Below the pieces are notes generated by a model. That model was not told the DNA's origin. It saw only the letters and a program-made list of their open reading frames with translations, and ran no database searches. Of a stretch of 64,000 bases of DNA, positions 1-64,000 are shown piece after piece. Within the stretch, counting starts at the first letter, position 1; each line of letters opens with the position of its first letter. The translations under genes were made by a program, and so were the position numbers. The stretch is from IMG/VR virus record IMGVR_UViG_3300036399_001951, positions 1 to 64,000 of that record; one strand, written 5' to 3'. The DNA comes from a virus.

Positions 1-342
1 TTTTTCTGGATAAGGAAAATCATCACTAGTTAATTCGATCTCTATATCTTGAAAACTTATTTTAGGAATATTATCAAAATCATAGATTATATCCATTTCG
101 TCTTGACTCAATTTATCTATTATCAATTCCTCAATTCTAGTTCTAGAAAGCCACATTGGATCGGATTTAGCAGCCTTTATATATTTTCCGTCCCAATTTT
201 TATTAATAGTTGGACGGTCGGATTCTATCCAATTAAATATCTCAGATTCTGGAATTCTTTTTCTAATAAAGTCTATCTTACCGGCACTGTTATAATAAGA
301 AATCATTAATTCATTACCTTGGACCTCTACTCCTATTATCAT
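1..342 (-). CDS. 43: DNA polymerase, family B, T4 gp43-like (N-terminal fragment, cut by window edge)
   Basis: The first 114 residues of a minus-strand gene that runs off the left edge. It starts MIIGVEVQGNELMISYYNSA and its ATG overlaps the stop of the upstream zinc-ribbon gene (ATGA). The last readable part, IYDFDNIPKISFQDIEIELT then SDDFPYPEK, matches in order and spacing the T4 gp43 segment that leads into the exonuclease I motif (CDIEVTGDKFPDP), so D-I-E is the likely first metal-binding motif of the 3'-5' proofreading domain. The palm and finger motifs lie outside the window. By family knowledge it is the replicative polymerase. A positive-strand reading of the same bases is a shadow. 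The assignment rests on one short but specific motif. Confidence 0.78.
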   Translation of the reverse strand, partial: MIIGVEVQGNELMISYYNSAGKIDFIRKRIPESEIFNWIESDRPTINKNWDGKYIKAAKSDPMWLSRTRIEELIIDKLSQDEMDIIYDFDNIPKISFQDIEIELTSDDFPYPEK

Positions 343-602
343 AGATTAGGTTTAAACATTTCGTTAATATGATGACATTTTGAACAGACTATAACAGGAA
401 TAGGAGTAATACTATCTCTATCAGATCCTGTTAAAAATCTAGATATCTTTTTAAGCATTATTTTTTCTTCAAATATTAAAGACTCGCAATTTTCACATTT
501 AATGTCTTCAGCTTCCTTTAAGTTAACGTTTAGAGCAGGTTGATTTTCCATATTTTTGATTATTTTAATATCCTCGAGCTTGTCTGTCTCGATTCTCTTC
601 AT
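339..602 (-). CDS. Small zinc-ribbon protein, function unknown
   Basis: An 87-residue protein with two Cys-x2-Cys knuckles (CENC near residue 36 and CSKC near residue 75) about 40 residues apart, typical of a zinc ribbon. It lies between the dUTPase and the DNA polymerase and overlaps the polymerase start by 4 nt. The ATG at 602 would overlap the dUTPase gene by 38 nt. An internal ATG at 551 (MENQPALN) leaves a 13-nt gap instead, which fits the tight 1-4 nt junctions elsewhere in this genome better, so the real protein may be 70 residues. I do not recognise the family. Its position suggests a role in replication or transcription. Confidence 0.7.
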   Translation of the reverse strand: MKRIETDKLEDIKIIKNMENQPALNVNLKEAEDIKCENCESLIFEEKIMLKKISRFLTGSDRDSITPIPVIVCSKCHHINEMFKPNL

Positions 603-1032
603 TTTTTGACATATACATGTTATACATTTCCTGAGGAGTCATTCCGATTGAAATTGCATAATTCATAAAGAAATGAAGCATGTCAATAATTTCAAATTTT
701 GCCTCAAGTTGATCGCTTTCAGAAAGATCAGAAAATTTCATACCACTATACTTTCCAAAATCCTTCTTCCAATACTTCCAAATAGCATTTCCACTGCCGT
801 CTTTAATTCCACCTAAAGCATCGGTTGCTTCGTGAATTTCATCTACCATTGCGTGAGTATTTGCATGCCAAAAGGACATGATTTCACGAAGACTCATGTT
901 ATCAAAATTCCATCCATAAACATTAACTTGGGTATCTTTTTGGATAGCCATAATGTCGCCTAAGGTATCTTTACTTTTTGAATATAGATCCTCAATCTTA
1001 AGATCGGCGCAAGTATTATCAGTGTTTGCCAT
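565..1032 (-). CDS. Dimeric dUTPase / MazG-like all-alpha NTP pyrophosphatase
   Basis: Predicted to hydrolyse dUTP to dUMP and pyrophosphate, keeping uracil out of phage DNA and supplying dUMP for dTTP. Metal-binding motifs of the all-alpha NTP pyrophosphatase fold are visible: DEIHEA at residues 64-69, E-x3-E-x2-D in EAKFEIIDMLHF at 110-121, and the C-terminal KNEENRDRQARGY at 143-155, which is characteristic of dimeric dUTPases. The 155-residue length is at the short end for the family. It is the first gene of a minus-strand operon with the zinc-ribbon gene and DNA polymerase, and a TTTAAGTATAAT promoter lies just upstream. A MazG-type pyrophosphatase with another substrate is the main alternative. 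Confidence 0.82.
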   Translation of the reverse strand: MANTDNTCADLKIEDLYSKSKDTLGDIMAIQKDTQVNVYGWNFDNMSLREIMSFWHANTHAMVDEIHEATDALGGIKDGSGNAIWKYWKKDFGKYSGMKFSDLSESDQLEAKFEIIDMLHFFMNYAISIGMTPQEMYNMYMSKNEENRDRQARGY

Positions 1033-1046
1033 ATATTGTTTATTTT

Positions 1047-1058
1047 ATTATACTTAAA
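1047..1058 (-). promoter_or_regulatory. Early/middle-type promoter for the dUTPase-polymerase operon
   Basis: The minus strand reads TTTAAGTATAAT here, followed by A/T-rich leader to the ATG at 1032. The same TTWAGTATAAT word occurs upstream of gp32, nrdB, the S1-like gene and, with small changes, Hc1 and GroEL. No clear -35 element is visible. Confidence 0.55.
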
Positions 1059-1117
1059 ATCTATCCCGAGGATCTTTAATTTTGCATATTTTTTGGATTT
1101 ATTATGTAATGTTTAGA

Positions 1118-1126
1118 ATAAATAAT
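1118..1126 (+). promoter_or_regulatory. Late promoter for tail sheath
   Basis: ATAAATAAT followed by AAAAAA, 19 nt before the sheath ATG. It matches the T4 late promoter core (TATAAATA) and the other extended copies in this window. It lies back to back with the dUTPase promoter in a 113-bp divergent gap. Confidence 0.65.
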
Positions 1127-1145
1127 AAAAAATATCTTTAAAGAA

Positions 1146-4106
1146 ATGGCTGAAAGAACGATCAATTTAAATAATTACAAGTCCAGCGGAGTATACATCG
1201 TTGAGATTGATCAAAGCGAGAACGTAGCCCTTCCGTTAACTACAGGAAGACTTATTGTTGGATCAAGTAAAATCGGTCCATTTAATACTGTTGTATTAAT
1301 TAATGACTTGAGAACATTAAGAGCTGTCTTTGGTGACATTGATCCTAAATTAGAAAAGAATGGAAGCTACTTTCATCGATCAATTGAAACTGCCCTTAGA
1401 GAAGGTCCAGTTTTTGCATTAAACGTTTTACCTATTGACGATGAGGAAGATCCACTATTAAATAAGGATGCTGTGTTTTTTACTACATTTAATACCGAGG
1501 CATCTTCAAATAATTCAGATTTGAATCCTATTAAAAATCCTATTATTGACTTCTTTAATAAAAGAAGACTTTGGTTTGCAAGTTCAGATCAATTAAACCG
1601 AACTAAAAACTTGGCCTTAGGTGATGACTTTGTTACTAATCCAGGTGGATTTGGTTTGGTTTCAATTGAATCTAATAAAATCTTATCGTTTGTTAACACT
1701 GGCAAAACTAATGTTACAGTTTGGACTAGAAGAGCTTCTGTTACTGGATTTGATGTAACGGCAAAAGAATGGTATAACACCCTAGGAGGAGAGGAAAATC
1801 AATTCCCTACATACGTTCACCCAGATGATTTTATTTCAGATTATATGGTTGAGGTAATTATTGTTTCAGGAGACTTTACTAATTATTTAAAACTAGCAAA
1901 TGATCCAGTTTATGGTCAATTCTTTAATGAAGCAGGTTTAATCAACAATAGATCAAGCGATTTCTTTGCATTAAGAGAAGTAAAAGTAATTAACCGAACA
2001 ATTGGTTGTTTGATTCCTAACTTCTTAGATCAAAGTGGTAATAGTATTTCTATCGATAGATTAGTTAATAGACTATTTCCTGTAACTGGAATTGTATGCG
2101 CTCTTGATGAAAATAAATTAGATTTAATTGATTTAGATAATACTGCATTCAATGATGTTGAGGTAGATACTCATAGAATTGATTTAGTTGGACACGGCTT
2201 TGATGAACTTGCTTATGCTGCAGATGATGGTGGATATGACACTAATGGAACAACATTAGTTGCGGCTACTCCACTTATTGACTTATTGAGCTACTCTAAA
2301 CCAGCTGATGATAGTCTTATTTTTGAAATAACGAGCGGAGAAACTGAAGCTGATTTCTTAGGAGCAATCATTCCTCCCGTTCTAGGAGAGACATATATCA
2401 TAAATTCTCCGATTTTTGGAGATCCGTATATTATTGCAATGGCAGATAGCCAATTATATAAATCATATGCAAATGGATTTGTTAGAAATGGAGACATAGT
2501 TGAAGGTACACCTAACTACTATTTAAAAATCCAAGATGGTTTTGTAGTAACCGTGAGTGGGAATGATTTAAAATACATTAAATTGTTTGTATATTCAGAT
2601 AATACCCTATTAAATCAAGAAGATGTTAATAATATCGCATATAACGGTGTAACTGGAGAATATATAAAAATTAATATCGAATCTGGAGCAAACTTTAAAA
2701 GAACATTTAGTTTGACAAATACTAACTTCTTTACTTATTATTCAGTAACACAGCCTAATAAGATTAAATTAGGTATTAATACCGCAAACATTGCGAATAA
2801 GGCTATAATTGATGAATTTATTAAAGTTAATCATTACATTAAAGCAAAAGTAAACGGAGATACTAGAGAGCGTTTATTAAAGATCATCGCAGTTACAGCT
2901 AGCGAAACTTTGAGCCCATATTCATTAGAATATAATGTAACAACTATGGCTCCTAGCGTAGATGAAATTTCCGGATTAGATGTTACTGGAAATAACCTTA
3001 AAGTTTATAAAGGAATTTATAACTTTGTTGGGGAAATCAAAGGACAATATCTTAAAGGATTTAAGGTTAGAGATGAAATCTTACCTAACTCAACTGCAGC
3101 TAGACAAACTAGTATCTTAGCATACTTATTTGAGAAAACGTCTATTCCTCAAGCACTCGCTGGAAAAGAGCTTATTGATTTCAGATACGTAGTAGATACA
3201 TATGAAGGAGAACTAGGGAGTAATTCTAAGTACTATCTTGCTAAATTAGCTGCAATGCACGGGCAAGTAATGGCAATTTTAAATAGCCCATCAGTTGAAC
3301 AATTTGAAAAATCGGTTGATCCTTCGTTCATTGATTCAACTAATAAATTATTTTCAACTAGATTAGTTTCAACAGGTGGAGACTTAGATTTAAATCCTAG
3401 CTTTACATTTAAATTTGCAGAAGAAGATATTAATGGAATTCCACTTTCTTCATACGCTACCTATTATTTTCCTAATCTTATTATTAGAAATGGAAATAGG
3501 AACATATCTGTTCCACCAGCAGCATATATTTCAAATCTATATGTGAAGAAATTTAAGAACGGTACTCCTTTCTTAATTGTTGCCGGAGGTAAACGAGGAG
3601 TTTTAAACGATCCTGAATTAGTAGGACTAGAGTATGAATTAACTGACGAGGATAGAGATTATCTAGAGCCAGTTGGACATAACCTATTAGTTAAGCGTAG
3701 AGGATTTGGAACCCTATTGTTATCAAATAATACAGGATATCAAAGAGTTAATTCAGCATTGAATAACGCTCACGTAAGAGATAACTTATCTACAATTGAA
3801 AGAGACTTATCTAGAATCTTATTTAATTTCTTATTTGATTTTAATGATGAGATTACTAGACTTAGAGTTAAAACAGTTGTTGAAAACTACTTAGATGCAG
3901 TTGTTAGTGCACGTGGATTAAATACATACCAGGTTATTTTTGATAGCTCTAACAATACTAATGAGGTAATTGAAAATAATGCGGCAATCATTGATATTAT
4001 CGTTGATTTTCCAAGAGGAATTCAAAAATTCATCAACCGAATTACTATTACAAGAGTTGGAGGACAATTAAGTTCTGATTCTACTGGATTTACACCAAGT
4101 TTCTAA
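1146..4106 (+). CDS. 18: Contractile tail sheath protein, T4 gp18-like, enlarged
   Basis: This protein forms the sheath around the tail tube that contracts to drive DNA injection. The N-terminus (residues 8-70, NNYKSSGVYIVEIDQSEN then TTGRLIVGSSKIGPFN) has the usual opening with a Gly-Val-Tyr strand and a tail-completion segment. The C-terminal 130 residues (FGTLLLSNNTGYQRVNSALN through FPRGIQKFINRITITRVGG) match the conserved gp18 C-domain that makes the inter-subunit handshake. At 986 residues it is about 330 longer than T4 gp18 (659). The extra length is in the middle (roughly residues 330-620), so it probably carries larger surface domains. It stands alone between a late promoter and a bidirectional terminator. 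Confidence 0.88.
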   Translation: MAERTINLNNYKSSGVYIVEIDQSENVALPLTTGRLIVGSSKIGPFNTVVLINDLRTLRAVFGDIDPKLEKNGSYFHRSIETALREGPVFALNVLPIDDEEDPLLNKDAVFFTTFNTEASSNNSDLNPIKNPIIDFFNKRRLWFASSDQLNRTKNLALGDDFVTNPGGFGLVSIESNKILSFVNTGKTNVTVWTRRASVTGFDVTAKEWYNTLGGEENQFPTYVHPDDFISDYMVEVIIVSGDFTNYLKLANDPVYGQFFNEAGLINNRSSDFFALREVKVINRTIGCLIPNFLDQSGNSISIDRLVNRLFPVTGIVCALDENKLDLIDLDNTAFNDVEVDTHRIDLVGHGFDELAYAADDGGYDTNGTTLVAATPLIDLLSYSKPADDSLIFEITSGETEADFLGAIIPPVLGETYIINSPIFGDPYIIAMADSQLYKSYANGFVRNGDIVEGTPNYYLKIQDGFVVTVSGNDLKYIKLFVYSDNTLLNQEDVNNIAYNGVTGEYIKINIESGANFKRTFSLTNTNFFTYYSVTQPNKIKLGINTANIANKAIIDEFIKVNHYIKAKVNGDTRERLLKIIAVTASETLSPYSLEYNVTTMAPSVDEISGLDVTGNNLKVYKGIYNFVGEIKGQYLKGFKVRDEILPNSTAARQTSILAYLFEKTSIPQALAGKELIDFRYVVDTYEGELGSNSKYYLAKLAAMHGQVMAILNSPSVEQFEKSVDPSFIDSTNKLFSTRLVSTGGDLDLNPSFTFKFAEEDINGIPLSSYATYYFPNLIIRNGNRNISVPPAAYISNLYVKKFKNGTPFLIVAGGKRGVLNDPELVGLEYELTDEDRDYLEPVGHNLLVKRRGFGTLLLSNNTGYQRVNSALNNAHVRDNLSTIERDLSRILFNFLFDFNDEITRLRVKTVVENYLDAVVSARGLNTYQVIFDSSNNTNEVIENNAAIIDIIVDFPRGIQKFINRITITRVGGQLSSDSTGFTPSF

Positions 4107-4127
4107 AACTTAAGTATTGATAAAAAG

Positions 4128-4152
4128 AAAAGGAGGCAATTTGCCTCCTTTT
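4128..4152. terminator. Bidirectional intrinsic terminator
   Basis: AAAAGGAGGCA and TGCCTCCTTTT form an 11-bp stem with a 3-nt loop. T-rich tails follow on both strands (TTTTTTG on plus; CTTTTTATC on minus). It would end both the sheath mRNA and the structured RNA transcribed from the opposite strand. Confidence 0.85.
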
Positions 4153-4333
4153 TTGTTTTAGTATTAAAGATGATAAATGACTTTATCAGGAATCTCGCTC
4201 AGAGGTTATCATACTAAGATAACTTGGCTTCACACACCATTAGAGAGCTGAGTATTTCTACTTATCCTTAGTGGGTACCCTTGCGAAACGTCTCTCCACG
4301 CTTGCCATTCTACGCATTGTATCATCTCCATTG

Positions 4334-4417
4334 TACTCGAAGAGAGACTCGAACTCTCACAGCCGTCTGGCCAACAGATCTTAAGTCTGTCGTGTCTACC
4401 GATTCCACCATCCGAGC
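4334..4417 (-). tRNA. tRNA-Leu (anticodon UAA)
   Basis: On the minus strand the 5' acceptor GCTCGGA pairs with TTCGAGT (two G-U pairs). The anticodon arm is ACAGA-CTTAAGA-TCTGT with anticodon TAA, reading UUA Leu. A class II variable arm follows, and the T arm is GAGAG-TTCGAGT-CTCTC. The length is 84 nt and CCA is not encoded. UUA is a common Leu codon in this AT-rich genome, so the tRNA would help late translation. It sits inside the predicted giant RNA, so it is either processed from it or part of its fold. Confidence 0.88.
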
Positions 4418-4985
4418 ATTAATACACATCTGTTGGCGACCGGGTATCCCAATCCTTTTATTTCCAACAAATGCTAATGATTTAATAAAAAGTGAAAGAA
4501 GGTATAGAAGGATTACAGAATACCTTCAACTTGGTCGTTTGCTATATTTTTCCCACTGCATCCTAAAATTTCTGTCGAAACTTAACTCAGTCTAAGCTTG
4601 CGCTCGCTAAGACCATTGTTAAAACAGCTACCTTATTTAGGACCACCTTATCTCACAAACGAGAAAATTATTCGGTCATAAAACGGGACTTATTTTTTTA
4701 CCCGTAAGTGGTTTACAAATCTGTCTATTTTTGTATATCCAAGAACACAAATTCTAGAAGCTATTCTAGTTCAGCTCTTCTATTTAGAAGAGGACCCCGA
4801 CTAAAGGGCGTATCTGCGGCCCATCGGCCTAACTTGTTCCATTATGGGCTTTGCTGACCCATTATTCTGGTATATACCAAACGTTTTTTACCCGTCGGTT
4901 TAAAACGCCTTTCACAATTATCAAAGAACTTTCTTATTTTTATATATACAGCAAAATTATTAAAAAGTTTTTAAAAATTAACTTT

Positions 4986-5219
4986 TTATTTACTTTCGCT
5001 ATGGTTTAATGGATAATTTCTAAGTAAACACTTTAATTTATCCTGGGCTTCTGTTAATTTTGCCAATGCATCTTCGGCATTTTTATAAAAATCATCAGTG
5101 CTATGATCCCCAATTCCAGCCGGATGATCGCTTAATAATTTTAGAGTAAGCTTAGCTTTAGAAACATCTGCGTCACATGATGATTTTAACATGTCAAATA
5201 ATTCAGAATTCATTTTCAT
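4986..5219 (-). CDS. Hypothetical small helical protein
   Basis: A 77-residue, highly charged, probably all-helical protein (MKMNSELFDMLKSS...), with Cys at positions 15 and 64 and no recognisable domain. It is the last gene of the minus-strand run GroES-rnh-orf95-gp32, 16 nt after GroES. A TATTTAT word on the plus strand (5233-5239) reads ATAAATA on the minus strand just before its ATG, but at 13 nt it is closer than the other late promoters and may be chance. Role unknown. Confidence 0.65.
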   Translation of the reverse strand: MKMNSELFDMLKSSCDADVSKAKLTLKLLSDHPAGIGDHSTDDFYKNAEDALAKLTEAQDKLKCLLRNYPLNHSESK

Positions 5220-5235
5220 CTTTATTTTGTTTTAT

Positions 5236-5535
5236 TTATTCAAACTCATCTAATTCTACGTCTTTAACGTCATCTAGAACTGCCATAATTTCGTTTGCCA
5301 TAATCATATAATGAAGTTCACCTTTATAAGTGAGCTCAGCTCCAGCAAACCTATTGCAAATTACTAGGTCTCCGGGTTTAACGATCATAGGATTATGTTG
5401 ACTTCCGTCTCCACAGGCAACTACTGTGCCAATATTAGGTCGCTTAACGACTTTGTCAGGCAGAAATATTCCGCCAGCTGTTTTAGTTTCTTTTTTCTGA
5501 GGTTTAATTAAAACTCTTTCATATAAAGGTTTCAT
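5236..5535 (-). CDS. groES: GroES-like co-chaperonin (functional counterpart of T4 gp31)
   Basis: A 99-residue protein with the full GroES layout: N-terminal strand MKPLYERVLIKPQ, mobile loop ending in GGIFLPD (residues 22-28) that carries the hydrophobic tripeptide for GroEL contact, a short roof loop (CGDGSQHNP), and the core KPGDLVICNRFAG then IMANEIMAVLDD. In T4 the analogous gp31 modifies host GroEL for folding of the capsid protein. This phage also encodes its own GroEL at 13925-15550, so the pair may work together. The ATG overlaps the stop of the rnh gene by 4 nt (ATGA). The sequence is closer to bacterial GroES than to gp31. Confidence 0.93.
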   Translation of the reverse strand: MKPLYERVLIKPQKKETKTAGGIFLPDKVVKRPNIGTVVACGDGSQHNPMIVKPGDLVICNRFAGAELTYKGELHYMIMANEIMAVLDDVKDVELDEFE

Positions 5536-6668
5536 ATTATAGAAGGATTATTTTTTATGTTAATTAATTTTTTAAAGTTGAATTTTTTAAATTCAGAGGG
5601 GTTTATCTCTTTTAATGAATCTAACACCTTTTCTGGAAAAAGAGAAGAAGATAGTCTTATTATCTTTGAATTAAATAGAAAATGCTTCCTAATTTCTGTT
5701 AATTTATCAATGTCATTTACTTTATTTAGGATACTTATTTTTTGAATAACAAAGTCTATAAATTTACTATCTGACAAATCCAATAGTTTTATTGATTCTT
5801 TTCCGTATTGATCCCTGATCTCACCTATTAATCTCTCGGACTTACTAGGAGTCATCTTATCCATTTTAGGAATATTATCTTTACCATCACCTCTAAATAT
5901 TTTATTGAATACTTCATAAACTGGGTCTATTTTATATTCAACATAGTCTTTGTTTTTTAGAGTAGTAACTATGTAATTGATCGGATTGCTAACTATATGA
6001 GAGTCGTCCAAAGAAAAGAAATTATCTACTTCATCTACAGCAGAACTTGGATTCAAACAATCTGATATACATAATTTTTTATGGCCAGAAGTTTGTTTAG
6101 GATATATTATAATCACATTATTCTTTTCAGAATGTGTTAATTGTCGAATATCACCATCTACGGTATAAATTAACGCATCAGTGTCTATTATTTCACATAG
6201 ATACGCAATTATATCATCACCTTCAGTTCCCCGAATTCTATAGTAGTTTACCCCACATAAATCTATTAATTTCTTAGATATTTCATTCTGAAAATAATCA
6301 AAGAATAGATAAATGTGATCGTCCTTTTTTCTATTTCCCTTGTATTTAAATTTCTCAGGTGCAGAATCAGTTTTAAAGTCTTCGTTTTCGAAGAAATCAT
6401 TTATATATTCTTTTCTCCAACTGGAAGAATCAAATACTAAATGCACCCGATGTATTTTACTACTAACGGGTGCAATTAGAGAATTTAAATAGTTTATGCA
6501 GAAATTTCTAAATTCTAACTTAACTTGTTCTTTTAAAATGTGTTTCCCTTCATTAAAGATGTCGTTGACATAATATTTGGCACCTACAGTTTTATCTCTA
6601 AAACATATATTTTTAGTGACGTTTATCGCAACGTTTAAATATGCATTTCCATCGATAATAAAGTCCAT
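5532..6668 (-). CDS. rnh: RNase H / 5'-3' exonuclease of the FEN family (T4 rnh-like)
   Basis: Predicted to remove RNA primers and flaps from lagging-strand fragments. Metal ligands of the 5' nuclease fold are visible: D6 in IIDGNAY, D80 in LVFDSSSW, EGDD at 149-152, VDGD at 170-173, and GDGKDNIP at 260-267, the helix-hairpin signature shared by T4 RNase H and FEN-1. At 378 residues it is longer than T4 rnh (305), with an insertion after the catalytic core (about 185-250). It lies two genes downstream of gp32, as in T4. Junctions are 1 nt (upstream) and 4 nt (downstream), indicating translational coupling. Confidence 0.88.
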   Translation of the reverse strand: MDFIIDGNAYLNVAINVTKNICFRDKTVGAKYYVNDIFNEGKHILKEQVKLEFRNFCINYLNSLIAPVSSKIHRVHLVFDSSSWRKEYINDFFENEDFKTDSAPEKFKYKGNRKKDDHIYLFFDYFQNEISKKLIDLCGVNYYRIRGTEGDDIIAYLCEIIDTDALIYTVDGDIRQLTHSEKNNVIIIYPKQTSGHKKLCISDCLNPSSAVDEVDNFFSLDDSHIVSNPINYIVTTLKNKDYVEYKIDPVYEVFNKIFRGDGKDNIPKMDKMTPSKSERLIGEIRDQYGKESIKLLDLSDSKFIDFVIQKISILNKVNDIDKLTEIRKHFLFNSKIIRLSSSLFPEKVLDSLKEINPSEFKKFNFKKLINIKNNPSII

Positions 6669-6955
6669 TATTGATCACTTGTTTCTTTAGAATTTTTAGA
6701 AGATTTTTTGATCGTTTTAATAGCTTTTGCAATTAATTCAGATTCGTCTAGATTATAAATTCCTTTAGACTGAGAATAATTACATCCTGCCATGAGAACA
6801 AAAATTGATTGATTAAGATCTAAATTTTCTAAGAATTTATCATATTCTTCTTGATCAACATATGAAATTGCTCCTAATAAAACGCTTGCCTTTTCTGGAG
6901 ATTTTTGAGTTTCCTCTTTAATTACTTCAGCTTCGCTTATTTTTTCGTTATTCAT
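6668..6955 (-). CDS. Hypothetical acidic protein between gp32 and rnh
   Basis: A 95-residue protein with charged, probably disordered ends (EKISEAEVIKEETQKSPEK; IKKSSKNSKETSDQ) and a central helical segment (YDKFLENLDLNQSIFVLMAG). It lies where T4 has genes 33, dsbA and 59 between 32 and rnh, but I see no convincing similarity to any of those. A link to replication or late transcription is positional inference only. It begins 14 nt after gp32 and its stop overlaps the rnh start by 1 nt. Confidence 0.7.
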   Translation of the reverse strand: MNNEKISEAEVIKEETQKSPEKASVLLGAISYVDQEEYDKFLENLDLNQSIFVLMAGCNYSQSKGIYNLDESELIAKAIKTIKKSSKNSKETSDQ

Positions 6956-6969
6956 GATTTTTTATTTTT

Positions 6970-8007
6970 TTAGAGACCTTTAAATAATTCATCGTATTCG
7001 TCATCACCTTCTCCGGATTGTGCATCAACCATTTTTAATTCATCATTAAAAGGTAGATCGTTTGCATCTGATTTAAAGATTAAATCATCTTCATCAGTAG
7101 TTAAATCTTCCTGTTTAGCAGACTTAGCTGGAGAAGGAGTACCTGAAATTTTAGATTTAATCAATGATTTCATTTCTTCATCCTTGCTTCTTTCAAATAA
7201 TAAGTTTAAAACTGATTTATTTGTAATGATTGACACAATAGCCTCGGCTACTTTTTCCCTTGTCTCATCCGTCCAAGCCTGGTGCAAATAAGAATCCATC
7301 TCAGGGGTATTCTTTTTCATAAATTCTTGAACTAATTTAACTGATTTCTCATTGTTTTCAACCGAAATCTGCTTGTCTCCAATCTTGAAGATTAGAGGAG
7401 TAGTTTCATCCATGAATTTTGACTTGCTCCAATCTCTATACTGGCGAGTCTTTTTTCCAACTACACATAAAAAGTCTTTACCTTCTAATAAGTGATAAGG
7501 ATTAACCGAAGAAACTGATTCAAGTAAATCGTTTTCTTCAGGATTAATTTGAGACTCGATCAAGTTATTAATTTGAGCAGAGAATTTAAAAATCTTAATA
7601 GATCCTTCTAATTCAGGTCTCTGTGGATCCTTTTTAATGTAAACTGGAGAATGATGAGTATGCCATCTAGAAAAAGAAGATTCTAATTGTTTGTGCAATT
7701 CAGGTTCTTCTTCCTTTAAAGATTTAATTACTCTCTCAAGATCCCAAAGAATAGATGGTTTCTCGATGTTCGATGGACAATCAACATAAAGAGATTCCTT
7801 AGTCAGTGGATTATAGAATTTAGCGCTATACTTAGTATATTTGCTAAGAGACTTATCATGCACGTAAGGAATAAATCTAAATACTGATTTATAAGATCCA
7901 TTATATGCATCAGGATCTGGATTGTAGATGTTTTGATCTACTTTCTTCCCATTTTGGGCAGAAGATTTTACGAAGTTTTCTTTCGGTAAGTCAAAGAAGT
8001 CAGTCAT
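6970..8007 (-). CDS. 32: Single-stranded DNA-binding protein, T4 gp32-like
   Basis: Coats ssDNA during replication and recombination and organises the replisome. The match to T4 gp32 is local but specific: SVFRFIPY at 41-48 (T4 AVIRFLPS) and VYIKKDPQRPELEGSIKIFKF at 122-142 (T4 VVKDPAAPENEGKVFKYRF), both in the OB-fold core. The last 40 residues form an acidic tail ending DDEYDELFKGL, the usual interaction site for partner proteins. The T4 zinc-binding Cys cluster is missing; HTHH at 116-119 might substitute but this is uncertain. Length is 345 residues versus 301 in T4. A TTTAGTATAAT promoter lies 33 nt upstream of the ATG. Confidence 0.83.
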   Translation of the reverse strand: MTDFFDLPKENFVKSSAQNGKKVDQNIYNPDPDAYNGSYKSVFRFIPYVHDKSLSKYTKYSAKFYNPLTKESLYVDCPSNIEKPSILWDLERVIKSLKEEEPELHKQLESSFSRWHTHHSPVYIKKDPQRPELEGSIKIFKFSAQINNLIESQINPEENDLLESVSSVNPYHLLEGKDFLCVVGKKTRQYRDWSKSKFMDETTPLIFKIGDKQISVENNEKSVKLVQEFMKKNTPEMDSYLHQAWTDETREKVAEAIVSIITNKSVLNLLFERSKDEEMKSLIKSKISGTPSPAKSAKQEDLTTDEDDLIFKSDANDLPFNDELKMVDAQSGEGDDEYDELFKGL

Positions 8008-8039
8008 TTTTTAAGATTTTTTTTAAGATTTATTTTAAG

Positions 8040-8050
8040 ATTATACTAAA
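8040..8050 (-). promoter_or_regulatory. Early/middle-type promoter for gp32
   Basis: The minus strand reads TTTAGTATAAT, the same word as at 1047-1058. The leader to the ATG contains a repeated TTAAGATT/TCTTAAAA motif, which could fold or serve as a regulator site; T4 gp32 autoregulates through its own leader. Confidence 0.6.
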
Positions 8051-8082
8051 GATTTTAAAAATATTAAGATAAAAATTAGAAA

Positions 8083-8343
8083 TTATGCTCCTAATTCTTC
8101 TCTTAAACTTTTAGCTGAGTTTGAAAGATCGCTCATTTTGGTTTTAACGGTTGGCATGTGAATTGATTTTCTAACCAATTGTAAAGACTTTCTAAGTCTA
8201 CCGGCAGCGCTTCTAACTCCTTTTTCATAGAATTTATCAACGTCTCCGCTTTCTTCCATTTGATTAATTAGGGATTCGATTTCACCAAAAATTTCCTTTT
8301 TAGTAGCCTCGACTTGGCTTTTAAAATTTTCAAAACTGTTCAT
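8083..8343 (-). CDS. Histone H1-like DNA-binding protein (Hc1 family)
   Basis: An 86-residue protein whose centre (residues 37-59, KFYEKGVRSAAGRLRKSLQL) is the core signature of the Hc1/H1-like proteins common in Bacteroidetes, where a KFY-KGN-AAGTRxRK block precedes a Lys/Arg-rich helix. The C-terminus is helical and, unlike chlamydial Hc1, lacks a long Lys/Ala tail. It may compact phage or host DNA, or mimic a host nucleoid protein. It has its own promoter (8363-8370) and stands alone between gp32 and the packaged-protein pair at 8389-9602. The family is fairly clear; the role is inference. Confidence 0.75.
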   Translation of the reverse strand: MNSFENFKSQVEATKKEIFGEIESLINQMEESGDVDKFYEKGVRSAAGRLRKSLQLVRKSIHMPTVKTKMSDLSNSAKSLREELGA

Positions 8344-8362
8344 AATTCATTATTTTTATAGT

Positions 8363-8373
8363 ATTATACCTAG
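8363..8373 (-). promoter_or_regulatory. Early/middle-type promoter for the Hc1-like gene
   Basis: The minus strand reads CTAGGTATAAT, then ACTATAAAAATAATG. The element is flanked by a perfect 8-bp inverted repeat, CATAATTC (8341-8348) and GAATTATG (8373-8380), which could be an operator. Confidence 0.5.
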
Positions 8374-8388
8374 AATTATGAACTGGTT

Positions 8389-9132
8389 TTATATTTTATC
8401 AACAATATTTTTAATTTTTTGATCCTCGATTGAGAGATCAGCATCTGGATAATTTTCCAAGGCGTGCTTAATCCATGTAGAAAGAACTTGATTATATTGC
8501 TCTTGATTTATCTTTCCGACCATCAGAAATGGATATAGATATTTATCAAATATTTTATCTATTCTAACTCCTTGAGCTTTGGATCTTTCATATGCACCTT
8601 TTACCATAGATTCAACTTCATCTGGTAGAAGAAAATATTTAAAGCTTTTCTTTGCGCTTTTTCGATCTGAGTTAGAGCTTGGCCTAACTTTAAATGGCTC
8701 ACGATTCCAGCCTACCTGTAGAGTATGATTTGTTTCATGAGATATTATATCAATAAGTCTATAATTTAATTCCTCATATGATCCAGGTATTCTAGAAGGT
8801 TGCAATAATAAAGTAATTATTATTTCAGGAAGAATTAAATCTCCTTTGTTAATATATACATTTGCATCTATAGCGAATCCATATTGTCTAAAATTAATCT
8901 CTTCCCAAGAAAGAGAATTAAAGTGGGAATCATTATCAAAGTCAGGATCTTCCTCTAGTTTTAATTCAATAACTAAATCAAAATCTGGATTCCGATATTC
9001 AAGTTCTCTTATTTCAAGATATTCTCCGTTAGTTGACTTTATATTTTTTATAAGATTAATGACATCCAAAGAATATTTTGAAAAGTTGGATTCTCTCCCT
9101 TCTCCTATATATTCATTAAATGATTTTATCAT
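8389..9132 (-). CDS. Putative zinc metallopeptidase with capsid-targeting N-terminus
   Basis: Residues 1-11 (MIKSFNEYIGE) have the form of a T4 capsid-targeting sequence such as MKTYQEFIAE of T4 IPIII, ending in IxE, where the prohead protease would cut. Residues 132-136 are HETNH, a classic HExxH zinc site within DIISHETNHTLQVGWN. E172 or E174 (LPDEVESM) is a plausible third ligand. The rest is mixed alpha/beta with no family I can name. The ATG overlaps the stop of the next packaged-protein candidate by 4 nt, and both would be read from a late promoter at 9622-9630. I infer a head-internal protease ejected with the DNA; activity is unproven. Confidence 0.65.
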   Translation of the reverse strand: MIKSFNEYIGEGRESNFSKYSLDVINLIKNIKSTNGEYLEIRELEYRNPDFDLVIELKLEEDPDFDNDSHFNSLSWEEINFRQYGFAIDANVYINKGDLILPEIIITLLLQPSRIPGSYEELNYRLIDIISHETNHTLQVGWNREPFKVRPSSNSDRKSAKKSFKYFLLPDEVESMVKGAYERSKAQGVRIDKIFDKYLYPFLMVGKINQEQYNQVLSTWIKHALENYPDADLSIEDQKIKNIVDKI

Positions 9133-9602
9133 TTTTTTGGAATTATTACAAATGTGACCTCAACTTCTTCAGATCCAAATTTTCCATCACCGTAGAAAGT
9201 AACTTCAATATCATTTAGTTTGCTTCCAATCTGATCATTTACTACCTGTTTTCTAAATTTATCAAGTAGTATTTTACTGTCTGGCGGAAGAGTGGGTTTG
9301 TCACCTCCAACGTATTTAGAAATTGCTTTCTTTTTAACATCAATTAAGGAGTCAGATAATTTTAAATCTTTAGTGCTTATGATATTTGAAGTTAGCCATT
9401 TATCTAAATCGTCTTTAGATATTTCAAAGGTTGGATATTTTTTAGAACTAGTTCCATCTGGATATCTATGATCACCTTCTTCTCCATCTTCCATAAAAAT
9501 AAACTTATATTTATCTACTTTAGGAGCAGCAGCTGCATTTGGATCTCCGCCCATCATATCTTGCTCGTTAATAAAGGTAATAAATCTTTTTACGTGTTTC
9601 AT
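9129..9602 (-). CDS. Putative head-internal protein with capsid-targeting N-terminus
   Basis: A 157-residue protein starting MKHVKRFITFINE-Q, a hydrophobic capsid-targeting-like peptide ending INE, which fits the (I/L)xE cleavage rule of T4-type prohead proteases. A short Ala/Pro-rich linker (GGDPNAAAAPKVD) separates this tag from the body, as expected for a removable tag. The body is acidic with strand-rich ends (YKFIFMEDGEEGDH; IEVTFYGDGKFGSEEVEVTF). No family is recognised. It is co-oriented and overlapping with the HExxH protein gene, and is first in the unit behind a late promoter. Confidence 0.65.
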   Translation of the reverse strand: MKHVKRFITFINEQDMMGGDPNAAAAPKVDKYKFIFMEDGEEGDHRYPDGTSSKKYPTFEISKDDLDKWLTSNIISTKDLKLSDSLIDVKKKAISKYVGGDKPTLPPDSKILLDKFRKQVVNDQIGSKLNDIEVTFYGDGKFGSEEVEVTFVIIPKK

Positions 9603-9621
9603 TAAACCGATCGATGTTTTT

Positions 9622-9630
9622 ATTATTTAT
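9622..9630 (-). promoter_or_regulatory. Late promoter for the 9129-9602 / 8389-9132 pair
   Basis: The minus strand reads ATAAATAAT followed by AAAAAC, 19 nt before the ATG at 9602, the same spacing as before the sheath gene. It sits beside a 7-bp hairpin, ATCATCA/TGATGAT at 9629-9645. Unlike the flanking genes, this pair therefore looks late. Confidence 0.65.
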
Positions 9631-9662
9631 CATCAAGCTGATGATTTTAACGACGGTTTTAA

Positions 9663-11447
9663 CTAACCATCACAACTTAAGCAGTCAGGATCTGTTGCTC
9701 TAGCTGCAATATCTCCTCTTAATACAGATTCAGTTCTCATATAGTATAACGTCTTTATTCCCTGCTTCCAAGATTCCATGTGAACTTGATTAATCCACTT
9801 TGGAGAGCACTGAGATGGGAAAGCTAGATTAAGAGACACAGATTGATCTACATATTGCTGTCTGACACCTGCCTGCTTTACTAATTCTAATTGATTTATT
9901 TCTTTAAATGTTTTAAATACGTCTTTGACCCATTCTATTTCTTTATTATCAATTGCAGCTTGAGAGAATTCATTTTTATTAGTTATTTTTCCATTAACAA
10001 ATGCCCAATTATCTAATTCTTCTATGTCTTGAATTGATCCACCATCCTCTAATACTTTATCCCATGTTTCTTTAGTATTGATTCCAATCTTTTTCAAGAC
10101 TCTCTCTAAAGTAGGATTTTTACGAATAAAAGTTCCTTTTGCAGTTTGCTCAGTGAATACATTAGCTGCCCATGGCTCAATTCCAGGAGAAACATTTCCA
10201 CTTAGTTTAGAATTTGAAACAGTAGGAGCAATTGCTCTTAAATGAGTATTTCTCATGCCTGTTCCAACACACCATAGAGGCTCTCCATATTCATTAGCAA
10301 GATCCCTACTTGCTCTATCAGATTCTATTTTAATTTGAGAAAATATTTTTCTAGTTTCGAACTGAGCGATTAAGCCTTCAAATGGAATTCCTTTTTGCTG
10401 TAAATACGTATGCCATCCAAGTACACCTAGACCAAGAGCTCTTCCTTTTTCAGCACTTCTAACTGAATTTTCAAATCCTCTCATATTTTTAGCTCGTTGA
10501 ATGAATTCTTCTAGAACTCCATCTAAGAACCAAGTTGCTGTATAAATTAAGTCAGTGTCTTTCCATTCTTCATATTTTGCTAGATTTAAGGAAGATAAAC
10601 AACAAACAAATGAATGAGATTCGTCAGTGTGTAAAGTAATTTCTGAGCATATATTAGTCATAAATACTTTAAGGCCATTTTGTTTATATGCATCGGGATT
10701 ATGTTTATTAACATTGCCCTTAAACATAATATATGGCTCTCCAGTTGCCTTTCTTTTTTGAAGAACTTTACCCCACCTTCTTCTAGCTTCGGGATCTCCA
10801 TCTTCTAATTGTCTCATAAATTTATCAGATACAATTACGCACTGATGAACATTCAAGCATTGACGATTCATATCCCCCTTAGGTTCTCTGATTTCAATCC
10901 AATCATCGAAATCTCCGTGCTCAATATTTAAATTTATAGAGGCAGCTCCACGTCTAACTGATCCTTGATTAGTAGCTAATATTGTAGAATCGTATATCTT
11001 AGCAAATGGAACTACCCCATCTGAGGTTCCATTTTGAGATATTTTACTACCTGCTGATCTAATCATATTCATTCCAATCCCAACTCCACCACCATGTTTT
11101 GCAAGTAGCATCATCTCTAGATTCTTTCCACCTATTTCTTGAATTGAATCTCCAACGTCAATACCGAAACAAGAGATCGGAAGACCTCTATCTGTTCCAG
11201 TATTAGAAAGAACCGGGGTTGCTAAATTAAGCCATCCTCTCCAAATATAATCAAAGAATTTAGATGCCAAGTATGGCTTTCCAAGTCTGCGAGCAACGGC
11301 AGTTGATACTCTCCAATAAGCATCTTTAGGGGTCTCTCCATCTAAAAGATATCCTTTAGATATAGTTTTAACGTATACATCAGTATTTGCCCATTCTGGG
11401 AAATCGACATTCAATTCCCATCCTAATTCTTCTCCAAAATTTTTCAT
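9663..11447 (-). CDS. nrdA: Ribonucleotide reductase, class I, large (alpha) subunit
   Basis: Reduces NDPs to dNDPs together with NrdB. All key residues are visible: C93 (PISCFG) and C282/C283 (VCCLSS) as the redox pair, N265-C267-E269 (TNICSE) as the active-site radical centre, YYMRTES near 567-573 for the Tyr pair of the radical pathway, and C589-x2-C592 at the tail (DCLSCDG) for thioredoxin/glutaredoxin re-reduction. At 594 residues it is short: it lacks the N-terminal ATP-cone found in E. coli NrdA (761), so dATP overall inhibition is probably lost, which suits a phage needing constant dNTP supply. It lies 17 nt downstream of nrdB. Confidence 0.95.
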   Translation of the reverse strand: MKNFGEELGWELNVDFPEWANTDVYVKTISKGYLLDGETPKDAYWRVSTAVARRLGKPYLASKFFDYIWRGWLNLATPVLSNTGTDRGLPISCFGIDVGDSIQEIGGKNLEMMLLAKHGGGVGIGMNMIRSAGSKISQNGTSDGVVPFAKIYDSTILATNQGSVRRGAASINLNIEHGDFDDWIEIREPKGDMNRQCLNVHQCVIVSDKFMRQLEDGDPEARRRWGKVLQKRKATGEPYIMFKGNVNKHNPDAYKQNGLKVFMTNICSEITLHTDESHSFVCCLSSLNLAKYEEWKDTDLIYTATWFLDGVLEEFIQRAKNMRGFENSVRSAEKGRALGLGVLGWHTYLQQKGIPFEGLIAQFETRKIFSQIKIESDRASRDLANEYGEPLWCVGTGMRNTHLRAIAPTVSNSKLSGNVSPGIEPWAANVFTEQTAKGTFIRKNPTLERVLKKIGINTKETWDKVLEDGGSIQDIEELDNWAFVNGKITNKNEFSQAAIDNKEIEWVKDVFKTFKEINQLELVKQAGVRQQYVDQSVSLNLAFPSQCSPKWINQVHMESWKQGIKTLYYMRTESVLRGDIAARATDPDCLSCDG

Positions 11448-11464
11448 ATTATCTTTTTATTTAC

Positions 11465-12460
11465 TTACCATAGGTCTGACCAATCATCACCTTCATTTGC
11501 TTTTGAATAATCAGTTGGTCTAACTGCAAAGAAATCAGTGTGAGTATGTCCACCTGTTAAATGATAGAACCAATCTAAATTTTCAGCAGACTTAACGTCA
11601 AATGAGAATATAGGACCATATCCAATCTCATTTAATTTTTCATTTGCTCTTTTTCTAATAAAGTTCTTGAGATCTTCCTTTTTTAAATTCTCAAGATCTC
11701 CCATTTCAAACATTTTATCAATAAATTGTTCTTCCATATTAACCATTAAGGCCGCTGCCTCTTCAACTGCGTCCTTAACTGCTTCTCTAAGCTCTGGAAA
11801 TTCTTGACACATATGTCTAAATAGCCTACATCCCATTTTTGAATGAAGGGATTCATCTCTAACTGACCATTTCATTTGCTGACCAATTCCCTTTAAAAGA
11901 TTTCTCATTTGAAAGCTATATAAGACAGCAAAAGAAGAGTATAATGAAACTCCTTCAGCAAATGCTGAGAATATTGCTAGAGATCTAGCTACTTCTTCTC
12001 TTGCTTTTTCATTAGAAGACAAATCATTATGATCAAAATCTGAAGATACCCTGGTTAAAAATTCAAATTTTTCTGCGATAGTCGGCTCGTGTAAAAAAGC
12101 CTCGAAGTTTTCTAATCCAAGGGTTTCATTTAAATATGAATAAGCAGTTGCGTGTATAGTTTCCTGAGAACCGAAAATCATAGCCATCTGTTTTATCTCA
12201 TGTTTAGGAAACCATTTAGTAACCATTCCAGTCCAATAATCTGACACTGCGCATTCAGTTTGTGCAAATCCTAAAAGTATGTTTCCAACTAGATTTTTTT
12301 CATGAGAGAGAAGATTTTCGTTCCAATCTTTTATGTCTCCTTGCATTGAAATTTCAGTGTGGAGCCAAAATGCCTGAGCCTGTGGTAGCCAACCGTCGAT
12401 ATAGTATTCTGGAAATTCAAATGGTTTGTACTCTATTCGATGTGTAAAAAGCTTAGACAT
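11465..12460 (-). CDS. nrdB: Ribonucleotide reductase, class I, small (beta) subunit
   Basis: Carries the dinuclear metal centre and radical that start catalysis in NrdA. Ligands in order: E69 (QTECAV), E100 and H103 (SQETIH), E169 (AFAEGV), E203 and H206 (RDESLH). Y107, four residues after H103, is the expected radical tyrosine. The first ligand is Glu where E. coli has Asp84; the 31-residue spacing to E100 is identical to E. coli. The C-terminus (GDDWSDLW) is the acidic/aromatic tail that docks on NrdA. Length of 331 residues is normal. A promoter and a strong leader hairpin precede it; nrdA follows in the same transcript. Confidence 0.95.
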   Translation of the reverse strand: MSKLFTHRIEYKPFEFPEYYIDGWLPQAQAFWLHTEISMQGDIKDWNENLLSHEKNLVGNILLGFAQTECAVSDYWTGMVTKWFPKHEIKQMAMIFGSQETIHATAYSYLNETLGLENFEAFLHEPTIAEKFEFLTRVSSDFDHNDLSSNEKAREEVARSLAIFSAFAEGVSLYSSFAVLYSFQMRNLLKGIGQQMKWSVRDESLHSKMGCRLFRHMCQEFPELREAVKDAVEEAAALMVNMEEQFIDKMFEMGDLENLKKEDLKNFIRKRANEKLNEIGYGPIFSFDVKSAENLDWFYHLTGGHTHTDFFAVRPTDYSKANEGDDWSDLW

Positions 12461-12501
12461 TTAATTTAATTTTTTTTATTAATAAATTCTTGGAAGTCCA
12501 C

Positions 12502-12524
12502 GATGCCGCCAAACAGGCGGCATC
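12502..12524 (-). promoter_or_regulatory. Leader hairpin upstream of nrdB
   Basis: GATGCCGCC and GGCGGCATC form a perfect 9-bp G+C-rich stem with a 5-nt loop between the promoter and the nrdB ATG. No T-tract follows on the minus strand, so it looks like a 5'-leader stabiliser or regulatory element and not a terminator. Confidence 0.6.
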
Positions 12525-12536
12525 TAATGTATATAA

Positions 12537-12550
12537 ATTATACTAAATTT
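12537..12550 (-). promoter_or_regulatory. Early/middle-type promoter for nrdB-nrdA
   Basis: The minus strand reads AAATTTAGTATAAT, the same core as upstream of gp32, with TTATATA just downstream. A weaker ATAAATA word on the minus strand at 12583-12589 might add late expression. The rest of the 170-nt gap 12461-12630 shows nothing else. Confidence 0.58.
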
Positions 12551-12630
12551 GAACCCATATTATAAGAACCTATCATATAATTTATTTATCTCTGAAGGTC
12601 AAATTAAGGCTCTAGCTTGGATAATTTTTA

Positions 12631-13815
12631 TCAGCTTTCTACAAATTCAAATTTTAAATTCTTGTTGATTGGATCGACTTTATATACCTTAACTCTAGGA
12701 TATAAGTTTAGATTTTTTTGAAGATCTTTTCTTTTTAAGGTAACTTCAAATGATTCATTTTCAATTTGAATTTTTATTGAATTATTTTTTGAGTCGATCT
12801 CATAGTTAAAAATTTTATTTTCTGTTTTTTCTCTTAGATCGCTCCATCTTCTTTTTTCAGAATCAACATCATCCTCTTTAAGAGTTAATACCACTCTATA
12901 TTGAGTTCCTTTTTTAACTACATTCTTAACATAAATGTCTATTTTATCTCCAGCCCTATATTGTTTTCTAGACTCATCATAGTTTTCAAATTCAGAGGAG
13001 TGAATTAAACCAGTGTAATAACTTTCAAATTCCACAAAGATTCCAAAATCATATGGATTATTAGTTAATTTTCCTGAGTATTTTTGACCAAATTTTAATT
13101 CAGTTATCATTTGAGGAAGAGAATGCTCAATATATTTCTTATAGGAAAGAATGAATAGATCATTCGACTGATCATAATTGTCTACCATAATATTCATAGA
13201 CTTTCCAATTAGATCTTTAAAGTCTCTAATAACATTGGCAGCTGCATGTGAACCTGGGATAAAACACTCAACAGTATCTTTGTATGTAGCAATATATCCA
13301 CCTTTAATTAACTTACAGATTTTAACTTCAAACCAAGTATTTTCTTCAAGATGACTGAATAATTCTTTTTTATAGTTAATTGAGGTACATTTTCTTTCAG
13401 ATCCAGTATATCCTAGGTTTTTATCAAATCTAGTGATCATTATATTAAATATGACGTTTTCTCCTCTAGCTAAAGTATCTATTTCTCCAGAATACTCCTT
13501 AAATGGTAAATCAATATTAATCTTTGAAAAAGGCTCTTCGACTGTAATTATTTTAGTATCGAAACATATGCTAGTTGCTCTAACTTCATATATAGAATCA
13601 ACATTTAAATCTTTACTAACATGGGAAGGAAGTCCATTTTTATTTTCATATGCCCTCATTGCATTGTACAGATCTTGAGCATATGGTTCCATGCAATATA
13701 TTTTAACCCTGGCTTTTTTATCTTCCTCTGTTAATACAACACTATCATTATATTTTCCATTTTTAGAAAACAATAGGTCTAAGTCTTCTAAATAAATTTT
13801 TTCTTCGCGGTTCAT
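12631..13815 (-). CDS. S1-domain RNA-binding protein (ribosomal protein S1-like)
   Basis: A 394-residue protein with at least one clear S1/OB domain at about 243-320 (LKFGQKYSGKLTNNPYDFGI, then GLIHSSEF and RAGDKIDIYVKNVV) and a weaker one at about 155-230 (TWFEVKICKLIKGGYIATYK then ECFIPGSHA). The N-terminal 110 residues and the basic C-terminus match nothing I know. S1 domains bind single-stranded mRNA. A phage S1-like factor could steer ribosomes to phage messages, relevant in a genome without Shine-Dalgarno leaders, or mimic host S1. It has its own promoter and lies downstream of the GroEL terminator. Confidence 0.78.
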   Translation of the reverse strand: MNREEKIYLEDLDLLFSKNGKYNDSVVLTEEDKKARVKIYCMEPYAQDLYNAMRAYENKNGLPSHVSKDLNVDSIYEVRATSICFDTKIITVEEPFSKINIDLPFKEYSGEIDTLARGENVIFNIMITRFDKNLGYTGSERKCTSINYKKELFSHLEENTWFEVKICKLIKGGYIATYKDTVECFIPGSHAAANVIRDFKDLIGKSMNIMVDNYDQSNDLFILSYKKYIEHSLPQMITELKFGQKYSGKLTNNPYDFGIFVEFESYYTGLIHSSEFENYDESRKQYRAGDKIDIYVKNVVKKGTQYRVVLTLKEDDVDSEKRRWSDLREKTENKIFNYEIDSKNNSIKIQIENESFEVTLKRKDLQKNLNLYPRVKVYKVDPINKNLKFEFVES

Positions 13816-13834
13816 AATTATTATTTTAATATAG

Positions 13835-13846
13835 ATTTATACTTAA
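13835..13846 (-). promoter_or_regulatory. Early/middle-type promoter for the S1-like gene
   Basis: The minus strand reads TTAAGTATAAAT, 19 nt before the ATG at 13815. It is one base off the TATAAT form of the same element. Confidence 0.5.
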
Positions 13847-13880
13847 TTATGTATTAAAGGTTTTTATTTTTTTTAAATAA

Positions 13881-13905
13881 AAAAAGGTCCGTGAAGGACC
13901 TTTTT
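13881..13905 (-). terminator. Intrinsic terminator downstream of groEL
   Basis: AAAAAGGTCC and GGACCTTTTT form a 10-bp stem with loop GTGAA. On the minus strand it is followed by a long T-rich run, and it lies 20 nt past the groEL stop. Confidence 0.85.
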
Positions 13906-13924
13906 ATTTTAGATAGATTTGGTT

Positions 13925-15550
13925 TTATTTCTCAGCCGGCTTCACAATTGCCTTTTCCATTAGCACGCATTCAGTCGTAATCATTAAACCTGAAATTGAG
14001 GCTGCATTTTCAATAGCTGCTCTGGTTACTTTAGCAGGGTCAATGATTCCTGATTTTAACATATCTACATATTCTCCAGTTCTAGAATTATATCCAGATG
14101 TATATTCATCTTTTAAATCCTTTGAAATTACTTCTGGATTTTTTCCAGCGTTAAGAATAATAGTGTTAAATGGATCTTTACATGATTCTAATAGAATAGA
14201 TGCTCCTACTTTTTCATCTCCTATAAAATCATTTGAAAATGATTTTTCTATTTCGGCTGATATTTCGATTGCTGCTCGATATAAAGCAATTCCTCCACCT
14301 GGAAGAATACCTTCTTCTACTGCAGCTTGTGTAGCTCCTAAAGCATCATCAATTCGATCTCTTTTTTCTTTTATCTCAATGTCAGTATATCCACCAACTT
14401 TGATTATTGCAACTCCTCCTTCTAATTTAGAAAGTCTCTCCTTTAAAATTAATTTCTCAGATTCATTATCTTGATTCTCAATTTGAGACTTGATTTCATC
14501 TACTCTAGCTTTAACTGATTCCTGATCTCCACCTCCATTTATAACGGTAGTCTCTTCAGCTGAAACGGTTACTCTCTCAGCAGATCCTAAAATCTCAGCT
14601 ACACTATTCGGGTTAATATTTTGAATATCATGTCCCATTGCTTCAGATAAAACCGTCCCTCCAACGATAGCAGCAATATCTTTTAATTGCTCAGTTTTAA
14701 GTTGACCATATCCAGGAGAATTAACTGCAGTTACATCAAGAACTCCGTTTGCCTTATTCATTACCAGAGTCTGTAGTGCATCACCTTCAATATTATTTGA
14801 GATCACTAATAGAGGTCTCTTAACGTGATTAGAGTATTCAAGAAGATGAACTAGGCCCTTTATTCCTTTAATCTTTCCATCATAAATAAAGATAACTGGA
14901 TTTTCTAGGTGAGCCTCCATTTTAGCAATGTTATTTATAAAATAAGGAGAAAGATATCCTGATTTAAATTGCATTCCTTTTACTAGATCTAAATATGTCT
15001 CATGAGTATTACTTTCGTCTACCGTAATTACTCCATCAAATCCTACTTCATCCATTGCTCTTGCGATAATAGATCCAATGTTACTGTCTCCATTTGCAGA
15101 GATTGTGGCTACCTGCTCGATTTGCTCAACTCCATTTATTTTAATACTATTTTTTTGAAGATGATCTTTGATTATGACAAGAGATTTATCGATACCTGAT
15201 TTAATCTCCATTGGATCAAATCCAGCTTCAATCATTTTAATACCTTTAGTTAGGATAGACTGCGCTAAAACGGTCGCGGTTGTTGTTCCATCACCTGCGG
15301 CCCTTGCAACATTAGACGCTACTTGTTTAACCATTTGTGCTCCAAGATTTTCTTCTGGATCCTCTAGAAAAACTTCTCTAGCTACAGATACTCCATCTTT
15401 AGTTATTGCAAATTGATTAACTCTTCCAAGTACCACGTTTCTACCCTTCGGTCCCAGAGTTACTTTAACTGAGTTTGCTAGCTTGTCAACTCCGGATTTT
15501 AATTTGTTTCTTGATTCTGAGCTGAATGTAATTTCTCTCGGATTATTCAT
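13925..15550 (-). CDS. groEL: Chaperonin GroEL (Hsp60)
   Basis: A full-length 541-residue ATP-dependent folding chamber. Diagnostic blocks: KVTLGPKGRNVVLG at 29-42, ITKDGVSVAREV at 49-60, GDGTTTATVLA at 86-96 including the ATPase Asp at 87 as in E. coli, and ILPGGGIALYRA in the equatorial domain near residue 410. The Gly-Gly-Met tail of bacterial GroEL is replaced by a short MEKAIVKPAEK end. Phage GroELs are known in some large phages but are rare in T4-like ones, which normally supply only a co-chaperonin. The gene has its own promoter and terminator and is 8 kb from the phage groES. Confidence 0.96.
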   Translation of the reverse strand: MNNPREITFSSESRNKLKSGVDKLANSVKVTLGPKGRNVVLGRVNQFAITKDGVSVAREVFLEDPEENLGAQMVKQVASNVARAAGDGTTTATVLAQSILTKGIKMIEAGFDPMEIKSGIDKSLVIIKDHLQKNSIKINGVEQIEQVATISANGDSNIGSIIARAMDEVGFDGVITVDESNTHETYLDLVKGMQFKSGYLSPYFINNIAKMEAHLENPVIFIYDGKIKGIKGLVHLLEYSNHVKRPLLVISNNIEGDALQTLVMNKANGVLDVTAVNSPGYGQLKTEQLKDIAAIVGGTVLSEAMGHDIQNINPNSVAEILGSAERVTVSAEETTVINGGGDQESVKARVDEIKSQIENQDNESEKLILKERLSKLEGGVAIIKVGGYTDIEIKEKRDRIDDALGATQAAVEEGILPGGGIALYRAAIEISAEIEKSFSNDFIGDEKVGASILLESCKDPFNTIILNAGKNPEVISKDLKDEYTSGYNSRTGEYVDMLKSGIIDPAKVTRAAIENAASISGLMITTECVLMEKAIVKPAEK

Positions 15551-15572
15551 ATTTAATTTATTTTTTTATGAT

Positions 15573-15585
15573 ATTATACACTTAA
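15573..15585 (-). promoter_or_regulatory. Early/middle-type promoter for groEL
   Basis: The minus strand reads TTAAGTGTATAAT, the common element with two extra bases between AGT and TATAAT, 22 nt before the ATG. Confidence 0.5.
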
Positions 15586-15599
15586 TTGAAAAATAAGTT

Positions 15600-16337
15600 T
15601 TAAAATACAAAGTTATTTTTCTCTAATTCGGATCTAAGTTGACTTCTTAAATCTAGTGCCCTGTGTAATTTATATCCAGATCCACTTAATGAAATCAATA
15701 ATCCCCCTTCAGTTTCGAATCCTGCCTCTTCTAACATTAATCGATATGTGCTAATTTGTAAGCTGTAACTGTTGACGTGATTATCCCAAAGATTATTAAA
15801 TGGAGAAAACATTTTATTTCTTTTTCCCTTTGCGTGGTCGTCATGGGTAAAGTCCTCATTAGTTTTCCAATCTCCAACGTAGTACTTTTTATTAAGCTCA
15901 AATATGATGTCAATTGTCCCAGCAATACCCCACTTTTTAGAAAAAACTCTAAATTCTTGAGCAATAGGATTCATTTTTTTTAACTTCTCCTCGTATACCT
16001 GCTTAAAGAGTTCTACTCGACCGTTAACAATTAAATCTTCTGGGGCCTCTGGATTTACGCCATTATAAAAATCTTCAATCCATTTATGAGCCTTAGTTCC
16101 TCTAACCCCAGATTGTTTCCATTCATTAATAACTTCACTTTCAGTTATTCCTTTTGATTTGGCAACATATTTAGCTACACTAGGATCAAATGGTTTTTTA
16201 AACTGACTGATAAATCCGGAGACGGGCTCGAATATTTGGCTTAATAGACCAGATTCAGGATCTACATATGTATAGGAATGAGCTGTCTCATCGAATTTAA
16301 AATTCGGATCCCTAAAATATTCTAATTTTTCTATCAT
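15600..16337 (-). CDS. PD-(D/E)XK nuclease, RecB/Cas4-like
   Basis: A 245-residue nuclease. The RecB-type core is readable: GTKAHKWIE at 80-88 (the conserved His/Glu helix), GTIDIIFELN at 140-149 with D143, and YVGDWKTN at 153-160 giving the D-x-K pair (D156, K158). By family it would be a DNA exonuclease or endonuclease used in recombination, end processing or host DNA breakdown. It overlaps the downstream end of the DEDDy exonuclease gene by 1 nt (TAATG-type junction), so the two nucleases are probably made together. No helicase domain is attached. Confidence 0.82.
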   Translation of the reverse strand: MIEKLEYFRDPNFKFDETAHSYTYVDPESGLLSQIFEPVSGFISQFKKPFDPSVAKYVAKSKGITESEVINEWKQSGVRGTKAHKWIEDFYNGVNPEAPEDLIVNGRVELFKQVYEEKLKKMNPIAQEFRVFSKKWGIAGTIDIIFELNKKYYVGDWKTNEDFTHDDHAKGKRNKMFSPFNNLWDNHVNSYSLQISTYRLMLEEAGFETEGGLLISLSGSGYKLHRALDLRSQLRSELEKNNFVF

Positions 16338-17053
16338 TAATCTAGTTGTGGGAGTCCTGATACATTAAGTAGAATCTGTGCTACTGTTTTAACGTCTTTT
16401 TCGCAATAGGTAGAGATTCTGTTTAGATCTCCTTCTTTCCAAAAGATTGAACTAACCTCTTCACCTTTAATGTCATCCTTTGGAGAATCAATATTTAAAG
16501 ACGCAGATAATAAATCTAGAGAAGTAAATCCTTCTTGCCAGGCTCCGAAACTCCATAATTCAGAAGTATCAACAAATGGCATTTCCCAAGGTTTAAGATT
16601 GTGTATTTTTAAACCATCAGGTAGAGATATTCCATTAATTAGTAGTCTCTTACACATAACTGGAACGTCAAATCTTTTAATATTGTGTCCGCAGAATTTG
16701 TACTTGCTAAACCCATTAAATACTTTAACTACTCCATCTAGAATTTCTTCTTCAGAAGGGTCGCAATAGCTTTTAAGAATAATCTTTGGAAAATTTCCTT
16801 CGAATGCAAGTCTACCGACTGACATGCAAATAATTCGATTAAACTCTGGATGTAGAGCCGCTTTGTTTAAGTATAATTCCTCATCCGTTTTATCCTTATT
16901 TTCTTCAAATTTAGATCTTAGGTATTCGCATCTCTTAGACCACAATTCTGCCATTCTAGGATTAGAATCATTTAATTCATCTAAACTAGCAAATCCAGAT
17001 GCTGTTTCAAGATCGAAGAATACGATCTTTGTTAGTTCTTCTTGGCTGTACAT
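16337..17053 (-). CDS. DEDDy 3'-5' exonuclease (PolB-like exonuclease family)
   Basis: A 238-residue stand-alone proofreading-type exonuclease. Motifs: FFDLET at 12-17 (Exo I), CGHNIKRFDVP at 121-131 (Exo II), and YCEKDV at 216-221 (Exo III of the DEDDy class). The family is widespread in Bacteroidetes genomes as a predicted PolB-like exonuclease. Since the phage polymerase has its own exonuclease motif, this enzyme more likely acts in repair or degradation with the neighbouring RecB-like nuclease, whose start overlaps its stop. It begins 11 nt after the sugar dehydrogenase gene. Confidence 0.86.
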   Translation of the reverse strand: MYSQEELTKIVFFDLETASGFASLDELNDSNPRMAELWSKRCEYLRSKFEENKDKTDEELYLNKAALHPEFNRIICMSVGRLAFEGNFPKIILKSYCDPSEEEILDGVVKVFNGFSKYKFCGHNIKRFDVPVMCKRLLINGISLPDGLKIHNLKPWEMPFVDTSELWSFGAWQEGFTSLDLLSASLNIDSPKDDIKGEEVSSIFWKEGDLNRISTYCEKDVKTVAQILLNVSGLPQLD

Positions 17054-17064
17054 TTATTTTGTTT

Positions 17065-18015
17065 TTAATTATTGCTTTCTTTTTCGTCTGCCTCAACTTC
17101 TTGAAAGTTGATTTGGTCTATTTCTTTCTCTCTATGAGAAACTGCCCTGCCTTCCATTTGTTCCCAATCTCTGTTCTCTCTTACTATTTGATTAGTCACA
17201 TACGCTCCCATAATAGTTGGAACAGACATGCCTAATTTTTCAGCAACATATATTATGGCAGAAATATCCTTTGGAAAACAATGCCCTCCGAATCCTCGAT
17301 CTCCATCTGGACCAGGTACTTTATAGTGAGACTTGCCTATTCTTGAATCATACATAGTTGCTTGTATAACTGCATCATAGTTTATTTCTAATCTTTCACA
17401 TATGGAGTAGATATCGTTAAAGAAACTTACCTTTGTTGCTAGAAATAAATTAGTAGTATATTTTACCATTTCAGCCTCTTTAGTAGATATGATTAGGATA
17501 TCTGCAGTCGGAAATACATCCCTGAATATTGATCCTACTCCATTAATATTTTCATAGTCATCAGTGCCAATTACTATCCGAGTTTGATTTTTAAAATCAT
17601 TTATAGAATTAGCTTCAGTTAGGAATTCTGGAGAAAATACTACATTTACCCGATCTGATATTGCATTTAAATTGCTAGTGGTTCCTGGTGGAACCGTTGA
17701 TTTAAGTACTGCAACTACTTCTCTATCTAAAGAATTGCAATTTGAGGATAATTCTAAGATAACTGATTCGACAATTGAAATGTCACATTCTCCATCTTCA
17801 AACATTGGAGTCGGAACACAAATAAAGATTATATCGCATTCCTTAACTAGAGTTGATATGTCATTTTTAGGAGAAACAAAATCTTCTGATTTTTTATATA
17901 TTGCCGATTTACTTGGTTCAAACTTGTCATACGTATAGACAATACACTTTTCTCTAAATTTTTCTTTAACGGCAGTTCCAACGAATCCTTGTCCAATTAT
18001 TCCTATTTTTTCCAT
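17065..18015 (-). CDS. UDP-glucose/GDP-mannose dehydrogenase family protein, C-terminally short
   Basis: Oxidises a nucleotide-sugar to the uronic acid with NAD. Residues 4-14 (IGIIGQGFVGT) form the Rossmann loop; SPEFLTEANSIND near 128-140, MVKYTTN at 183-189 and GFGGHCFPKD at 241-250 with catalytic Cys246 are all intact. The protein is only 316 residues and ends shortly after the central helix domain; the usual C-terminal UDP-binding domain of about 100 residues is missing and replaced by an acidic tail. It may act on a different substrate or with another subunit. A late-type ATAAATAAT box lies 18 nt before the ATG. It may feed sugar modification of virion or cell surface. Confidence 0.85.
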   Translation of the reverse strand: MEKIGIIGQGFVGTAVKEKFREKCIVYTYDKFEPSKSAIYKKSEDFVSPKNDISTLVKECDIIFICVPTPMFEDGECDISIVESVILELSSNCNSLDREVVAVLKSTVPPGTTSNLNAISDRVNVVFSPEFLTEANSINDFKNQTRIVIGTDDYENINGVGSIFRDVFPTADILIISTKEAEMVKYTTNLFLATKVSFFNDIYSICERLEINYDAVIQATMYDSRIGKSHYKVPGPDGDRGFGGHCFPKDISAIIYVAEKLGMSVPTIMGAYVTNQIVRENRDWEQMEGRAVSHREKEIDQINFQEVEADEKESNN

Positions 18016-18033
18016 ATTTCTTTTTATGTTTTG

Positions 18034-18042
18034 ATTATTTAT
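18034..18042 (-). promoter_or_regulatory. Late-type promoter for the sugar dehydrogenase gene
   Basis: The minus strand reads ATAAATAAT followed by CAAAAC, 18 nt before the ATG at 18015. It lies in the gap between the small membrane protein and the dehydrogenase. Confidence 0.5.
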
Positions 18043-18045
18043 GTA

Positions 18046-18180
18046 CTATTGATTTTTCCATTCTTTCCATGTGTCAAAGTCTTTTAGTTTTTCAAGGTCT
18101 TTCATAAACTCTGTATTGAGTCTCACTGCTATAGCCCACATTAAAAATGCTCCAAACAAAAATGCGATTACAATTTCCAT
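18046..18180 (-). CDS. Small single-pass membrane protein
   Basis: A 44-residue protein: MEIVIAFLFGAFLMWAIAVR is one hydrophobic segment, followed by a charged helix (FMKDLEKLKDFDTWKEWKNQ). I chose the ATG at 18180. A longer frame to 18267 exists but its extra 29 residues are only the T arm and body of the adjacent tRNA-like RNA read as protein. The topology (short N-terminus out, charged tail in the cytoplasm) resembles small phage membrane proteins, but no function can be assigned. Confidence 0.6.
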   Translation of the reverse strand: MEIVIAFLFGAFLMWAIAVRLNTEFMKDLEKLKDFDTWKEWKNQ

Positions 18181-18196
18181 AGTGTTTAATTTTTTG

Positions 18197-18320
18197 CAGT
18201 CAGGACAGGATTCGAACCTGCATGATAACTTATGAGCAGTCTTATCGGGTCTTTCGAGGTTACTCACGTTATCCTTACTATTAACCTTTATTCATGCGTC
18301 TACCATTCCGCCACCTGACT
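18197..18320 (-). tRNA. Oversized class II tRNA-like RNA (Leu/Ser type), anticodon unclear
   Basis: On the minus strand the acceptor AGTCAGG pairs perfectly with CCTGACT. The D arm GCGGAATGGTAGACGC is of Leu/Ser type, and the T arm is GCAGG-TTCGAAT-CCTGT. Between D and T arms are about 79 nt where a class II tRNA has about 35. The insert is flanked by ATGA...TCAT and TAA...TTA pairings that extend towards the arms, and contains AGGTTA/TAACCT and TGAG/CTCA pairs. No 17-nt anticodon arm is obvious. It may be a tRNA with a small intron, a decayed tRNA or a tRNA mimic. tmRNA is unlikely at 124 nt. Confidence 0.55.
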
Positions 18321-18422
18321 ATAAAAACACGCTCCTAAGCATTCTACTCCCAGCTCCGAGGAATTGTATCTAACTTAGCCCGTTACTCACCGCTGTACAG
18401 GTACTTAGGTTTACGTGTTTAT
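18321..18422 (-). ncRNA. Possible small structured RNA
   Basis: Directly upstream of the tRNA-like RNA on the same strand. Long-range pairing is clear: AACACG/CGTGTT (18326-18331 with 18414-18419) and CCTAAG/CTTAGG (18334-18339 with 18404-18409) close a domain of about 95 nt. It contains smaller pairs such as TCC/GGA, and CAGC/GCTG that could form a pseudoknot. No tRNA T arm and no ribozyme core that I know is present. T4 encodes comparable stable RNAs (C and D) beside its tRNAs. Identity unknown. Confidence 0.4.
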
Positions 18423-18462
18423 TATTTTACTTTAAAATACTAATTTTGTTTTAATAATTAAA

Positions 18463-18663
18463 CTATTTTTCAATAAATTTAGATTTTAAATCAATTAAAT
18501 TGACATAATTATTAATTCTACCTTGCAGTACCACTTTAATATATTCTTCCAAAGCATTCATATTATCTCTGGTTAATTTTGAATCTAATGCTTTAGTTTC
18601 ATATAGAAGATCTACTATGTTTTTTGCGTCCTCTTTAACTAGATTATTCAGTTCATCTGTCAT
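18463..18663 (-). CDS. Hypothetical small helical protein
   Basis: A 66-residue, charged, likely all-helical protein (MTDELNNLVKEDAKNIVDLL...). It sits between the LOG-family gene (11 nt upstream) and the RNA locus, so it is the last protein of its operon before the structured RNAs. No known motif. Confidence 0.55.
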   Translation of the reverse strand: MTDELNNLVKEDAKNIVDLLYETKALDSKLTRDNMNALEEYIKVVLQGRINNYVNLIDLKSKFIEK

Positions 18664-18674
18664 GACTTTGATAT

Positions 18675-19346
18675 TTAAAAATTGGTTTGATTATTTTTTC
18701 TATATTTTTCATGGAACTCCATGATTTTATCCCGGGCCTCTTCGGCAGTATCTACTACTCTAAACAGATTAAAGTCATCTGAGGACATCTTGCGTGACTC
18801 GCAGACTGTATCTCGCAACCAATCCATTAAACCTGACCAATATTCGGTTCCAATTAAGATAATTGGAAATTTTGGAGTATGTCCAGTTTGAGCTAGAGTT
18901 AGGGTTTCAAATAATTCATCTAGGGTTCCAAGTCCACCTGGAAAAACTATGAATGCTTGAGAATATTTTAAGAACATTACCTTTCGAGTAAAAAAATATC
19001 GGCACGTTATTCCAGTGGTTACATATGAATTCATTTCTGCTTCAAATGGTAATTCTATTCCAACGCCAACTGAATTTGCCCCGGCTTCTTTTGCTCCATC
19101 ATTGACTGCCTCCATTATTCCAGGTCCGCCGCCGGTAATTACTGAAAAACCTTCAAGCGCAATGATCTTGCCAAACTTCTTTGCTTCATCATACCAATAA
19201 GTGTTCATCGGCGTTCTAGCAGATCCAAATACGCATACACTTGGTCCTAATTCAGCAAGGGTATCAAATCCTCTTACAAATTCAGATTGAATCCTCATTG
19301 CCTGCCATGCGTCTACTGCCTTGTTTTTATCCTTCCATTCTTGCAT
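18675..19346 (-). CDS. LOG-family protein (nucleoside 5'-monophosphate phosphoribohydrolase-like)
   Basis: A Rossmann-like enzyme of the Lonely Guy/TIGR00730 type. Family signatures: SVCVFGSARTP at 36-46, GGGPGIMEAVNDGAKEAG at 72-89, R121-K122, and PGGLGTLDELFE at 136-147 (the PGGxGTxxE motif with the catalytic Glu). Homologues cleave the N-glycosidic bond of AMP or cytokinin nucleotides. In a phage it could act in nucleotide salvage, NAD or nucleotide-signal metabolism, or anti-defence; none is shown by the sequence. Its start overlaps the end of the cytidylyltransferase gene by 20 nt. Confidence 0.87.
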   Translation of the reverse strand: MQEWKDKNKAVDAWQAMRIQSEFVRGFDTLAELGPSVCVFGSARTPMNTYWYDEAKKFGKIIALEGFSVITGGGPGIMEAVNDGAKEAGANSVGVGIELPFEAEMNSYVTTGITCRYFFTRKVMFLKYSQAFIVFPGGLGTLDELFETLTLAQTGHTPKFPIILIGTEYWSGLMDWLRDTVCESRKMSSDDFNLFRVVDTAEEARDKIMEFHEKYRKNNQTNF

Positions 19347-19746
19347 CTTTTATTCTATTTTTTAGTTCAGTACTTGAAAAATTATGGTCCCTTTTATTAT
19401 AAAAAATTTTAATTCCTCGATTAATACAAATTTCTTTTGCAGTGAAGTCCCGGTTCAGATAATCGCTCCCTATAATTCTAATGTCTAATTTAAATGAAGA
19501 AAATATTTCTTCAAGCTCAGACTCAGTTTGATATGGCACAACCTCATCTACGTATTTACAAGCGTCTAATTGAATATATCTTTCGACTAGAGATTGTATA
19601 GGTTTATTTTTATTAGGTCGATCTATAGTTGGATCAGTTTGAAGAGCAACTATTAAGTAATCACAGACTTCTTTTGCTTCTTGCAACATCTTCACGTGAC
19701 CTGCGTGAAATAAATCAAAGCAGGAGCAGGTTATACCTATAATCAT
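19327..19746 (-). CDS. Cytidylyltransferase-like nucleotidyltransferase
   Basis: A 139-residue enzyme with the HxGH motif (FHAGH at 13-17), a metal/nucleotide RxxxQ site (ERYIQL at 55-60) and the C-terminal SSTELKNRI (124-132), equivalent to ISSTxLK. This is the glycerol-3-phosphate / ADP-heptose cytidylyl- or adenylyltransferase family (TagD/RfaE C-domain size). It would activate a small phosphorylated polyol or sugar as a CDP or ADP derivative, fitting with the nucleotide-sugar dehydrogenase 1.3 kb away. The substrate cannot be told. Its ATG overlaps the stop of a 48-residue gene by 3 nt. Confidence 0.85.
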   Translation of the reverse strand: MIIGITCSCFDLFHAGHVKMLQEAKEVCDYLIVALQTDPTIDRPNKNKPIQSLVERYIQLDACKYVDEVVPYQTESELEEIFSSFKLDIRIIGSDYLNRDFTAKEICINRGIKIFYNKRDHNFSSTELKNRIKDARMEG

Positions 19747-19889
19747 GCTAATTCTCTACTATATAAATTAACTAATAATATTCTAGCAAATTTAAAGTCC
19801 CTTGCTAGATTTAATTTAAGACCGTATGCGTGAGCAATTGCTTTTAAATGAGGATAGGCCTCAGATAGTGTCATTTTTCCTACTTCCAT
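19743..19889 (-). CDS. Small 48-residue protein, function unknown
   Basis: ATG at 19889 opens a 48-codon frame beginning MEVGKMTLSEAYPHLKAIAH and ending NLYSRELA, whose TGA overlaps the next ATG (ATGA). The tight coupling to the cytidylyltransferase gene and the 3-nt gap to the UvdE stop argue that it is real, filling an otherwise empty 146-nt gap. The sequence is a basic, helix-forming peptide (AIAHAYGLKLNLARDFKFAR). No known family. Confidence 0.6.
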   Translation of the reverse strand: MEVGKMTLSEAYPHLKAIAHAYGLKLNLARDFKFARILLVNLYSRELA

Positions 19890-19892
19890 CTT

Positions 19893-20831
19893 TTAATTTA
19901 TTGAATTATTATCTAAGACATATTTAAGAAGAGCAAAATCCTTGGCCTTTGCTTCTATTTCAATATCAAACATATGACCGATCTCAGGAATAGTCTCATA
20001 TATGTAATCAGCATGTGAACGTGGAGAATTAGTGCTTGTATCCTCATTTACTTTACGACTACTACTGTAGTGAGCAAGTGGCCGAATACCATCGGGCCAA
20101 GTACTAGCAGCTAATTTAGCAGCATCATTAGTACTTAAATCATTAGTACAAAAAGTATGATGAAAGAAATCAAAGGTAATGGGAATGCCAATTACTTTAT
20201 GTAGACCTTCATATAAATCAAGGACACCAAACTGAGATGCTTTATCGTCATTCTCAATTACAAGTCGAGACTGCACCCAATCAGGCAAGCGTAGATAATT
20301 TTGACAAAAGCGTTTTAAGGTTATTGTCTTAGCTTCTTCGTCAGTTTGATCCTTTGTTTTAAATGAACCACCAACATGTATATTAAGACTGAATTTTTTA
20401 GTTCTAGGTAAACCCATCATATCCAATATTTTAGCATGTTGAGATAGATCTTTGATAGAATTTAGAACTACATGTTCCTTTAGAGAAGGTAACACATTAA
20501 ATTGACCTGGATGAAAGCCAACTCGCATACCATGAGTGAGTATAAAATCTCCAGTTTTAATAAGTTCAGCTTTAATAGGTTCAATATTAGGTAAGTCTTC
20601 GAATTCATATTCACTCATCCAAGGAAAGAGATCACTCGACATTCTAAATATCATAATGTCCTGATCAAGATTCCATTTAAGAATTCTCTGTAGATCTAGG
20701 ATATTAAGCATAGCAAGTTCACCCGCTAGAGAAAGACCTTTTTCTTGAAATGTTCTCTTAATCATACCACGATTAGTTGACACACCGTCGGGTTTAAGAG
20801 TAAGATTTATGCAACAATATCCTAGATTCAT
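19893..20831 (-). CDS. uvdE: UV damage endonuclease UvdE (UVDE/UvsE)
   Basis: A TIM-barrel, metal-dependent endonuclease that nicks DNA 5' to UV photoproducts. Signatures: MNLGYCCINL and a RTF helix at the N-terminus, IMIFRMSSDLFPW near 59-71, VGFHPGQFNVLPS near 104-116, LNIHVGGSFKTK near 149-160, VIENDD near 191-196 and ITFDFFHH near 218-225, which supply the His/Glu/Asp metal ligands. The 312-residue length is typical. It lets the phage repair UV damage independently of the host, as T4 does with DenV. It lies between two small genes in the minus-strand block. Confidence 0.93.
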   Translation of the reverse strand: MNLGYCCINLTLKPDGVSTNRGMIKRTFQEKGLSLAGELAMLNILDLQRILKWNLDQDIMIFRMSSDLFPWMSEYEFEDLPNIEPIKAELIKTGDFILTHGMRVGFHPGQFNVLPSLKEHVVLNSIKDLSQHAKILDMMGLPRTKKFSLNIHVGGSFKTKDQTDEEAKTITLKRFCQNYLRLPDWVQSRLVIENDDKASQFGVLDLYEGLHKVIGIPITFDFFHHTFCTNDLSTNDAAKLAASTWPDGIRPLAHYSSSRKVNEDTSTNSPRSHADYIYETIPEIGHMFDIEIEAKAKDFALLKYVLDNNSIN

Positions 20832-20841
20832 AAGGTATTAA

Positions 20842-21132
20842 TTAAAATTCATAATGATTGGGTAAAAATATAATATCAGTATCTTTATAATAATCTACTA
20901 AACATTTGACATATTTTTCTTCCATCCCACATTCTAGAATTTTATTAACTACTCTTAATTCTTCTTCATCTAATTTAGGATTGGATTCCGCTTCAGCATG
21001 TGCCCATTCAAATTCAAGCTCATTCTTTCCTTCTCCGGCTGAATAAGCAATATCTATTACGATATCCACGCCATCAATATCATCTGTGATTTGATAAATA
21101 GTACCGTCCTTTGACGCTGGTCCTAGTTTCAT
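20842..21132 (-). CDS. Hypothetical protein
   Basis: A 96-residue, acidic protein (MKLGPASKDGTIYQITDDID...; C-terminus DTDIIFLPNHYEF). It starts the leftward operon that continues into uvdE 10 nt later. Upstream is the divergent switch region, with a GTATATTATA word as possible promoter. No recognised domain; perhaps alpha/beta. Confidence is in the gene being real, not in a role. Confidence 0.6.
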   Translation of the reverse strand: MKLGPASKDGTIYQITDDIDGVDIVIDIAYSAGEGKNELEFEWAHAEAESNPKLDEEELRVVNKILECGMEEKYVKCLVDYYKDTDIIFLPNHYEF

Positions 21133-21403
21133 ATTTTAAAATTTAATGTTAGATATAATATACCACTGAACTAAAAATTATTATATTCTTTTGGGAAGAA
21201 ATTTTTTCGTGTGCCCGCGCGAGATATCTAAAGTAGATCTAAGGTAAATATAAAGTAATATAAAGATATCTATAGTAACCCACCCACCATCCCTATTCTA
21301 CTCGCCTGCAAGAAATAGTTTTAAAAAAAGAATAAATAATTTTTTGAGTGAAACTTTTTCTACTAATCTTTATATAATAGGATATTAAAATTATCTAAAA
21401 TGA
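21133..21403. other. Divergent non-coding switch region between leftward and rightward blocks
   Basis: 271 nt with no gene. It holds a short G+C-rich patch (GTGCCCGCGCGAG at 21211-21223), two copies of AGATATCT (21222-21229 and 21264-21271), several TAAAGTA-type repeats between them, a C-rich stretch (ACCCACCCACCATCCC near 21278-21293) and an ATAAATAAT box at 21332-21340. It is where transcription changes direction. A replication origin or regulator-binding region is possible but not shown. Confidence 0.5.
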
Positions 21404-22072
21404 ATGACAATAATAAGTTTGGATTTTTCCATACTCTATCCGGGAATATGTATATGTAAAGATTTTAAAGAATGGCAATGGATAGGAGTCGTAAACGATA
21501 ACATAACTAAAAAGGATTCTAAAAATCTAGAGGATCTTTGCCTAAAATATCCTAATATACAAATACTTAGAACTGAGACCCGTAGAGTAAAGAATATTCA
21601 GTATCATGTAACTGAAAGAAATAAATTAGTAAACTATCTAGAGGCGGCTAATCTATTAATTAATAAAATAAAAGAGATCGTTTCAGAAGAAAAGGATCTT
21701 ATTGTTTCAATAGAAGGTATTTCTTTTGGATCTAAGGGAAATGCTCTAGTCGACATTAGTCAAGCAACTGGAATCATTAAGAATAAAATAGTCGAAGAGA
21801 TCTTAGAAGGATCTTGTGATAGATTTTTTGTTTTTAGCCCAGGGGAATTAAAGAATGCAATCGACTGCAAAGGAAATGCTAAGAAGTTAGAAATCTATAA
21901 TAAATTCATTTCAGATCCTATTATTGATTCAGTAAAAGAGAGTGATCTTCATAAGGCCCTATTGTCTGAAGATTGGATCTTAAATAAAGAAAATATAAAG
22001 TCTCCAATAATGGATATGATCGATTCCTACTTAGGGGTTGTAAAAATATATCAAATCTTAAATCAAAAATAA
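21404..22072 (+). CDS. RuvC-like Holliday junction resolvase
   Basis: A 222-residue RNase H-fold nuclease. Acidic catalytic residues appear in the expected order: D7 (IISLDFS), E104 (VSIEGISFGSKG) and D204/D207 (MDMIDSYLGV), with the characteristic helix ALVDISQATGIIKNKI at 114-129 and SPGELKNAI. In T4 branched DNA is resolved before packaging by endonuclease VII (gp49), which is unrelated; here a RuvC-type enzyme probably does this job. It is the first rightward gene, 10 nt before the late sigma factor gene, and is preceded by an ATAAATAAT box 63 nt away. Confidence 0.75.
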   Translation: MTIISLDFSILYPGICICKDFKEWQWIGVVNDNITKKDSKNLEDLCLKYPNIQILRTETRRVKNIQYHVTERNKLVNYLEAANLLINKIKEIVSEEKDLIVSIEGISFGSKGNALVDISQATGIIKNKIVEEILEGSCDRFFVFSPGELKNAIDCKGNAKKLEIYNKFISDPIIDSVKESDLHKALLSEDWILNKENIKSPIMDMIDSYLGVVKIYQILNQK

Positions 22073-22082
22073 TCAAGTATGA

Positions 22083-22493
22083 ATGGAAATCAAAAAGACT
22101 AGAAAAAGAAAAGGTGATAAACACTACGTTAACAACAAAGATTTTACAAATGAAATCATTAAATGTAAGGAGACAGGGGAACTAAGCGAGTTTGCGATCA
22201 ACTGTTTTATTGCTTTAGCTAATAGAGCAGTCAATAGAATGTACTATGAAGATTATAGAGATCGAGAAGATTGTATTCAATCAGCTCTTTTAGATTGTTT
22301 ACGTTATTGGAAAGGATTTGATCCTAAAAAAAGCGATATTCCTAATGCATTTGCATATTTTACAACAGTATGTAAAAATGGATACGCCAAAGAATGGAAA
22401 AAGATCCATAAGAAAACCGGGCTAGAAGATGGTGAGTCACTAGATTTTATTTCTCTTAGCACCACCGGAGAAGGTTCTATATACAGCATTTAG
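22083..22493 (+). CDS. 55: Late transcription sigma factor, T4 gp55-like
   Basis: A 136-residue minimal sigma factor. KHYVNNKDFTNEIIKCKE (13-30) matches the gp55 opening YNYVNNKELLQAIIDWK. The central block EDCIQSALLDCLRYWKGFDP then NAFAYFTTVCKNGYAKEWKK corresponds to gp55 EMIADGIEASIKGLHNFDE / [20 protein letters not shown], the sigma-2-like region that recognises the late -10 element. In T4 gp55 binds core polymerase and reads TATAAATA with gp33 and the gp45 clamp. The ATAAATAAT boxes throughout this window are its likely targets. The C-terminal clamp-binding motif of gp55 (SLDFLYE) has a plausible relative in ESLDFISL. Confidence 0.9.
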   Translation: MEIKKTRKRKGDKHYVNNKDFTNEIIKCKETGELSEFAINCFIALANRAVNRMYYEDYRDREDCIQSALLDCLRYWKGFDPKKSDIPNAFAYFTTVCKNGYAKEWKKIHKKTGLEDGESLDFISLSTTGEGSIYSI

Positions 22494-22495
22494 GG

Positions 22496-22504
22496 ATAAA
22501 TAAT
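22496..22504 (+). promoter_or_regulatory. Late promoter for the first baseplate gene
   Basis: ATAAATAAT followed by ATAAAT, 20 nt before the ATG at 22525 and immediately downstream of the gp55 stop codon. Confidence 0.65.
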
Positions 22505-22524
22505 ATAAATTTATATTCAATTAG

Positions 22525-25500
22525 ATGATAATTCAAAATCTAAATTTCTTTGATAAGTTCGGAAAGAATTTAAACTTAGACTGGAATTCCGAAAAGGAAT
22601 ACTGGGAAGGTATCATATATTTTCCAGAGCTATCTACTTTATTATATGATAATGAGAACATTTTTATATTAGAAAAGGACTCTAATGACTATAAATTCCC
22701 AATACTCTATCCCGGGGAATATATAAAGTTTGATTGGGAAGACAATAAGAATGAGGACGAATTGTTCTTATATGAAGTAGAAAAGGATTTGGAGCTTAAG
22801 AATCTTTTTTTAAATAGAAAGGATTCCATAATCGTTTCATACGATGATATTCAACCAAGTTCAACTGGAGCACCTATTGATATTAGATTTCCGCTTCAAG
22901 TAAACATTGCATTTAATCCTTTAGAAGAAAAGAAATATGAAAGATCTCTTTTTATCTACATAATTGATGAAACTAGCCCAAATCAAAAGACAGTTGCAGC
23001 TAAAATAAAGTTTTACGGTGAAGGACTGGATGAAGATGTAAGATTTAACACTTGGCTACAAAACTTTGGGATAAAATTTAACAAAGAAGATGCTAATATC
23101 CTAAAAGATTATGATATTAAAGAGGCATATCCAGACTGGGCACAGTTAAATTTGGCTAGAAAGTCACTTTTAGTGAATCGAGATCAAATTTTTCCCTATA
23201 TTGGGACATATAAAGGCCTAAGTAACTTTGTTAACGTTTTAGGTTATAAAGATATACTTCAAGTTAAGGAATATTGGAAAAATATCAATCCGACTTCACC
23301 TTATTTCAATAAACACTCATTAGTTGACATCACAGATTACCTAGATGATGGAAAAATTGATAATATGAACATCTTGGATCGAAATTACAATCTAAAGTTC
23401 AATGATCAGTTTAGAAAGACTGAATTTTTAGCACTAGTTTATCAATTTAACAAAATTACTGATAATTTCGATGACGATGGGATCCCAGAGGTAGAAGAAA
23501 CGTCCACTTTCACAGTTGATGAGGTTTTTTACAAGCTAAATCGACTAAAACAGAAATTAAAGAATGAAATTCTACCAATAAACGTTAAAATAAAGGATAT
23601 AATTGGAGAATTTCTTTATTTTCAAAAATTAACCATCAAGTTTTGGCCAGATAACACTAGAATTTCAGATTTTGATCTAAACGAGAAGGCCGATATACAA
23701 TATTATCCAGACGCTAGTCATAATTTTATAATAAGATCACTAAGTCCCCTATTTAGAAAGAAAAAACCAAATGGTCCTGATTTTGGATCTGTAATATTGA
23801 ATGATGGTCACCCTGATCCATATGAATCGGGTCAAAAGTACCCAATTAGTAAAATACCTGCGATAGTAGATTACATAAAATCCTTTTATAATGAGATTAG
23901 GGATCAAAGATATCCAGATATAGGCAAAAAATTAAGCTGGGAAACAGGAGACGATCCTGAAAAAATAATTGGCGCACCTGCAGTATTTAATGTTTTCACA
24001 GATAGGTTTGATTTTCAAAACTTTAAAGGAGTAACCTTTGAAGATTTAGACTCTTTAGACATATCTTTAGATCCATATTTTACTTTGGGAAATCTGGACT
24101 TTAAAAATTTCTACGAGATCACATGGAGAATAACGAAAGATGCTCCAAAACCCTATAATTTTGAATATAGAGGACCTATTAAAGATCTATATCAACTTCC
24201 TCATTTCTTACCGTATGCAGGGAAATATAGAGTTACTGCCGAGCTGCACGATTTCTATGGAAACACCAGTGTTTTTAGCAAAATTGTAACAGTTGAGACT
24301 ATTCAAAAGCCATATATCGTCGGAATCACTAGGTTAGAAGATAAATTTAATTATCAAATATCCAATCTTGCCAATGTTCAATTAATAGATTTTGGATCTA
24401 GTCCTAATTATTTTCCAAAGGTAAATGTTTTAGACAATGAGGACGCAGTAACTAGAATAGACGCATATAAAAACATATTAGAATGGGGATCCTACTATTA
24501 TAATAGATATGGAACAGGTCAAAATCTATATGACGTCGAATTTTACGACTCGGATTCACAATCTTATATCAAATATAATAGCCCATTTCAAGATAATCTT
24601 AGAAAAAACTATTGGGGATTAGGAACAGATAAATTACCAGTTAAATTAGAAGATTTCGATGATATTACTCTAGATTCCCTATTTTTTATGAGATTTAGAG
24701 ATCTTATCTATACAGACGACTTTAACGCAGGATTCTATTTACAAAATCCTAAACAAGGTCAGACTATAAAAATATCTCTTTTTTCTTCTTATAAAATACC
24801 TCAGTTTTCGAGCTTAAAAGAATTAGCTCAAATACTTAATGATAGTGAGCATCCGGGAATTAAGCTGTTTAATTATGAAGTAATTAAAGGTAGAAAATCA
24901 GACAAACAATTTATTATACATGCTCAAGCTGAATATCTAAGTAAGGAAATGTATCACATGTTATTCCCAGGAGCGGGAGCAAGTCCAAGTCCAACTTCAA
25001 GTCCAGGATCAAGTGGCTCCGCTGGATCTGATGAATATACGTTTTTTCATCCAAGGAATGTATATTCAAAACGATTAGTCGATCATTTTAAATCTATTTC
25101 TCCAGTATTTGATGAGGAGACCCTTTTCTTATTCTCTAAGACGAGTGACTTATTAACAGGTGCCGCACAGGATCCTAGTTTTTGGGTAGATAAGAAATAT
25201 TGGATTTTTAATAATGATATTCAAAGAGGATACCTTCCTACTCTAATAGATCAAAATTCATTTAATATTAATGACATTAAACTATTTGAAGGTACGATTA
25301 ATGTTCCTGAAAACGCTACTGTGTTTTTAGCAGTTAATAACTTAGATGGTAAATCTGAATTTATATGGACTCTATACAACAGTGCAACTGGAGAAGAAAT
25401 AATAAGAACTAGGTCGGTTCCATTTTTTGCATGGAAATTTAAAGACTTGGGAACATATACAATAAAAGTAGATGTAATCGACAACAAAGGAGGATTTTAT

Positions 25501-25611
25501 AGCAACCAAATAGATAAAATGATAAACGTTTTAGATAAAAATCAGTATATAAACATTGTAGAAAATAAACTGAACCGAAGAAAGAATATTTTACTAAAGA
25601 AAAGTAATTAA
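22525..25611 (+). CDS. Large baseplate protein with PKD/Ig-like domains
   Basis: A 1028-residue virion protein, first of the big tail genes. Residues about 190-260 (PDWAQLNLARKSLL then FPYIGTYKGLSNFVNVLGY) resemble the P2 tail protein I-type segment of baseplate wedge proteins; this is a weak, inferred link. A PKD-like fold appears near 555-590 (YAGKYRVTAELHDFYGN) and another at the C-terminus (LGTYTIKVDVIDNKGG). A Ser/Pro/Gly linker (GASPSPTSSPGSSGSAG, about residues 818-834) separates flexible parts. Likely a baseplate wedge component that also contributes surface domains. Spaced tightly with the following tail genes. Confidence 0.6.
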   Translation: MIIQNLNFFDKFGKNLNLDWNSEKEYWEGIIYFPELSTLLYDNENIFILEKDSNDYKFPILYPGEYIKFDWEDNKNEDELFLYEVEKDLELKNLFLNRKDSIIVSYDDIQPSSTGAPIDIRFPLQVNIAFNPLEEKKYERSLFIYIIDETSPNQKTVAAKIKFYGEGLDEDVRFNTWLQNFGIKFNKEDANILKDYDIKEAYPDWAQLNLARKSLLVNRDQIFPYIGTYKGLSNFVNVLGYKDILQVKEYWKNINPTSPYFNKHSLVDITDYLDDGKIDNMNILDRNYNLKFNDQFRKTEFLALVYQFNKITDNFDDDGIPEVEETSTFTVDEVFYKLNRLKQKLKNEILPINVKIKDIIGEFLYFQKLTIKFWPDNTRISDFDLNEKADIQYYPDASHNFIIRSLSPLFRKKKPNGPDFGSVILNDGHPDPYESGQKYPISKIPAIVDYIKSFYNEIRDQRYPDIGKKLSWETGDDPEKIIGAPAVFNVFTDRFDFQNFKGVTFEDLDSLDISLDPYFTLGNLDFKNFYEITWRITKDAPKPYNFEYRGPIKDLYQLPHFLPYAGKYRVTAELHDFYGNTSVFSKIVTVETIQKPYIVGITRLEDKFNYQISNLANVQLIDFGSSPNYFPKVNVLDNEDAVTRIDAYKNILEWGSYYYNRYGTGQNLYDVEFYDSDSQSYIKYNSPFQDNLRKNYWGLGTDKLPVKLEDFDDITLDSLFFMRFRDLIYTDDFNAGFYLQNPKQGQTIKISLFSSYKIPQFSSLKELAQILNDSEHPGIKLFNYEVIKGRKSDKQFIIHAQAEYLSKEMYHMLFPGAGASPSPTSSPGSSGSAGSDEYTFFHPRNVYSKRLVDHFKSISPVFDEETLFLFSKTSDLLTGAAQDPSFWVDKKYWIFNNDIQRGYLPTLIDQNSFNINDIKLFEGTINVPENATVFLAVNNLDGKSEFIWTLYNSATGEEIIRTRSVPFFAWKFKDLGTYTIKVDVIDNKGGFYSNQIDKMINVLDKNQYINIVENKLNRRKNILLKKSN

Positions 25612-25616
25612 TTTTG

Positions 25617-25625
25617 ATAAATAAA
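25617..25625 (+). promoter_or_regulatory. Late promoter-like element
   Basis: ATAAATAAA followed by ATAAAA, 20 nt before the ATG at 25646; the last T of the ATAAATAAT consensus is A. Confidence 0.45.
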
Positions 25626-25645
25626 ATAAAATAATTCATAATAAA

Positions 25646-26620
25646 ATGGCATTTTCACCGATTGATTTAGCAATTCAAGAAATACTACAAAGTGATTTCA
25701 TCGTAGATATTGCTCAGATACACAATTCAAATGTATTAATTCTTAAAGATAAGATCGAAGACTTAATTAATACCTTTGAAATGGATATTAATACTGTCTC
25801 AATAGGAGTAGATAATCCTATCAATAATATTAAAACACAAAACATAGTTCTTCAAGACGGTGGGTTGATATTTCAAACAGGAATTCCAAATCAAGTTATA
25901 GCGAGTCTCACTAAAAATACTAGTGATCTTTCGGTACTTAAAGTTGATTATTTAAACATTGATTTTGAAATAAACTCAGACGTAATAGAATCAAATTCAT
26001 TAGTAGTTAATGATTCTCTTACTTCAGATGGTGAATCTACATTTAACGGAAAAATAGTATATGGTTCATCACTAGTAGAATCTAAAGAGACTGTAACTGC
26101 AGATCTTGAATACGATGGAATTAATACGGCAGTAGCTCGCATTTCTCTAACTGATACTTCTAAAAGAAATATTTATGTTACGTTATCAGCCGAAACTAAT
26201 CTTGGAGCAACTCAAGTTTGGAATGGATCATCATTTACTGCAGGTTTAACTAATATTAAATTGTATTTGGATTTGGATGCAAATAGCCCAATGACTCCAA
26301 ATACCAGCTTCACTGTTTATCTAGTAGATGTAACTGAAAATTCAGGAGGATCTAGCATTGCACTTCAGGTAAATACGGCAAACCTTTCAATTACTATGAA
26401 AGCTGGAGAAAATCTATCAGCTGGAGCTGTTCAGATCTTATTACATAGTGATTTAGACGCAGCTGGTCTTAAATTAGGAATAAATCCAGCAAGTACTAAT
26501 TTATTAAGTTCTTCCATTACCACATATTCAGCAAATGCAACATTCAACTATATAGTTGATGCGTCGACAACAGATAGATTTATTGTTACTTCTATCTCTG
26601 GAATGGAAATATTCGTTTAA
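25646..26620 (+). CDS. Virion protein, probable tail-fibre or baseplate adaptor
   Basis: A 324-residue protein with a helical N-terminus (SPIDLAIQEILQSDFIVDIA, 4-23) followed by repeated beta-rich segments (residues about 130-324) rich in Ser, Thr, Asn, typical of fibre-attachment proteins. No specific family. It lies 34 nt after the 1028-residue baseplate gene and 15 nt before the next, in the same direction behind a late promoter. Confidence 0.55.
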   Translation: MAFSPIDLAIQEILQSDFIVDIAQIHNSNVLILKDKIEDLINTFEMDINTVSIGVDNPINNIKTQNIVLQDGGLIFQTGIPNQVIASLTKNTSDLSVLKVDYLNIDFEINSDVIESNSLVVNDSLTSDGESTFNGKIVYGSSLVESKETVTADLEYDGINTAVARISLTDTSKRNIYVTLSAETNLGATQVWNGSSFTAGLTNIKLYLDLDANSPMTPNTSFTVYLVDVTENSGGSSIALQVNTANLSITMKAGENLSAGAVQILLHSDLDAAGLKLGINPASTNLLSSSITTYSANATFNYIVDASTTDRFIVTSISGMEIFV

Positions 26621-26635
26621 AAAATTTAATCATTA

Positions 26636-28738
26636 ATGGCTGTTACTCCACTAATTAAACCAATACAAAATAAGAAAGGCATATTTTATACCTTTCAAAG
26701 TGCCCTTGAGGACATTAATATTTCTATTGCAAATGGAGAAAACGCGGTAAGATTTTCTAAATTTGCTCTTCTTAGAATACCTGAAATAGGCGTTCCTGAT
26801 TCCCCAGCAACAGATAATAAATTTCAATTCTTAGCACAGGGAGAATCTACTTTAATTGAAGGCTTAAATACAGATCAGAATATAAATTTAGCTCAAAGTT
26901 TTCAGAGCTATGCTCTTAATATGGAGGCTCTATTGTTGAGTCGTCCACAATACGAAAGAGATCAAAAATTAACGGTAGCTGAAAGAGTTTTTTGGAAATG
27001 GTTAAAGGAAACTGGGTCTATTAGATTTAGAGACGCAAATAATCTGGAAAAAAATCTAAATACTTTAGGTACTGCAAAAAGATTCGTTGAGGAATTTTCT
27101 CCAAATAACACTTATAAAAGAGTAGTGCAATATGTAGGAGAAATCGATGTAGTAAATACAATTAAATCCAAAGACAATGCATATACTGAAATATACATAC
27201 ATGTACCAACCAACGTTGGAAATACTACTCATGTACTTTTTAAATCTGTAAGTGATTCAAATTATTTTCCAAATTTAACGGTTGCAAATAATTCAGCCGA
27301 TCCATTAAACATTGAATACTTATCAGGTAGAAAATACAATGAGACACATCCATTTGGATTATCAGTAAAAGCATATTACGATTTAGATGATTCTAGTGTA
27401 TATAGTGAAATTGCTACCACTTACGGAGGGACTGCTACTCCAAGCAATTGGTTTAACCAGTCTATTAGAAATTCTTACTATACTGATAATGTAGACCTAT
27501 CTGGACAATATGATGTTGCAAAAAATCAATATATATCTAAGCAATTAGGACCTACTAATGTTGAATACGTTAGAAGTACCTTAGATGGAATAACACTAGA
27601 CTTTGATTTAAAGAACTATAAACTTGCATCTGAAAATCCTAGTATACAAGTATTTTCTCAATTTAATGATTATATTGCAAATAAAGATTTTCAGTTCAAT
27701 GCAGTTTTAGTTTATTATGATGTATATGATCCTAATAATCTAGACACCAGTGGAAACCCAGTAAATATTGAAACTAATTTATATGGAGTTCTATTCTTAG
27801 ATAAAATTGAACAGGACGGATTGGAATTTATTATTCCTCCAATTACTAAATATAAGCCAGATCCTCTAAATAAGATTAACGGTAATTCTTTTGCCTATAA
27901 ATTAAATCTTAAATTAGACACATCTATTGAAAACGTATTGGTTGAAAAATCAATAAACGATTATTCTACCTTTTCATTAGATTTATTTACAGATGTACTC
28001 ACTGAGTTTAGACAGATTCAAACCAGATTAAATGATAAGATTCTTGAATTAGATCAATTAGCACAAGATGTAAATTCTTTAAAGGATCTCTTTTTAAATT
28101 CTCAAGATCAAAATGAATTAAACATTAGAATATCTAATATTGAAACCTCTCTTCAGGAAAATCAAGCAATCTTTAATAATACTGGAGAATTAATGAGAAT
28201 GATTGAAAACAATCACGATAGGATAAATGATATCCTAAATGGAAATACTAATATTGAGATTTCATATAATTCAGATATAATCAGAGCAGGAAAAGGAATT
28301 GCTCTAGATAGAAGAACCCCTAATCGAGTAAAAGTAGAAAATAATAGTCAGGGATATAATATATCAAATACTTCTATTGTTAATCTGTTTAATTTTAATA
28401 TAATTCAATTAGGTGATTTTACTAATTATGTAAGACATGAGAATGGTGGAAACATAATTACATTAAGCAGAGACCTGGAAATTTTTATTGACGATTCAAT
28501 ATCTCAGTGGAAAAAAGGTCAGGTAATGAGAATAGTTTTTTCTGACGAATTAGATGTAGATATTTATGATATTAAAATTAAAACCGATGCTTTAAATAAA
28601 TTAAACAATGGAGTATATGGAAAAACAATTGGTATTTTAAACGATTTAGATTTCTCAGGAGCCGACAATAAACCAATTTTTGAAATAGTTTGTATCAATT
28701 CAGAACTATTACAATTTAAAATAGATAAAATAAGATAA
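26636..28738 (+). CDS. Structural tail protein with central coiled coil
   Basis: A 700-residue protein. Residues about 450-525 (LTEFRQIQTRLNDKILELDQ through MIENNHDRINDIL) have heptad-like spacing and should form a coiled coil, implying a trimeric or dimeric fibre. The flanking regions are beta-rich, and the C-terminal 150 residues look like a small receptor or attachment domain. Function within baseplate or fibre is inferred from its neighbours. Its stop overlaps the next ATG (AAATGG junction, 1-2 nt). Confidence 0.58.
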   Translation: MAVTPLIKPIQNKKGIFYTFQSALEDINISIANGENAVRFSKFALLRIPEIGVPDSPATDNKFQFLAQGESTLIEGLNTDQNINLAQSFQSYALNMEALLLSRPQYERDQKLTVAERVFWKWLKETGSIRFRDANNLEKNLNTLGTAKRFVEEFSPNNTYKRVVQYVGEIDVVNTIKSKDNAYTEIYIHVPTNVGNTTHVLFKSVSDSNYFPNLTVANNSADPLNIEYLSGRKYNETHPFGLSVKAYYDLDDSSVYSEIATTYGGTATPSNWFNQSIRNSYYTDNVDLSGQYDVAKNQYISKQLGPTNVEYVRSTLDGITLDFDLKNYKLASENPSIQVFSQFNDYIANKDFQFNAVLVYYDVYDPNNLDTSGNPVNIETNLYGVLFLDKIEQDGLEFIIPPITKYKPDPLNKINGNSFAYKLNLKLDTSIENVLVEKSINDYSTFSLDLFTDVLTEFRQIQTRLNDKILELDQLAQDVNSLKDLFLNSQDQNELNIRISNIETSLQENQAIFNNTGELMRMIENNHDRINDILNGNTNIEISYNSDIIRAGKGIALDRRTPNRVKVENNSQGYNISNTSIVNLFNFNIIQLGDFTNYVRHENGGNIITLSRDLEIFIDDSISQWKKGQVMRIVFSDELDVDIYDIKIKTDALNKLNNGVYGKTIGILNDLDFSGADNKPIFEIVCINSELLQFKIDKIR

Positions 28739-28739
28739 A

Positions 28740-31700
28740 ATGGCAGGATCAAAGAACACTCTTTCAGATTTACTAAGTAGGCTTGTTATCGATGTCGATA
28801 ACATGAATGCGTTTTTGTATAGTCTACAGAATATACTAGAATCGCAGTCTGAAAATGTATCAATTTCTCAAACCTTAAATGATGGCACTAAAACTATTAT
28901 AAATGTTCCATCTTTTGGATACATGAAAGGTAAAATAGACGCTCTTAATTCTCAATTTGATACTTTAATTTCTGCTAATGATAATGTAATTGGAATAAAA
29001 TCTTCAAATGGAGATGTTAGAAAATTTGAATTAAAAAAGGTTTCTAAATTAATTCAAGAATTAGAGGAAATTAAATCAACCTCCTTTACCTTACCCACTA
29101 CTTTTGGAATTAAAAACAATTGGTTTTTTGAATCTTTCTTAAATCCATTGTTATTTGTTGCTGTCGATGTTTCTACTATTTTAACTGATGATATTGATAA
29201 ATTTTCAATAAAAAGAGTAATAGTTAATTCAATCGACGATGATGTTCTTCAATATTTTGATGATACATATAAAAATGTAAATAATATAATTCTAGATGAT
29301 TTAATCTCAGATCTTCAAGAAAGAGCAATTGATTTCTTTGAAGATGATAATGTCATTGAAATGGAGCCAGCGGTTAATAGATTTAAAGGATCGTTTGATG
29401 TAACTAGAATTTTAGATGAAACTGTACCCCAAACAATAACCTCAACTGGAGAAGTAGTATCAGTAGCCAGAAGAAGATATACTTTAAATATATTAACGTA
29501 TACCGATATATTAGACGGTACTAATAATACTAAATTTTTATCTGAGGGTGACGTTGTAATTACAGATAATGATTCTGAATATAAAGTTCTATCAGTTGAT
29601 CGAACTAATTCAGAAGCTGTTCTAGAAAGAATATTTGGGATTGAGCCAATTACTATTGGAGCAGGCGTATTAAGAATTAAACCTGTTCCATATAGAGTTC
29701 CTGCTTTACAAATTAATGTTGGATATAACGAACGTGAAGTTGTATTTGTGAGACCAATTAGTAAAGCTAGTAATATAACAATAGATGATTATTCTAATGG
29801 TTTTGGTATATTTACTAATGATTTAACTATTACATTAGAGGACGATAGTACATCTACCTTAGAAAGCTATTATAATAATTTCGTGGCAGATTTTGGACTA
29901 ATCCTATTAAATGCCGCAAAAGAAAGAAAACTACCTGCTATTTTAGCTGAGACTCCAACTTCACCTACATTAACTGTTGAAGATTTTAAAGTAGTTCAAA
30001 TAGATCAGCACATTAAAGAAGATGAAGATGCCACTACGGTTTCTAATCAAATTGCTCAAAAAGAGAACCTTAAAAGTCAAATTAAGGAAAATCTAAAAGA
30101 AATAGATTCCCTAAAGGCCCAATTAAATAATACTCAAAAGAATCAATCTGAGAAAAATAGGATTGAGAAAAAAATTAAAACATCAACTGATAAAAGAGCT
30201 ACTCTACAGACTCAGTTAAATACAACGGTTAAAGGAATAACTAATTTAATTAGTACTACTCCGGCATTTATTCAATCTGCAAAATATCGAGTAAGAGGAT
30301 TTTGGCCTATTCCCGATGCAAAGCAGAACAGATACGGAAAACAAGAAGTAGTTCAATTTAAAGTTCGATATAGATATTTAAGTAAAAAGGGAACTGCTCC
30401 AAATGCTGAACAGAGTAAAGTAACTCAAGCAGATGCTAGCGTAAAACTAGCCTCATTTTCTCCTTGGACTGAAGAATTAACTAAGCCTAGAACTAAAGAA
30501 TTAGATAATACAACAGGTCTTTATATTTGGAAAACTGAAGATATATCTAGCTCAGAAGAGATTAATATAAACCAGCTAGACATTGCAATTAGAAAGGGAG
30601 AAACTGTAGAAATTCAAGTTAAATCTGTTTCCGAAGCAGGCTGGCCAGATAACCCAGTTGAATCTGAGTGGTCAACTGCTGTTCAGATACCTTTTCCTGA
30701 TGATATTGAATCGGCTGAAGAGGCAACTATATTATCTCAAAAAACTTTTGCCGAAGAGGCTAGACTAGATTTTGAAGATGAGTTAAATTCTAGAGGATTG
30801 GATCTACATCTTCAAAATCAATTTACCACTGGAGAAAGATTTTTTGCACATAAGGCAAATGATATAACTAGCGGATTTTTTACTACTGAAGGTAGTGTAA
30901 TTGATCTTTTTGAACAATTACAATCTTATAAGACTCAAATTGACGCTCTAAGAGAAGCCATTACTCAAGATAGAGGAAAAATAAAGGTTTCAGTTATTGA
31001 TCCTTTAGGAAATGTATCTGAAGTTAAAAATGGAGATACAATTGATCTATTTGCTGGATATTATAGAGATGATATTATAGATACATCGGGTCCATCTATT
31101 GTTTACAATGAAGGCCGACCTGTAACTAAGAGATACATCATTTCAATTAGTAACACATCGGCAAATCCATTAGAACTAGTGGCACTATTACAAGGTGGGA
31201 TAGAAGAAGTTGCACCTACCTCGAATCCAATTGCAAATCCAGATTCAGATTATCATGTAAATAGAAGATATGATTTGATTCCTCTTTCAATTGGAGCTGC
31301 TACTTCAGGAGATATTGCAGATCCATTTAATCAACCTGGATATCAATCCTCTCAAGTACAGGGTCAATACATCTATAATAGATATAGAAATTATGGATTA
31401 TCTGAATCAATGTATTCATTTTATCCAGGATCAAACACTGCATATACTCCTCTTGCATCGCCTGGATATAATGCCGGAGGAATTGTCGTAGGCTCAGATC
31501 GAGTTCCTCTTTCATGGGGACACTATTTGCCATTTAAACCAGAAGATGCTGTTCCTCTTTATCCAAATGGAGGCACCTCAGCTAATATTTGGAACGGAAC
31601 TACCAATGGAGCAGGACTTCCAATAGGTAGTGGATATATAAGCGAATTCTGTATCCATAAAGATCACCCATCTATTGCTAATTTAGGAGTTTCCTTCGAT

Positions 31701-32345
31701 GTATCAGTAGGTACAAATTTAAATGATTTAATTTTACCAGTATTTAAACAAAACACTGCACCTCCTGTTATAGACTCAGACGCAACTCAAGTTGCACTTC
31801 TATTTGCGCAAGCTGTACATTCTGAGTCGTCTAAAGATGAAAATACTAGCGTGCTTGGATTAAATTATCTTATTCAAGCAAGTAGAGAAACTTCTGATTT
31901 AGTAGCATCTAATGATAACACATTAAGAAGAGCAAATAATTATCCTATCAAACTAGGATATAATCCAGATGACGAATATCTAATTGGAAAATATACATGT
32001 GGCTCATATCTATATGTTTTTCCAGATTCATATTCTAACATATCTGTTGAGGGAAATCATCCTAGCCTGTCTAGTAAGAAAGTAGAATTTGGAACAGAAC
32101 AATCCATAAATATTCCAGTTCTATTTCAATACAGATGCTCTGATAAATTAGGAAATATTGGAGGATATAGATTAGGAACTTCACTAAATAATATAACTTA
32201 CGCTAAAAAAATTGGAATAGACATCTTCTTAAAGAATGAAGGTCCTTTTTCTTTTGATTTAGTCGTATCTACTAAATATAAGAAAGAAACAACTTTAGCT
32301 GCCCCAATTGTTCCATCTAGAGGAGTTGTCAATGTAACTTTTTAA
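28740..32345 (+). CDS. Very large baseplate/tail protein with coiled coil and Fn3-like region
   Basis: 1201 residues. The N-terminal 100 residues are helical (SDLLSRLVIDVDNMNAFLYS). A Lys/Glu/Gln-rich coiled coil spans about 425-500 (NQIAQKENLKSQIKENLKEI...). Next comes a segment with Fn3-like strands (YRVRGFWPIP, VQFKVRYRYLSKKG, VEIQVKSVSEAGWPDNPVES, about 515-650), a common decoration of tail proteins. The C-terminal half has a beta-rich, Gly/Tyr/Asn-rich surface domain. No T4 homologue is recognised; genomic position says baseplate or fibre. Confidence 0.57.
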   Translation: MAGSKNTLSDLLSRLVIDVDNMNAFLYSLQNILESQSENVSISQTLNDGTKTIINVPSFGYMKGKIDALNSQFDTLISANDNVIGIKSSNGDVRKFELKKVSKLIQELEEIKSTSFTLPTTFGIKNNWFFESFLNPLLFVAVDVSTILTDDIDKFSIKRVIVNSIDDDVLQYFDDTYKNVNNIILDDLISDLQERAIDFFEDDNVIEMEPAVNRFKGSFDVTRILDETVPQTITSTGEVVSVARRRYTLNILTYTDILDGTNNTKFLSEGDVVITDNDSEYKVLSVDRTNSEAVLERIFGIEPITIGAGVLRIKPVPYRVPALQINVGYNEREVVFVRPISKASNITIDDYSNGFGIFTNDLTITLEDDSTSTLESYYNNFVADFGLILLNAAKERKLPAILAETPTSPTLTVEDFKVVQIDQHIKEDEDATTVSNQIAQKENLKSQIKENLKEIDSLKAQLNNTQKNQSEKNRIEKKIKTSTDKRATLQTQLNTTVKGITNLISTTPAFIQSAKYRVRGFWPIPDAKQNRYGKQEVVQFKVRYRYLSKKGTAPNAEQSKVTQADASVKLASFSPWTEELTKPRTKELDNTTGLYIWKTEDISSSEEININQLDIAIRKGETVEIQVKSVSEAGWPDNPVESEWSTAVQIPFPDDIESAEEATILSQKTFAEEARLDFEDELNSRGLDLHLQNQFTTGERFFAHKANDITSGFFTTEGSVIDLFEQLQSYKTQIDALREAITQDRGKIKVSVIDPLGNVSEVKNGDTIDLFAGYYRDDIIDTSGPSIVYNEGRPVTKRYIISISNTSANPLELVALLQGGIEEVAPTSNPIANPDSDYHVNRRYDLIPLSIGAATSGDIADPFNQPGYQSSQVQGQYIYNRYRNYGLSESMYSFYPGSNTAYTPLASPGYNAGGIVVGSDRVPLSWGHYLPFKPEDAVPLYPNGGTSANIWNGTTNGAGLPIGSGYISEFCIHKDHPSIANLGVSFDVSVGTNLNDLILPVFKQNTAPPVIDSDATQVALLFAQAVHSESSKDENTSVLGLNYLIQASRETSDLVASNDNTLRRANNYPIKLGYNPDDEYLIGKYTCGSYLYVFPDSYSNISVEGNHPSLSSKKVEFGTEQSINIPVLFQYRCSDKLGNIGGYRLGTSLNNITYAKKIGIDIFLKNEGPFSFDLVVSTKYKKETTLAAPIVPSRGVVNVTF

Positions 32346-32354
32346 TGATATAAA

Positions 32355-35300
32355 ATGGCAGAAATAAAATATTCTAAAATATTAGATGACACTGCAAGTT
32401 TTCAATTAGTAAGAACCAATCCTAAATTAACAGGTAATGTTAAGTTTACGGTAGATTCTTTTGATAACATGTGGTTGAATACTATCGACGCAAATGAAGA
32501 ATTGGCTAAAGATCAATACAAGAGAGTTGCTATTGATCCTACTAAATCTTTGTCAGCAAACATGTATCGACTATTAAATTCAGGTCAAACTCCAAGAGAG
32601 ATAGTATTTGATTTAAAGGAGTCATTTGAAGCAGATCGAACATCAACTGATTTTAAAGATCAGTACGATTTTTCTAATTATTTTAGCGGAGCTAAATATT
32701 TAGTTAGCAGAAGATATTCTGAAAAATTATCTTATTTTGCACCTCTATATTTAAAAAAAGAGGTTCCAGACTATTTTATTGTTCTCAAAATAAAGGATCC
32801 AATAAATAAAAAAATAGATCAATTAGAAGAAGAATATCCGTATGACCGTGAGTCTTACATGAGAGAAACCTTTAAAAATTCTAAGATAATTAAGACCTTT
32901 AACCTAAAAAAAGGAACAAAGGTAGGGGACTATCTTAGAAATTATGTAAATTCTGAATCTTTTCCACCCTCTTCACTAAACGTTTCATATCAAGAAGGAA
33001 ACCTTACTTATTGGAACGGAATATTGTATGATTCTGGAGTAATTGGATCTAGAGGTGAAAATTTATATGAATTCTATCAACAGTCAAATCCTCTTAAATT
33101 TTTTGAAGAATTTATTACTGGCGGATTTGAGAGAAATGGAGTTATTTACCCTAATATTTTGAATATGGAATTCATATTCGATGATCCAACTGAACCTGAT
33201 TTATATGATTTTGATAGATATATTGGATTCTATGTAAATGCAATAGAATTAACTAAATTGGATATAGACCTAGATCGAATGTATGACGAAAGAGGATCGT
33301 GGGAAAATACTCCTAGATTAAGAAGAGAAACTTTTGAATGGGAACAAATTCAAGTGACTCAATCTAACTTAAATGGTACAATTGTTCCGGTTAAAAACTC
33401 TAACATTTATTTTTCAGATCTTGAAGATTCCTTTTCTGATAAAGAGAATTTATTTTTTAATTACTTAATTGATAAATTTGATCAGTTACATTTGTTAAAA
33501 TTAGATTCTTCTTGGGAAATTGACTATAGTCCAGCTAGCTTAGAATTAAAATCAGCTAAGCTTAGACTCGCTGATACTAAAATAGATTTTGGAAATCTAT
33601 TTGGCCCATATCAAGTATTTGTGCAGGATAAAGCAAATTCAACTCAAATTAGAGGATTCTCAACCCAACATCTAAAAATAGATCAATTTAATCACTTAGA
33701 TGAAATTAAAATATATCATCCGCTTGGAACAAAATCTGATTTAAACGGAAAATTTGACTTAATCAGGGCTGCGTTTTCATACTCTGAGGTTCCTAACCCT
33801 GGGGACGCGTATATTTATAATGATATAGACGGAGTTATTGGCGAAGATATATTTTACTTTAACCCCACTGGTCTGGTAAAAGAAAAAACATCTGCTATTG
33901 CAACTTGCATAAACGCAATTAGAAATCTTCCATTGAAAGCATACGCAATTAATGAATATATTTTTATTAAAGCTAATTCTCCTGGAGAATTTGATTCTTC
34001 CTTTAAAATAGAATTTAGATCTCCTCTTAATGTTTATTCAAATATTACAATTGGAGGCATTACTGGAAACAATTTAATAGGTAATTTAATTAATTTTGAA
34101 GGAGGATCTAGAGAAAGTGGAAACAGATTAATATTAAGCAATGATAATTATACTAGAATAAAAGAAAATCTAGATAATATTTTGGTTAAAACAGTTGAAG
34201 GTTGGTCGAAGATAAGAAAAATATCTAGATATCAAGATACTATTTCTGAAAAGAATACTTTAACTGAATTATCCAGAACTGAAGTGATATCAGATTATTT
34301 TAGTAAAATGGTTATAACATTAGATTTAGATGTTGAACCTCAAATCACTTACGCAGAGTGCTCTATATTTAGAAAGTATCAACCTGGATTAGGTCTAATA
34401 TCCTTCTTTCCAATCAAAGATTTTGATTTTGATTTTTATTCAAGTGAATATTTAAATTTTCCTGTTATCGATTTATATAAAGATTATTTTATTCCACCTG
34501 AGGTAAAATTATTAGATCATAATTATACATATGAAATTATTGGAGATGGGAAAATTTCAATTAATGGAGTTACATACTCAACTGGAACACCGATTATATT
34601 AGCACCTTCAACTGAAAAATATTCATATTCAATATTATCTGGTGATGTATACGTCTCTTACTTAAATGATACATCTACACCTGGAGCAAGGTTAGACGTT
34701 GCAATAAATGACCAGAATAGAGAACTTCAAGAATTTCCAGGATTCTTCTTATTAAAGGATCCAGATCTAGTAGTTCCAGAACAGCAAGGTAGATTTTTTG
34801 AACTTAGGAAAAAATATTTAAATGGACTAGCCTCAAATGAGTATGATTACTATAAAGAAAATTATAATACAGATTTTGCTCTTAGATCTAAAATGTTACC
34901 GTATATTACGAAATGGATAATTTCAAATGGAAAGGATTCTAGGGACAATTTCTATAGATTAAATTCAGAATTAGTATTTGGGTTTAATAACTTTTCTCCC
35001 GATCACGAGGACAGGTCACAAAATCCAGATAACTTTACTCATGAGTGGTTCTATATAGAATCTAATTTTAATTATCTAGAGGATCCATCTACTGTTTTCT
35101 TAAATAATAGTTATTTTGATCAGCCATTTGATTTAAATAGGGCCCTAACAGAGAAGGATTATTTTGTAAATTATTTTACATATACACCAACATTTAATGG
35201 CTCTGAAGTAGGAAGAACGCAATTTAGATATTCTCCAATAAATAAAGATTTTTTAAATGAATTTTCTTGCTTCTTTAAAGGTTTTAAAATAAATTTTAAA

Positions 35301-37334
35301 GAATACATCGATCCAAATAATTTAGATAATGCAGGTATACCTATTCCAAATCCTAACTCAACTAGATTTAAGGATTATAGATTCACTAGCTTGCTAAAAT
35401 TGGTTAAAGAGAAAATAAATGATGATACTAAACCTCCTCTAAACTATAGATTTATAGAGCATAAGGATTTTAAATTTGTTATTTTATTAATTGAATTAAA
35501 CATCGGAGACATTTCACAGGTAGACGATTATTGGAAGGAAGTGCAATCGGCTCCAACTACAACATCGCCTGTTGATAGAAATAATTTTTTAAATTCAGAT
35601 CCTAATTTAAGTTCTGCTTATGTATTTGATTCAATAAATGGAGAATACAGAATTAAATTTAAAACAATTGATGGAATAAATATATCTGATATTACTCATT
35701 TAAGTCTTTATTCTTTAAAAAATAAAAAATTTAATAATTTATTAGATAATTATTCTAACATCAAGCTTTCTCAAAAAATAAACTTAAGCGCATCAGGTGC
35801 TTTCACCTCGGGTGGAAATGATATCGAAGGGCTTAGTAATTTAAATTTTCTAAATTATGATTCTAGAATATCCGATGAATTTAAAAGATTCACTGATTCT
35901 ACCTTCTTAATCGGAAGGAATAACTTTTTAAACGTAGATCAGTTTTTAGATTTTGCACCTGGATTAATTCCTCAAAATACTAGTAAAATAATATCGTCCT
36001 CTTTAAAATCAATTAGTTTATCAACTAATTCAGACATTGCACTAGTAGATGAATTAGGTGTTCCCGCCTTTACCATACCGGCAGCAGTTCCTGCTTCTTA
36101 TTTTAGAAACAATTATACTTTTAAAATAATGACAGGTGGTAAACTATATTTTGAATCCCTATTTCAAAAATTATCTTTTGGGGAATTTAAAAGACTTACT
36201 AATTCATTGAATCCGTTCATTGAGTATTCCTCTTATAGTTTAAATGGATCTACTCTCACTCAGGATTCTGATGTAAATTGGTATATTAATATTCCTAATT
36301 ATTCTAATATTACTAAAGTTGACGCAATTATAGCTCAGCCTGACGCTAATAAACCTTCTAATTTTTCATTTAGTTCTCTAGTTGGATTCTCATATCAAAG
36401 ATCTCAATTGGACAATCCATATGAAATTAATAGATATGAAGGAGGATTTTCTCCATTATTCAAAGATGTATCTGCCTTTAAATCAAACCAAATATTTATA
36501 AGTAATTCAATCTCTGATCTAGAGAATGCAAATACTAGATTTAATTTAGAGCTTCCTGATTTCTTAAAAATTATAAACTTTAATCATATTAAAATTTCAG
36601 ATAATAAGATATTAGACTTAGAATCGGATCAAATATTTGAACCTAAATATGAATTGGTAAATGAAATCGCAATTGGAAGAGCAGATTATGATCTTCTACA
36701 GTCTAATTGGGATTTTGGATTTCATTATAAATATTCTGATAAGTCCACTAAGAAAGCGGTGCCCGGCACTCTTAGAATAGAGGAAGATGATTCCTTTATT
36801 TCTAAATTAATAAATCTTCGAGATGAAATAGAATTAGAAAATTATTCGACTCAAATATTTACTGATCTAAATCAAATTAATTTAGATGATATAGAGTTAG
36901 CCTATGTAGATAATCCTAGAGAAATTGAAGGCTATATTAACATTAAAAACGTTCTAACTTCATTTTTAATATCCGATGGAATATCAGAAAAATTTAATGA
37001 ATTTTTAGTTAACAGTGTTGATTACATTGGAAATAATAATTCAATTGAAAGTTACACAGTTCAATATATTAAATTAAATATTATAAAACTTTACAACATT
37101 AATGGAGTAGAATTATATACCAAATCTATTGGTAATACTTCAACTGAAACAGGAAATCCAAATACTATTGAATTTGAATTTTTAAATGATCAGCAGCGCA
37201 ATGATTTAGGATATACATTGAATAGAAATTTACAAATAAATAAAACTGACAGATTTATACTTAAGTTTAAATTTAATAAGAATTTTAACAACGGGTTATC
37301 AATAAGTCCAAAGGTAAAAATTAAATTGATATAA
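32355..37334 (+). CDS. Giant virion protein (1659 aa), probable baseplate component
   Basis: The longest gene in the window. It has no recognisable enzyme motif. Composition is even, rich in Asp, Asn, Phe, Tyr and Ile, with many YF/FY strands. The N-terminus starts MAEIKYSKILDDTASFQLVR, and an early block reads YDFSNYFSGAKYLVSRRYSE. It lies 9 nt after the 1201-residue protein and 2 nt before a fibre gene, so all are likely made in fixed ratio. By position it may be a wedge or hub-peripheral protein like T4 gp7/gp10 in role, but I see no sequence link. Confidence 0.55.
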   Translation: MAEIKYSKILDDTASFQLVRTNPKLTGNVKFTVDSFDNMWLNTIDANEELAKDQYKRVAIDPTKSLSANMYRLLNSGQTPREIVFDLKESFEADRTSTDFKDQYDFSNYFSGAKYLVSRRYSEKLSYFAPLYLKKEVPDYFIVLKIKDPINKKIDQLEEEYPYDRESYMRETFKNSKIIKTFNLKKGTKVGDYLRNYVNSESFPPSSLNVSYQEGNLTYWNGILYDSGVIGSRGENLYEFYQQSNPLKFFEEFITGGFERNGVIYPNILNMEFIFDDPTEPDLYDFDRYIGFYVNAIELTKLDIDLDRMYDERGSWENTPRLRRETFEWEQIQVTQSNLNGTIVPVKNSNIYFSDLEDSFSDKENLFFNYLIDKFDQLHLLKLDSSWEIDYSPASLELKSAKLRLADTKIDFGNLFGPYQVFVQDKANSTQIRGFSTQHLKIDQFNHLDEIKIYHPLGTKSDLNGKFDLIRAAFSYSEVPNPGDAYIYNDIDGVIGEDIFYFNPTGLVKEKTSAIATCINAIRNLPLKAYAINEYIFIKANSPGEFDSSFKIEFRSPLNVYSNITIGGITGNNLIGNLINFEGGSRESGNRLILSNDNYTRIKENLDNILVKTVEGWSKIRKISRYQDTISEKNTLTELSRTEVISDYFSKMVITLDLDVEPQITYAECSIFRKYQPGLGLISFFPIKDFDFDFYSSEYLNFPVIDLYKDYFIPPEVKLLDHNYTYEIIGDGKISINGVTYSTGTPIILAPSTEKYSYSILSGDVYVSYLNDTSTPGARLDVAINDQNRELQEFPGFFLLKDPDLVVPEQQGRFFELRKKYLNGLASNEYDYYKENYNTDFALRSKMLPYITKWIISNGKDSRDNFYRLNSELVFGFNNFSPDHEDRSQNPDNFTHEWFYIESNFNYLEDPSTVFLNNSYFDQPFDLNRALTEKDYFVNYFTYTPTFNGSEVGRTQFRYSPINKDFLNEFSCFFKGFKINFKEYIDPNNLDNAGIPIPNPNSTRFKDYRFTSLLKLVKEKINDDTKPPLNYRFIEHKDFKFVILLIELNIGDISQVDDYWKEVQSAPTTTSPVDRNNFLNSDPNLSSAYVFDSINGEYRIKFKTIDGINISDITHLSLYSLKNKKFNNLLDNYSNIKLSQKINLSASGAFTSGGNDIEGLSNLNFLNYDSRISDEFKRFTDSTFLIGRNNFLNVDQFLDFAPGLIPQNTSKIISSSLKSISLSTNSDIALVDELGVPAFTIPAAVPASYFRNNYTFKIMTGGKLYFESLFQKLSFGEFKRLTNSLNPFIEYSSYSLNGSTLTQDSDVNWYINIPNYSNITKVDAIIAQPDANKPSNFSFSSLVGFSYQRSQLDNPYEINRYEGGFSPLFKDVSAFKSNQIFISNSISDLENANTRFNLELPDFLKIINFNHIKISDNKILDLESDQIFEPKYELVNEIAIGRADYDLLQSNWDFGFHYKYSDKSTKKAVPGTLRIEEDDSFISKLINLRDEIELENYSTQIFTDLNQINLDDIELAYVDNPREIEGYINIKNVLTSFLISDGISEKFNEFLVNSVDYIGNNNSIESYTVQYIKLNIIKLYNINGVELYTKSIGNTSTETGNPNTIEFEFLNDQQRNDLGYTLNRNLQINKTDRFILKFKFNKNFNNGLSISPKVKIKLI

Positions 37335-37336
37335 TA

Positions 37337-40300
37337 ATGCCAATTAGAATAAATTTAAAGGAGCTATTTGATAGCGATTCTCAATCAATAACAGTTGATA
37401 AATTAAATTTTAATTTCAACAAGTTGTTAGAATTAGGGATAGGTTTACCTGGAGACGAGGGAGTAACTGGTCCTCAAGGAGGAGTAGGACCCGCTGGACT
37501 TCAGGGTCCAATCGGAGACGATGGAAACTATTGGTTCGTAGGTGCAGGGGATCCTAATCCACAAACTTTTACAGATTTAGAAGATAATGATTTTTATCTA
37601 GATACTTCAAACAGTTCTATTTGGCAATACGATGCTTCAATTAATACATGGAATGTCGTAGTAGACTTTGCCGCCGTAATTAATAACTACTTAAATTCTT
37701 TAGGTGCAACCTTTATACGAGGCCTAGGAGCAGGTAGCCCTGATGATAATAGATACATACTATTTCCAAATAGAGGAAATACAATCCCAGATACTGTTAC
37801 TGATGGGTTAGGTGGAACCTCAAATAACGATATATTATTCCTAAGTAATTTTAATGAGAAGTTAGGGGTAATTAATATTGCTAATTTTCCTACTAATTCT
37901 GATAATTTATATAATGCAATACAAAAAATATATGTAGACTCTACATCTGGTATACCAGGTAGATATCATTTAGAATTAGGATCCCTATATCAAGATACAA
38001 ATGGAACCCTAGATAATTTAATATCGAGTCTTAAAACTAATCTTAAGTTTAGGCATGTAGTTGACGATCTGGGCGGTAGTTCTAATTTCCCGGCAACTAA
38101 TAATTACTTATACTTAGGAAAAATAAGTCTAAGTAAGCCAGAACTTGCTCTAATCGGGGAGATTGATTACAATGCTGCTCTTGAGATAATTACTCCTAAA
38201 TATAATAATGAAGGTGCTCCTGTTGTTAGAGGAGAAGTGGTTACCCGAATAGGATCAAGGGAAGCACTTGGAGAATATTTTACAGGTTTAAACATAGACG
38301 GACTAACAATTGATCTTTCAGGTTTAACTGGAAAGATTGCAATGGGTATAGCTAGTAATTTTAGTAGCATAAGACCCGAAGTAGACGGACTGGATTATTT
38401 AATGCTAGAAAAGGATTCTAGTATCGAAGCTATTTATTTAAATGGAAAAACCCTGCAAAATGAAGGAAACATAGAACAGATATCAACTGGCGAAGTTTCA
38501 ATAGCCGAGTCTGTTACAAATTCATTTACCGAGGAACAGTGGCAATATAATCAAGGAATAGCAATTGCCGGCAATAAATTAATTACCGTAGGTGGGGACC
38601 ATTCTCCAATTGATATATCCCAGAATGGAAGAATAAATCTATATAATATAGTTAATCCTAAAAAACCAATATTAGAATATACTAGGAATACTTCAAGTTC
38701 GACTACAACGCTTGTTCCAGGTCCACCACCTTCATTCGTAACTTCTAGATATATATTCGGAGCAGGAATATCTGATGTTAAGATAGCAGGTGAATATGCA
38801 TATTTCGTAAATAATCAGGACGGGACAACTGCTGGCGTATCATCTCTTTCAAGCACATGTGCCAGGTTTCAAATTGGTAAAATATACAATGATTCTACCA
38901 CAACTGAATCTATCAGAAGAATTTCAATTATAAATGAAACCGAGGCTAGATTAGAAGGGGCATATCGACTAGAAGTAAGAGGATCATATGCATGGGTTAT
39001 CTGTAATCCGGATTATCCAACTAATACGTTAAATTTTGCACGCTTAACCTCAGTTGACATAGCCAATCCTACGGTTCCAGTTGTAGCAGATTCATATATT
39101 GATACTGGTGGGACTAGATACATATCAATGGATGTATCTGATGGTCAAGTAGCAGTTTTAAAAACTAAAGTTACTAATCCTGGACTAACCACTCGTAATT
39201 TACAGGTAGATCTTCTTCTTTTTGATGCATCTGATCCCAATTCAATAACTTCTCCTACTGCATCAACGGATGTAACTAATAGAGTATTTTCACTTACTGG
39301 CCCTACAATTACTGTATCGCAATTACCTGCAAACGTTGGGGGAATAAGGGTATTAGGAAGTTATGCATATGTAGTATGGAACAAGCAATTATTAATTTAT
39401 GATATACAATTAGGAACGGGTATTACCCCAATTAAATTATCTGATACATCTTTAGGTATTTCGTCAGCTACATTTACATCTATTGCTATTGATGTAGAGA
39501 TTTTAGGAAATACGGCATATGTTTTAGCATTTAACCCAGGTGCTGATCCTAATAATCCTGGAACGATTATAAAAGTTGATATCTCAGATCCAAGTAATCC
39601 TTACGTTATTTCTGAAACTAGATTAATAGGACTAGCTAGACCCGGTAGGCTTAAATATTCTGGAAAATACTTATACGTAGTTTCAGCAAGTATGACCACC
39701 CCAGCTGTCGCATCCGGAGGTCTTTTTGTAATCGATATTGATGGAATCCGAAGTCCTGGGGCGCATATTGATAGTATAAGAGCAGGTGAATTGCACGTAG
39801 ACAAGCATGCTGTTATCCAAGAAAACTTATCTGTTAATCACTCTCTCAATGTTGGACCAGGTGGTATTTATGTAGATGCAGGGTTAGGAATAGCCGCCGA
39901 TGGTCCGATAGGATCAATACATAATGTAAGTGGAGGAATTCCGTCTGGCGGATTTAGTAATCTAATGTTTAATGTCACACAACCGACCGCAACAAGTGCC
40001 AACTTTAATTTTAATATTAATGCTATTAAGGACATTAACGTTTCAGATCAATTAATATTAAATGAAACCTTAATCCTTAGCAATACGGCAGCATCTGAAA
40101 TGAGAGGAGGCTTTGTTGGCAATAGAATATCTAGACTTGGAGGGGTCTATAATTATGGAACTGCATCCTCTCCAATACCAGAATCATTTGTTGGTAGCTT
40201 GATCGCGTTAGGATCTAGCTCAACTGATAATTTTTATGGAGATATCAGAGGCACTAATATTATACTAGGCTCGGGTGTAAATGCATACGACACTTTTTTC

Positions 40301-40897
40301 GGACACAACGTTCAAATTAACGCAGGTGCAGATTTTTTCGCAAATGATATCTATGGATATAAATTTTCTGCAAATCCAACTACTGCGGGAACGGTTTATG
40401 GAATAGTAATTGATGGTGCAGATAAGAATAGAATATCTGGAGAGCTTGATTTAAATGGAACTAGTCCAACTACACCCGACTTTAGATTTTCCAATGGAAA
40501 TCTATTCAATTTTACAAATAGTTTATATAATCCAAGTGGCGTAGTTTATGCAAATTCTGGAGAGCTTTCTTTAAAATCAGGAACTTTTGTATTTAATGGC
40601 ACTTCTCCTGATCCGGATTTTAGCGGAATATGGACAAAGATTGGAAATGTAGTTCAAGTGCAAGCAACATTGGTGGTAAAGCCAAGTGGAGGATATCGCA
40701 TGTATCTACCTGTACAGCCAGGTGGAGGAGCAAGTATCGTTACCTTTCGAGGAATGTCAATTCAAGCATTCGGCACTGGCGTAGGTACCGGTAGAAGAAT
40801 CAATTTCGCTTCACCCGATGCAGGTGAACTCGACATTGCCTTGGGTATCCCAAATTCTGGAAATTATCAGATTTCGATATCTTATGTTATTGGATAA
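37337..40897 (+). CDS. Tail fibre with short collagen tract and LVIVD-type beta-propeller
   Basis: 1186 residues. The N-terminus (VDKLNFNFNKLLELG) is followed by a short Gly-X-Y tract at about 37-60 (GLPGDEGVTGPQGGVGPAGL), then a knob. From about 390 to 800 come repeats of the form DV-I-G-YAYVVN...DISDPSNP-V (VKIAGEYAYFVNNQDG, IRVLGSYAYVVW, VDISDPSNPYVISETR), which fit an LVIVD beta-propeller. The C-terminal 100 residues (FSGIWTKIGNVVQVQATLVV ... GNYQISISYVIG) look like a trimeric fibre-tip domain. Likely a host-binding side fibre or spike. The propeller could bind polysaccharide or protein. Confidence 0.7.
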   Translation: MPIRINLKELFDSDSQSITVDKLNFNFNKLLELGIGLPGDEGVTGPQGGVGPAGLQGPIGDDGNYWFVGAGDPNPQTFTDLEDNDFYLDTSNSSIWQYDASINTWNVVVDFAAVINNYLNSLGATFIRGLGAGSPDDNRYILFPNRGNTIPDTVTDGLGGTSNNDILFLSNFNEKLGVINIANFPTNSDNLYNAIQKIYVDSTSGIPGRYHLELGSLYQDTNGTLDNLISSLKTNLKFRHVVDDLGGSSNFPATNNYLYLGKISLSKPELALIGEIDYNAALEIITPKYNNEGAPVVRGEVVTRIGSREALGEYFTGLNIDGLTIDLSGLTGKIAMGIASNFSSIRPEVDGLDYLMLEKDSSIEAIYLNGKTLQNEGNIEQISTGEVSIAESVTNSFTEEQWQYNQGIAIAGNKLITVGGDHSPIDISQNGRINLYNIVNPKKPILEYTRNTSSSTTTLVPGPPPSFVTSRYIFGAGISDVKIAGEYAYFVNNQDGTTAGVSSLSSTCARFQIGKIYNDSTTTESIRRISIINETEARLEGAYRLEVRGSYAWVICNPDYPTNTLNFARLTSVDIANPTVPVVADSYIDTGGTRYISMDVSDGQVAVLKTKVTNPGLTTRNLQVDLLLFDASDPNSITSPTASTDVTNRVFSLTGPTITVSQLPANVGGIRVLGSYAYVVWNKQLLIYDIQLGTGITPIKLSDTSLGISSATFTSIAIDVEILGNTAYVLAFNPGADPNNPGTIIKVDISDPSNPYVISETRLIGLARPGRLKYSGKYLYVVSASMTTPAVASGGLFVIDIDGIRSPGAHIDSIRAGELHVDKHAVIQENLSVNHSLNVGPGGIYVDAGLGIAADGPIGSIHNVSGGIPSGGFSNLMFNVTQPTATSANFNFNINAIKDINVSDQLILNETLILSNTAASEMRGGFVGNRISRLGGVYNYGTASSPIPESFVGSLIALGSSSTDNFYGDIRGTNIILGSGVNAYDTFFGHNVQINAGADFFANDIYGYKFSANPTTAGTVYGIVIDGADKNRISGELDLNGTSPTTPDFRFSNGNLFNFTNSLYNPSGVVYANSGELSLKSGTFVFNGTSPDPDFSGIWTKIGNVVQVQATLVVKPSGGYRMYLPVQPGGGASIVTFRGMSIQAFGTGVGTGRRINFASPDAGELDIALGIPNSGNYQISISYVIG

Positions 40898-40924
40898 ATT
40901 TTAATTAAAAATAAAAATCAAACA

Positions 40925-41227
40925 ATGGGACTAATTATAAAAACAGAAATTAACACAGACGGAGGATCTATCTCTAATTCTTACATGAATATTTCAAAAT
41001 TTGAAGTAGATTCTGAATCAGAAGCCAGAGTATATTTGAACTTATATGAAAATAAGGCCCTCAGAGAAGAGGATCCTATTAAAAATTTGATCTTTAGTAA
41101 ATCAGTTGTACGCCGATTTGGTTTGAGCAAAGAAGAACTGGATAAAACAGATGTATACAACAGTATGTATACTAGACTTAAATCTATATTAGAAGAATCT
41201 AATTTAGAAGTGGAGGACGATCTTTAG
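40925..41227 (+). CDS. Hypothetical virion-region protein
   Basis: A 100-residue protein (MGLIIKTEINTDGGSISNSY...), beta-rich at first then helical and acidic (LSKEELDKTDVYNSMYTRLK). A T4-like late spacer (GATAAATTTTAATT) precedes it. Its end overlaps the tail of the convergent minus-strand gene by 4 nt, so no terminator separates them. The general build resembles the 108-residue protein at 47563-47889. Role unknown. Confidence 0.55.
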   Translation: MGLIIKTEINTDGGSISNSYMNISKFEVDSESEARVYLNLYENKALREEDPIKNLIFSKSVVRRFGLSKEELDKTDVYNSMYTRLKSILEESNLEVEDDL

Positions 41228-42030
41228 TCCCAAGATTTAATTGTAAAGGGCAAGACTCTTTCCTGAAGAAGGATCTCGTATAATTCGTCCAAAATATTAG
41301 GATTGAATTGATAATCGAGGCCGATTCGTTTAGTGAAAGAAACAGATTCAGCCATAGATCTAACTGCGAGGCCTTGATCCACATTTCGATTTATTATTAT
41401 GAAGATTACATTCAAGTCTCCGTTAATAGATTTTAATTTAGGATTTTTAAGCTCAATGATCTTATTCTTTAAATCGTCCAGTACTTCAATGTCAACTTCT
41501 AAATCGACTATCTTTTCTATTTTTTGGCCCAGCTTAAATCTTCTATCAAATCTGATCTTCCAAACAGAATAATTAGACTTCTTTCTTTGATTAACTATAA
41601 AGAATATTTCTTTCTCTTTATAGATATCTGGATTTATGAAATAGGCTCTAGATTTATCAACTGCATCCAGCATTCTGTCCAAGTGATCTATTAGAAGACT
41701 GGTGAAAAGATAATTGGCATTCCTAAATATTTCTAATAAATTATCTGGCACTTCATATACCTTCCTCAAGTGTTCTCTAATTTGAACAATTTTAGGATCC
41801 TTCCAATTTGGCTTAAAATCTGAATCTATCATGCTGCCTTCAATAACTAAATTGTTTAGATTTAAAGTATGAAACATGATTTCATCAAATTTAGAAATAT
41901 CTCCTTGATCTAGGTGTTCTCTAAATCTTTTATTTGCTGCCAATAGAACGTAGCTGTAATATTCAGCATCTAGGTGAGATCCACCCTTAGTGATCCATAA
42001 GGGATCTAGTATGTATTTAGATTTGCTCAT
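41224..42030 (-). CDS. Hypothetical protein encoded against the structural block
   Basis: A 268-residue protein (MSKSKYILDPLWITKGGSHL...) with mixed helix and strand content and many charged residues; LKSINGDLNVIFIIINRNVD could be a core strand pair. It is the only minus-strand gene between 21.4 and 52.9 kb. It has its own 89-nt divergent upstream gap with a GTAAAATATATAAT word. No family recognised; reversed orientation inside late genes often marks a mobile or host-interaction gene, but nothing here shows that directly. Confidence 0.6.
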   Translation of the reverse strand: MSKSKYILDPLWITKGGSHLDAEYYSYVLLAANKRFREHLDQGDISKFDEIMFHTLNLNNLVIEGSMIDSDFKPNWKDPKIVQIREHLRKVYEVPDNLLEIFRNANYLFTSLLIDHLDRMLDAVDKSRAYFINPDIYKEKEIFFIVNQRKKSNYSVWKIRFDRRFKLGQKIEKIVDLEVDIEVLDDLKNKIIELKNPKLKSINGDLNVIFIIINRNVDQGLAVRSMAESVSFTKRIGLDYQFNPNILDELYEILLQERVLPFTIKSWD

Positions 42031-42086
42031 CTATATTATTATATATTTTACCGAAAAACTTGAATCAGTTTACTTAAATGTTGAGA

Positions 42087-42095
42087 ATAAATAAT
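42087..42095 (+). promoter_or_regulatory. Late promoter for the 719-aa virion gene
   Basis: ATAAATAAT followed by AAAAAT, 24 nt before the ATG at 42120, in the divergent gap opposite the minus-strand gene. Confidence 0.62.
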
Positions 42096-42119
42096 AAAAA
42101 TTAAAGATTCCTATTTGCG

Positions 42120-44279
42120 ATGTCTAAAACTACAATAAAATTATTGATTGACCCTGAGAAAAATTCCTTAACCTTTAGTAAGAATTTTAGAATTTTTAAA
42201 ACCTCAGAATCTATTTGTGATATTTCTTCTCTTACTGATTATGTAGAAGATATCATAATCAGCTCACCTAGTGCAGTCGACTTAAATTACCTAAGAAGAT
42301 ATTTAAGATACTCTAGAAATTCACTAGACTGGTCCCTATGGTATGAGGTGGAGCCTGGTGATATTGGAGAGGCTGCGAATATCATATTTGAAGACGGATC
42401 TGACTTTTATTTTGAGATTAAGTATGAATATGATGACGGAACAACCGATGAATTAGGTTCAATCATCGAAATCAATGAAATAAAATTAAGATTCCTAAAT
42501 TCAGTTACTGCAAGCACACAAAATACATTTGCTCCGGTTGTGATATGTTCAGATGAAAGATGTAGCACTATTATAAATAATGCTGATCCAAAATTTAGAC
42601 CCTATCAAGTAGATAGTGCAGTTAATATGTTTAAAGAACTCTCTTTCTATACCAACAAGGTATATGGACATGAAGTGGTTTATTTTAGAACGTTACCTGA
42701 ATCCGATAGCGGAGACTATATTTTTAAAGAGTGGACCCTCTATAAAAATGTGGATCGTAAATGCATTAAAGTTATGGTACCTGGAAATAAGTTTCCTTCC
42801 ATGGATCCTAAATTTTCTGAATTTGAATTAGAATTTCAATTACCTTTTGAGATCCACATAGATCATAGATATTTTCAATCTATTTTTGGAAAAGCATCTC
42901 AGCCTAGACATCGAGACTTTTTATATTTTCCTCTCCTGAATAGAATGTATGAAGTACAAGGATCCTATATAAACAGATCCTCTATTATGATGACTCCTGT
43001 GTTTTGGAAAATAAGCCTTAAGAAGTACAATCCAAATATTGATATGCTGCTTACTGATGATACTAGACATTTCTTGGATAATGTTATACAGTCAGCTGAG
43101 GAATTATTTAGAGAAGAAGTCGAGGCAGATATCAAAGATGGAACTATGCCACAACAGTATCAAGTCATCAGCCGAAGATTTGATTCGTCTAGAAACTCAA
43201 TTCATCCTGAATTAAGATTGAGGCCTTTAAAATATACATTCAATCATAATAGTTTAATTGAAAATTACTACGACCTCTCCTCTATTAGTCCAACTGATGC
43301 CACGTATAGGCTCACTACAGGCTCACCGACGGTTGCATCTGATGTCAACCTAGTAAGTCTCCCTAGCTTAAATCCAGGGGACCCTGGTAGTTATAACACG
43401 GTACTTGCTTATCAGAGCTCTGATCCATTTATTAGTTGGAGAAATAATTTCCTTATCACAACTGATAAGAATGTAAGTGGAAATAACTTTAAATTTATTC
43501 GGGTACGGGGTCCGATTGATACAATACCTAATCATGTAGGCCAATCCGAATCTGGCAGATATATTAGAATTGAAGCCTACTCGGATCTTTCATTTAAGAA
43601 GCAGCGTCCTATTATGACTACATTTGATGAAAATGGAAACCCAGTAGTTAAATTTAAAGTAAGAGAGCCTTCTGTAATTTATAACGCGGAGCCGCAGTTT
43701 AATCTGACTGACTTGAGTAATATTTCTTTTACCGCTCTGTTTAATGTTAATTCAAGCGCAGACATATTGCAATTTATAAATGGATGGGACAACGAAACAG
43801 GAGCTGGAATCAGAATATCTGGACAGTTTATAAGATACATTGGAACTGAACCAGAAGGGGATCTGAATATATTAGTAGAAATAAACGGATTCCAAAAGCA
43901 ATTCTCGGTCAATAATTTTGTATCTGGAGAATGGCATGCACTTGTGATCTCAGTATCTAATGAATTTAAGCAAATTGGAGGATTTATATATTCAATCAAG
44001 GAGGATCCAGCAGATATTATGAATCATACTGATTTTGTTCAAGTATTAAATTCACAGGGAGACTTTCAACCACAAGAATTTAATTTAATAGACCAAAAAT
44101 ACTATATACCTTCTTCTAACATGTTAATAAGTAATATCAGATTATTCAATACTATGTTAAAGGAGGATGAGCATGATTTTATATTGAGTCAACAATACAT
44201 AAAAGATGAATCAAAATTATTAATTATTGATAATTGTAAACCTCAATTAAATCTTCCTTATATCAGTAAAAATAGATAA
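42120..44279 (+). CDS. Structural protein with LamG/concanavalin-like C-terminal domain
   Basis: 719 residues. The N-terminal two thirds contain a conserved-looking core (MVPGNKFPSMDPKFSEFELE, then LPFEIHIDHRYFQSIFGK and PRHRDFLYFPLLNRMYEVQG). Residues about 530-690 (ISFTALFNVNSSADILQFIN; GEWHALVISVSNEFKQIGGF) have the pattern of a LamG/concanavalin lectin sandwich, which might bind glycans. It directly precedes the gp15-like gene, so a neck or tail-end role is possible; in T4, genes 13 and 14 lie here, but I see no homology to them. Confidence 0.58.
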   Translation: MSKTTIKLLIDPEKNSLTFSKNFRIFKTSESICDISSLTDYVEDIIISSPSAVDLNYLRRYLRYSRNSLDWSLWYEVEPGDIGEAANIIFEDGSDFYFEIKYEYDDGTTDELGSIIEINEIKLRFLNSVTASTQNTFAPVVICSDERCSTIINNADPKFRPYQVDSAVNMFKELSFYTNKVYGHEVVYFRTLPESDSGDYIFKEWTLYKNVDRKCIKVMVPGNKFPSMDPKFSEFELEFQLPFEIHIDHRYFQSIFGKASQPRHRDFLYFPLLNRMYEVQGSYINRSSIMMTPVFWKISLKKYNPNIDMLLTDDTRHFLDNVIQSAEELFREEVEADIKDGTMPQQYQVISRRFDSSRNSIHPELRLRPLKYTFNHNSLIENYYDLSSISPTDATYRLTTGSPTVASDVNLVSLPSLNPGDPGSYNTVLAYQSSDPFISWRNNFLITTDKNVSGNNFKFIRVRGPIDTIPNHVGQSESGRYIRIEAYSDLSFKKQRPIMTTFDENGNPVVKFKVREPSVIYNAEPQFNLTDLSNISFTALFNVNSSADILQFINGWDNETGAGIRISGQFIRYIGTEPEGDLNILVEINGFQKQFSVNNFVSGEWHALVISVSNEFKQIGGFIYSIKEDPADIMNHTDFVQVLNSQGDFQPQEFNLIDQKYYIPSSNMLISNIRLFNTMLKEDEHDFILSQQYIKDESKLLIIDNCKPQLNLPYISKNR

Positions 44280-44284
44280 TATAT

Positions 44285-45070
44285 ATGAAATCATCAAATC
44301 ACGAAAACATTCAGAATCAAAACACGCAGGATATCTTCTTAAGAAATGCCACTCTTTCCCTATTAGATCTACTTAATCGAGAAATAATAATTGATATGGT
44401 AAGAGAAGGCAAGATAGAGAAGCATGAAATACCTTTCTTCTATAATTTTGCAGGTAGTCAGGGATTTATGAGAGACTTTTTCACGGAGGTACCCGACGAT
44501 TGTAAGTATCCTGATTTTGCAGAAGGAAACTACGACATAGTTCCTCGAGGAATAGTTACTCTAAATAGTTTTCAGATAAAATCAACTGATATTACTAATA
44601 AATTTGTTAGGGGTACTTTTACTCAAGAAGATAGAAATGAGAATGATCAAAAGGTAATGAAAGCCTATTCTTCTAGGCTCTTTAGTTTACCAATGTCTTT
44701 AAAATTTGACATTAAAATTAAGGCGGATAATTTAAATAAAACCTTTAAAATTATAGAAAAAATATTTGATTATTACTATAAAAATAGAGTGCTCTATTTT
44801 CAATACCGAGGAATTAGAATTCCAGCCCAAATTACATTCCCAGAAACTATATCCAATGATAAGAAGTATAGCTTTACTTATGCAGATGATACCTATGTTA
44901 CTATGACTTTTTCAATTGACATGGAAACCTATTATCCTAGCTTTGAGGATTCTTCTACTAGACCTAAAGGAAATGTAATTAGACAATTCGGTTCATATCA
45001 GAAACTAAATGGAACTGGCACTATAATTAATGGTGATTGGATTGATTCTGATTTCCCACCTAGTGAATAA
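44285..45070 (+). CDS. 15: Tail sheath terminator/stabiliser, T4 gp15-like
   Basis: In T4 gp15 forms a hexameric ring capping the tail, locking the last sheath ring and joining tail to head. Aligned features: RNATLSLLDLLNREIIIDMV (20-39) with gp15 RRYATLMGDLFSNIQIKRQL; HEIPFFYNFAGSQGFMRDFF (47-66) with RVPITYASKEHFMMKL; VPRGIVTLNSFQI (about 88-100) with LPRINLHLVDFSY; SLPMSLKFDIKIKADNLNKT then FKIIEKIFDYYY with IKMIYELSIFTRYEDDMFQIVEQILPYF; and TMTFSIDMETYYPSF with WSLTFEVNGWMYPP. The length, 261 versus 272, also agrees. It ends before a late promoter for the collagen-like gene. Confidence 0.8.
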   Translation: MKSSNHENIQNQNTQDIFLRNATLSLLDLLNREIIIDMVREGKIEKHEIPFFYNFAGSQGFMRDFFTEVPDDCKYPDFAEGNYDIVPRGIVTLNSFQIKSTDITNKFVRGTFTQEDRNENDQKVMKAYSSRLFSLPMSLKFDIKIKADNLNKTFKIIEKIFDYYYKNRVLYFQYRGIRIPAQITFPETISNDKKYSFTYADDTYVTMTFSIDMETYYPSFEDSSTRPKGNVIRQFGSYQKLNGTGTIINGDWIDSDFPPSE

Positions 45071-45085
45071 TCTGAAAAAATTTTA

Positions 45086-45094
45086 ATAAATAAA
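45086..45094 (+). promoter_or_regulatory. Late promoter-like element for the 813-aa fibre gene
   Basis: ATAAATAAA followed by TAAAAATAAG, 19 nt before the ATG at 45114. Confidence 0.5.
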
Positions 45095-45113
45095 TAAAAA
45101 TAAGAGACGCTAA

Positions 45114-47555
<2,442 letters not shown>

Positions 47556-47562
47556 TGCAAAT

Positions 47563-47889
47563 ATGTGGAATTTTTTTAAGATAGAATTATACGTTAACGA
47601 AGAAGTGGTAAATGCAAATCTATTAACCCCTGATTTCTTTGAGCGACCTGACGATTTAGCAAATAAAGATGAATTGGAAGGAATATACCATTATTTATGT
47701 AGTGAGATGTTACGCAAAGGTTCAGCAACTTTAAATAGTGAAAATTGGAACACTCTAAAGGTATCTCTTATTAGAGAAGGTTCCACAATCTCAGAATTAA
47801 GTATTGATAGATTAGATTTCGATTCACAAGTCAGTTCTTCTTCCATAGGAGAAGCAATATTCAATTTATATACAAATATTACAGTATAA
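47563..47889 (+). CDS. Hypothetical virion-region protein
   Basis: A 108-residue acidic protein (MWNFFKIELYVNEEVVNANL...) with an N-terminal strand, a central helix (DELEGIYHYLCSEMLRKG) and a C-terminal Ser-rich part. It follows the collagen-like gene by 7 nt and may be a fibre assembly factor or chaperone, a role often encoded next to phage fibres; this is inference only. Confidence 0.55.
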   Translation: MWNFFKIELYVNEEVVNANLLTPDFFERPDDLANKDELEGIYHYLCSEMLRKGSATLNSENWNTLKVSLIREGSTISELSIDRLDFDSQVSSSSIGEAIFNLYTNITV

Positions 47890-47919
47890 TCGCATTTGTT
47901 TTATATCTAATCGATTTTA

Positions 47920-47928
47920 ATAAATAAT
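47920..47928 (+). promoter_or_regulatory. Late promoter for the 225-aa fibre gene
   Basis: ATAAATAAT followed by AAAAAACTTTT, 15 nt before the ATG at 47944. Confidence 0.62.
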
Positions 47929-47943
47929 AAAAAACTTTTTTAA

Positions 47944-48621
47944 ATGCCTCTTAATTTTCCAATACCATCATCAATAGGAGAAATTTATATTGGCCCGAGC
48001 GGCAATAAGTGGCAATGGGACGGTAGTATATGGAAAATCATATCATCTACTATTGACGGGCCAACTGGACCAACTGGACCTATCGGTAATACTGGGCCAA
48101 CTGGGCCAACTGAAAAAAAGATAGATTCATTCTATGCATATGACATGGGTACCACTGTAACAGGATTTGTCTGGAACGGTGATACTATGACTGCAGGTTC
48201 AACCATCCAATGGATAAATCAAAGATGGAGAGCTCAAGAATTTAGTGGAACTGCGCCTGCAATACAAGGATGCATGGCTGGAACTACCGTACCTTCATAT
48301 TTTCCGCCTGGATCAAGTATTAAAATTATTATTGTATCATCAGCTGCAGCGGCAAACATTACAGGTGATATAAAACATTTTATAGGTTTAGCGAAACCAA
48401 CTGCTGGTGGTGCATTAGGAACAGACACAGAAACTGAGTGGCAATCTTATGTTTATACTGCAAATGGTAATACATTAACGTCAACTTCTCTTACTTTCTT
48501 AGGAACCGACGTTGATCCTGGAGATCCAGTCGCCGTCCTAATGTATAGGAATTCAAATGATACTCAAGATACATCTACTGGATTATCTTTAATAGTATCG
48601 ATAAGTATAGAAATGGTATAA
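47944..48621 (+). CDS. Short collagen-like fibre protein
   Basis: 225 residues. The N-terminus FPIPSSIGEIYIGPSGNKWQWDG-S-W is the same attachment module as in the 1158-residue fibre ([22 protein letters not shown]), probably the site that docks to the virion. It is followed by a mini Gly-Pro-Thr tract ([18 protein letters not shown], 40-57) and a beta-rich C-terminal domain of about 165 residues (TTVTGFVWNGDTMTAGSTIQ...). It looks like a compact version of its neighbours, perhaps a short spike that decorates the same site. Confidence 0.72.
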   Translation: MPLNFPIPSSIGEIYIGPSGNKWQWDGSIWKIISSTIDGPTGPTGPIGNTGPTGPTEKKIDSFYAYDMGTTVTGFVWNGDTMTAGSTIQWINQRWRAQEFSGTAPAIQGCMAGTTVPSYFPPGSSIKIIIVSSAAAANITGDIKHFIGLAKPTAGGALGTDTETEWQSYVYTANGNTLTSTSLTFLGTDVDPGDPVAVLMYRNSNDTQDTSTGLSLIVSISIEMV

Positions 48622-48635
48622 AATAAAGAATAAAA

Positions 48636-52408
<3,773 letters not shown>

Positions 52409-52409
<1 letters not shown>

Positions 52410-52996
52410 TGGCAGTAACGACAGTAACAACAGCAATGGCAGGAGCAATCAACTACACTAGGGTAGTCGATTCTTCATCGGACTGGGCATCAGTTCCGAA
52501 TAGTACTTATTTTTATGATAAATCAAATAAACTAGTCTATTTTAAAACCTCAGCTGCTCAGGTTTTACCTATATTTTCTGAATATAATTATGATTATGTT
52601 AGTGTTCCTATCAGTTCGGCTCAAATATTAAGCATGGGAACTTCTCCCATTTCTTTATTAGCCGCACCTGGGGTCGGGTTCTATTATGATATTCCTAAAG
52701 TAATTCTGGAATATACTCACATTTCAACCGCATATACATACCCAGGAGGAGCAAAAAGATTAGGGATCGGATATGCTCAGAGTGCAGTAATAAATGCTGA
52801 TTTATTGTCCGATACAAATAATAGAGTTTGCATTATTGAACCTACTAAACATCAAATTGAAGGTAGTAATACCATTCATAATACTATAGAATTAAATCGA
52901 GCACTTTCATTCAGTACTGATAATTTTTCAGACCCTGCCACTGGGAATGGAACTATACTTGCTAAGATATGGTATAAAATCAGGAGTTTCGGTTAA
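52409..52996 (+). CDS. Virion-associated protein, probable fibre head or capping protein
   Basis: 195 residues, beta-rich (FYDKSNKLVYFKTSAAQVLP; SAVINADLLSDTNNRVCIIE), starting at the A of the previous stop codon (TAATG), so translationally coupled to the 1158-residue fibre. It may be the fibre tip, a trimerisation cap or a decoration protein. The end overlaps the convergent methyltransferase gene by 17 nt. No family recognised. Confidence 0.58.
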
Positions 52997-53711
52997 ACTC
53001 AGCTAGGAAGATCTCAGAATTATTTCCAACTGGCACGATTGAATATCCAATATTATTCAAGAATTGAAATAACTCAGATCTCAATTTAGACGCAGGTATC
53101 ATGTGCTCTCTAGTTTCTCTCCATTCGTCCCAGCTTTCAAATAAAATAGGAGGCCAATTATTTTTTTCTAGAGTCTTTAATGCTCCTTTAAGAACATGTA
53201 TTTCGTGACCCTCTACGTCAATCTTAATTAGGCCAATATTCTCTATATTTAGATCATCTAATCTCTTTAGAGGCAACTTGAGTGTACCTAATGATGACTC
53301 TTCTCTCTTTTCTCCTAGAAAAGTAAATCCATTTCCTCCGCCGTCTTTAGATCTAACATAATAAGTGGCTTCACCTTCATCAGATGATAATCCGAAACTG
53401 TAGGCTGTTATCTTATGATTTAAATCTTTTAAAAAAATATTTGCACACATACAGTTATAAACCTCCGGGTTACACTCAAAGGAATAAGTATGTTTTGCAT
53501 GAGGAGCAATCGTCCAGCTATAAGTACCAATATGAGCACCGATGTCTACAAAGTTAACTTCTGAATTTATAAAATTATCAATACACCATTGAATATGTCC
53601 CCATTCAGGTATGCCTGAACTGAACATCCAGGCTCCAACATTAGGGTCATTTATAAAAAAGGATTCAGGATCTAATTTAATGAATTGTTTTTTAGGATTT
53701 AGTATATACAT
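52980..53711 (-). CDS. FkbM-family SAM-dependent methyltransferase
   Basis: 243 residues. VNFVDIGAHIGTYSWTIAPH (52-71) is the SAM-binding motif I, SFECNPEVY (77-85) motif II, and IKIDVEGHEIHVLKGA (162-177) the FkbM signature. Family members usually O-methylate sugars or polyketides, often as caps on surface glycans. It lies directly downstream of the glycosyltransferase gene (5 nt) and converges on fibre genes, suggesting it methylates a glycan put on a virion protein or on host surface material. The substrate is not readable from sequence. Confidence 0.85.
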   Translation of the reverse strand: MYILNPKKQFIKLDPESFFINDPNVGAWMFSSGIPEWGHIQWCIDNFINSEVNFVDIGAHIGTYSWTIAPHAKHTYSFECNPEVYNCMCANIFLKDLNHKITAYSFGLSSDEGEATYYVRSKDGGGNGFTFLGEKREESSLGTLKLPLKRLDDLNIENIGLIKIDVEGHEIHVLKGALKTLEKNNWPPILFESWDEWRETREHMIPASKLRSELFQFLNNIGYSIVPVGNNSEIFLAEFNRNS

Positions 53712-53716
53712 GATTT

Positions 53717-55687
53717 TTATTTTAGATAGAACATTTTATTATAGAAATAGGTAAGAGGGACCCTGATTGATTTTGAGGTACTGTCCCAAGTTGAATAATT
53801 AAATTCTAATTCTTCGTCATTAACTGAATTTATAGAGAGACAATATTCGATCGGTTCTCCTTCAAAAGAGAATGGAGAACTGTGCATCACAGGCTTACCG
53901 TTCTTTTCCATAATTATTAAATAATGAAGATATGTCCTTGGGTTTTCATAGTTAACTGAATGAACTACTATGTATAATAGACCACCTATCTCAATTGCAG
54001 AAGTGGATCCTCTAAAAAAAGAAAATAAGACTGGGACTTCAAATTTTCTAGCCTCACTCATACTTGGATATGAATAGACTGTAACTGGATTCCAACCATA
54101 AATAATTTCATTCTCATTCAAAAATACCCAGTTCTTTTCGCAGCCTGATCCTGTTGGACTATCGAATACCTGATCAACTATAATCTTTTTATTCTCAACA
54201 TCATATATTCCAGAACATATTCTATTTCCTTGATTAGGACTTATAAATTGGGAAGTTGCCAGGAATTTAATCGATCCATCCTCTGCCTTAAATAATCTAA
54301 GATCTTCAATGCCTTCTACTCTTGCACCCTCATGTATTGGAACTCTATATTCTTCTTGCATGATCCATTTTCCATTAAGCAAATTTAGTGTTTTAACGGG
54401 TTCTTTTGCAAGTTCCTCCCAACCCATATGTCTTCCGTCAGATTGATAGTGATATGCTCCATTAGATCGATCTATTTTATAATTAACTAGTCTAATATTA
54501 TGCAAATCTGAATCTATTTTACAATGAGATGAGTTTATAAAACCATCTGGAATTATAGAAGGATCTATTTCTATCGATTCTATCTTAAATCCATCTTTAG
54601 TGAGAGTATTTGCGTAAAACTTTAAATTATTAAATACTGATCCTATTGTATGATTAGCTGGATTATCTGATAGATATGAAATTGATATTCTAGAGCCTAA
54701 ATTTCTAGTAGATGGATTTAAATAATAATATAGGATCGACATCTCATATTCAAATAATTTATTCTCATATAAAGAATAATTCACAAAGAGCCTGTCCTCT
54801 TTAGGATAAGTTATATCTTTTCCAAGATTGTAGAATTTAAGTGCGTCTTGATGTTTTCCAATCTCTCTGAATTTTTTACACATCTCATATAGAGCCTCGG
54901 CTCTTCCTGAATGATATTCATGTCCTTTAATTGCCCATTCTGCGGCTTCATCCAATTTATTTAATTGAGAATAGCAGTTACTAATCATATAGTAACTGTA
55001 CCATACTTCTTCATACCATCCTCCCATTAAAACTCTTCTCTTATAAAATTCGATTGCCTTTTCAAAATTCTGAGTATCTTTATGGGATTGAGCTAAGTAG
55101 AATACATATCTTTCATTATTAGGCTCGTCAATTAATCCCTGCGTTAATAATTTGATGTCACGTTCAAACTTATCTTCCTTGCTTCCACCATCTCCAATAT
55201 CATTAATTAATATCGATTCTAAGAGTTTTCCTCCTACATTACAATTATCCGCAGCTAAATATTCATGAGTAACTCCAACTGATTTCCATCTATATTTAGA
55301 ATTCATTACGCGAATATTAGTGTACTTAATTCCAGGATTTTGTTGAAACACCTCGTAATGAGAATAATTGGTATCTAATTCAGATTTATTAAATCCCTCA
55401 TTAATTAGGACCATATCTGCGTCTATAGTTAAGATCCAATTGCACGAAGATTCTCTAGCTAAATCAAGAGCCTCAGTTCGATTATGGCCGAAGTTCTTCC
55501 ATTCTCGATCGATCACTCTTCCCTTTATTCCGCGATCATTAAAAAATTTAATTATTATTTCTTGGGTTCCATCGGTCGATCCAGTATCTACTATACAATA
55601 TTCATCAATTATTCCCACTGTACTAGCCAAGCATCGCTCAATGACTCTGCTTTCGTTTTTAACGATCATACACAAAACTATTCCCAT
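53717..55687 (-). CDS. Three-domain glycosyltransferase (GT2 + TPR + beta-propeller)
   Basis: 656 residues. Residues 1-140 are a GT-A family 2 domain: LCMIVKNES at 5-13, IVDTGSTDGT at 32-41, and the DxD motif as IDAD at 88-91. Residues about 185-285 hold TPR-like helices (YVFYLAQSHKDTQNFEKAIE; ALYEMCKKFREIGKHQDALK). Residues about 390-656 resemble a five-bladed glycosidase-like propeller (ARVEGIEDLRLFKAEDGS; CEKNWVFLNENEIIYGWNP). TPR-linked GTs often modify proteins on Ser/Thr. Beside Thr-rich collagen-like fibres and an FkbM methyltransferase, a role in fibre glycosylation is the leading inference. Confidence 0.82.
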   Translation of the reverse strand: MGIVLCMIVKNESRVIERCLASTVGIIDEYCIVDTGSTDGTQEIIIKFFNDRGIKGRVIDREWKNFGHNRTEALDLARESSCNWILTIDADMVLINEGFNKSELDTNYSHYEVFQQNPGIKYTNIRVMNSKYRWKSVGVTHEYLAADNCNVGGKLLESILINDIGDGGSKEDKFERDIKLLTQGLIDEPNNERYVFYLAQSHKDTQNFEKAIEFYKRRVLMGGWYEEVWYSYYMISNCYSQLNKLDEAAEWAIKGHEYHSGRAEALYEMCKKFREIGKHQDALKFYNLGKDITYPKEDRLFVNYSLYENKLFEYEMSILYYYLNPSTRNLGSRISISYLSDNPANHTIGSVFNNLKFYANTLTKDGFKIESIEIDPSIIPDGFINSSHCKIDSDLHNIRLVNYKIDRSNGAYHYQSDGRHMGWEELAKEPVKTLNLLNGKWIMQEEYRVPIHEGARVEGIEDLRLFKAEDGSIKFLATSQFISPNQGNRICSGIYDVENKKIIVDQVFDSPTGSGCEKNWVFLNENEIIYGWNPVTVYSYPSMSEARKFEVPVLFSFFRGSTSAIEIGGLLYIVVHSVNYENPRTYLHYLIIMEKNGKPVMHSSPFSFEGEPIEYCLSINSVNDEELEFNYSTWDSTSKSIRVPLTYFYNKMFYLK

Positions 55688-55731
55688 ACTTATTCCTGTT
55701 TAATTATTATATAAGAATTATCAAAATAGTT

Positions 55732-56280
55732 TTAATCAAAATTAATATCTAGATCAAAATCAAAGTATGCGAATTTAGCAGTAAAAGTACCAAAGTTTGG
55801 AGTATTTGAACTATATGAAAGTTTTAGAGAATCTTGAGATTTAAGAATTGGTTTATTGAATACCACATTAGATACTAAATATCCTTCGTTATTTAACATG
55901 CTTAATGTCATGGGTGAAAGCACTTGATTTTTATTTTCAAAATCTAAGTAATTAAGAGCATTGTCCAAAAAGATCCAATAATTTAGATAAGCATCTGCCA
56001 TTTTAAAGGTTAGAGTAAATTCCCTAGTGAATAGATCTGGGATTGGAGTCGAATTTTTATACTCCTGTCTTTTACCTAATAATCGGGTTTGGGTAACAGG
56101 CTGCATTGACCACCCTGAGAAATCTATTCCCTGTACAGTAGAAGACATAAAATCCTCTATTGTATCATAGGGCAAGATTAGACTTTGATAGTATTTCTTA
56201 TATTTTTCCTTAACCTTTTCTGCAAAAAAATCAGGTGGAAATAGAAAAACAAATCCGTTATTTCTAGCGTTTAAAATCAT
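55732..56280 (-). CDS. Tail-tube-fold virion protein
   Basis: 182 residues. The segment [20 protein letters not shown] then [20 protein letters not shown] and [19 protein letters not shown] has the beta-strand order and spacing of tail-tube proteins (gp19/gp48-54 type fold), and the [19 protein letters not shown] segment could be the interring loop. It could be the tail tube itself or an initiator/baseplate tube protein. It sits at the end of a minus-strand run, away from the sheath gene. The T4 gp19 length is 163. Moderate confidence in structural role, low in exact position. Confidence 0.55.
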
Positions 56281-56285
56281 TTCTT

Positions 56286-56567
56286 TTATTTTTTATTTTT
56301 CTTAGCCTTTCTAGCTTTAGCTGCTAGATCCTTATCCGCTCCTCCCCAGGTACCAGAAGATTTAGTTGCAAAAGAATTAACTCTAGCCATTGCCCATTGA
56401 TGTTGACCTACTCCAGGACGATGTCCTGTTTTCCATGCAGCAAGTCCTCTATTGTAAACCTGTTTCAAGATTCCCTTTGGAATCCCAGTTTTTTCAGATT
56501 TATTTTTTAAAGCAGTATCTGAATTTGAAGATTCTACTAAGTATTCTAAAAATGTAAAGATTTTCAT
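56286..56567 (-). CDS. Small basic protein with capsid-targeting N-terminus
   Basis: 93 residues. [13 protein letters not shown] (1-12) is a capsid-targeting-like peptide ending LVE. The body contains [20 protein letters not shown] then [20 protein letters not shown], a conserved-looking motif I associate with small phage and giant-virus proteins of unknown function (possibly DUF5824). The C-terminus is Lys-rich ([12 protein letters not shown]) and could bind DNA, fitting a packaged internal head protein. The stop of the upstream Cys-rich gene overlaps its ATG by 4 nt. Confidence 0.65.
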
Positions 56568-57241
56568 TTTTTATTTAATTGTTTTTTTACTTCCCTTCTA
56601 ACGCTCTCCATCTTTTTAGCGTATGCTGGATTATCGTTTCGATTAAATACTATCTGTTGGTTTAGGCTTCCGGTAATCTTACGCATATCTCCTCCTCTAG
56701 TTCTAATTAACCATTTTGCAAGTTCTTTTACCCCAAGTTTTTTAAATTTTCCATTAGCATCTGGTGCATCTGAATCATGCCAGTCTGGAGAGTTTTTAGT
56801 TTTTCTTTTTTCATCGACTTTTCCTTCGTTCTTACTTTGCCAATTTGCTGAAACTGAATCTTCTTCAATAGGTCCTCCTGCCGCCCAAGTATAGCACGTA
56901 CGAGCAGAGTGACATTTAAAGTGATGCATCCAACAATAACCAAGTTTTCCATCCGGATCTGAAACCTCCCCTGGCATACAATCTTTCATTCTTGGTGAAA
57001 TATCAAAAGCTACACAATTTCCACAATTAGATTGCTTTGCAACCTCAGGTTCAGTATTCCATTTTTTAGCATACTCGTCCCAATATTTTTCGTCATTGAG
57101 GTTTAGTGGTCCATATTTAATATAGTCTGCCTCTATTGCTTCGTTACGATTTTGAGTATTTACCTTTAGATCTTGAGTAGCTAACGGACAAGAGTTCGTA
57201 CCTTGTTCAAGGATTAAATATTCATTAAAATTTAATATCAT
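56564..57241 (-). CDS. Cysteine-rich metal-binding protein with capsid-targeting N-terminus
   Basis: 225 residues. MILNFNEYLILE-Q (1-12) ends ILE, a candidate prohead-protease site. A Cys/His cluster follows: SNCGNCVAF near 71-79, a Cys at about 88, then GYCWMHHFKCHSARTCYTWA, giving at least six Cys and two His, likely a zinc or Fe-S site. The C-terminal part is basic ([31 protein letters not shown]). No enzyme family recognised. It overlaps both neighbours by 4 nt. I infer a head-internal, ejected protein. Confidence 0.62.
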   Translation of the reverse strand: MILNFNEYLILEQGTNSCPLATQDLKVNTQNRNEAIEADYIKYGPLNLNDEKYWDEYAKKWNTEPEVAKQSNCGNCVAFDISPRMKDCMPGEVSDPDGKLGYCWMHHFKCHSARTCYTWAAGGPIEEDSVSANWQSKNEGKVDEKRKTKNSPDWHDSDAPDANGKFKKLGVKELAKWLIRTRGGDMRKITGSLNQQIVFNRNDNPAYAKKMESVRREVKKQLNKK

Positions 57242-57798
57242 TTTCCAAACATTTTTTCAAAATTCTTAGTGTGTTTACTCTTTTGAGTTCCCCATCGTTT
57301 ACCTGTTTTTTGATTATAATCAGCTTTCCATTCTCCTTTGGGATCACTTGTGTATGCTGTTGGGTCATCATCATCTTTGTTAGCATGTTTCTTAATCTCG
57401 TTTTTCATTGCTTTAGCATCTTTAGTTAAATATACCGGATTAATCTTTTTTTTTTCAGTTACATATTGAGAATAACTAAGCACCTCGGCCTTTTCATTTA
57501 TTTTATTAGATTCCTCCCTAATAATTAATTCACCTAATACTTCCAATCTACCAACTTCCCTCTGAAATTCTATCTGAGTCATAGAAGTAGATATTTTTTT
57601 ATAAGTTTCATTAAATTCCTTTTTTGCCCCGGCTAAATCAAATTTTCCAGCGGCTGCTTTTTTATAGTAAGGAAGTTTAACTTTAAAATGGTGCCAAGTT
57701 AAAAGGGCAAGTCCTCCCTTTTCCTTTGCATTATTTACAATCTTTTCAGCACCGGCCTCTCTGGTATCTGCAAATGATTTAAATTCATTGTTTTCCAT
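57238..57798 (-). CDS. DUF5661-like phage protein
   Basis: 186 residues. LALLTWHHFKVKLPYYKKAA (30-49) and MTQIEFQREVGRLEVLGELI (73-92) match the pattern I associate with DUF5661, a small helical domain in phages. There is no targeting peptide at the N-terminus, but SYSQYVTE at 108-115 resembles one internally, before a basic C-terminal half (KKKINPVYLTKDAKAMKNEI). It overlaps the cupin-like gene by 14 nt and the Cys-rich gene by 4 nt. Function unknown; the context suggests a virion or packaging role. Confidence 0.6.
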   Translation of the reverse strand: MENNEFKSFADTREAGAEKIVNNAKEKGGLALLTWHHFKVKLPYYKKAAAGKFDLAGAKKEFNETYKKISTSMTQIEFQREVGRLEVLGELIIREESNKINEKAEVLSYSQYVTEKKKINPVYLTKDAKAMKNEIKKHANKDDDDPTAYTSDPKGEWKADYNQKTGKRWGTQKSKHTKNFEKMFGK

Positions 57799-58051
57799 TT
57801 TCTTTTATTATTTTTAGGGTCAAATCTCCAGTTCCTTTAATTAACCGATGCCAAACCCCTGATTTAATTTCAATTTCATTAATTATTACCTCAGGCAATT
57901 GATCTTCAATTTGTATCATCCAATCAGTTTCTTTAATTGAGCTTATAATTCTATCTTCTGCATCTCGATGCCAAGTTAGGTCATCTGAATCAGAATCTTC
58001 ATCAAACTCTCGTATAACATAATTATCTATTTCAGTATCAAAATAAATCAT
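57785..58051 (-). CDS. Small cupin-like protein
   Basis: 88 residues. DLTWHRDAEDRIISSIKETDW (24-44) and IEIKSGVWHRLIKGTGDLTLKI (61-82) give two His/Glu-rich beta motifs like those of a minimal cupin barrel, where GVWHR would be the second metal-binding strand. Such short proteins occur in phages and giant viruses. It overlaps both neighbouring genes by 4 to 14 nt and belongs to the same operon as the capsid-targeted proteins, but lacks the targeting peptide. Confidence 0.55.
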   Translation of the reverse strand: MIYFDTEIDNYVIREFDEDSDSDDLTWHRDAEDRIISSIKETDWMIQIEDQLPEVIINEIEIKSGVWHRLIKGTGDLTLKIIKENGKQ

Positions 58052-58593
58052 TTTTTAATGTTTAGATTTTTAACTATTGATTTTATTTTAGGATCGCTAT
58101 TTTGTATTAATCTCTTTGCAACATTAACTGCCTCTCTTGCAGCTTTAATTCCAACTTCTTTATTTTCATAATTGAATATTACATTATATTCTCCTTTTTT
58201 TCTAGTTTCTCTAGTTCTTCCAAATCCAGTATCATCCCCGGCAAGAGTTTGTAATTCTAAAGCAATGTGCTCAATTATATGTCCCAACCAAGTTCCCCTC
58301 TTAACTCTTGAGAAAAATCCTCCCTTTCTTCCAATTGAACATCTATGATCATCCATCGATGGCAAATATTTCTTAAGGTTATCATAGAAATTAGGGATTT
58401 TATTCGATGGAAATTTTTCCCATTCTCCTAAATCTAAAATCATATGAATTAATTTATCTTTAGAATGATGCCATTTATTTTTACCTTCAATTGTTTTTAT
58501 AGACGTTATTTTTAAATCGCTGATGTTTGGTAAATTGACCTTAGTTTCAGATCTATTCGATTCAAATAAACTATATGCTATTAAATATTTCAT
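58048..58593 (-). CDS. Cyanophycin-synthetase N-domain-like protein with capsid-targeting N-terminus and HxxEH motif
   Basis: 181 residues from the ATG at 58593, which overlaps the upstream stop (TAATG); a longer frame exists but breaks this coupling. MKYLIAYSLFE-S (1-11) ends LFE, a capsid-targeting-like tag. Residues 83-150 (HRCSIGRKGGFFSRVKRGTW, then LGHIIEHIALELQTLAG, GFGRTRE and EYNVIFNYENKEVG) match closely, from memory, the N-terminal domain of cyanophycin synthetase CphA. HIIEH at 105-109 is an inverted zincin motif (HxxEH), in line with reports of peptidase-type activity in that domain. No ATP-grasp or ligase domain is present. Inference: a packaged, ejected hydrolase. Confidence 0.72.
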   Translation of the reverse strand: MKYLIAYSLFESNRSETKVNLPNISDLKITSIKTIEGKNKWHHSKDKLIHMILDLGEWEKFPSNKIPNFYDNLKKYLPSMDDHRCSIGRKGGFFSRVKRGTWLGHIIEHIALELQTLAGDDTGFGRTRETRKKGEYNVIFNYENKEVGIKAAREAVNVAKRLIQNSDPKIKSIVKNLNIKK

Positions 58594-59171
58594 TACCAAT
58601 ATCCCGGATAAGTTTTTCCTCCCCAAAGATGAGCATATCTATTAATTCTACAGGCCCAATAGCCAGCCATCGTCCGATCCTTTTTTTCAGCACATCGATG
58701 TCGAGCTGCAAAACTTTTTCTAGCCTTTGGATTACTTACCTTTGCGCTTAATCCAGGGTCTCCAAACTGTATCTTTTTAATATTTCCAGTAGAAGGATTC
58801 TTAACGTATACTACGTATTTTTTAGATCCCCCACGCATAGGTCTTCCTAATTCAACTTCCCTGCCTTGATATTTGGCTTCTTCAATTGAAAAATCCTCTA
58901 GTGGCATATCTAACGCAACTTCAACTCCTTGATATATGCCAGTTTTACCAAGATCTGTGGTCTCAAATAAATAACCATCGAGCCTTCCTAATTCAAGAGA
59001 TCTCATTTCAAAAAGCATTCTGGCCTCTACTAATAGTTTAATATGAGCAGAGCTGCCCGGCCTATATACGGATTCAGTAATCGACATTCCTTGATCAACG
59101 TGATATTGCAAAGAATCTGAGATTTTAGATTCTCCTAGGTATCTGCTAAAGCTTTTAATTCTAGTTATCAT
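58593..59171 (-). CDS. DUF5872-like protein with capsid-targeting N-terminus
   Basis: 192 residues. MITRIKSFSRYLGE-S (1-14) ends LGE, again matching the (I/L)xE rule. The C-terminal 80 residues carry ELGRPMRGGSKKYVVYVKNP, then KKIQFGDPGLSAKVSNPKAR and KSFAARHRCAEKKDRTMAGY-W, a basic domain with conserved Cys/His/Trp that I associate with DUF5872 of phages and giant viruses; it could bind nucleic acid. The middle is acidic. It overlaps both neighbours (4 nt upstream, 1 nt downstream). Likely a head-internal DNA-associated protein; function unproven. Confidence 0.65.
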   Translation of the reverse strand: MITRIKSFSRYLGESKISDSLQYHVDQGMSITESVYRPGSSAHIKLLVEARMLFEMRSLELGRLDGYLFETTDLGKTGIYQGVEVALDMPLEDFSIEEAKYQGREVELGRPMRGGSKKYVVYVKNPSTGNIKKIQFGDPGLSAKVSNPKARKSFAARHRCAEKKDRTMAGYWACRINRYAHLWGGKTYPGYW

Positions 59172-60484
59172 TGTATTAATATTGTTTTATCATCTATCAC
59201 AGATCCTATTTTAAAAGATCCTCGATTAACTAAACAGTCTCTAAGTTCAGCTGAAATCATATTTTTTGGATCATTATCAATATAGCTCTTAGAAATAGTA
59301 TTATTGGTTCCGTGATATTTGCATTCAATCAATTTAGAATTTTTTATAAAATTAGATGCAATCACGTCGCACTCTTCTAATTTTGAATTCCTGATCTCAC
59401 ATGCATTAAATAGACAATTTTTAGCATCTGCCTCGACTGTACAATTATAGAACTCAATTCCTTCTATTACGACATTTTTATCTATCTTTGCTCCCTTTAC
59501 CTGAAGCATTTTTCTAGTGTTGTCCCAATTAATATCAGCAATGTGAACCCCTCCAAAAACAACTAAATCGAATATTTTTTCTCTAAAAACAGGATACGTA
59601 GATTCAATTAAAAATTCTTGAGATCTAAGATCGTGATATAGTTTAATGTTAGGATAATTTGACTTTAGGTTTAATGGATTTTTAGTACTATCTACTGCTC
59701 TTTTATATTCTTCAATTAATGAGTTTAATTTAGATCTTTCATTAATATCATAACTAAAGTTTTCAGATAAGGTATTGTATATTCGGTTTATGATAGAATT
59801 AATCGTCCCCTTTGCTTCAATTTTCCTTTTTTGATAATCTTTTCCGCCAATGTAGGTTATTTCAATTATACCTTCATTTATTTTATTAAACTGATGTCCA
59901 AAGAAATCCGACTCTGGAAAATTGAATTGGCTCGAATCTGCCTTTTCAATTATTGAATTTGAAATATACGAAGTATACGGATGCTTAGAATGAAAGTAGA
60001 AGTAATTACCCTGAGGTATTTTCTTTCTTTCAGTATCATCGGTGTTCCATGATTCTAAGATTTGATCTTCGTCCAGTCCAATTAAATACTTAAATTTATT
60101 TAATTTTGATATTCCAAATGGTAAATTTAGTTTATGTTCATTCATTGAGATGCCTACCGTGAGCTGACATCGATCATCAGTTTGACCAAAATGATCAATT
60201 ATATTCATACTTTGCAGCATTAATCTTATCGCGTCATGATATGGCAAAAGACCCGTTTCAAAAATAAAGGTCTTAGATGAATGAGAATATTTGTTGGAAA
60301 GCTTAAACACATCGGTGTTAGGTTTAAAAGATTCATCTACTCCTTTAAACCACTTTACTTTTTTGCCAGTATTGTTTGCAATCTTTGATGCCATGTCTCT
60401 TCTTCTGAGAGGAGACTTAAATTCAAACTTAAATGATAGGCTTGAATTTAAATAAAGGTCGCTTCGATCTAATCCAAATTCCAT
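59168..60484 (-). CDS. Amidoligase-like protein with pentapeptide-type C-terminal repeats
   Basis: 438 residues, first gene of the minus-strand late operon. Residues about 1-260 (MEFGLDRSDLYLNSSLSFKF; CQLTVGISMNEHKL; EGIIEITYIGGKDYQKRKIE) have spacing reminiscent of COOH-NH2 ligases (amidoligases) of the glutamine-synthetase fold, with IEITYIGGKDY as the possible core; this is tentative. Residues about 325-415 (NVVIEGIEFYNCTVEADAKN, then CLFNACEIRNSKLEECDVIA) show 5-residue periodicity of a pentapeptide/beta-helix. A late promoter lies 20 nt upstream. It sits beside a cyanophycin-synthetase-like domain, so peptide-polymer chemistry is a speculative link. Confidence 0.5.
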   Translation of the reverse strand: MEFGLDRSDLYLNSSLSFKFEFKSPLRRRDMASKIANNTGKKVKWFKGVDESFKPNTDVFKLSNKYSHSSKTFIFETGLLPYHDAIRLMLQSMNIIDHFGQTDDRCQLTVGISMNEHKLNLPFGISKLNKFKYLIGLDEDQILESWNTDDTERKKIPQGNYFYFHSKHPYTSYISNSIIEKADSSQFNFPESDFFGHQFNKINEGIIEITYIGGKDYQKRKIEAKGTINSIINRIYNTLSENFSYDINERSKLNSLIEEYKRAVDSTKNPLNLKSNYPNIKLYHDLRSQEFLIESTYPVFREKIFDLVVFGGVHIADINWDNTRKMLQVKGAKIDKNVVIEGIEFYNCTVEADAKNCLFNACEIRNSKLEECDVIASNFIKNSKLIECKYHGTNNTISKSYIDNDPKNMISAELRDCLVNRGSFKIGSVIDDKTILIQ

Positions 60485-60504
60485 TTATTAGTCAATATCT
60501 TTAG

Positions 60505-60513
60505 ATTATTTAT
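60505..60513 (-). promoter_or_regulatory. Late promoter for the packaged-protein operon
   Basis: The minus strand reads ATAAATAAT followed by CTAAAG, 20 nt before the ATG at 60484. It should drive the tightly overlapping genes down to 56286. Confidence 0.65.
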
Positions 60514-60553
60514 CTAAGATTAATTGTATTTGATAAACAGTATTAAAATCAGT

Positions 60554-60562
60554 ATAAATAAT
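60554..60562 (+). promoter_or_regulatory. Late promoter-like element (distal)
   Basis: TATAAATAAT, an exact T4 late core, but 54 nt before the ATG at 60617. A second copy lies closer to the gene. Confidence 0.5.
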
Positions 60563-60588
60563 TCGCGATCCAATTTAATAATTTCGGT

Positions 60589-60597
60589 ATAAATAAT
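60589..60597 (+). promoter_or_regulatory. Late promoter for the gp6-like gene
   Basis: TATAAATAAT followed by ATAAAT, 19 nt before the ATG at 60617. With the minus-strand copy at 60505-60513 it makes a compact divergent late control region. Confidence 0.68.
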
Positions 60598-60616
60598 ATA
60601 AATTACATCTAATATA

Positions 60617-62296
60617 ATGCCAAGTCAATTTTCGCCATATAAGATACTAAGCTCGTTTAAGGCAACAGTGGAGGATATTACTCTAGATACAATTAATTAT
60701 CTAACTGCCAGATTTAATCAAAGCAAGGCTGTATTTACGGCAGCTTCTCCATTTGGACAAATTTTAATTGTAATAGAGAATCTAACTCAATTAATATTCT
60801 ATTATATAGAAGATTCTATAACTGAATTGAATATAAATGAGGCAACTCGATTGACATCAATATATTCATTAGCTTCGCTCGCCGGGCATAATCCAAGTAG
60901 AGCAACTTCAGCCATTGGAGAAATATCCCTATCATTAGAAACGGATGAAACCGATCTTCCGGCAGATTATGTAATTATTTCAAATCTAACCAGATTAACA
61001 AGCGAAAACAACGGATTAATATATTTATTAGATTTACCCCAAGATCAAATAAAATTTTCTCTTAGAGGAGAAGATAATGGTCTTAAATTACAAATAAGAC
61101 AAGGGATTATAGAATCTCAAACGTTCACAGGGTCTGGGAAGCCATTGACTAGCTTTTCAGTTGCCAGCCCTCAAAGTTATTTTATAGATAATTTTTATGT
61201 AAATGTATATGTTAATGATCAAAAATGGAAAAGATATGAATCGATGTTAGATATTCCATTAAGTGCCCCTGGATTTATTATTAAAACAGGTATAACATCT
61301 GGATTAGATTTATATTTTGGAAACGGATCTTACGGATTAATTCCTCCTCCTGGATCAAAGATAACTGTTGAATATATAGTAACAGAAGGACCTGGCGGAA
61401 ATATTAAGACTACCAATACTTCGTCAGTCAATTTTTCTTTTGATGATACTGGATTTACTATTACTGGAGAAGAAGTAGATCTAAATAAATTTATTAAAAT
61501 TAAAACTGAAAATCCTCCTTATTTTGGAACCAATCCTGAAAGCGCAGATTTAACTAGATTAATTGCTCCAAAAAACTCTAAAAGCTTTGCTTTAGTTAAT
61601 CCAGATCATTATGAAATTGTTCTTAGACGATTAGGACTTTTTTCTTTGATTTCAATATATTTAGATCCGGTTGATGATAGAATGTTAAATTTATTTTTAA
61701 TACCTGATATAACTAGATCATTCAATACTCCGCAATCCTATTTTGGCGCAGATTTAGATATATTTAGAATGAGTCAATTTCAAAAGTCTGAATTGTTGAA
61801 ATATCTTGAAAAATCAGGAAGTAAATTAGTTTCAACTGACATTAAAATAATTGATCCTGTAATAATTAAATATGTAATTAATCTTAGTATAATCGTATTC
61901 GATGATGTTCCCGTAGAATTAATTAAATCCGATATCTATTCTTCTTTAGGTTTATATTTCATTAATAATACTCGAAGAAATAGAATTCCAAAAAGTGATT
62001 TAATTAAAATAATCGAAGAAGTAAAAGGAGTTGACTCAGTTGCAGTTACAATTGTAGGGGAATTAAATGAGGCAGCTAAGTCTGCAAATCCGGGAGCTGC
62101 TTTAATTGGATTAGATGATTATAATGATATTATAATTACAGACGGTCAGCTTCCAATAATTAGAGGAGGATTTAGTGACCGATTTGGAAACCAATATGCT
62201 TCTGGAATAGGACCTGTTGATCCTACTGGTGTATTAAATCCGCTAGGAGCAGTTAATATTAGAATAACTGATATTGTACCAAGACAATTAAATTAA
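60617..62296 (+). CDS. 6: Baseplate wedge protein, T4 gp6 / P2 gpJ-like
   Basis: 559 residues. The N-terminus (TLDTINYLTARFNQSKAVFT, IYSLASLAGHNPSRATSAIG) and the body up to about 290 (LYFGNGSYGLIPPPGSKITV, VEYIVTEGPGGNIK) match the baseplate J-like layout, and the C-terminal part (ALVNPDHYEIVLRRLGLFSL; IPKSDLIKIIEEVKGVDSVA) the J-like C-domain shared by T4 gp6 and P2 gpJ. In T4 two gp6 copies per wedge form the inner ring that dilates on contraction. T4 gp6 has 660 residues. It begins the rightward unit ending in the terminase genes. Confidence 0.78.
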   Translation: MPSQFSPYKILSSFKATVEDITLDTINYLTARFNQSKAVFTAASPFGQILIVIENLTQLIFYYIEDSITELNINEATRLTSIYSLASLAGHNPSRATSAIGEISLSLETDETDLPADYVIISNLTRLTSENNGLIYLLDLPQDQIKFSLRGEDNGLKLQIRQGIIESQTFTGSGKPLTSFSVASPQSYFIDNFYVNVYVNDQKWKRYESMLDIPLSAPGFIIKTGITSGLDLYFGNGSYGLIPPPGSKITVEYIVTEGPGGNIKTTNTSSVNFSFDDTGFTITGEEVDLNKFIKIKTENPPYFGTNPESADLTRLIAPKNSKSFALVNPDHYEIVLRRLGLFSLISIYLDPVDDRMLNLFLIPDITRSFNTPQSYFGADLDIFRMSQFQKSELLKYLEKSGSKLVSTDIKIIDPVIIKYVINLSIIVFDDVPVELIKSDIYSSLGLYFINNTRRNRIPKSDLIKIIEEVKGVDSVAVTIVGELNEAAKSANPGAALIGLDDYNDIIITDGQLPIIRGGFSDRFGNQYASGIGPVDPTGVLNPLGAVNIRITDIVPRQLN

Positions 62297-62309
62297 ATAA
62301 ATTTGTACC

Positions 62310-62555
62310 ATGTTAAAAGATAGCATATATAGAGAAACTTTAAGTAGAAAGGATAGAAGAATAAATTTAGGATACGATTATAAAGATAATATAATGAAAA
62401 ATACTCTATCTTCTCAAATGTTTGGAATAAACGAAACATTAGATAGGTTCATTAAGTCGGCTAATGATTGTGTATATGAATGGATTGAAGCAGTTAAGAC
62501 CATTAAAGCATATGCGAATCCGGCAGTAGATAAGAACGACAATAAAATCAATTAA
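62310..62555 (+). CDS. Hypothetical small protein before the small terminase
   Basis: 81 residues, helical and basic (MLKDSIYRETLSRKDRRINL...SANDCVYEWIEAVKTIKAYA). It lies 13 nt after the gp6-like gene, and its stop overlaps the small terminase start by 1 nt (TAATG). It may be a structural or packaging accessory protein; no family recognised. Confidence 0.55.
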   Translation: MLKDSIYRETLSRKDRRINLGYDYKDNIMKNTLSSQMFGINETLDRFIKSANDCVYEWIEAVKTIKAYANPAVDKNDNKIN

Positions 62556-63277
62556 TGGCAAACGGAAAAATAAGTAAGGATAACAGAAAAATCCTTAAAA
62601 ACGAAATAGAAAATCTATTAAGTAGCATCAGTTCTGACAATGAGGATATGGTTCTAGATAATGAATTATCTAATGAGATTAGATCGGAAAGCCAATACGA
62701 CTTTGATCAAATGAGCGATCAATTTACTCAAAAGGCAAGAGAAATAACAGATTCTCTTTTTAAGAATTTTGTAGATATTGGAATATTTGAAAAAAATGAC
62801 TATGCTCGACATAAGAAAGAATTAGACACTATTAATATTTCAAATTTATTCTTTCAATTAAAAACTCTTAAAATATCCATAATGAAGATTATGGAAGAAA
62901 TAGCAACTGGAAATGTTCAACCTAGATTATTGGAGGTGATGGGTCAATTGCAGGATAAGATGGCAAACATAACTAAAATGCAGGCTAACTACATTCTTTT
63001 CTTAGAGGATACTTATAAAAAATTAAACAATGATGCCCCTGCAAATCCAGATTCTGCCCGCGTAGAATCCAGCGATATTGAAGGAAAATACTTTATCTCG
63101 GTTGGAACTAAAAATGTAATACAAAATCTACCTGATTCAGATATTTCAGATGATGGAGATGCTAATTTAATAGATCCAAATAATAAATTAAATTTGCTTC
63201 GTAAATCAGATATAGTGATTAATGAAGAAGAGAATAAGTCAGGCGAAGATTTCATTGATATTACTGAAATAATTTAA
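62555..63277 (+). CDS. 16: Small terminase subunit, T4 gp16-like
   Basis: 240 residues. The core at about 95-140 (LKTLKISIMKIMEEIATGNV, then QPRLLEVMGQLQDKMANITK) aligns with T4 gp16 ([39 protein letters not shown]), keeping the PRxxEVxxxLxxxM pattern of its central coiled-coil helix. The C-terminal third is acidic and probably disordered, as in gp16. It regulates the large subunit and recognises DNA for packaging. It is directly followed by the large terminase gene after 3 nt, the T4 order 16-17. It is longer than T4 gp16 (164). Confidence 0.72.
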   Translation: MANGKISKDNRKILKNEIENLLSSISSDNEDMVLDNELSNEIRSESQYDFDQMSDQFTQKAREITDSLFKNFVDIGIFEKNDYARHKKELDTINISNLFFQLKTLKISIMKIMEEIATGNVQPRLLEVMGQLQDKMANITKMQANYILFLEDTYKKLNNDAPANPDSARVESSDIEGKYFISVGTKNVIQNLPDSDISDDGDANLIDPNNKLNLLRKSDIVINEEENKSGEDFIDITEII

Positions 63278-63280
63278 GAT

Positions 63281-64000
63281 ATGAAAGATATAATGTCCAA
63301 TAGTGGAGGATATTCCACAACTCGGGTATCTGCTATAGGCGGAGACTCTAAGGACAATAATTATATCTGGACAACTGAGAAGATAAATCAATTAATTGAT
63401 GACATCAATAGCGGGGTAAAGGACGTTCGAAAATTAGGAATGTCTCCATTTAAAGATAATGATATAAACTTAAGAAGAGAAAATTTACCATTTGAATATA
63501 CTCCAGAAGAAATCGAAGAGATGTCAAAGTGTAAATCTTCCTTAATCTATTTTGCGTTAAATTATTGCGTCATTCAAACCAACAACGGTAGAATGATAGT
63601 AAAGGACGCAGGAGGTCTTAGAGACTTTCAAAATCAGATTTTAAAAGCGTATAAAGATAACAATCTCAATATATTAATGGCAAGTCGTCAAACTGGTAAA
63701 ACAGTAACCTCTGCCATTTTTATTCTATGGTTTCTACTATTTCATCCCGATAAAACTGCTCTATGCGTAGCAGATAATTTTACAACCACTAAAGAATTAA
63801 TAGATAAATTTAAAATCAGTTTAGAAGGTCTTCCGTTCTTTATGAAGCCTGGGATTGATGTTGTTAATGCAAGTAATGTAAAATTCGATTCAAATAGTAG
63901 ATTAGTAGGACGAACAACAACTAAAAAATCAGGTATTGGTCTATCAGTTAACTTATTATATATAGATGAGTTTGCTCACATTAACGAAGCTAACTTAGAT
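63281..64000 (+). CDS. 17: Large terminase subunit, T4 gp17-like (N-terminal 240 residues, cut by window edge)
   Basis: The packaging motor ATPase-nuclease. The visible 240 residues contain the adenine/Q-type motif region (GGLRDFQNQILKAYKDNNLN), Walker A LMASRQTGKT at 132-141 (T4 SRQLGKT type) and Walker B LLYIDEFA at 225-232 with catalytic Glu. The nuclease domain lies beyond the edge. The start ATG lies 3 nt after the gp16-like stop; a second in-frame ATG four codons later (MSNSGG) is an alternative. By type this is a headful packaging terminase, consistent with T4-like lifestyle. Confidence 0.93.
   Translation, partial: MKDIMSNSGGYSTTRVSAIGGDSKDNNYIWTTEKINQLIDDINSGVKDVRKLGMSPFKDNDINLRRENLPFEYTPEEIEEMSKCKSSLIYFALNYCVIQTNNGRMIVKDAGGLRDFQNQILKAYKDNNLNILMASRQTGKTVTSAIFILWFLLFHPDKTALCVADNFTTTKELIDKFKISLEGLPFFMKPGIDVVNASNVKFDSNSRLVGRTTTKKSGIGLSVNLLYIDEFAHINEANLD

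What the first reader, a model, noticed from the sequence alone, without database searches (positions are those of the whole stretch)
8389..59171. Six proteins in two clusters carry T4-type capsid-targeting peptides
N-termini read [59 protein letters not shown] and MITRIKSFSRYLGE. Each is 11-14 residues, hydrophobic, mostly with an aromatic residue 3-4 before the end, and ends in (I/L)xE followed by G, Q or S. T4 internal proteins such as IPIII (MKTYQEFIAE) use such tags for entry into the prohead, and the prohead protease cuts after (I/L)xE. The bodies are otherwise unrelated, so the shared N-termini are the signal. Both clusters (8389-9602; 56286-59171) lie behind late promoters. I infer a set of co-packaged, ejected proteins acting on the host at the start of infection.
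Basis: partly seen in the sequence, partly recalled or inferred. Interest (0 to 1): 0.88.

Follow-up and report, generated by a model that had tools for sequence, protein, structure and literature searches.

The report
Capsid-targeting tags on many phage proteins
A large uncultured virus of bacteria, related to phage T4, carries the same kind of short, cuttable address label that T4 uses to pack proteins into its head, but on at least twenty otherwise unrelated proteins, and in its relatives the head's inner scaffold is built of tandem copies of nearly the same label, which suggests how the labelled proteins are recruited.

Summary
The six N-termini are real and lie at the stated coordinates. 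They are part of a larger set: about 22 ORFs of the 136.7-kb record carry tags of the form aromatic-xx-aromatic-(0-5)-[I/L/V]xE, against about 1.3% expected at internal methionines. Bodies are unrelated (one pair excepted). The core motif equals T4's capsid-targeting sequence and T4's gp23 cleavage site; the T4 residues known to control targeting and processing are the conserved ones. The record is a fragment without capsid genes, but 61-62% (TerL) relatives encode a gp21-family protease, a gp23-type capsid protein, and a scaffold fused to the protease that contains 9-11 copies of the tag motif at 14-residue spacing. Tags persist in homologues with only 31-75% identical bodies. In isolate phage PAU, 20 proteins share an analogous tag, including the scaffold and four of five proteins annotated as internal capsid proteins. 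Window cargo includes a stand-alone cyanophycin-synthetase N domain with every catalytic residue intact and an HExxH protein. The late-promoter claim failed. Packaging, cleavage and ejection remain unproven by experiment. Verdict: T4-type capsid-targeting sequences, much expanded, with a tag-repeat scaffold as the likely docking partner; new variant of a known kind.

The parts
9564..9602 (-). tag MKHVKRFITFINE|Q of ORF 9129-9602
   Evidence: homologues at 31-75% body identity keep a tag in 6 of 7 by regex, and the seventh (MKHIKPYTQLLLE|Q) ends in LLE
9129..9602 (-). 157-aa tagged protein of unknown function, next to 8389 in the relatives looked at
   Evidence: no Pfam or PHROG match
9100..9132 (-). 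tag MIKSFNEYIGE|G of ORF 8389-9132
   Evidence: S4, F5 and E11 invariant, aromatic at 8, I/V at 9
8389..9132 (-). 247-aa tagged protein with HExNH motif, putative zinc metallopeptidase; tag is a low-confidence extension ahead of a confidently predicted body
   Evidence: no PDB fold match
8725..8739 (-). HETNH (HExxH) motif, residues 132-136 of ORF 8389-9132
   Evidence: H132, E133, N135, H136 invariant in seven aligned homologues
56532..56567 (-). tag [13 protein letters not shown] of ORF 56286-56567
56286..56567 (-). 93-aa tagged protein, DUF5824 domain
   Evidence: PF19141 E 7.5e-19; phrog_3041
57206..57241 (-). tag MILNFNEYLILE|Q of ORF 56564-57241
   Evidence: G009 homologue MSILKFNQYLILE|K, 81%
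56564..57241 (-). 225-aa tagged Cys/His-rich protein, unknown function
57454..57483 (-). internal tag-like site VLSYSQYVTE|K between two domains of ORF 57238-57798
   Evidence: in G001 the first domain is a separate N-terminally tagged protein (200293) and the second follows LLE|E at the end of 138964
57238..57798 (-). 186-aa two-domain protein, possibly cut at the internal site
57785..58051 (-). 88-aa cluster member without a tag; related domain is fused into G001 138964
58561..58593 (-). tag MKYLIAYSLFE|S of ORF 58048-58593
   Evidence: homologues MKYLKSYKLFE, MKYLMTYRVFE
58048..58593 (-). 181-aa protein: tag, about 16-residue linker, then a stand-alone cyanophycin-synthetase N domain with conserved metallopeptidase-like site
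   Evidence: PF18921 E 2.2e-44; PDB 7lg5 E 1.9e-38 over residues 28-170; catalytic residues
58267..58281 (-). HIIEH (HxxEH) motif, residues 105-109
   Evidence: PMC9262961
59130..59171 (-). tag MITRIKSFSRYLGE|S of ORF 58593-59171
   Evidence: homologues MKTRITSFSQFIGE|G, METRLKGFTQFVNE|S
58593..59171 (-). 192-aa tagged protein, phrog_7595 domain, unknown function
   Evidence: phrog_7595 E 1.4e-12

Best explanation
The N-terminal peptides are capsid-targeting sequences of the T4 type. In the prohead each tag behaves like one repeat of the core scaffold. In this lineage the scaffold is fused to the gp21-family protease and contains a run of 14-residue repeats with the same pattern (aromatic-x-x-aromatic-[I/L/V]-x-E). 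Tagged proteins therefore co-assemble into the core while the shell forms. The protease then cuts after [I/L/V]xE, destroying the scaffold repeats and freeing the cargo, which stays in the head when DNA is packaged and is probably delivered with it. Shown here: the tags, their enrichment and conservation, the identity of the core motif with T4's, the protease, capsid protein and repeat scaffold in relatives, and intact catalytic motifs in cargo. Inferred: docking of tags by mimicry of scaffold repeats, cleavage, presence in the virion. Speculative: ejection and action on the host.
For: Enrichment: 22/165 against 6/446; 103/1189 against 174/9239 over ten records. T4 control: the strict motif hits only IPII and IPIII among 64 ORF N-termini of T4 62-112 kb, and T4 gp23 has FGSFLTE|A at residues 59-65. 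In IPIII (MKTYQEFIAE) targeting depends mainly on residues 4 and 7 and processing on 8 and 10 (PMC9026906), which are exactly the motif positions. Protease: PF03420 over cut-off in a relative, phrog_207 head maturation protease E 2e-38, H and S motifs aligned with T4 gp21 and PAU gp151. Scaffold: of 33 loci, the 31 whose repeat region is not cut off have 9-11 motif copies, mostly at 14-residue spacing, against 0.1-0.2 in shuffles; same in mega-phage LR756504. Positions not used in the regex also agree (S/T at P6; E/Q/N/D at P5). Capsid protein PF07068, E 2e-34, with PLFE|[QNS] in every copy read. Homologues: 36/52 tagged against 13/461 in control families. PAU: 20/294 ORFs tagged, 0/1305 internal Mets; four of five annotated 'internal capsid protein' genes and the scaffold are tagged. 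AlphaFold: residues 1-14 of 8389 mostly below pLDDT 50, body above 80 for most.
Against: No protease, scaffold or major capsid gene was found in the window's own record, so the match between tags and scaffold is made in relatives. The many W-type tags (FxxWxxVxE) depart from scaffold-repeat spacing by about two residues. The G009 homologue of 8389 lacks a tag although its neighbour keeps one. Some homologues have D or N in place of the final E. The basis of the 'internal capsid protein' notes in the PAU record is not stated and could itself rest on the tags. The scaffold model is low-confidence (pLDDT 43). No virion proteomics of this phage was available.
Confidence: 0.85

Rival explanations
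1. The tags are capsid-targeting and processing signals, but the cargo are core or internal structural proteins that stay in the head or are discarded as fragments; they are not ejected host-acting effectors.
For: In T4, core proteins such as gp22 and gp67 are cut and mostly lost (PMC9026906); PAU's scaffold gp152 itself bears the tag; several tagged proteins are large and of unknown function.
Against: Several cargo have enzyme-like domains with intact catalytic motifs (cyanophycin-synthetase N domain, HExxH protein, NlpC/P60, M23, GDSL esterase; NUDIX in relatives with a clear tag), odd for a passive core.
Confidence: 0.35
2. The tags direct proteins to another place, such as a membrane, a phage replication compartment or the tail, and the likeness to T4 tags is superficial.
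For: Short amphipathic N-terminal peptides are common localisation signals; one doubtful tag is on a protein with a hydrophobic stretch (99102).
Against: Same motif as scaffold repeats and the T4 gp23 cleavage site; [ILV]xE ending with small or polar residue after it in nearly all; identified tail, baseplate and replication proteins are untagged.
Confidence: 0.08
3. The match is chance N-terminal similarity picked out by eye.
For: Individual lookalikes exist: DNA ligase 90069 (MKIKEIFDEIRLE) is an ordinary ligase N-terminus; 11465 and 118076 match the regex spuriously.
Against: Strong enrichment with internal-position controls, conservation in diverged homologues against 2.8% in controls, and specificity in T4.
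Confidence: 0.02

Closest known systems
T4 internal proteins IPI/IPII/IPIII and their capsid-targeting sequence (CTS)
   Same: Short N-terminal peptide ending in (I/L)xE; same aromatic pair spacing as IPII/IPIII (YxxFIAE|A); unrelated bodies; gp21-family protease in the lineage
   Different: T4 has three such proteins (plus Alt with its own propeptide); here about 22, with added W-type and MKYLxxYxLFE-type tags, and in relatives a scaffold made of tag-like repeats fused to the protease
Sphingomonas phage PAU head gene cluster (JQ362498)
   Same: Many unrelated proteins with one N-terminal tag (MKT[LI]xxLYE|[AS]), including scaffold and annotated internal capsid proteins; gp21-like protease; gp23-type capsid protein
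   Different: Tag sequence differs (no aromatic pair); scaffold gp152 carries the tag once at its N-terminus and has no 14-residue repeats
phiKZ/SPN3US ejection (inner body) proteins with propeptides
   Same: Large set of head-packaged proteins processed by a prohead protease (PMC5694885, PMC10052503 abstracts)
   Different: Other protease and cleavage motifs to my knowledge; not compared by sequence here
Cyanophycin synthetase 1 N domain
   Same: 58048-58593 aligns over the domain (PDB 7lg5, E 1.9e-38); the catalytic and metal residues of PMC9262961 (H57, C59, R70, H79, E82, H83) and E87 conserved
   Different: Stand-alone, preceded by a tag and linker; no synthetase domains

Membership tests
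T4-type capsid-targeting sequence | N-terminal peptide of about 10-19 residues ending in (I/L)xE | tested here: met
   22 curated tags, 11-21 residues, P3 = I/L/V in 21 of 22, P1 = E in all by construction of the list
T4-type capsid-targeting sequence | Aromatic residues at the targeting positions (IPIII Y4, F7) | tested here: met
   Met with identical spacing in four of the six window tags; two window tags and the W-type tags keep aromatics with other spacing
T4-type capsid-targeting sequence | Phage encodes a gp21-family (S77) prohead protease | tested here: inconclusive
   Met in relatives; not found in the window's own record, a fragment without head genes
T4-type capsid-targeting sequence | gp23-type capsid protein and core scaffold cut at similar sites | tested here: inconclusive
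   Relatives: PF07068 capsid protein with PLFE|[QNS], repeat scaffold. PAU capsid protein is proteolysed from 585 to 520 residues by N-terminal sequencing (PMC5646251), within one residue of LME64|N. Not available for the window's own phage
T4-type capsid-targeting sequence | Tagged protein is packaged, cut and ejected | not testable with these tools
   Needs virion proteomics and infection assays
Cyanophycin synthetase N domain (PF18921) | Family match over curated cut-off | tested here: met
   150.5 bits against 27
Cyanophycin synthetase N domain (PF18921) | Residues H57, C59, R70, H79, E82, H83 | tested here: met
   H83, C85, R96, H105, E108, H109 of the phage protein
Zincin metallopeptidase (8389-9132) | HExxH plus conserved downstream acidic ligand | tested here: met
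   H132, E133, H136, E172, E174 invariant in seven homologues
Zincin metallopeptidase (8389-9132) | Known zincin fold | tested here: inconclusive
   Good model (pLDDT 85) but no PDB match at E <= 0.001

The most novel reading that the evidence does not exclude
In this lineage of T4-related phages the prohead core is a polymer of tag-like repeats (protease-scaffold fusion), so one N-terminal repeat is enough to co-assemble any protein: an open cargo platform that has collected twenty or more unrelated proteins, many of them enzymes. A second tag type (FxxWxxVxE) may copy the W-x-x-[IVL]-L-E segment near the capsid protein's N-terminus, and some cargo are packed as polyproteins with internal cleavage sites.
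Probability: 0.45. Interest if true: 0.78.

Novelty: new variant of a known kind. Interest (0 to 1): 0.66.

Why it matters
How a T4 capsid-targeting sequence recognises the core is, as far as I know, not established. A scaffold built of tandem copies of the same motif gives a simple, testable answer. It also gives a way to read out, from sequence alone, candidate head-packaged proteins of uncultured large phages, most of which have no known function.

Tried and rejected
Own-record search for Peptidase_S77 found nothing, and neither did the control panel, so it was uninformative; relatives were used instead. A PSSM over 12 residues of the scaffold repeats did not pick out tags, because flanking positions are not shared; only the 7-residue core is, so that test was replaced by the core motif, a choice made after seeing the failure. 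Late promoters (TATAAATA) rejected. Looking for cluster-2 proteins near the terminase gene of relatives found the whole cluster only in a 100%-identical contig; other relatives carry some of them elsewhere or not at all. Cyanophycin-synthetase N domain absent from 25 of 26 related records, so it is an accessory. Fold search of the 8389 model gave only noise. The protease-scaffold model is too poor to interpret beyond long helices over the repeats. DNA ligase 90069 considered and rejected as tagged. Alignments A2 and A4 contained a bad reference and were not used.
Full report
Setting. The window is the first 64 kb of a 136.7-kb viral record. Its tail protein matches phages of Bacteroidota and the phage PAU, and terminase relatives were found in 34 loci. 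No capsid, portal or protease gene was recognised in the record; a 207-kb relative, G001 (terminase 62% identical), holds protease and capsid genes at 52-57 kb, a region with no counterpart in the record, while most of G001 from 85 to about 176 kb is collinear with it. The record is therefore best read as a fragment.

Observation. The six N-termini are present. Scanning the rest of the record shows that they belong to a set of about 22. Others include MNSFSTWQQLNE|G (83338), MNIKNYGNYIAE|A (84453), MNFNLYLNRLYE|V (86040; PG-binding and M23 domains, weaker NlpC/P60 and chitinase matches), MTIIKGFRDWSGQIYE|S (97480; DUF2201 metallopeptidase), MWIKKYQDWNRVFE|D (108254; GDSL esterase), MKWIKNYQRWGQVSE|D (109114; NlpC/P60), MARFIKNFRQFVNE|A (111385) and MRVKKFSTFIRE|S (114159). 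The last residue is always E by construction of the list; P3 is I, L or V in 21 of 22, and the next residue is mostly S, Q, A or G. Bodies are unrelated except one pair.

Chance. The regex hits 22/165 ORF starts against 6/446 internal methionines. It was written after seeing the tags, so the p-value is descriptive; but the looser N-terminal test is also enriched in relatives (for example G001 18/238 against 32/1992, G005 9/54 against 9/566). In 50 kb of T4 the strict motif selects only IPII and IPIII.

Link to T4. For the IPIII tag MKTYQEFIAE, targeting depends mainly on residues 4 and 7 and processing on 8 and 10, and D at 10 allows targeting without processing (PMC9026906). Those are the four defining positions of the motif. 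Homologues with D or N in place of E and the NUDIX protein 81778 (MIKGFDEYSSSS, no xE, while relatives read KKFSDFVNE|S and VDFNSFINE|G) fit 'targeted but uncut', though this is inference.

Protease and scaffold. G001 52877-54856 encodes a protein matching Peptidase_S77 over cut-off and phrog_207 head maturation protease (E 2e-38). Its downstream part is a run of repeats such as IQYTEYVAE, LEFSDYLAE and IGYTEYIVE. In 33 related loci, two of them cut off within the repeats, the motif occurs 9-11 times, mostly every 14 residues, against 0.1-0.2 expected. The 636-kb phage LR756504 has a similar array. Fourteen residues is two heptads, so a helical, perhaps coiled-coil, scaffold is plausible; the AlphaFold model shows long helices there but with low confidence. 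Tags and repeats also agree at P5 and P6, which the regex leaves free. The neighbouring capsid protein is a gp23 homologue with PLFE|[QNS] near residue 54 in every copy read.

Conservation. The HExxH protein 8389 has homologues down to 38% identity; six of seven distinct N-termini keep the tag, and S4, F5 and E11 are invariant in the seven-sequence alignment of tagged members. The exception, in G009, has lost the tag although its neighbour retains one. Over all tagged families 36/52 distinct homologue N-termini match, against 13/461 for untagged families. Related loci are not independent of each other, so these counts describe conservation and are not a significance test.

Independent isolate. 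PAU has 20 ORFs beginning MK[TSG][LI]xx[LM][YF]E or close variants, none at 1305 internal methionines, with unrelated bodies. They include the annotated scaffold gp152 and four of the five genes annotated 'internal capsid protein' (Fisher p 8e-5; the basis of those notes is unknown). PAU's capsid protein is proteolysed from 585 to 520 residues according to N-terminal sequencing (PMC5646251), which falls within one residue of LME64|N.

Cargo in the window. 58048-58593 is a tag, a linker and a stand-alone cyanophycin-synthetase N domain. In the synthetase this domain has a cryptic metallopeptidase-like site (PMC9262961); its catalytic residues named there are kept. Its homologue sits in a 436-kb phage beside a gene with the same MKYLKSYKLFE tag. 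57238-57798 joins two domains through an internal VLSYSQYVTE|K; in G001 the first is a separate tagged protein and the second follows LLE|E in a larger protein, suggesting polyprotein-like cargo.

W-type tags. [FY]xxWx{1,4}[ILV]xE is 14-fold enriched at N-termini (27/1189 against 13/7940). It resembles the W-x-P-[IVL]-L-E segment near the N-terminus of the capsid proteins. Whether these tags dock differently from the Y-type is unknown.

Conclusion. The tags are very likely T4-type capsid-targeting and processing signals (0.85). Docking by mimicry of scaffold repeats is the best current mechanism but inferred. Ejection and action on the host are plausible and untested (about 0.5). The literature searches done here found no report of a tag-repeat scaffold in the titles and abstracts listed, but they cover an open-access library only.

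Noticed in passing
G000 65614-66243 (L001:1614-2243) and 100508-101416 (L002:17008-17916): Two sigma-70-type factors, one small and one RpoD-like with regions 1.2, 2 and 4; the phage may redirect host transcription.
   Followed up: partly
G000 93708-98604: Neighbouring MoxR-type AAA ATPase (tagged), Gln/Gly-rich protein and DUF2201-type metallopeptidase (tagged).
   Followed up: partly
window 13925-15550: Phage-encoded GroEL-like chaperonin, also present in G001 at 62%.
   Followed up: no
G001 138964-140082 (L047:2464-3582): Polyprotein-like ORF: domain related to window 57785-58051, then LFE|S, an unmatched domain, then LLE|E and the C-terminal domain of 57238.
   Followed up: partly
L087 (436-kb phage contig): Run of neighbouring genes starting MKYLKLFE, MKHLKTFE, MKYLKSYKLFE (twice), MKYLKKYIQFISE: another tag dialect.
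   Followed up: partly
L128:5632-7926 (LR756504, 636-kb phage): Scaffold-like ORF next to the capsid gene with at least 11 Y/FxxY[ILV]AE repeats at mostly 14-residue spacing.
   Followed up: partly
G000 99102-99410: Small protein with a hydrophobic stretch starting MKKLNFKLFKDILME|K, similar N-terminus in G002 (45597): tag or coincidence not resolved.
   Followed up: no
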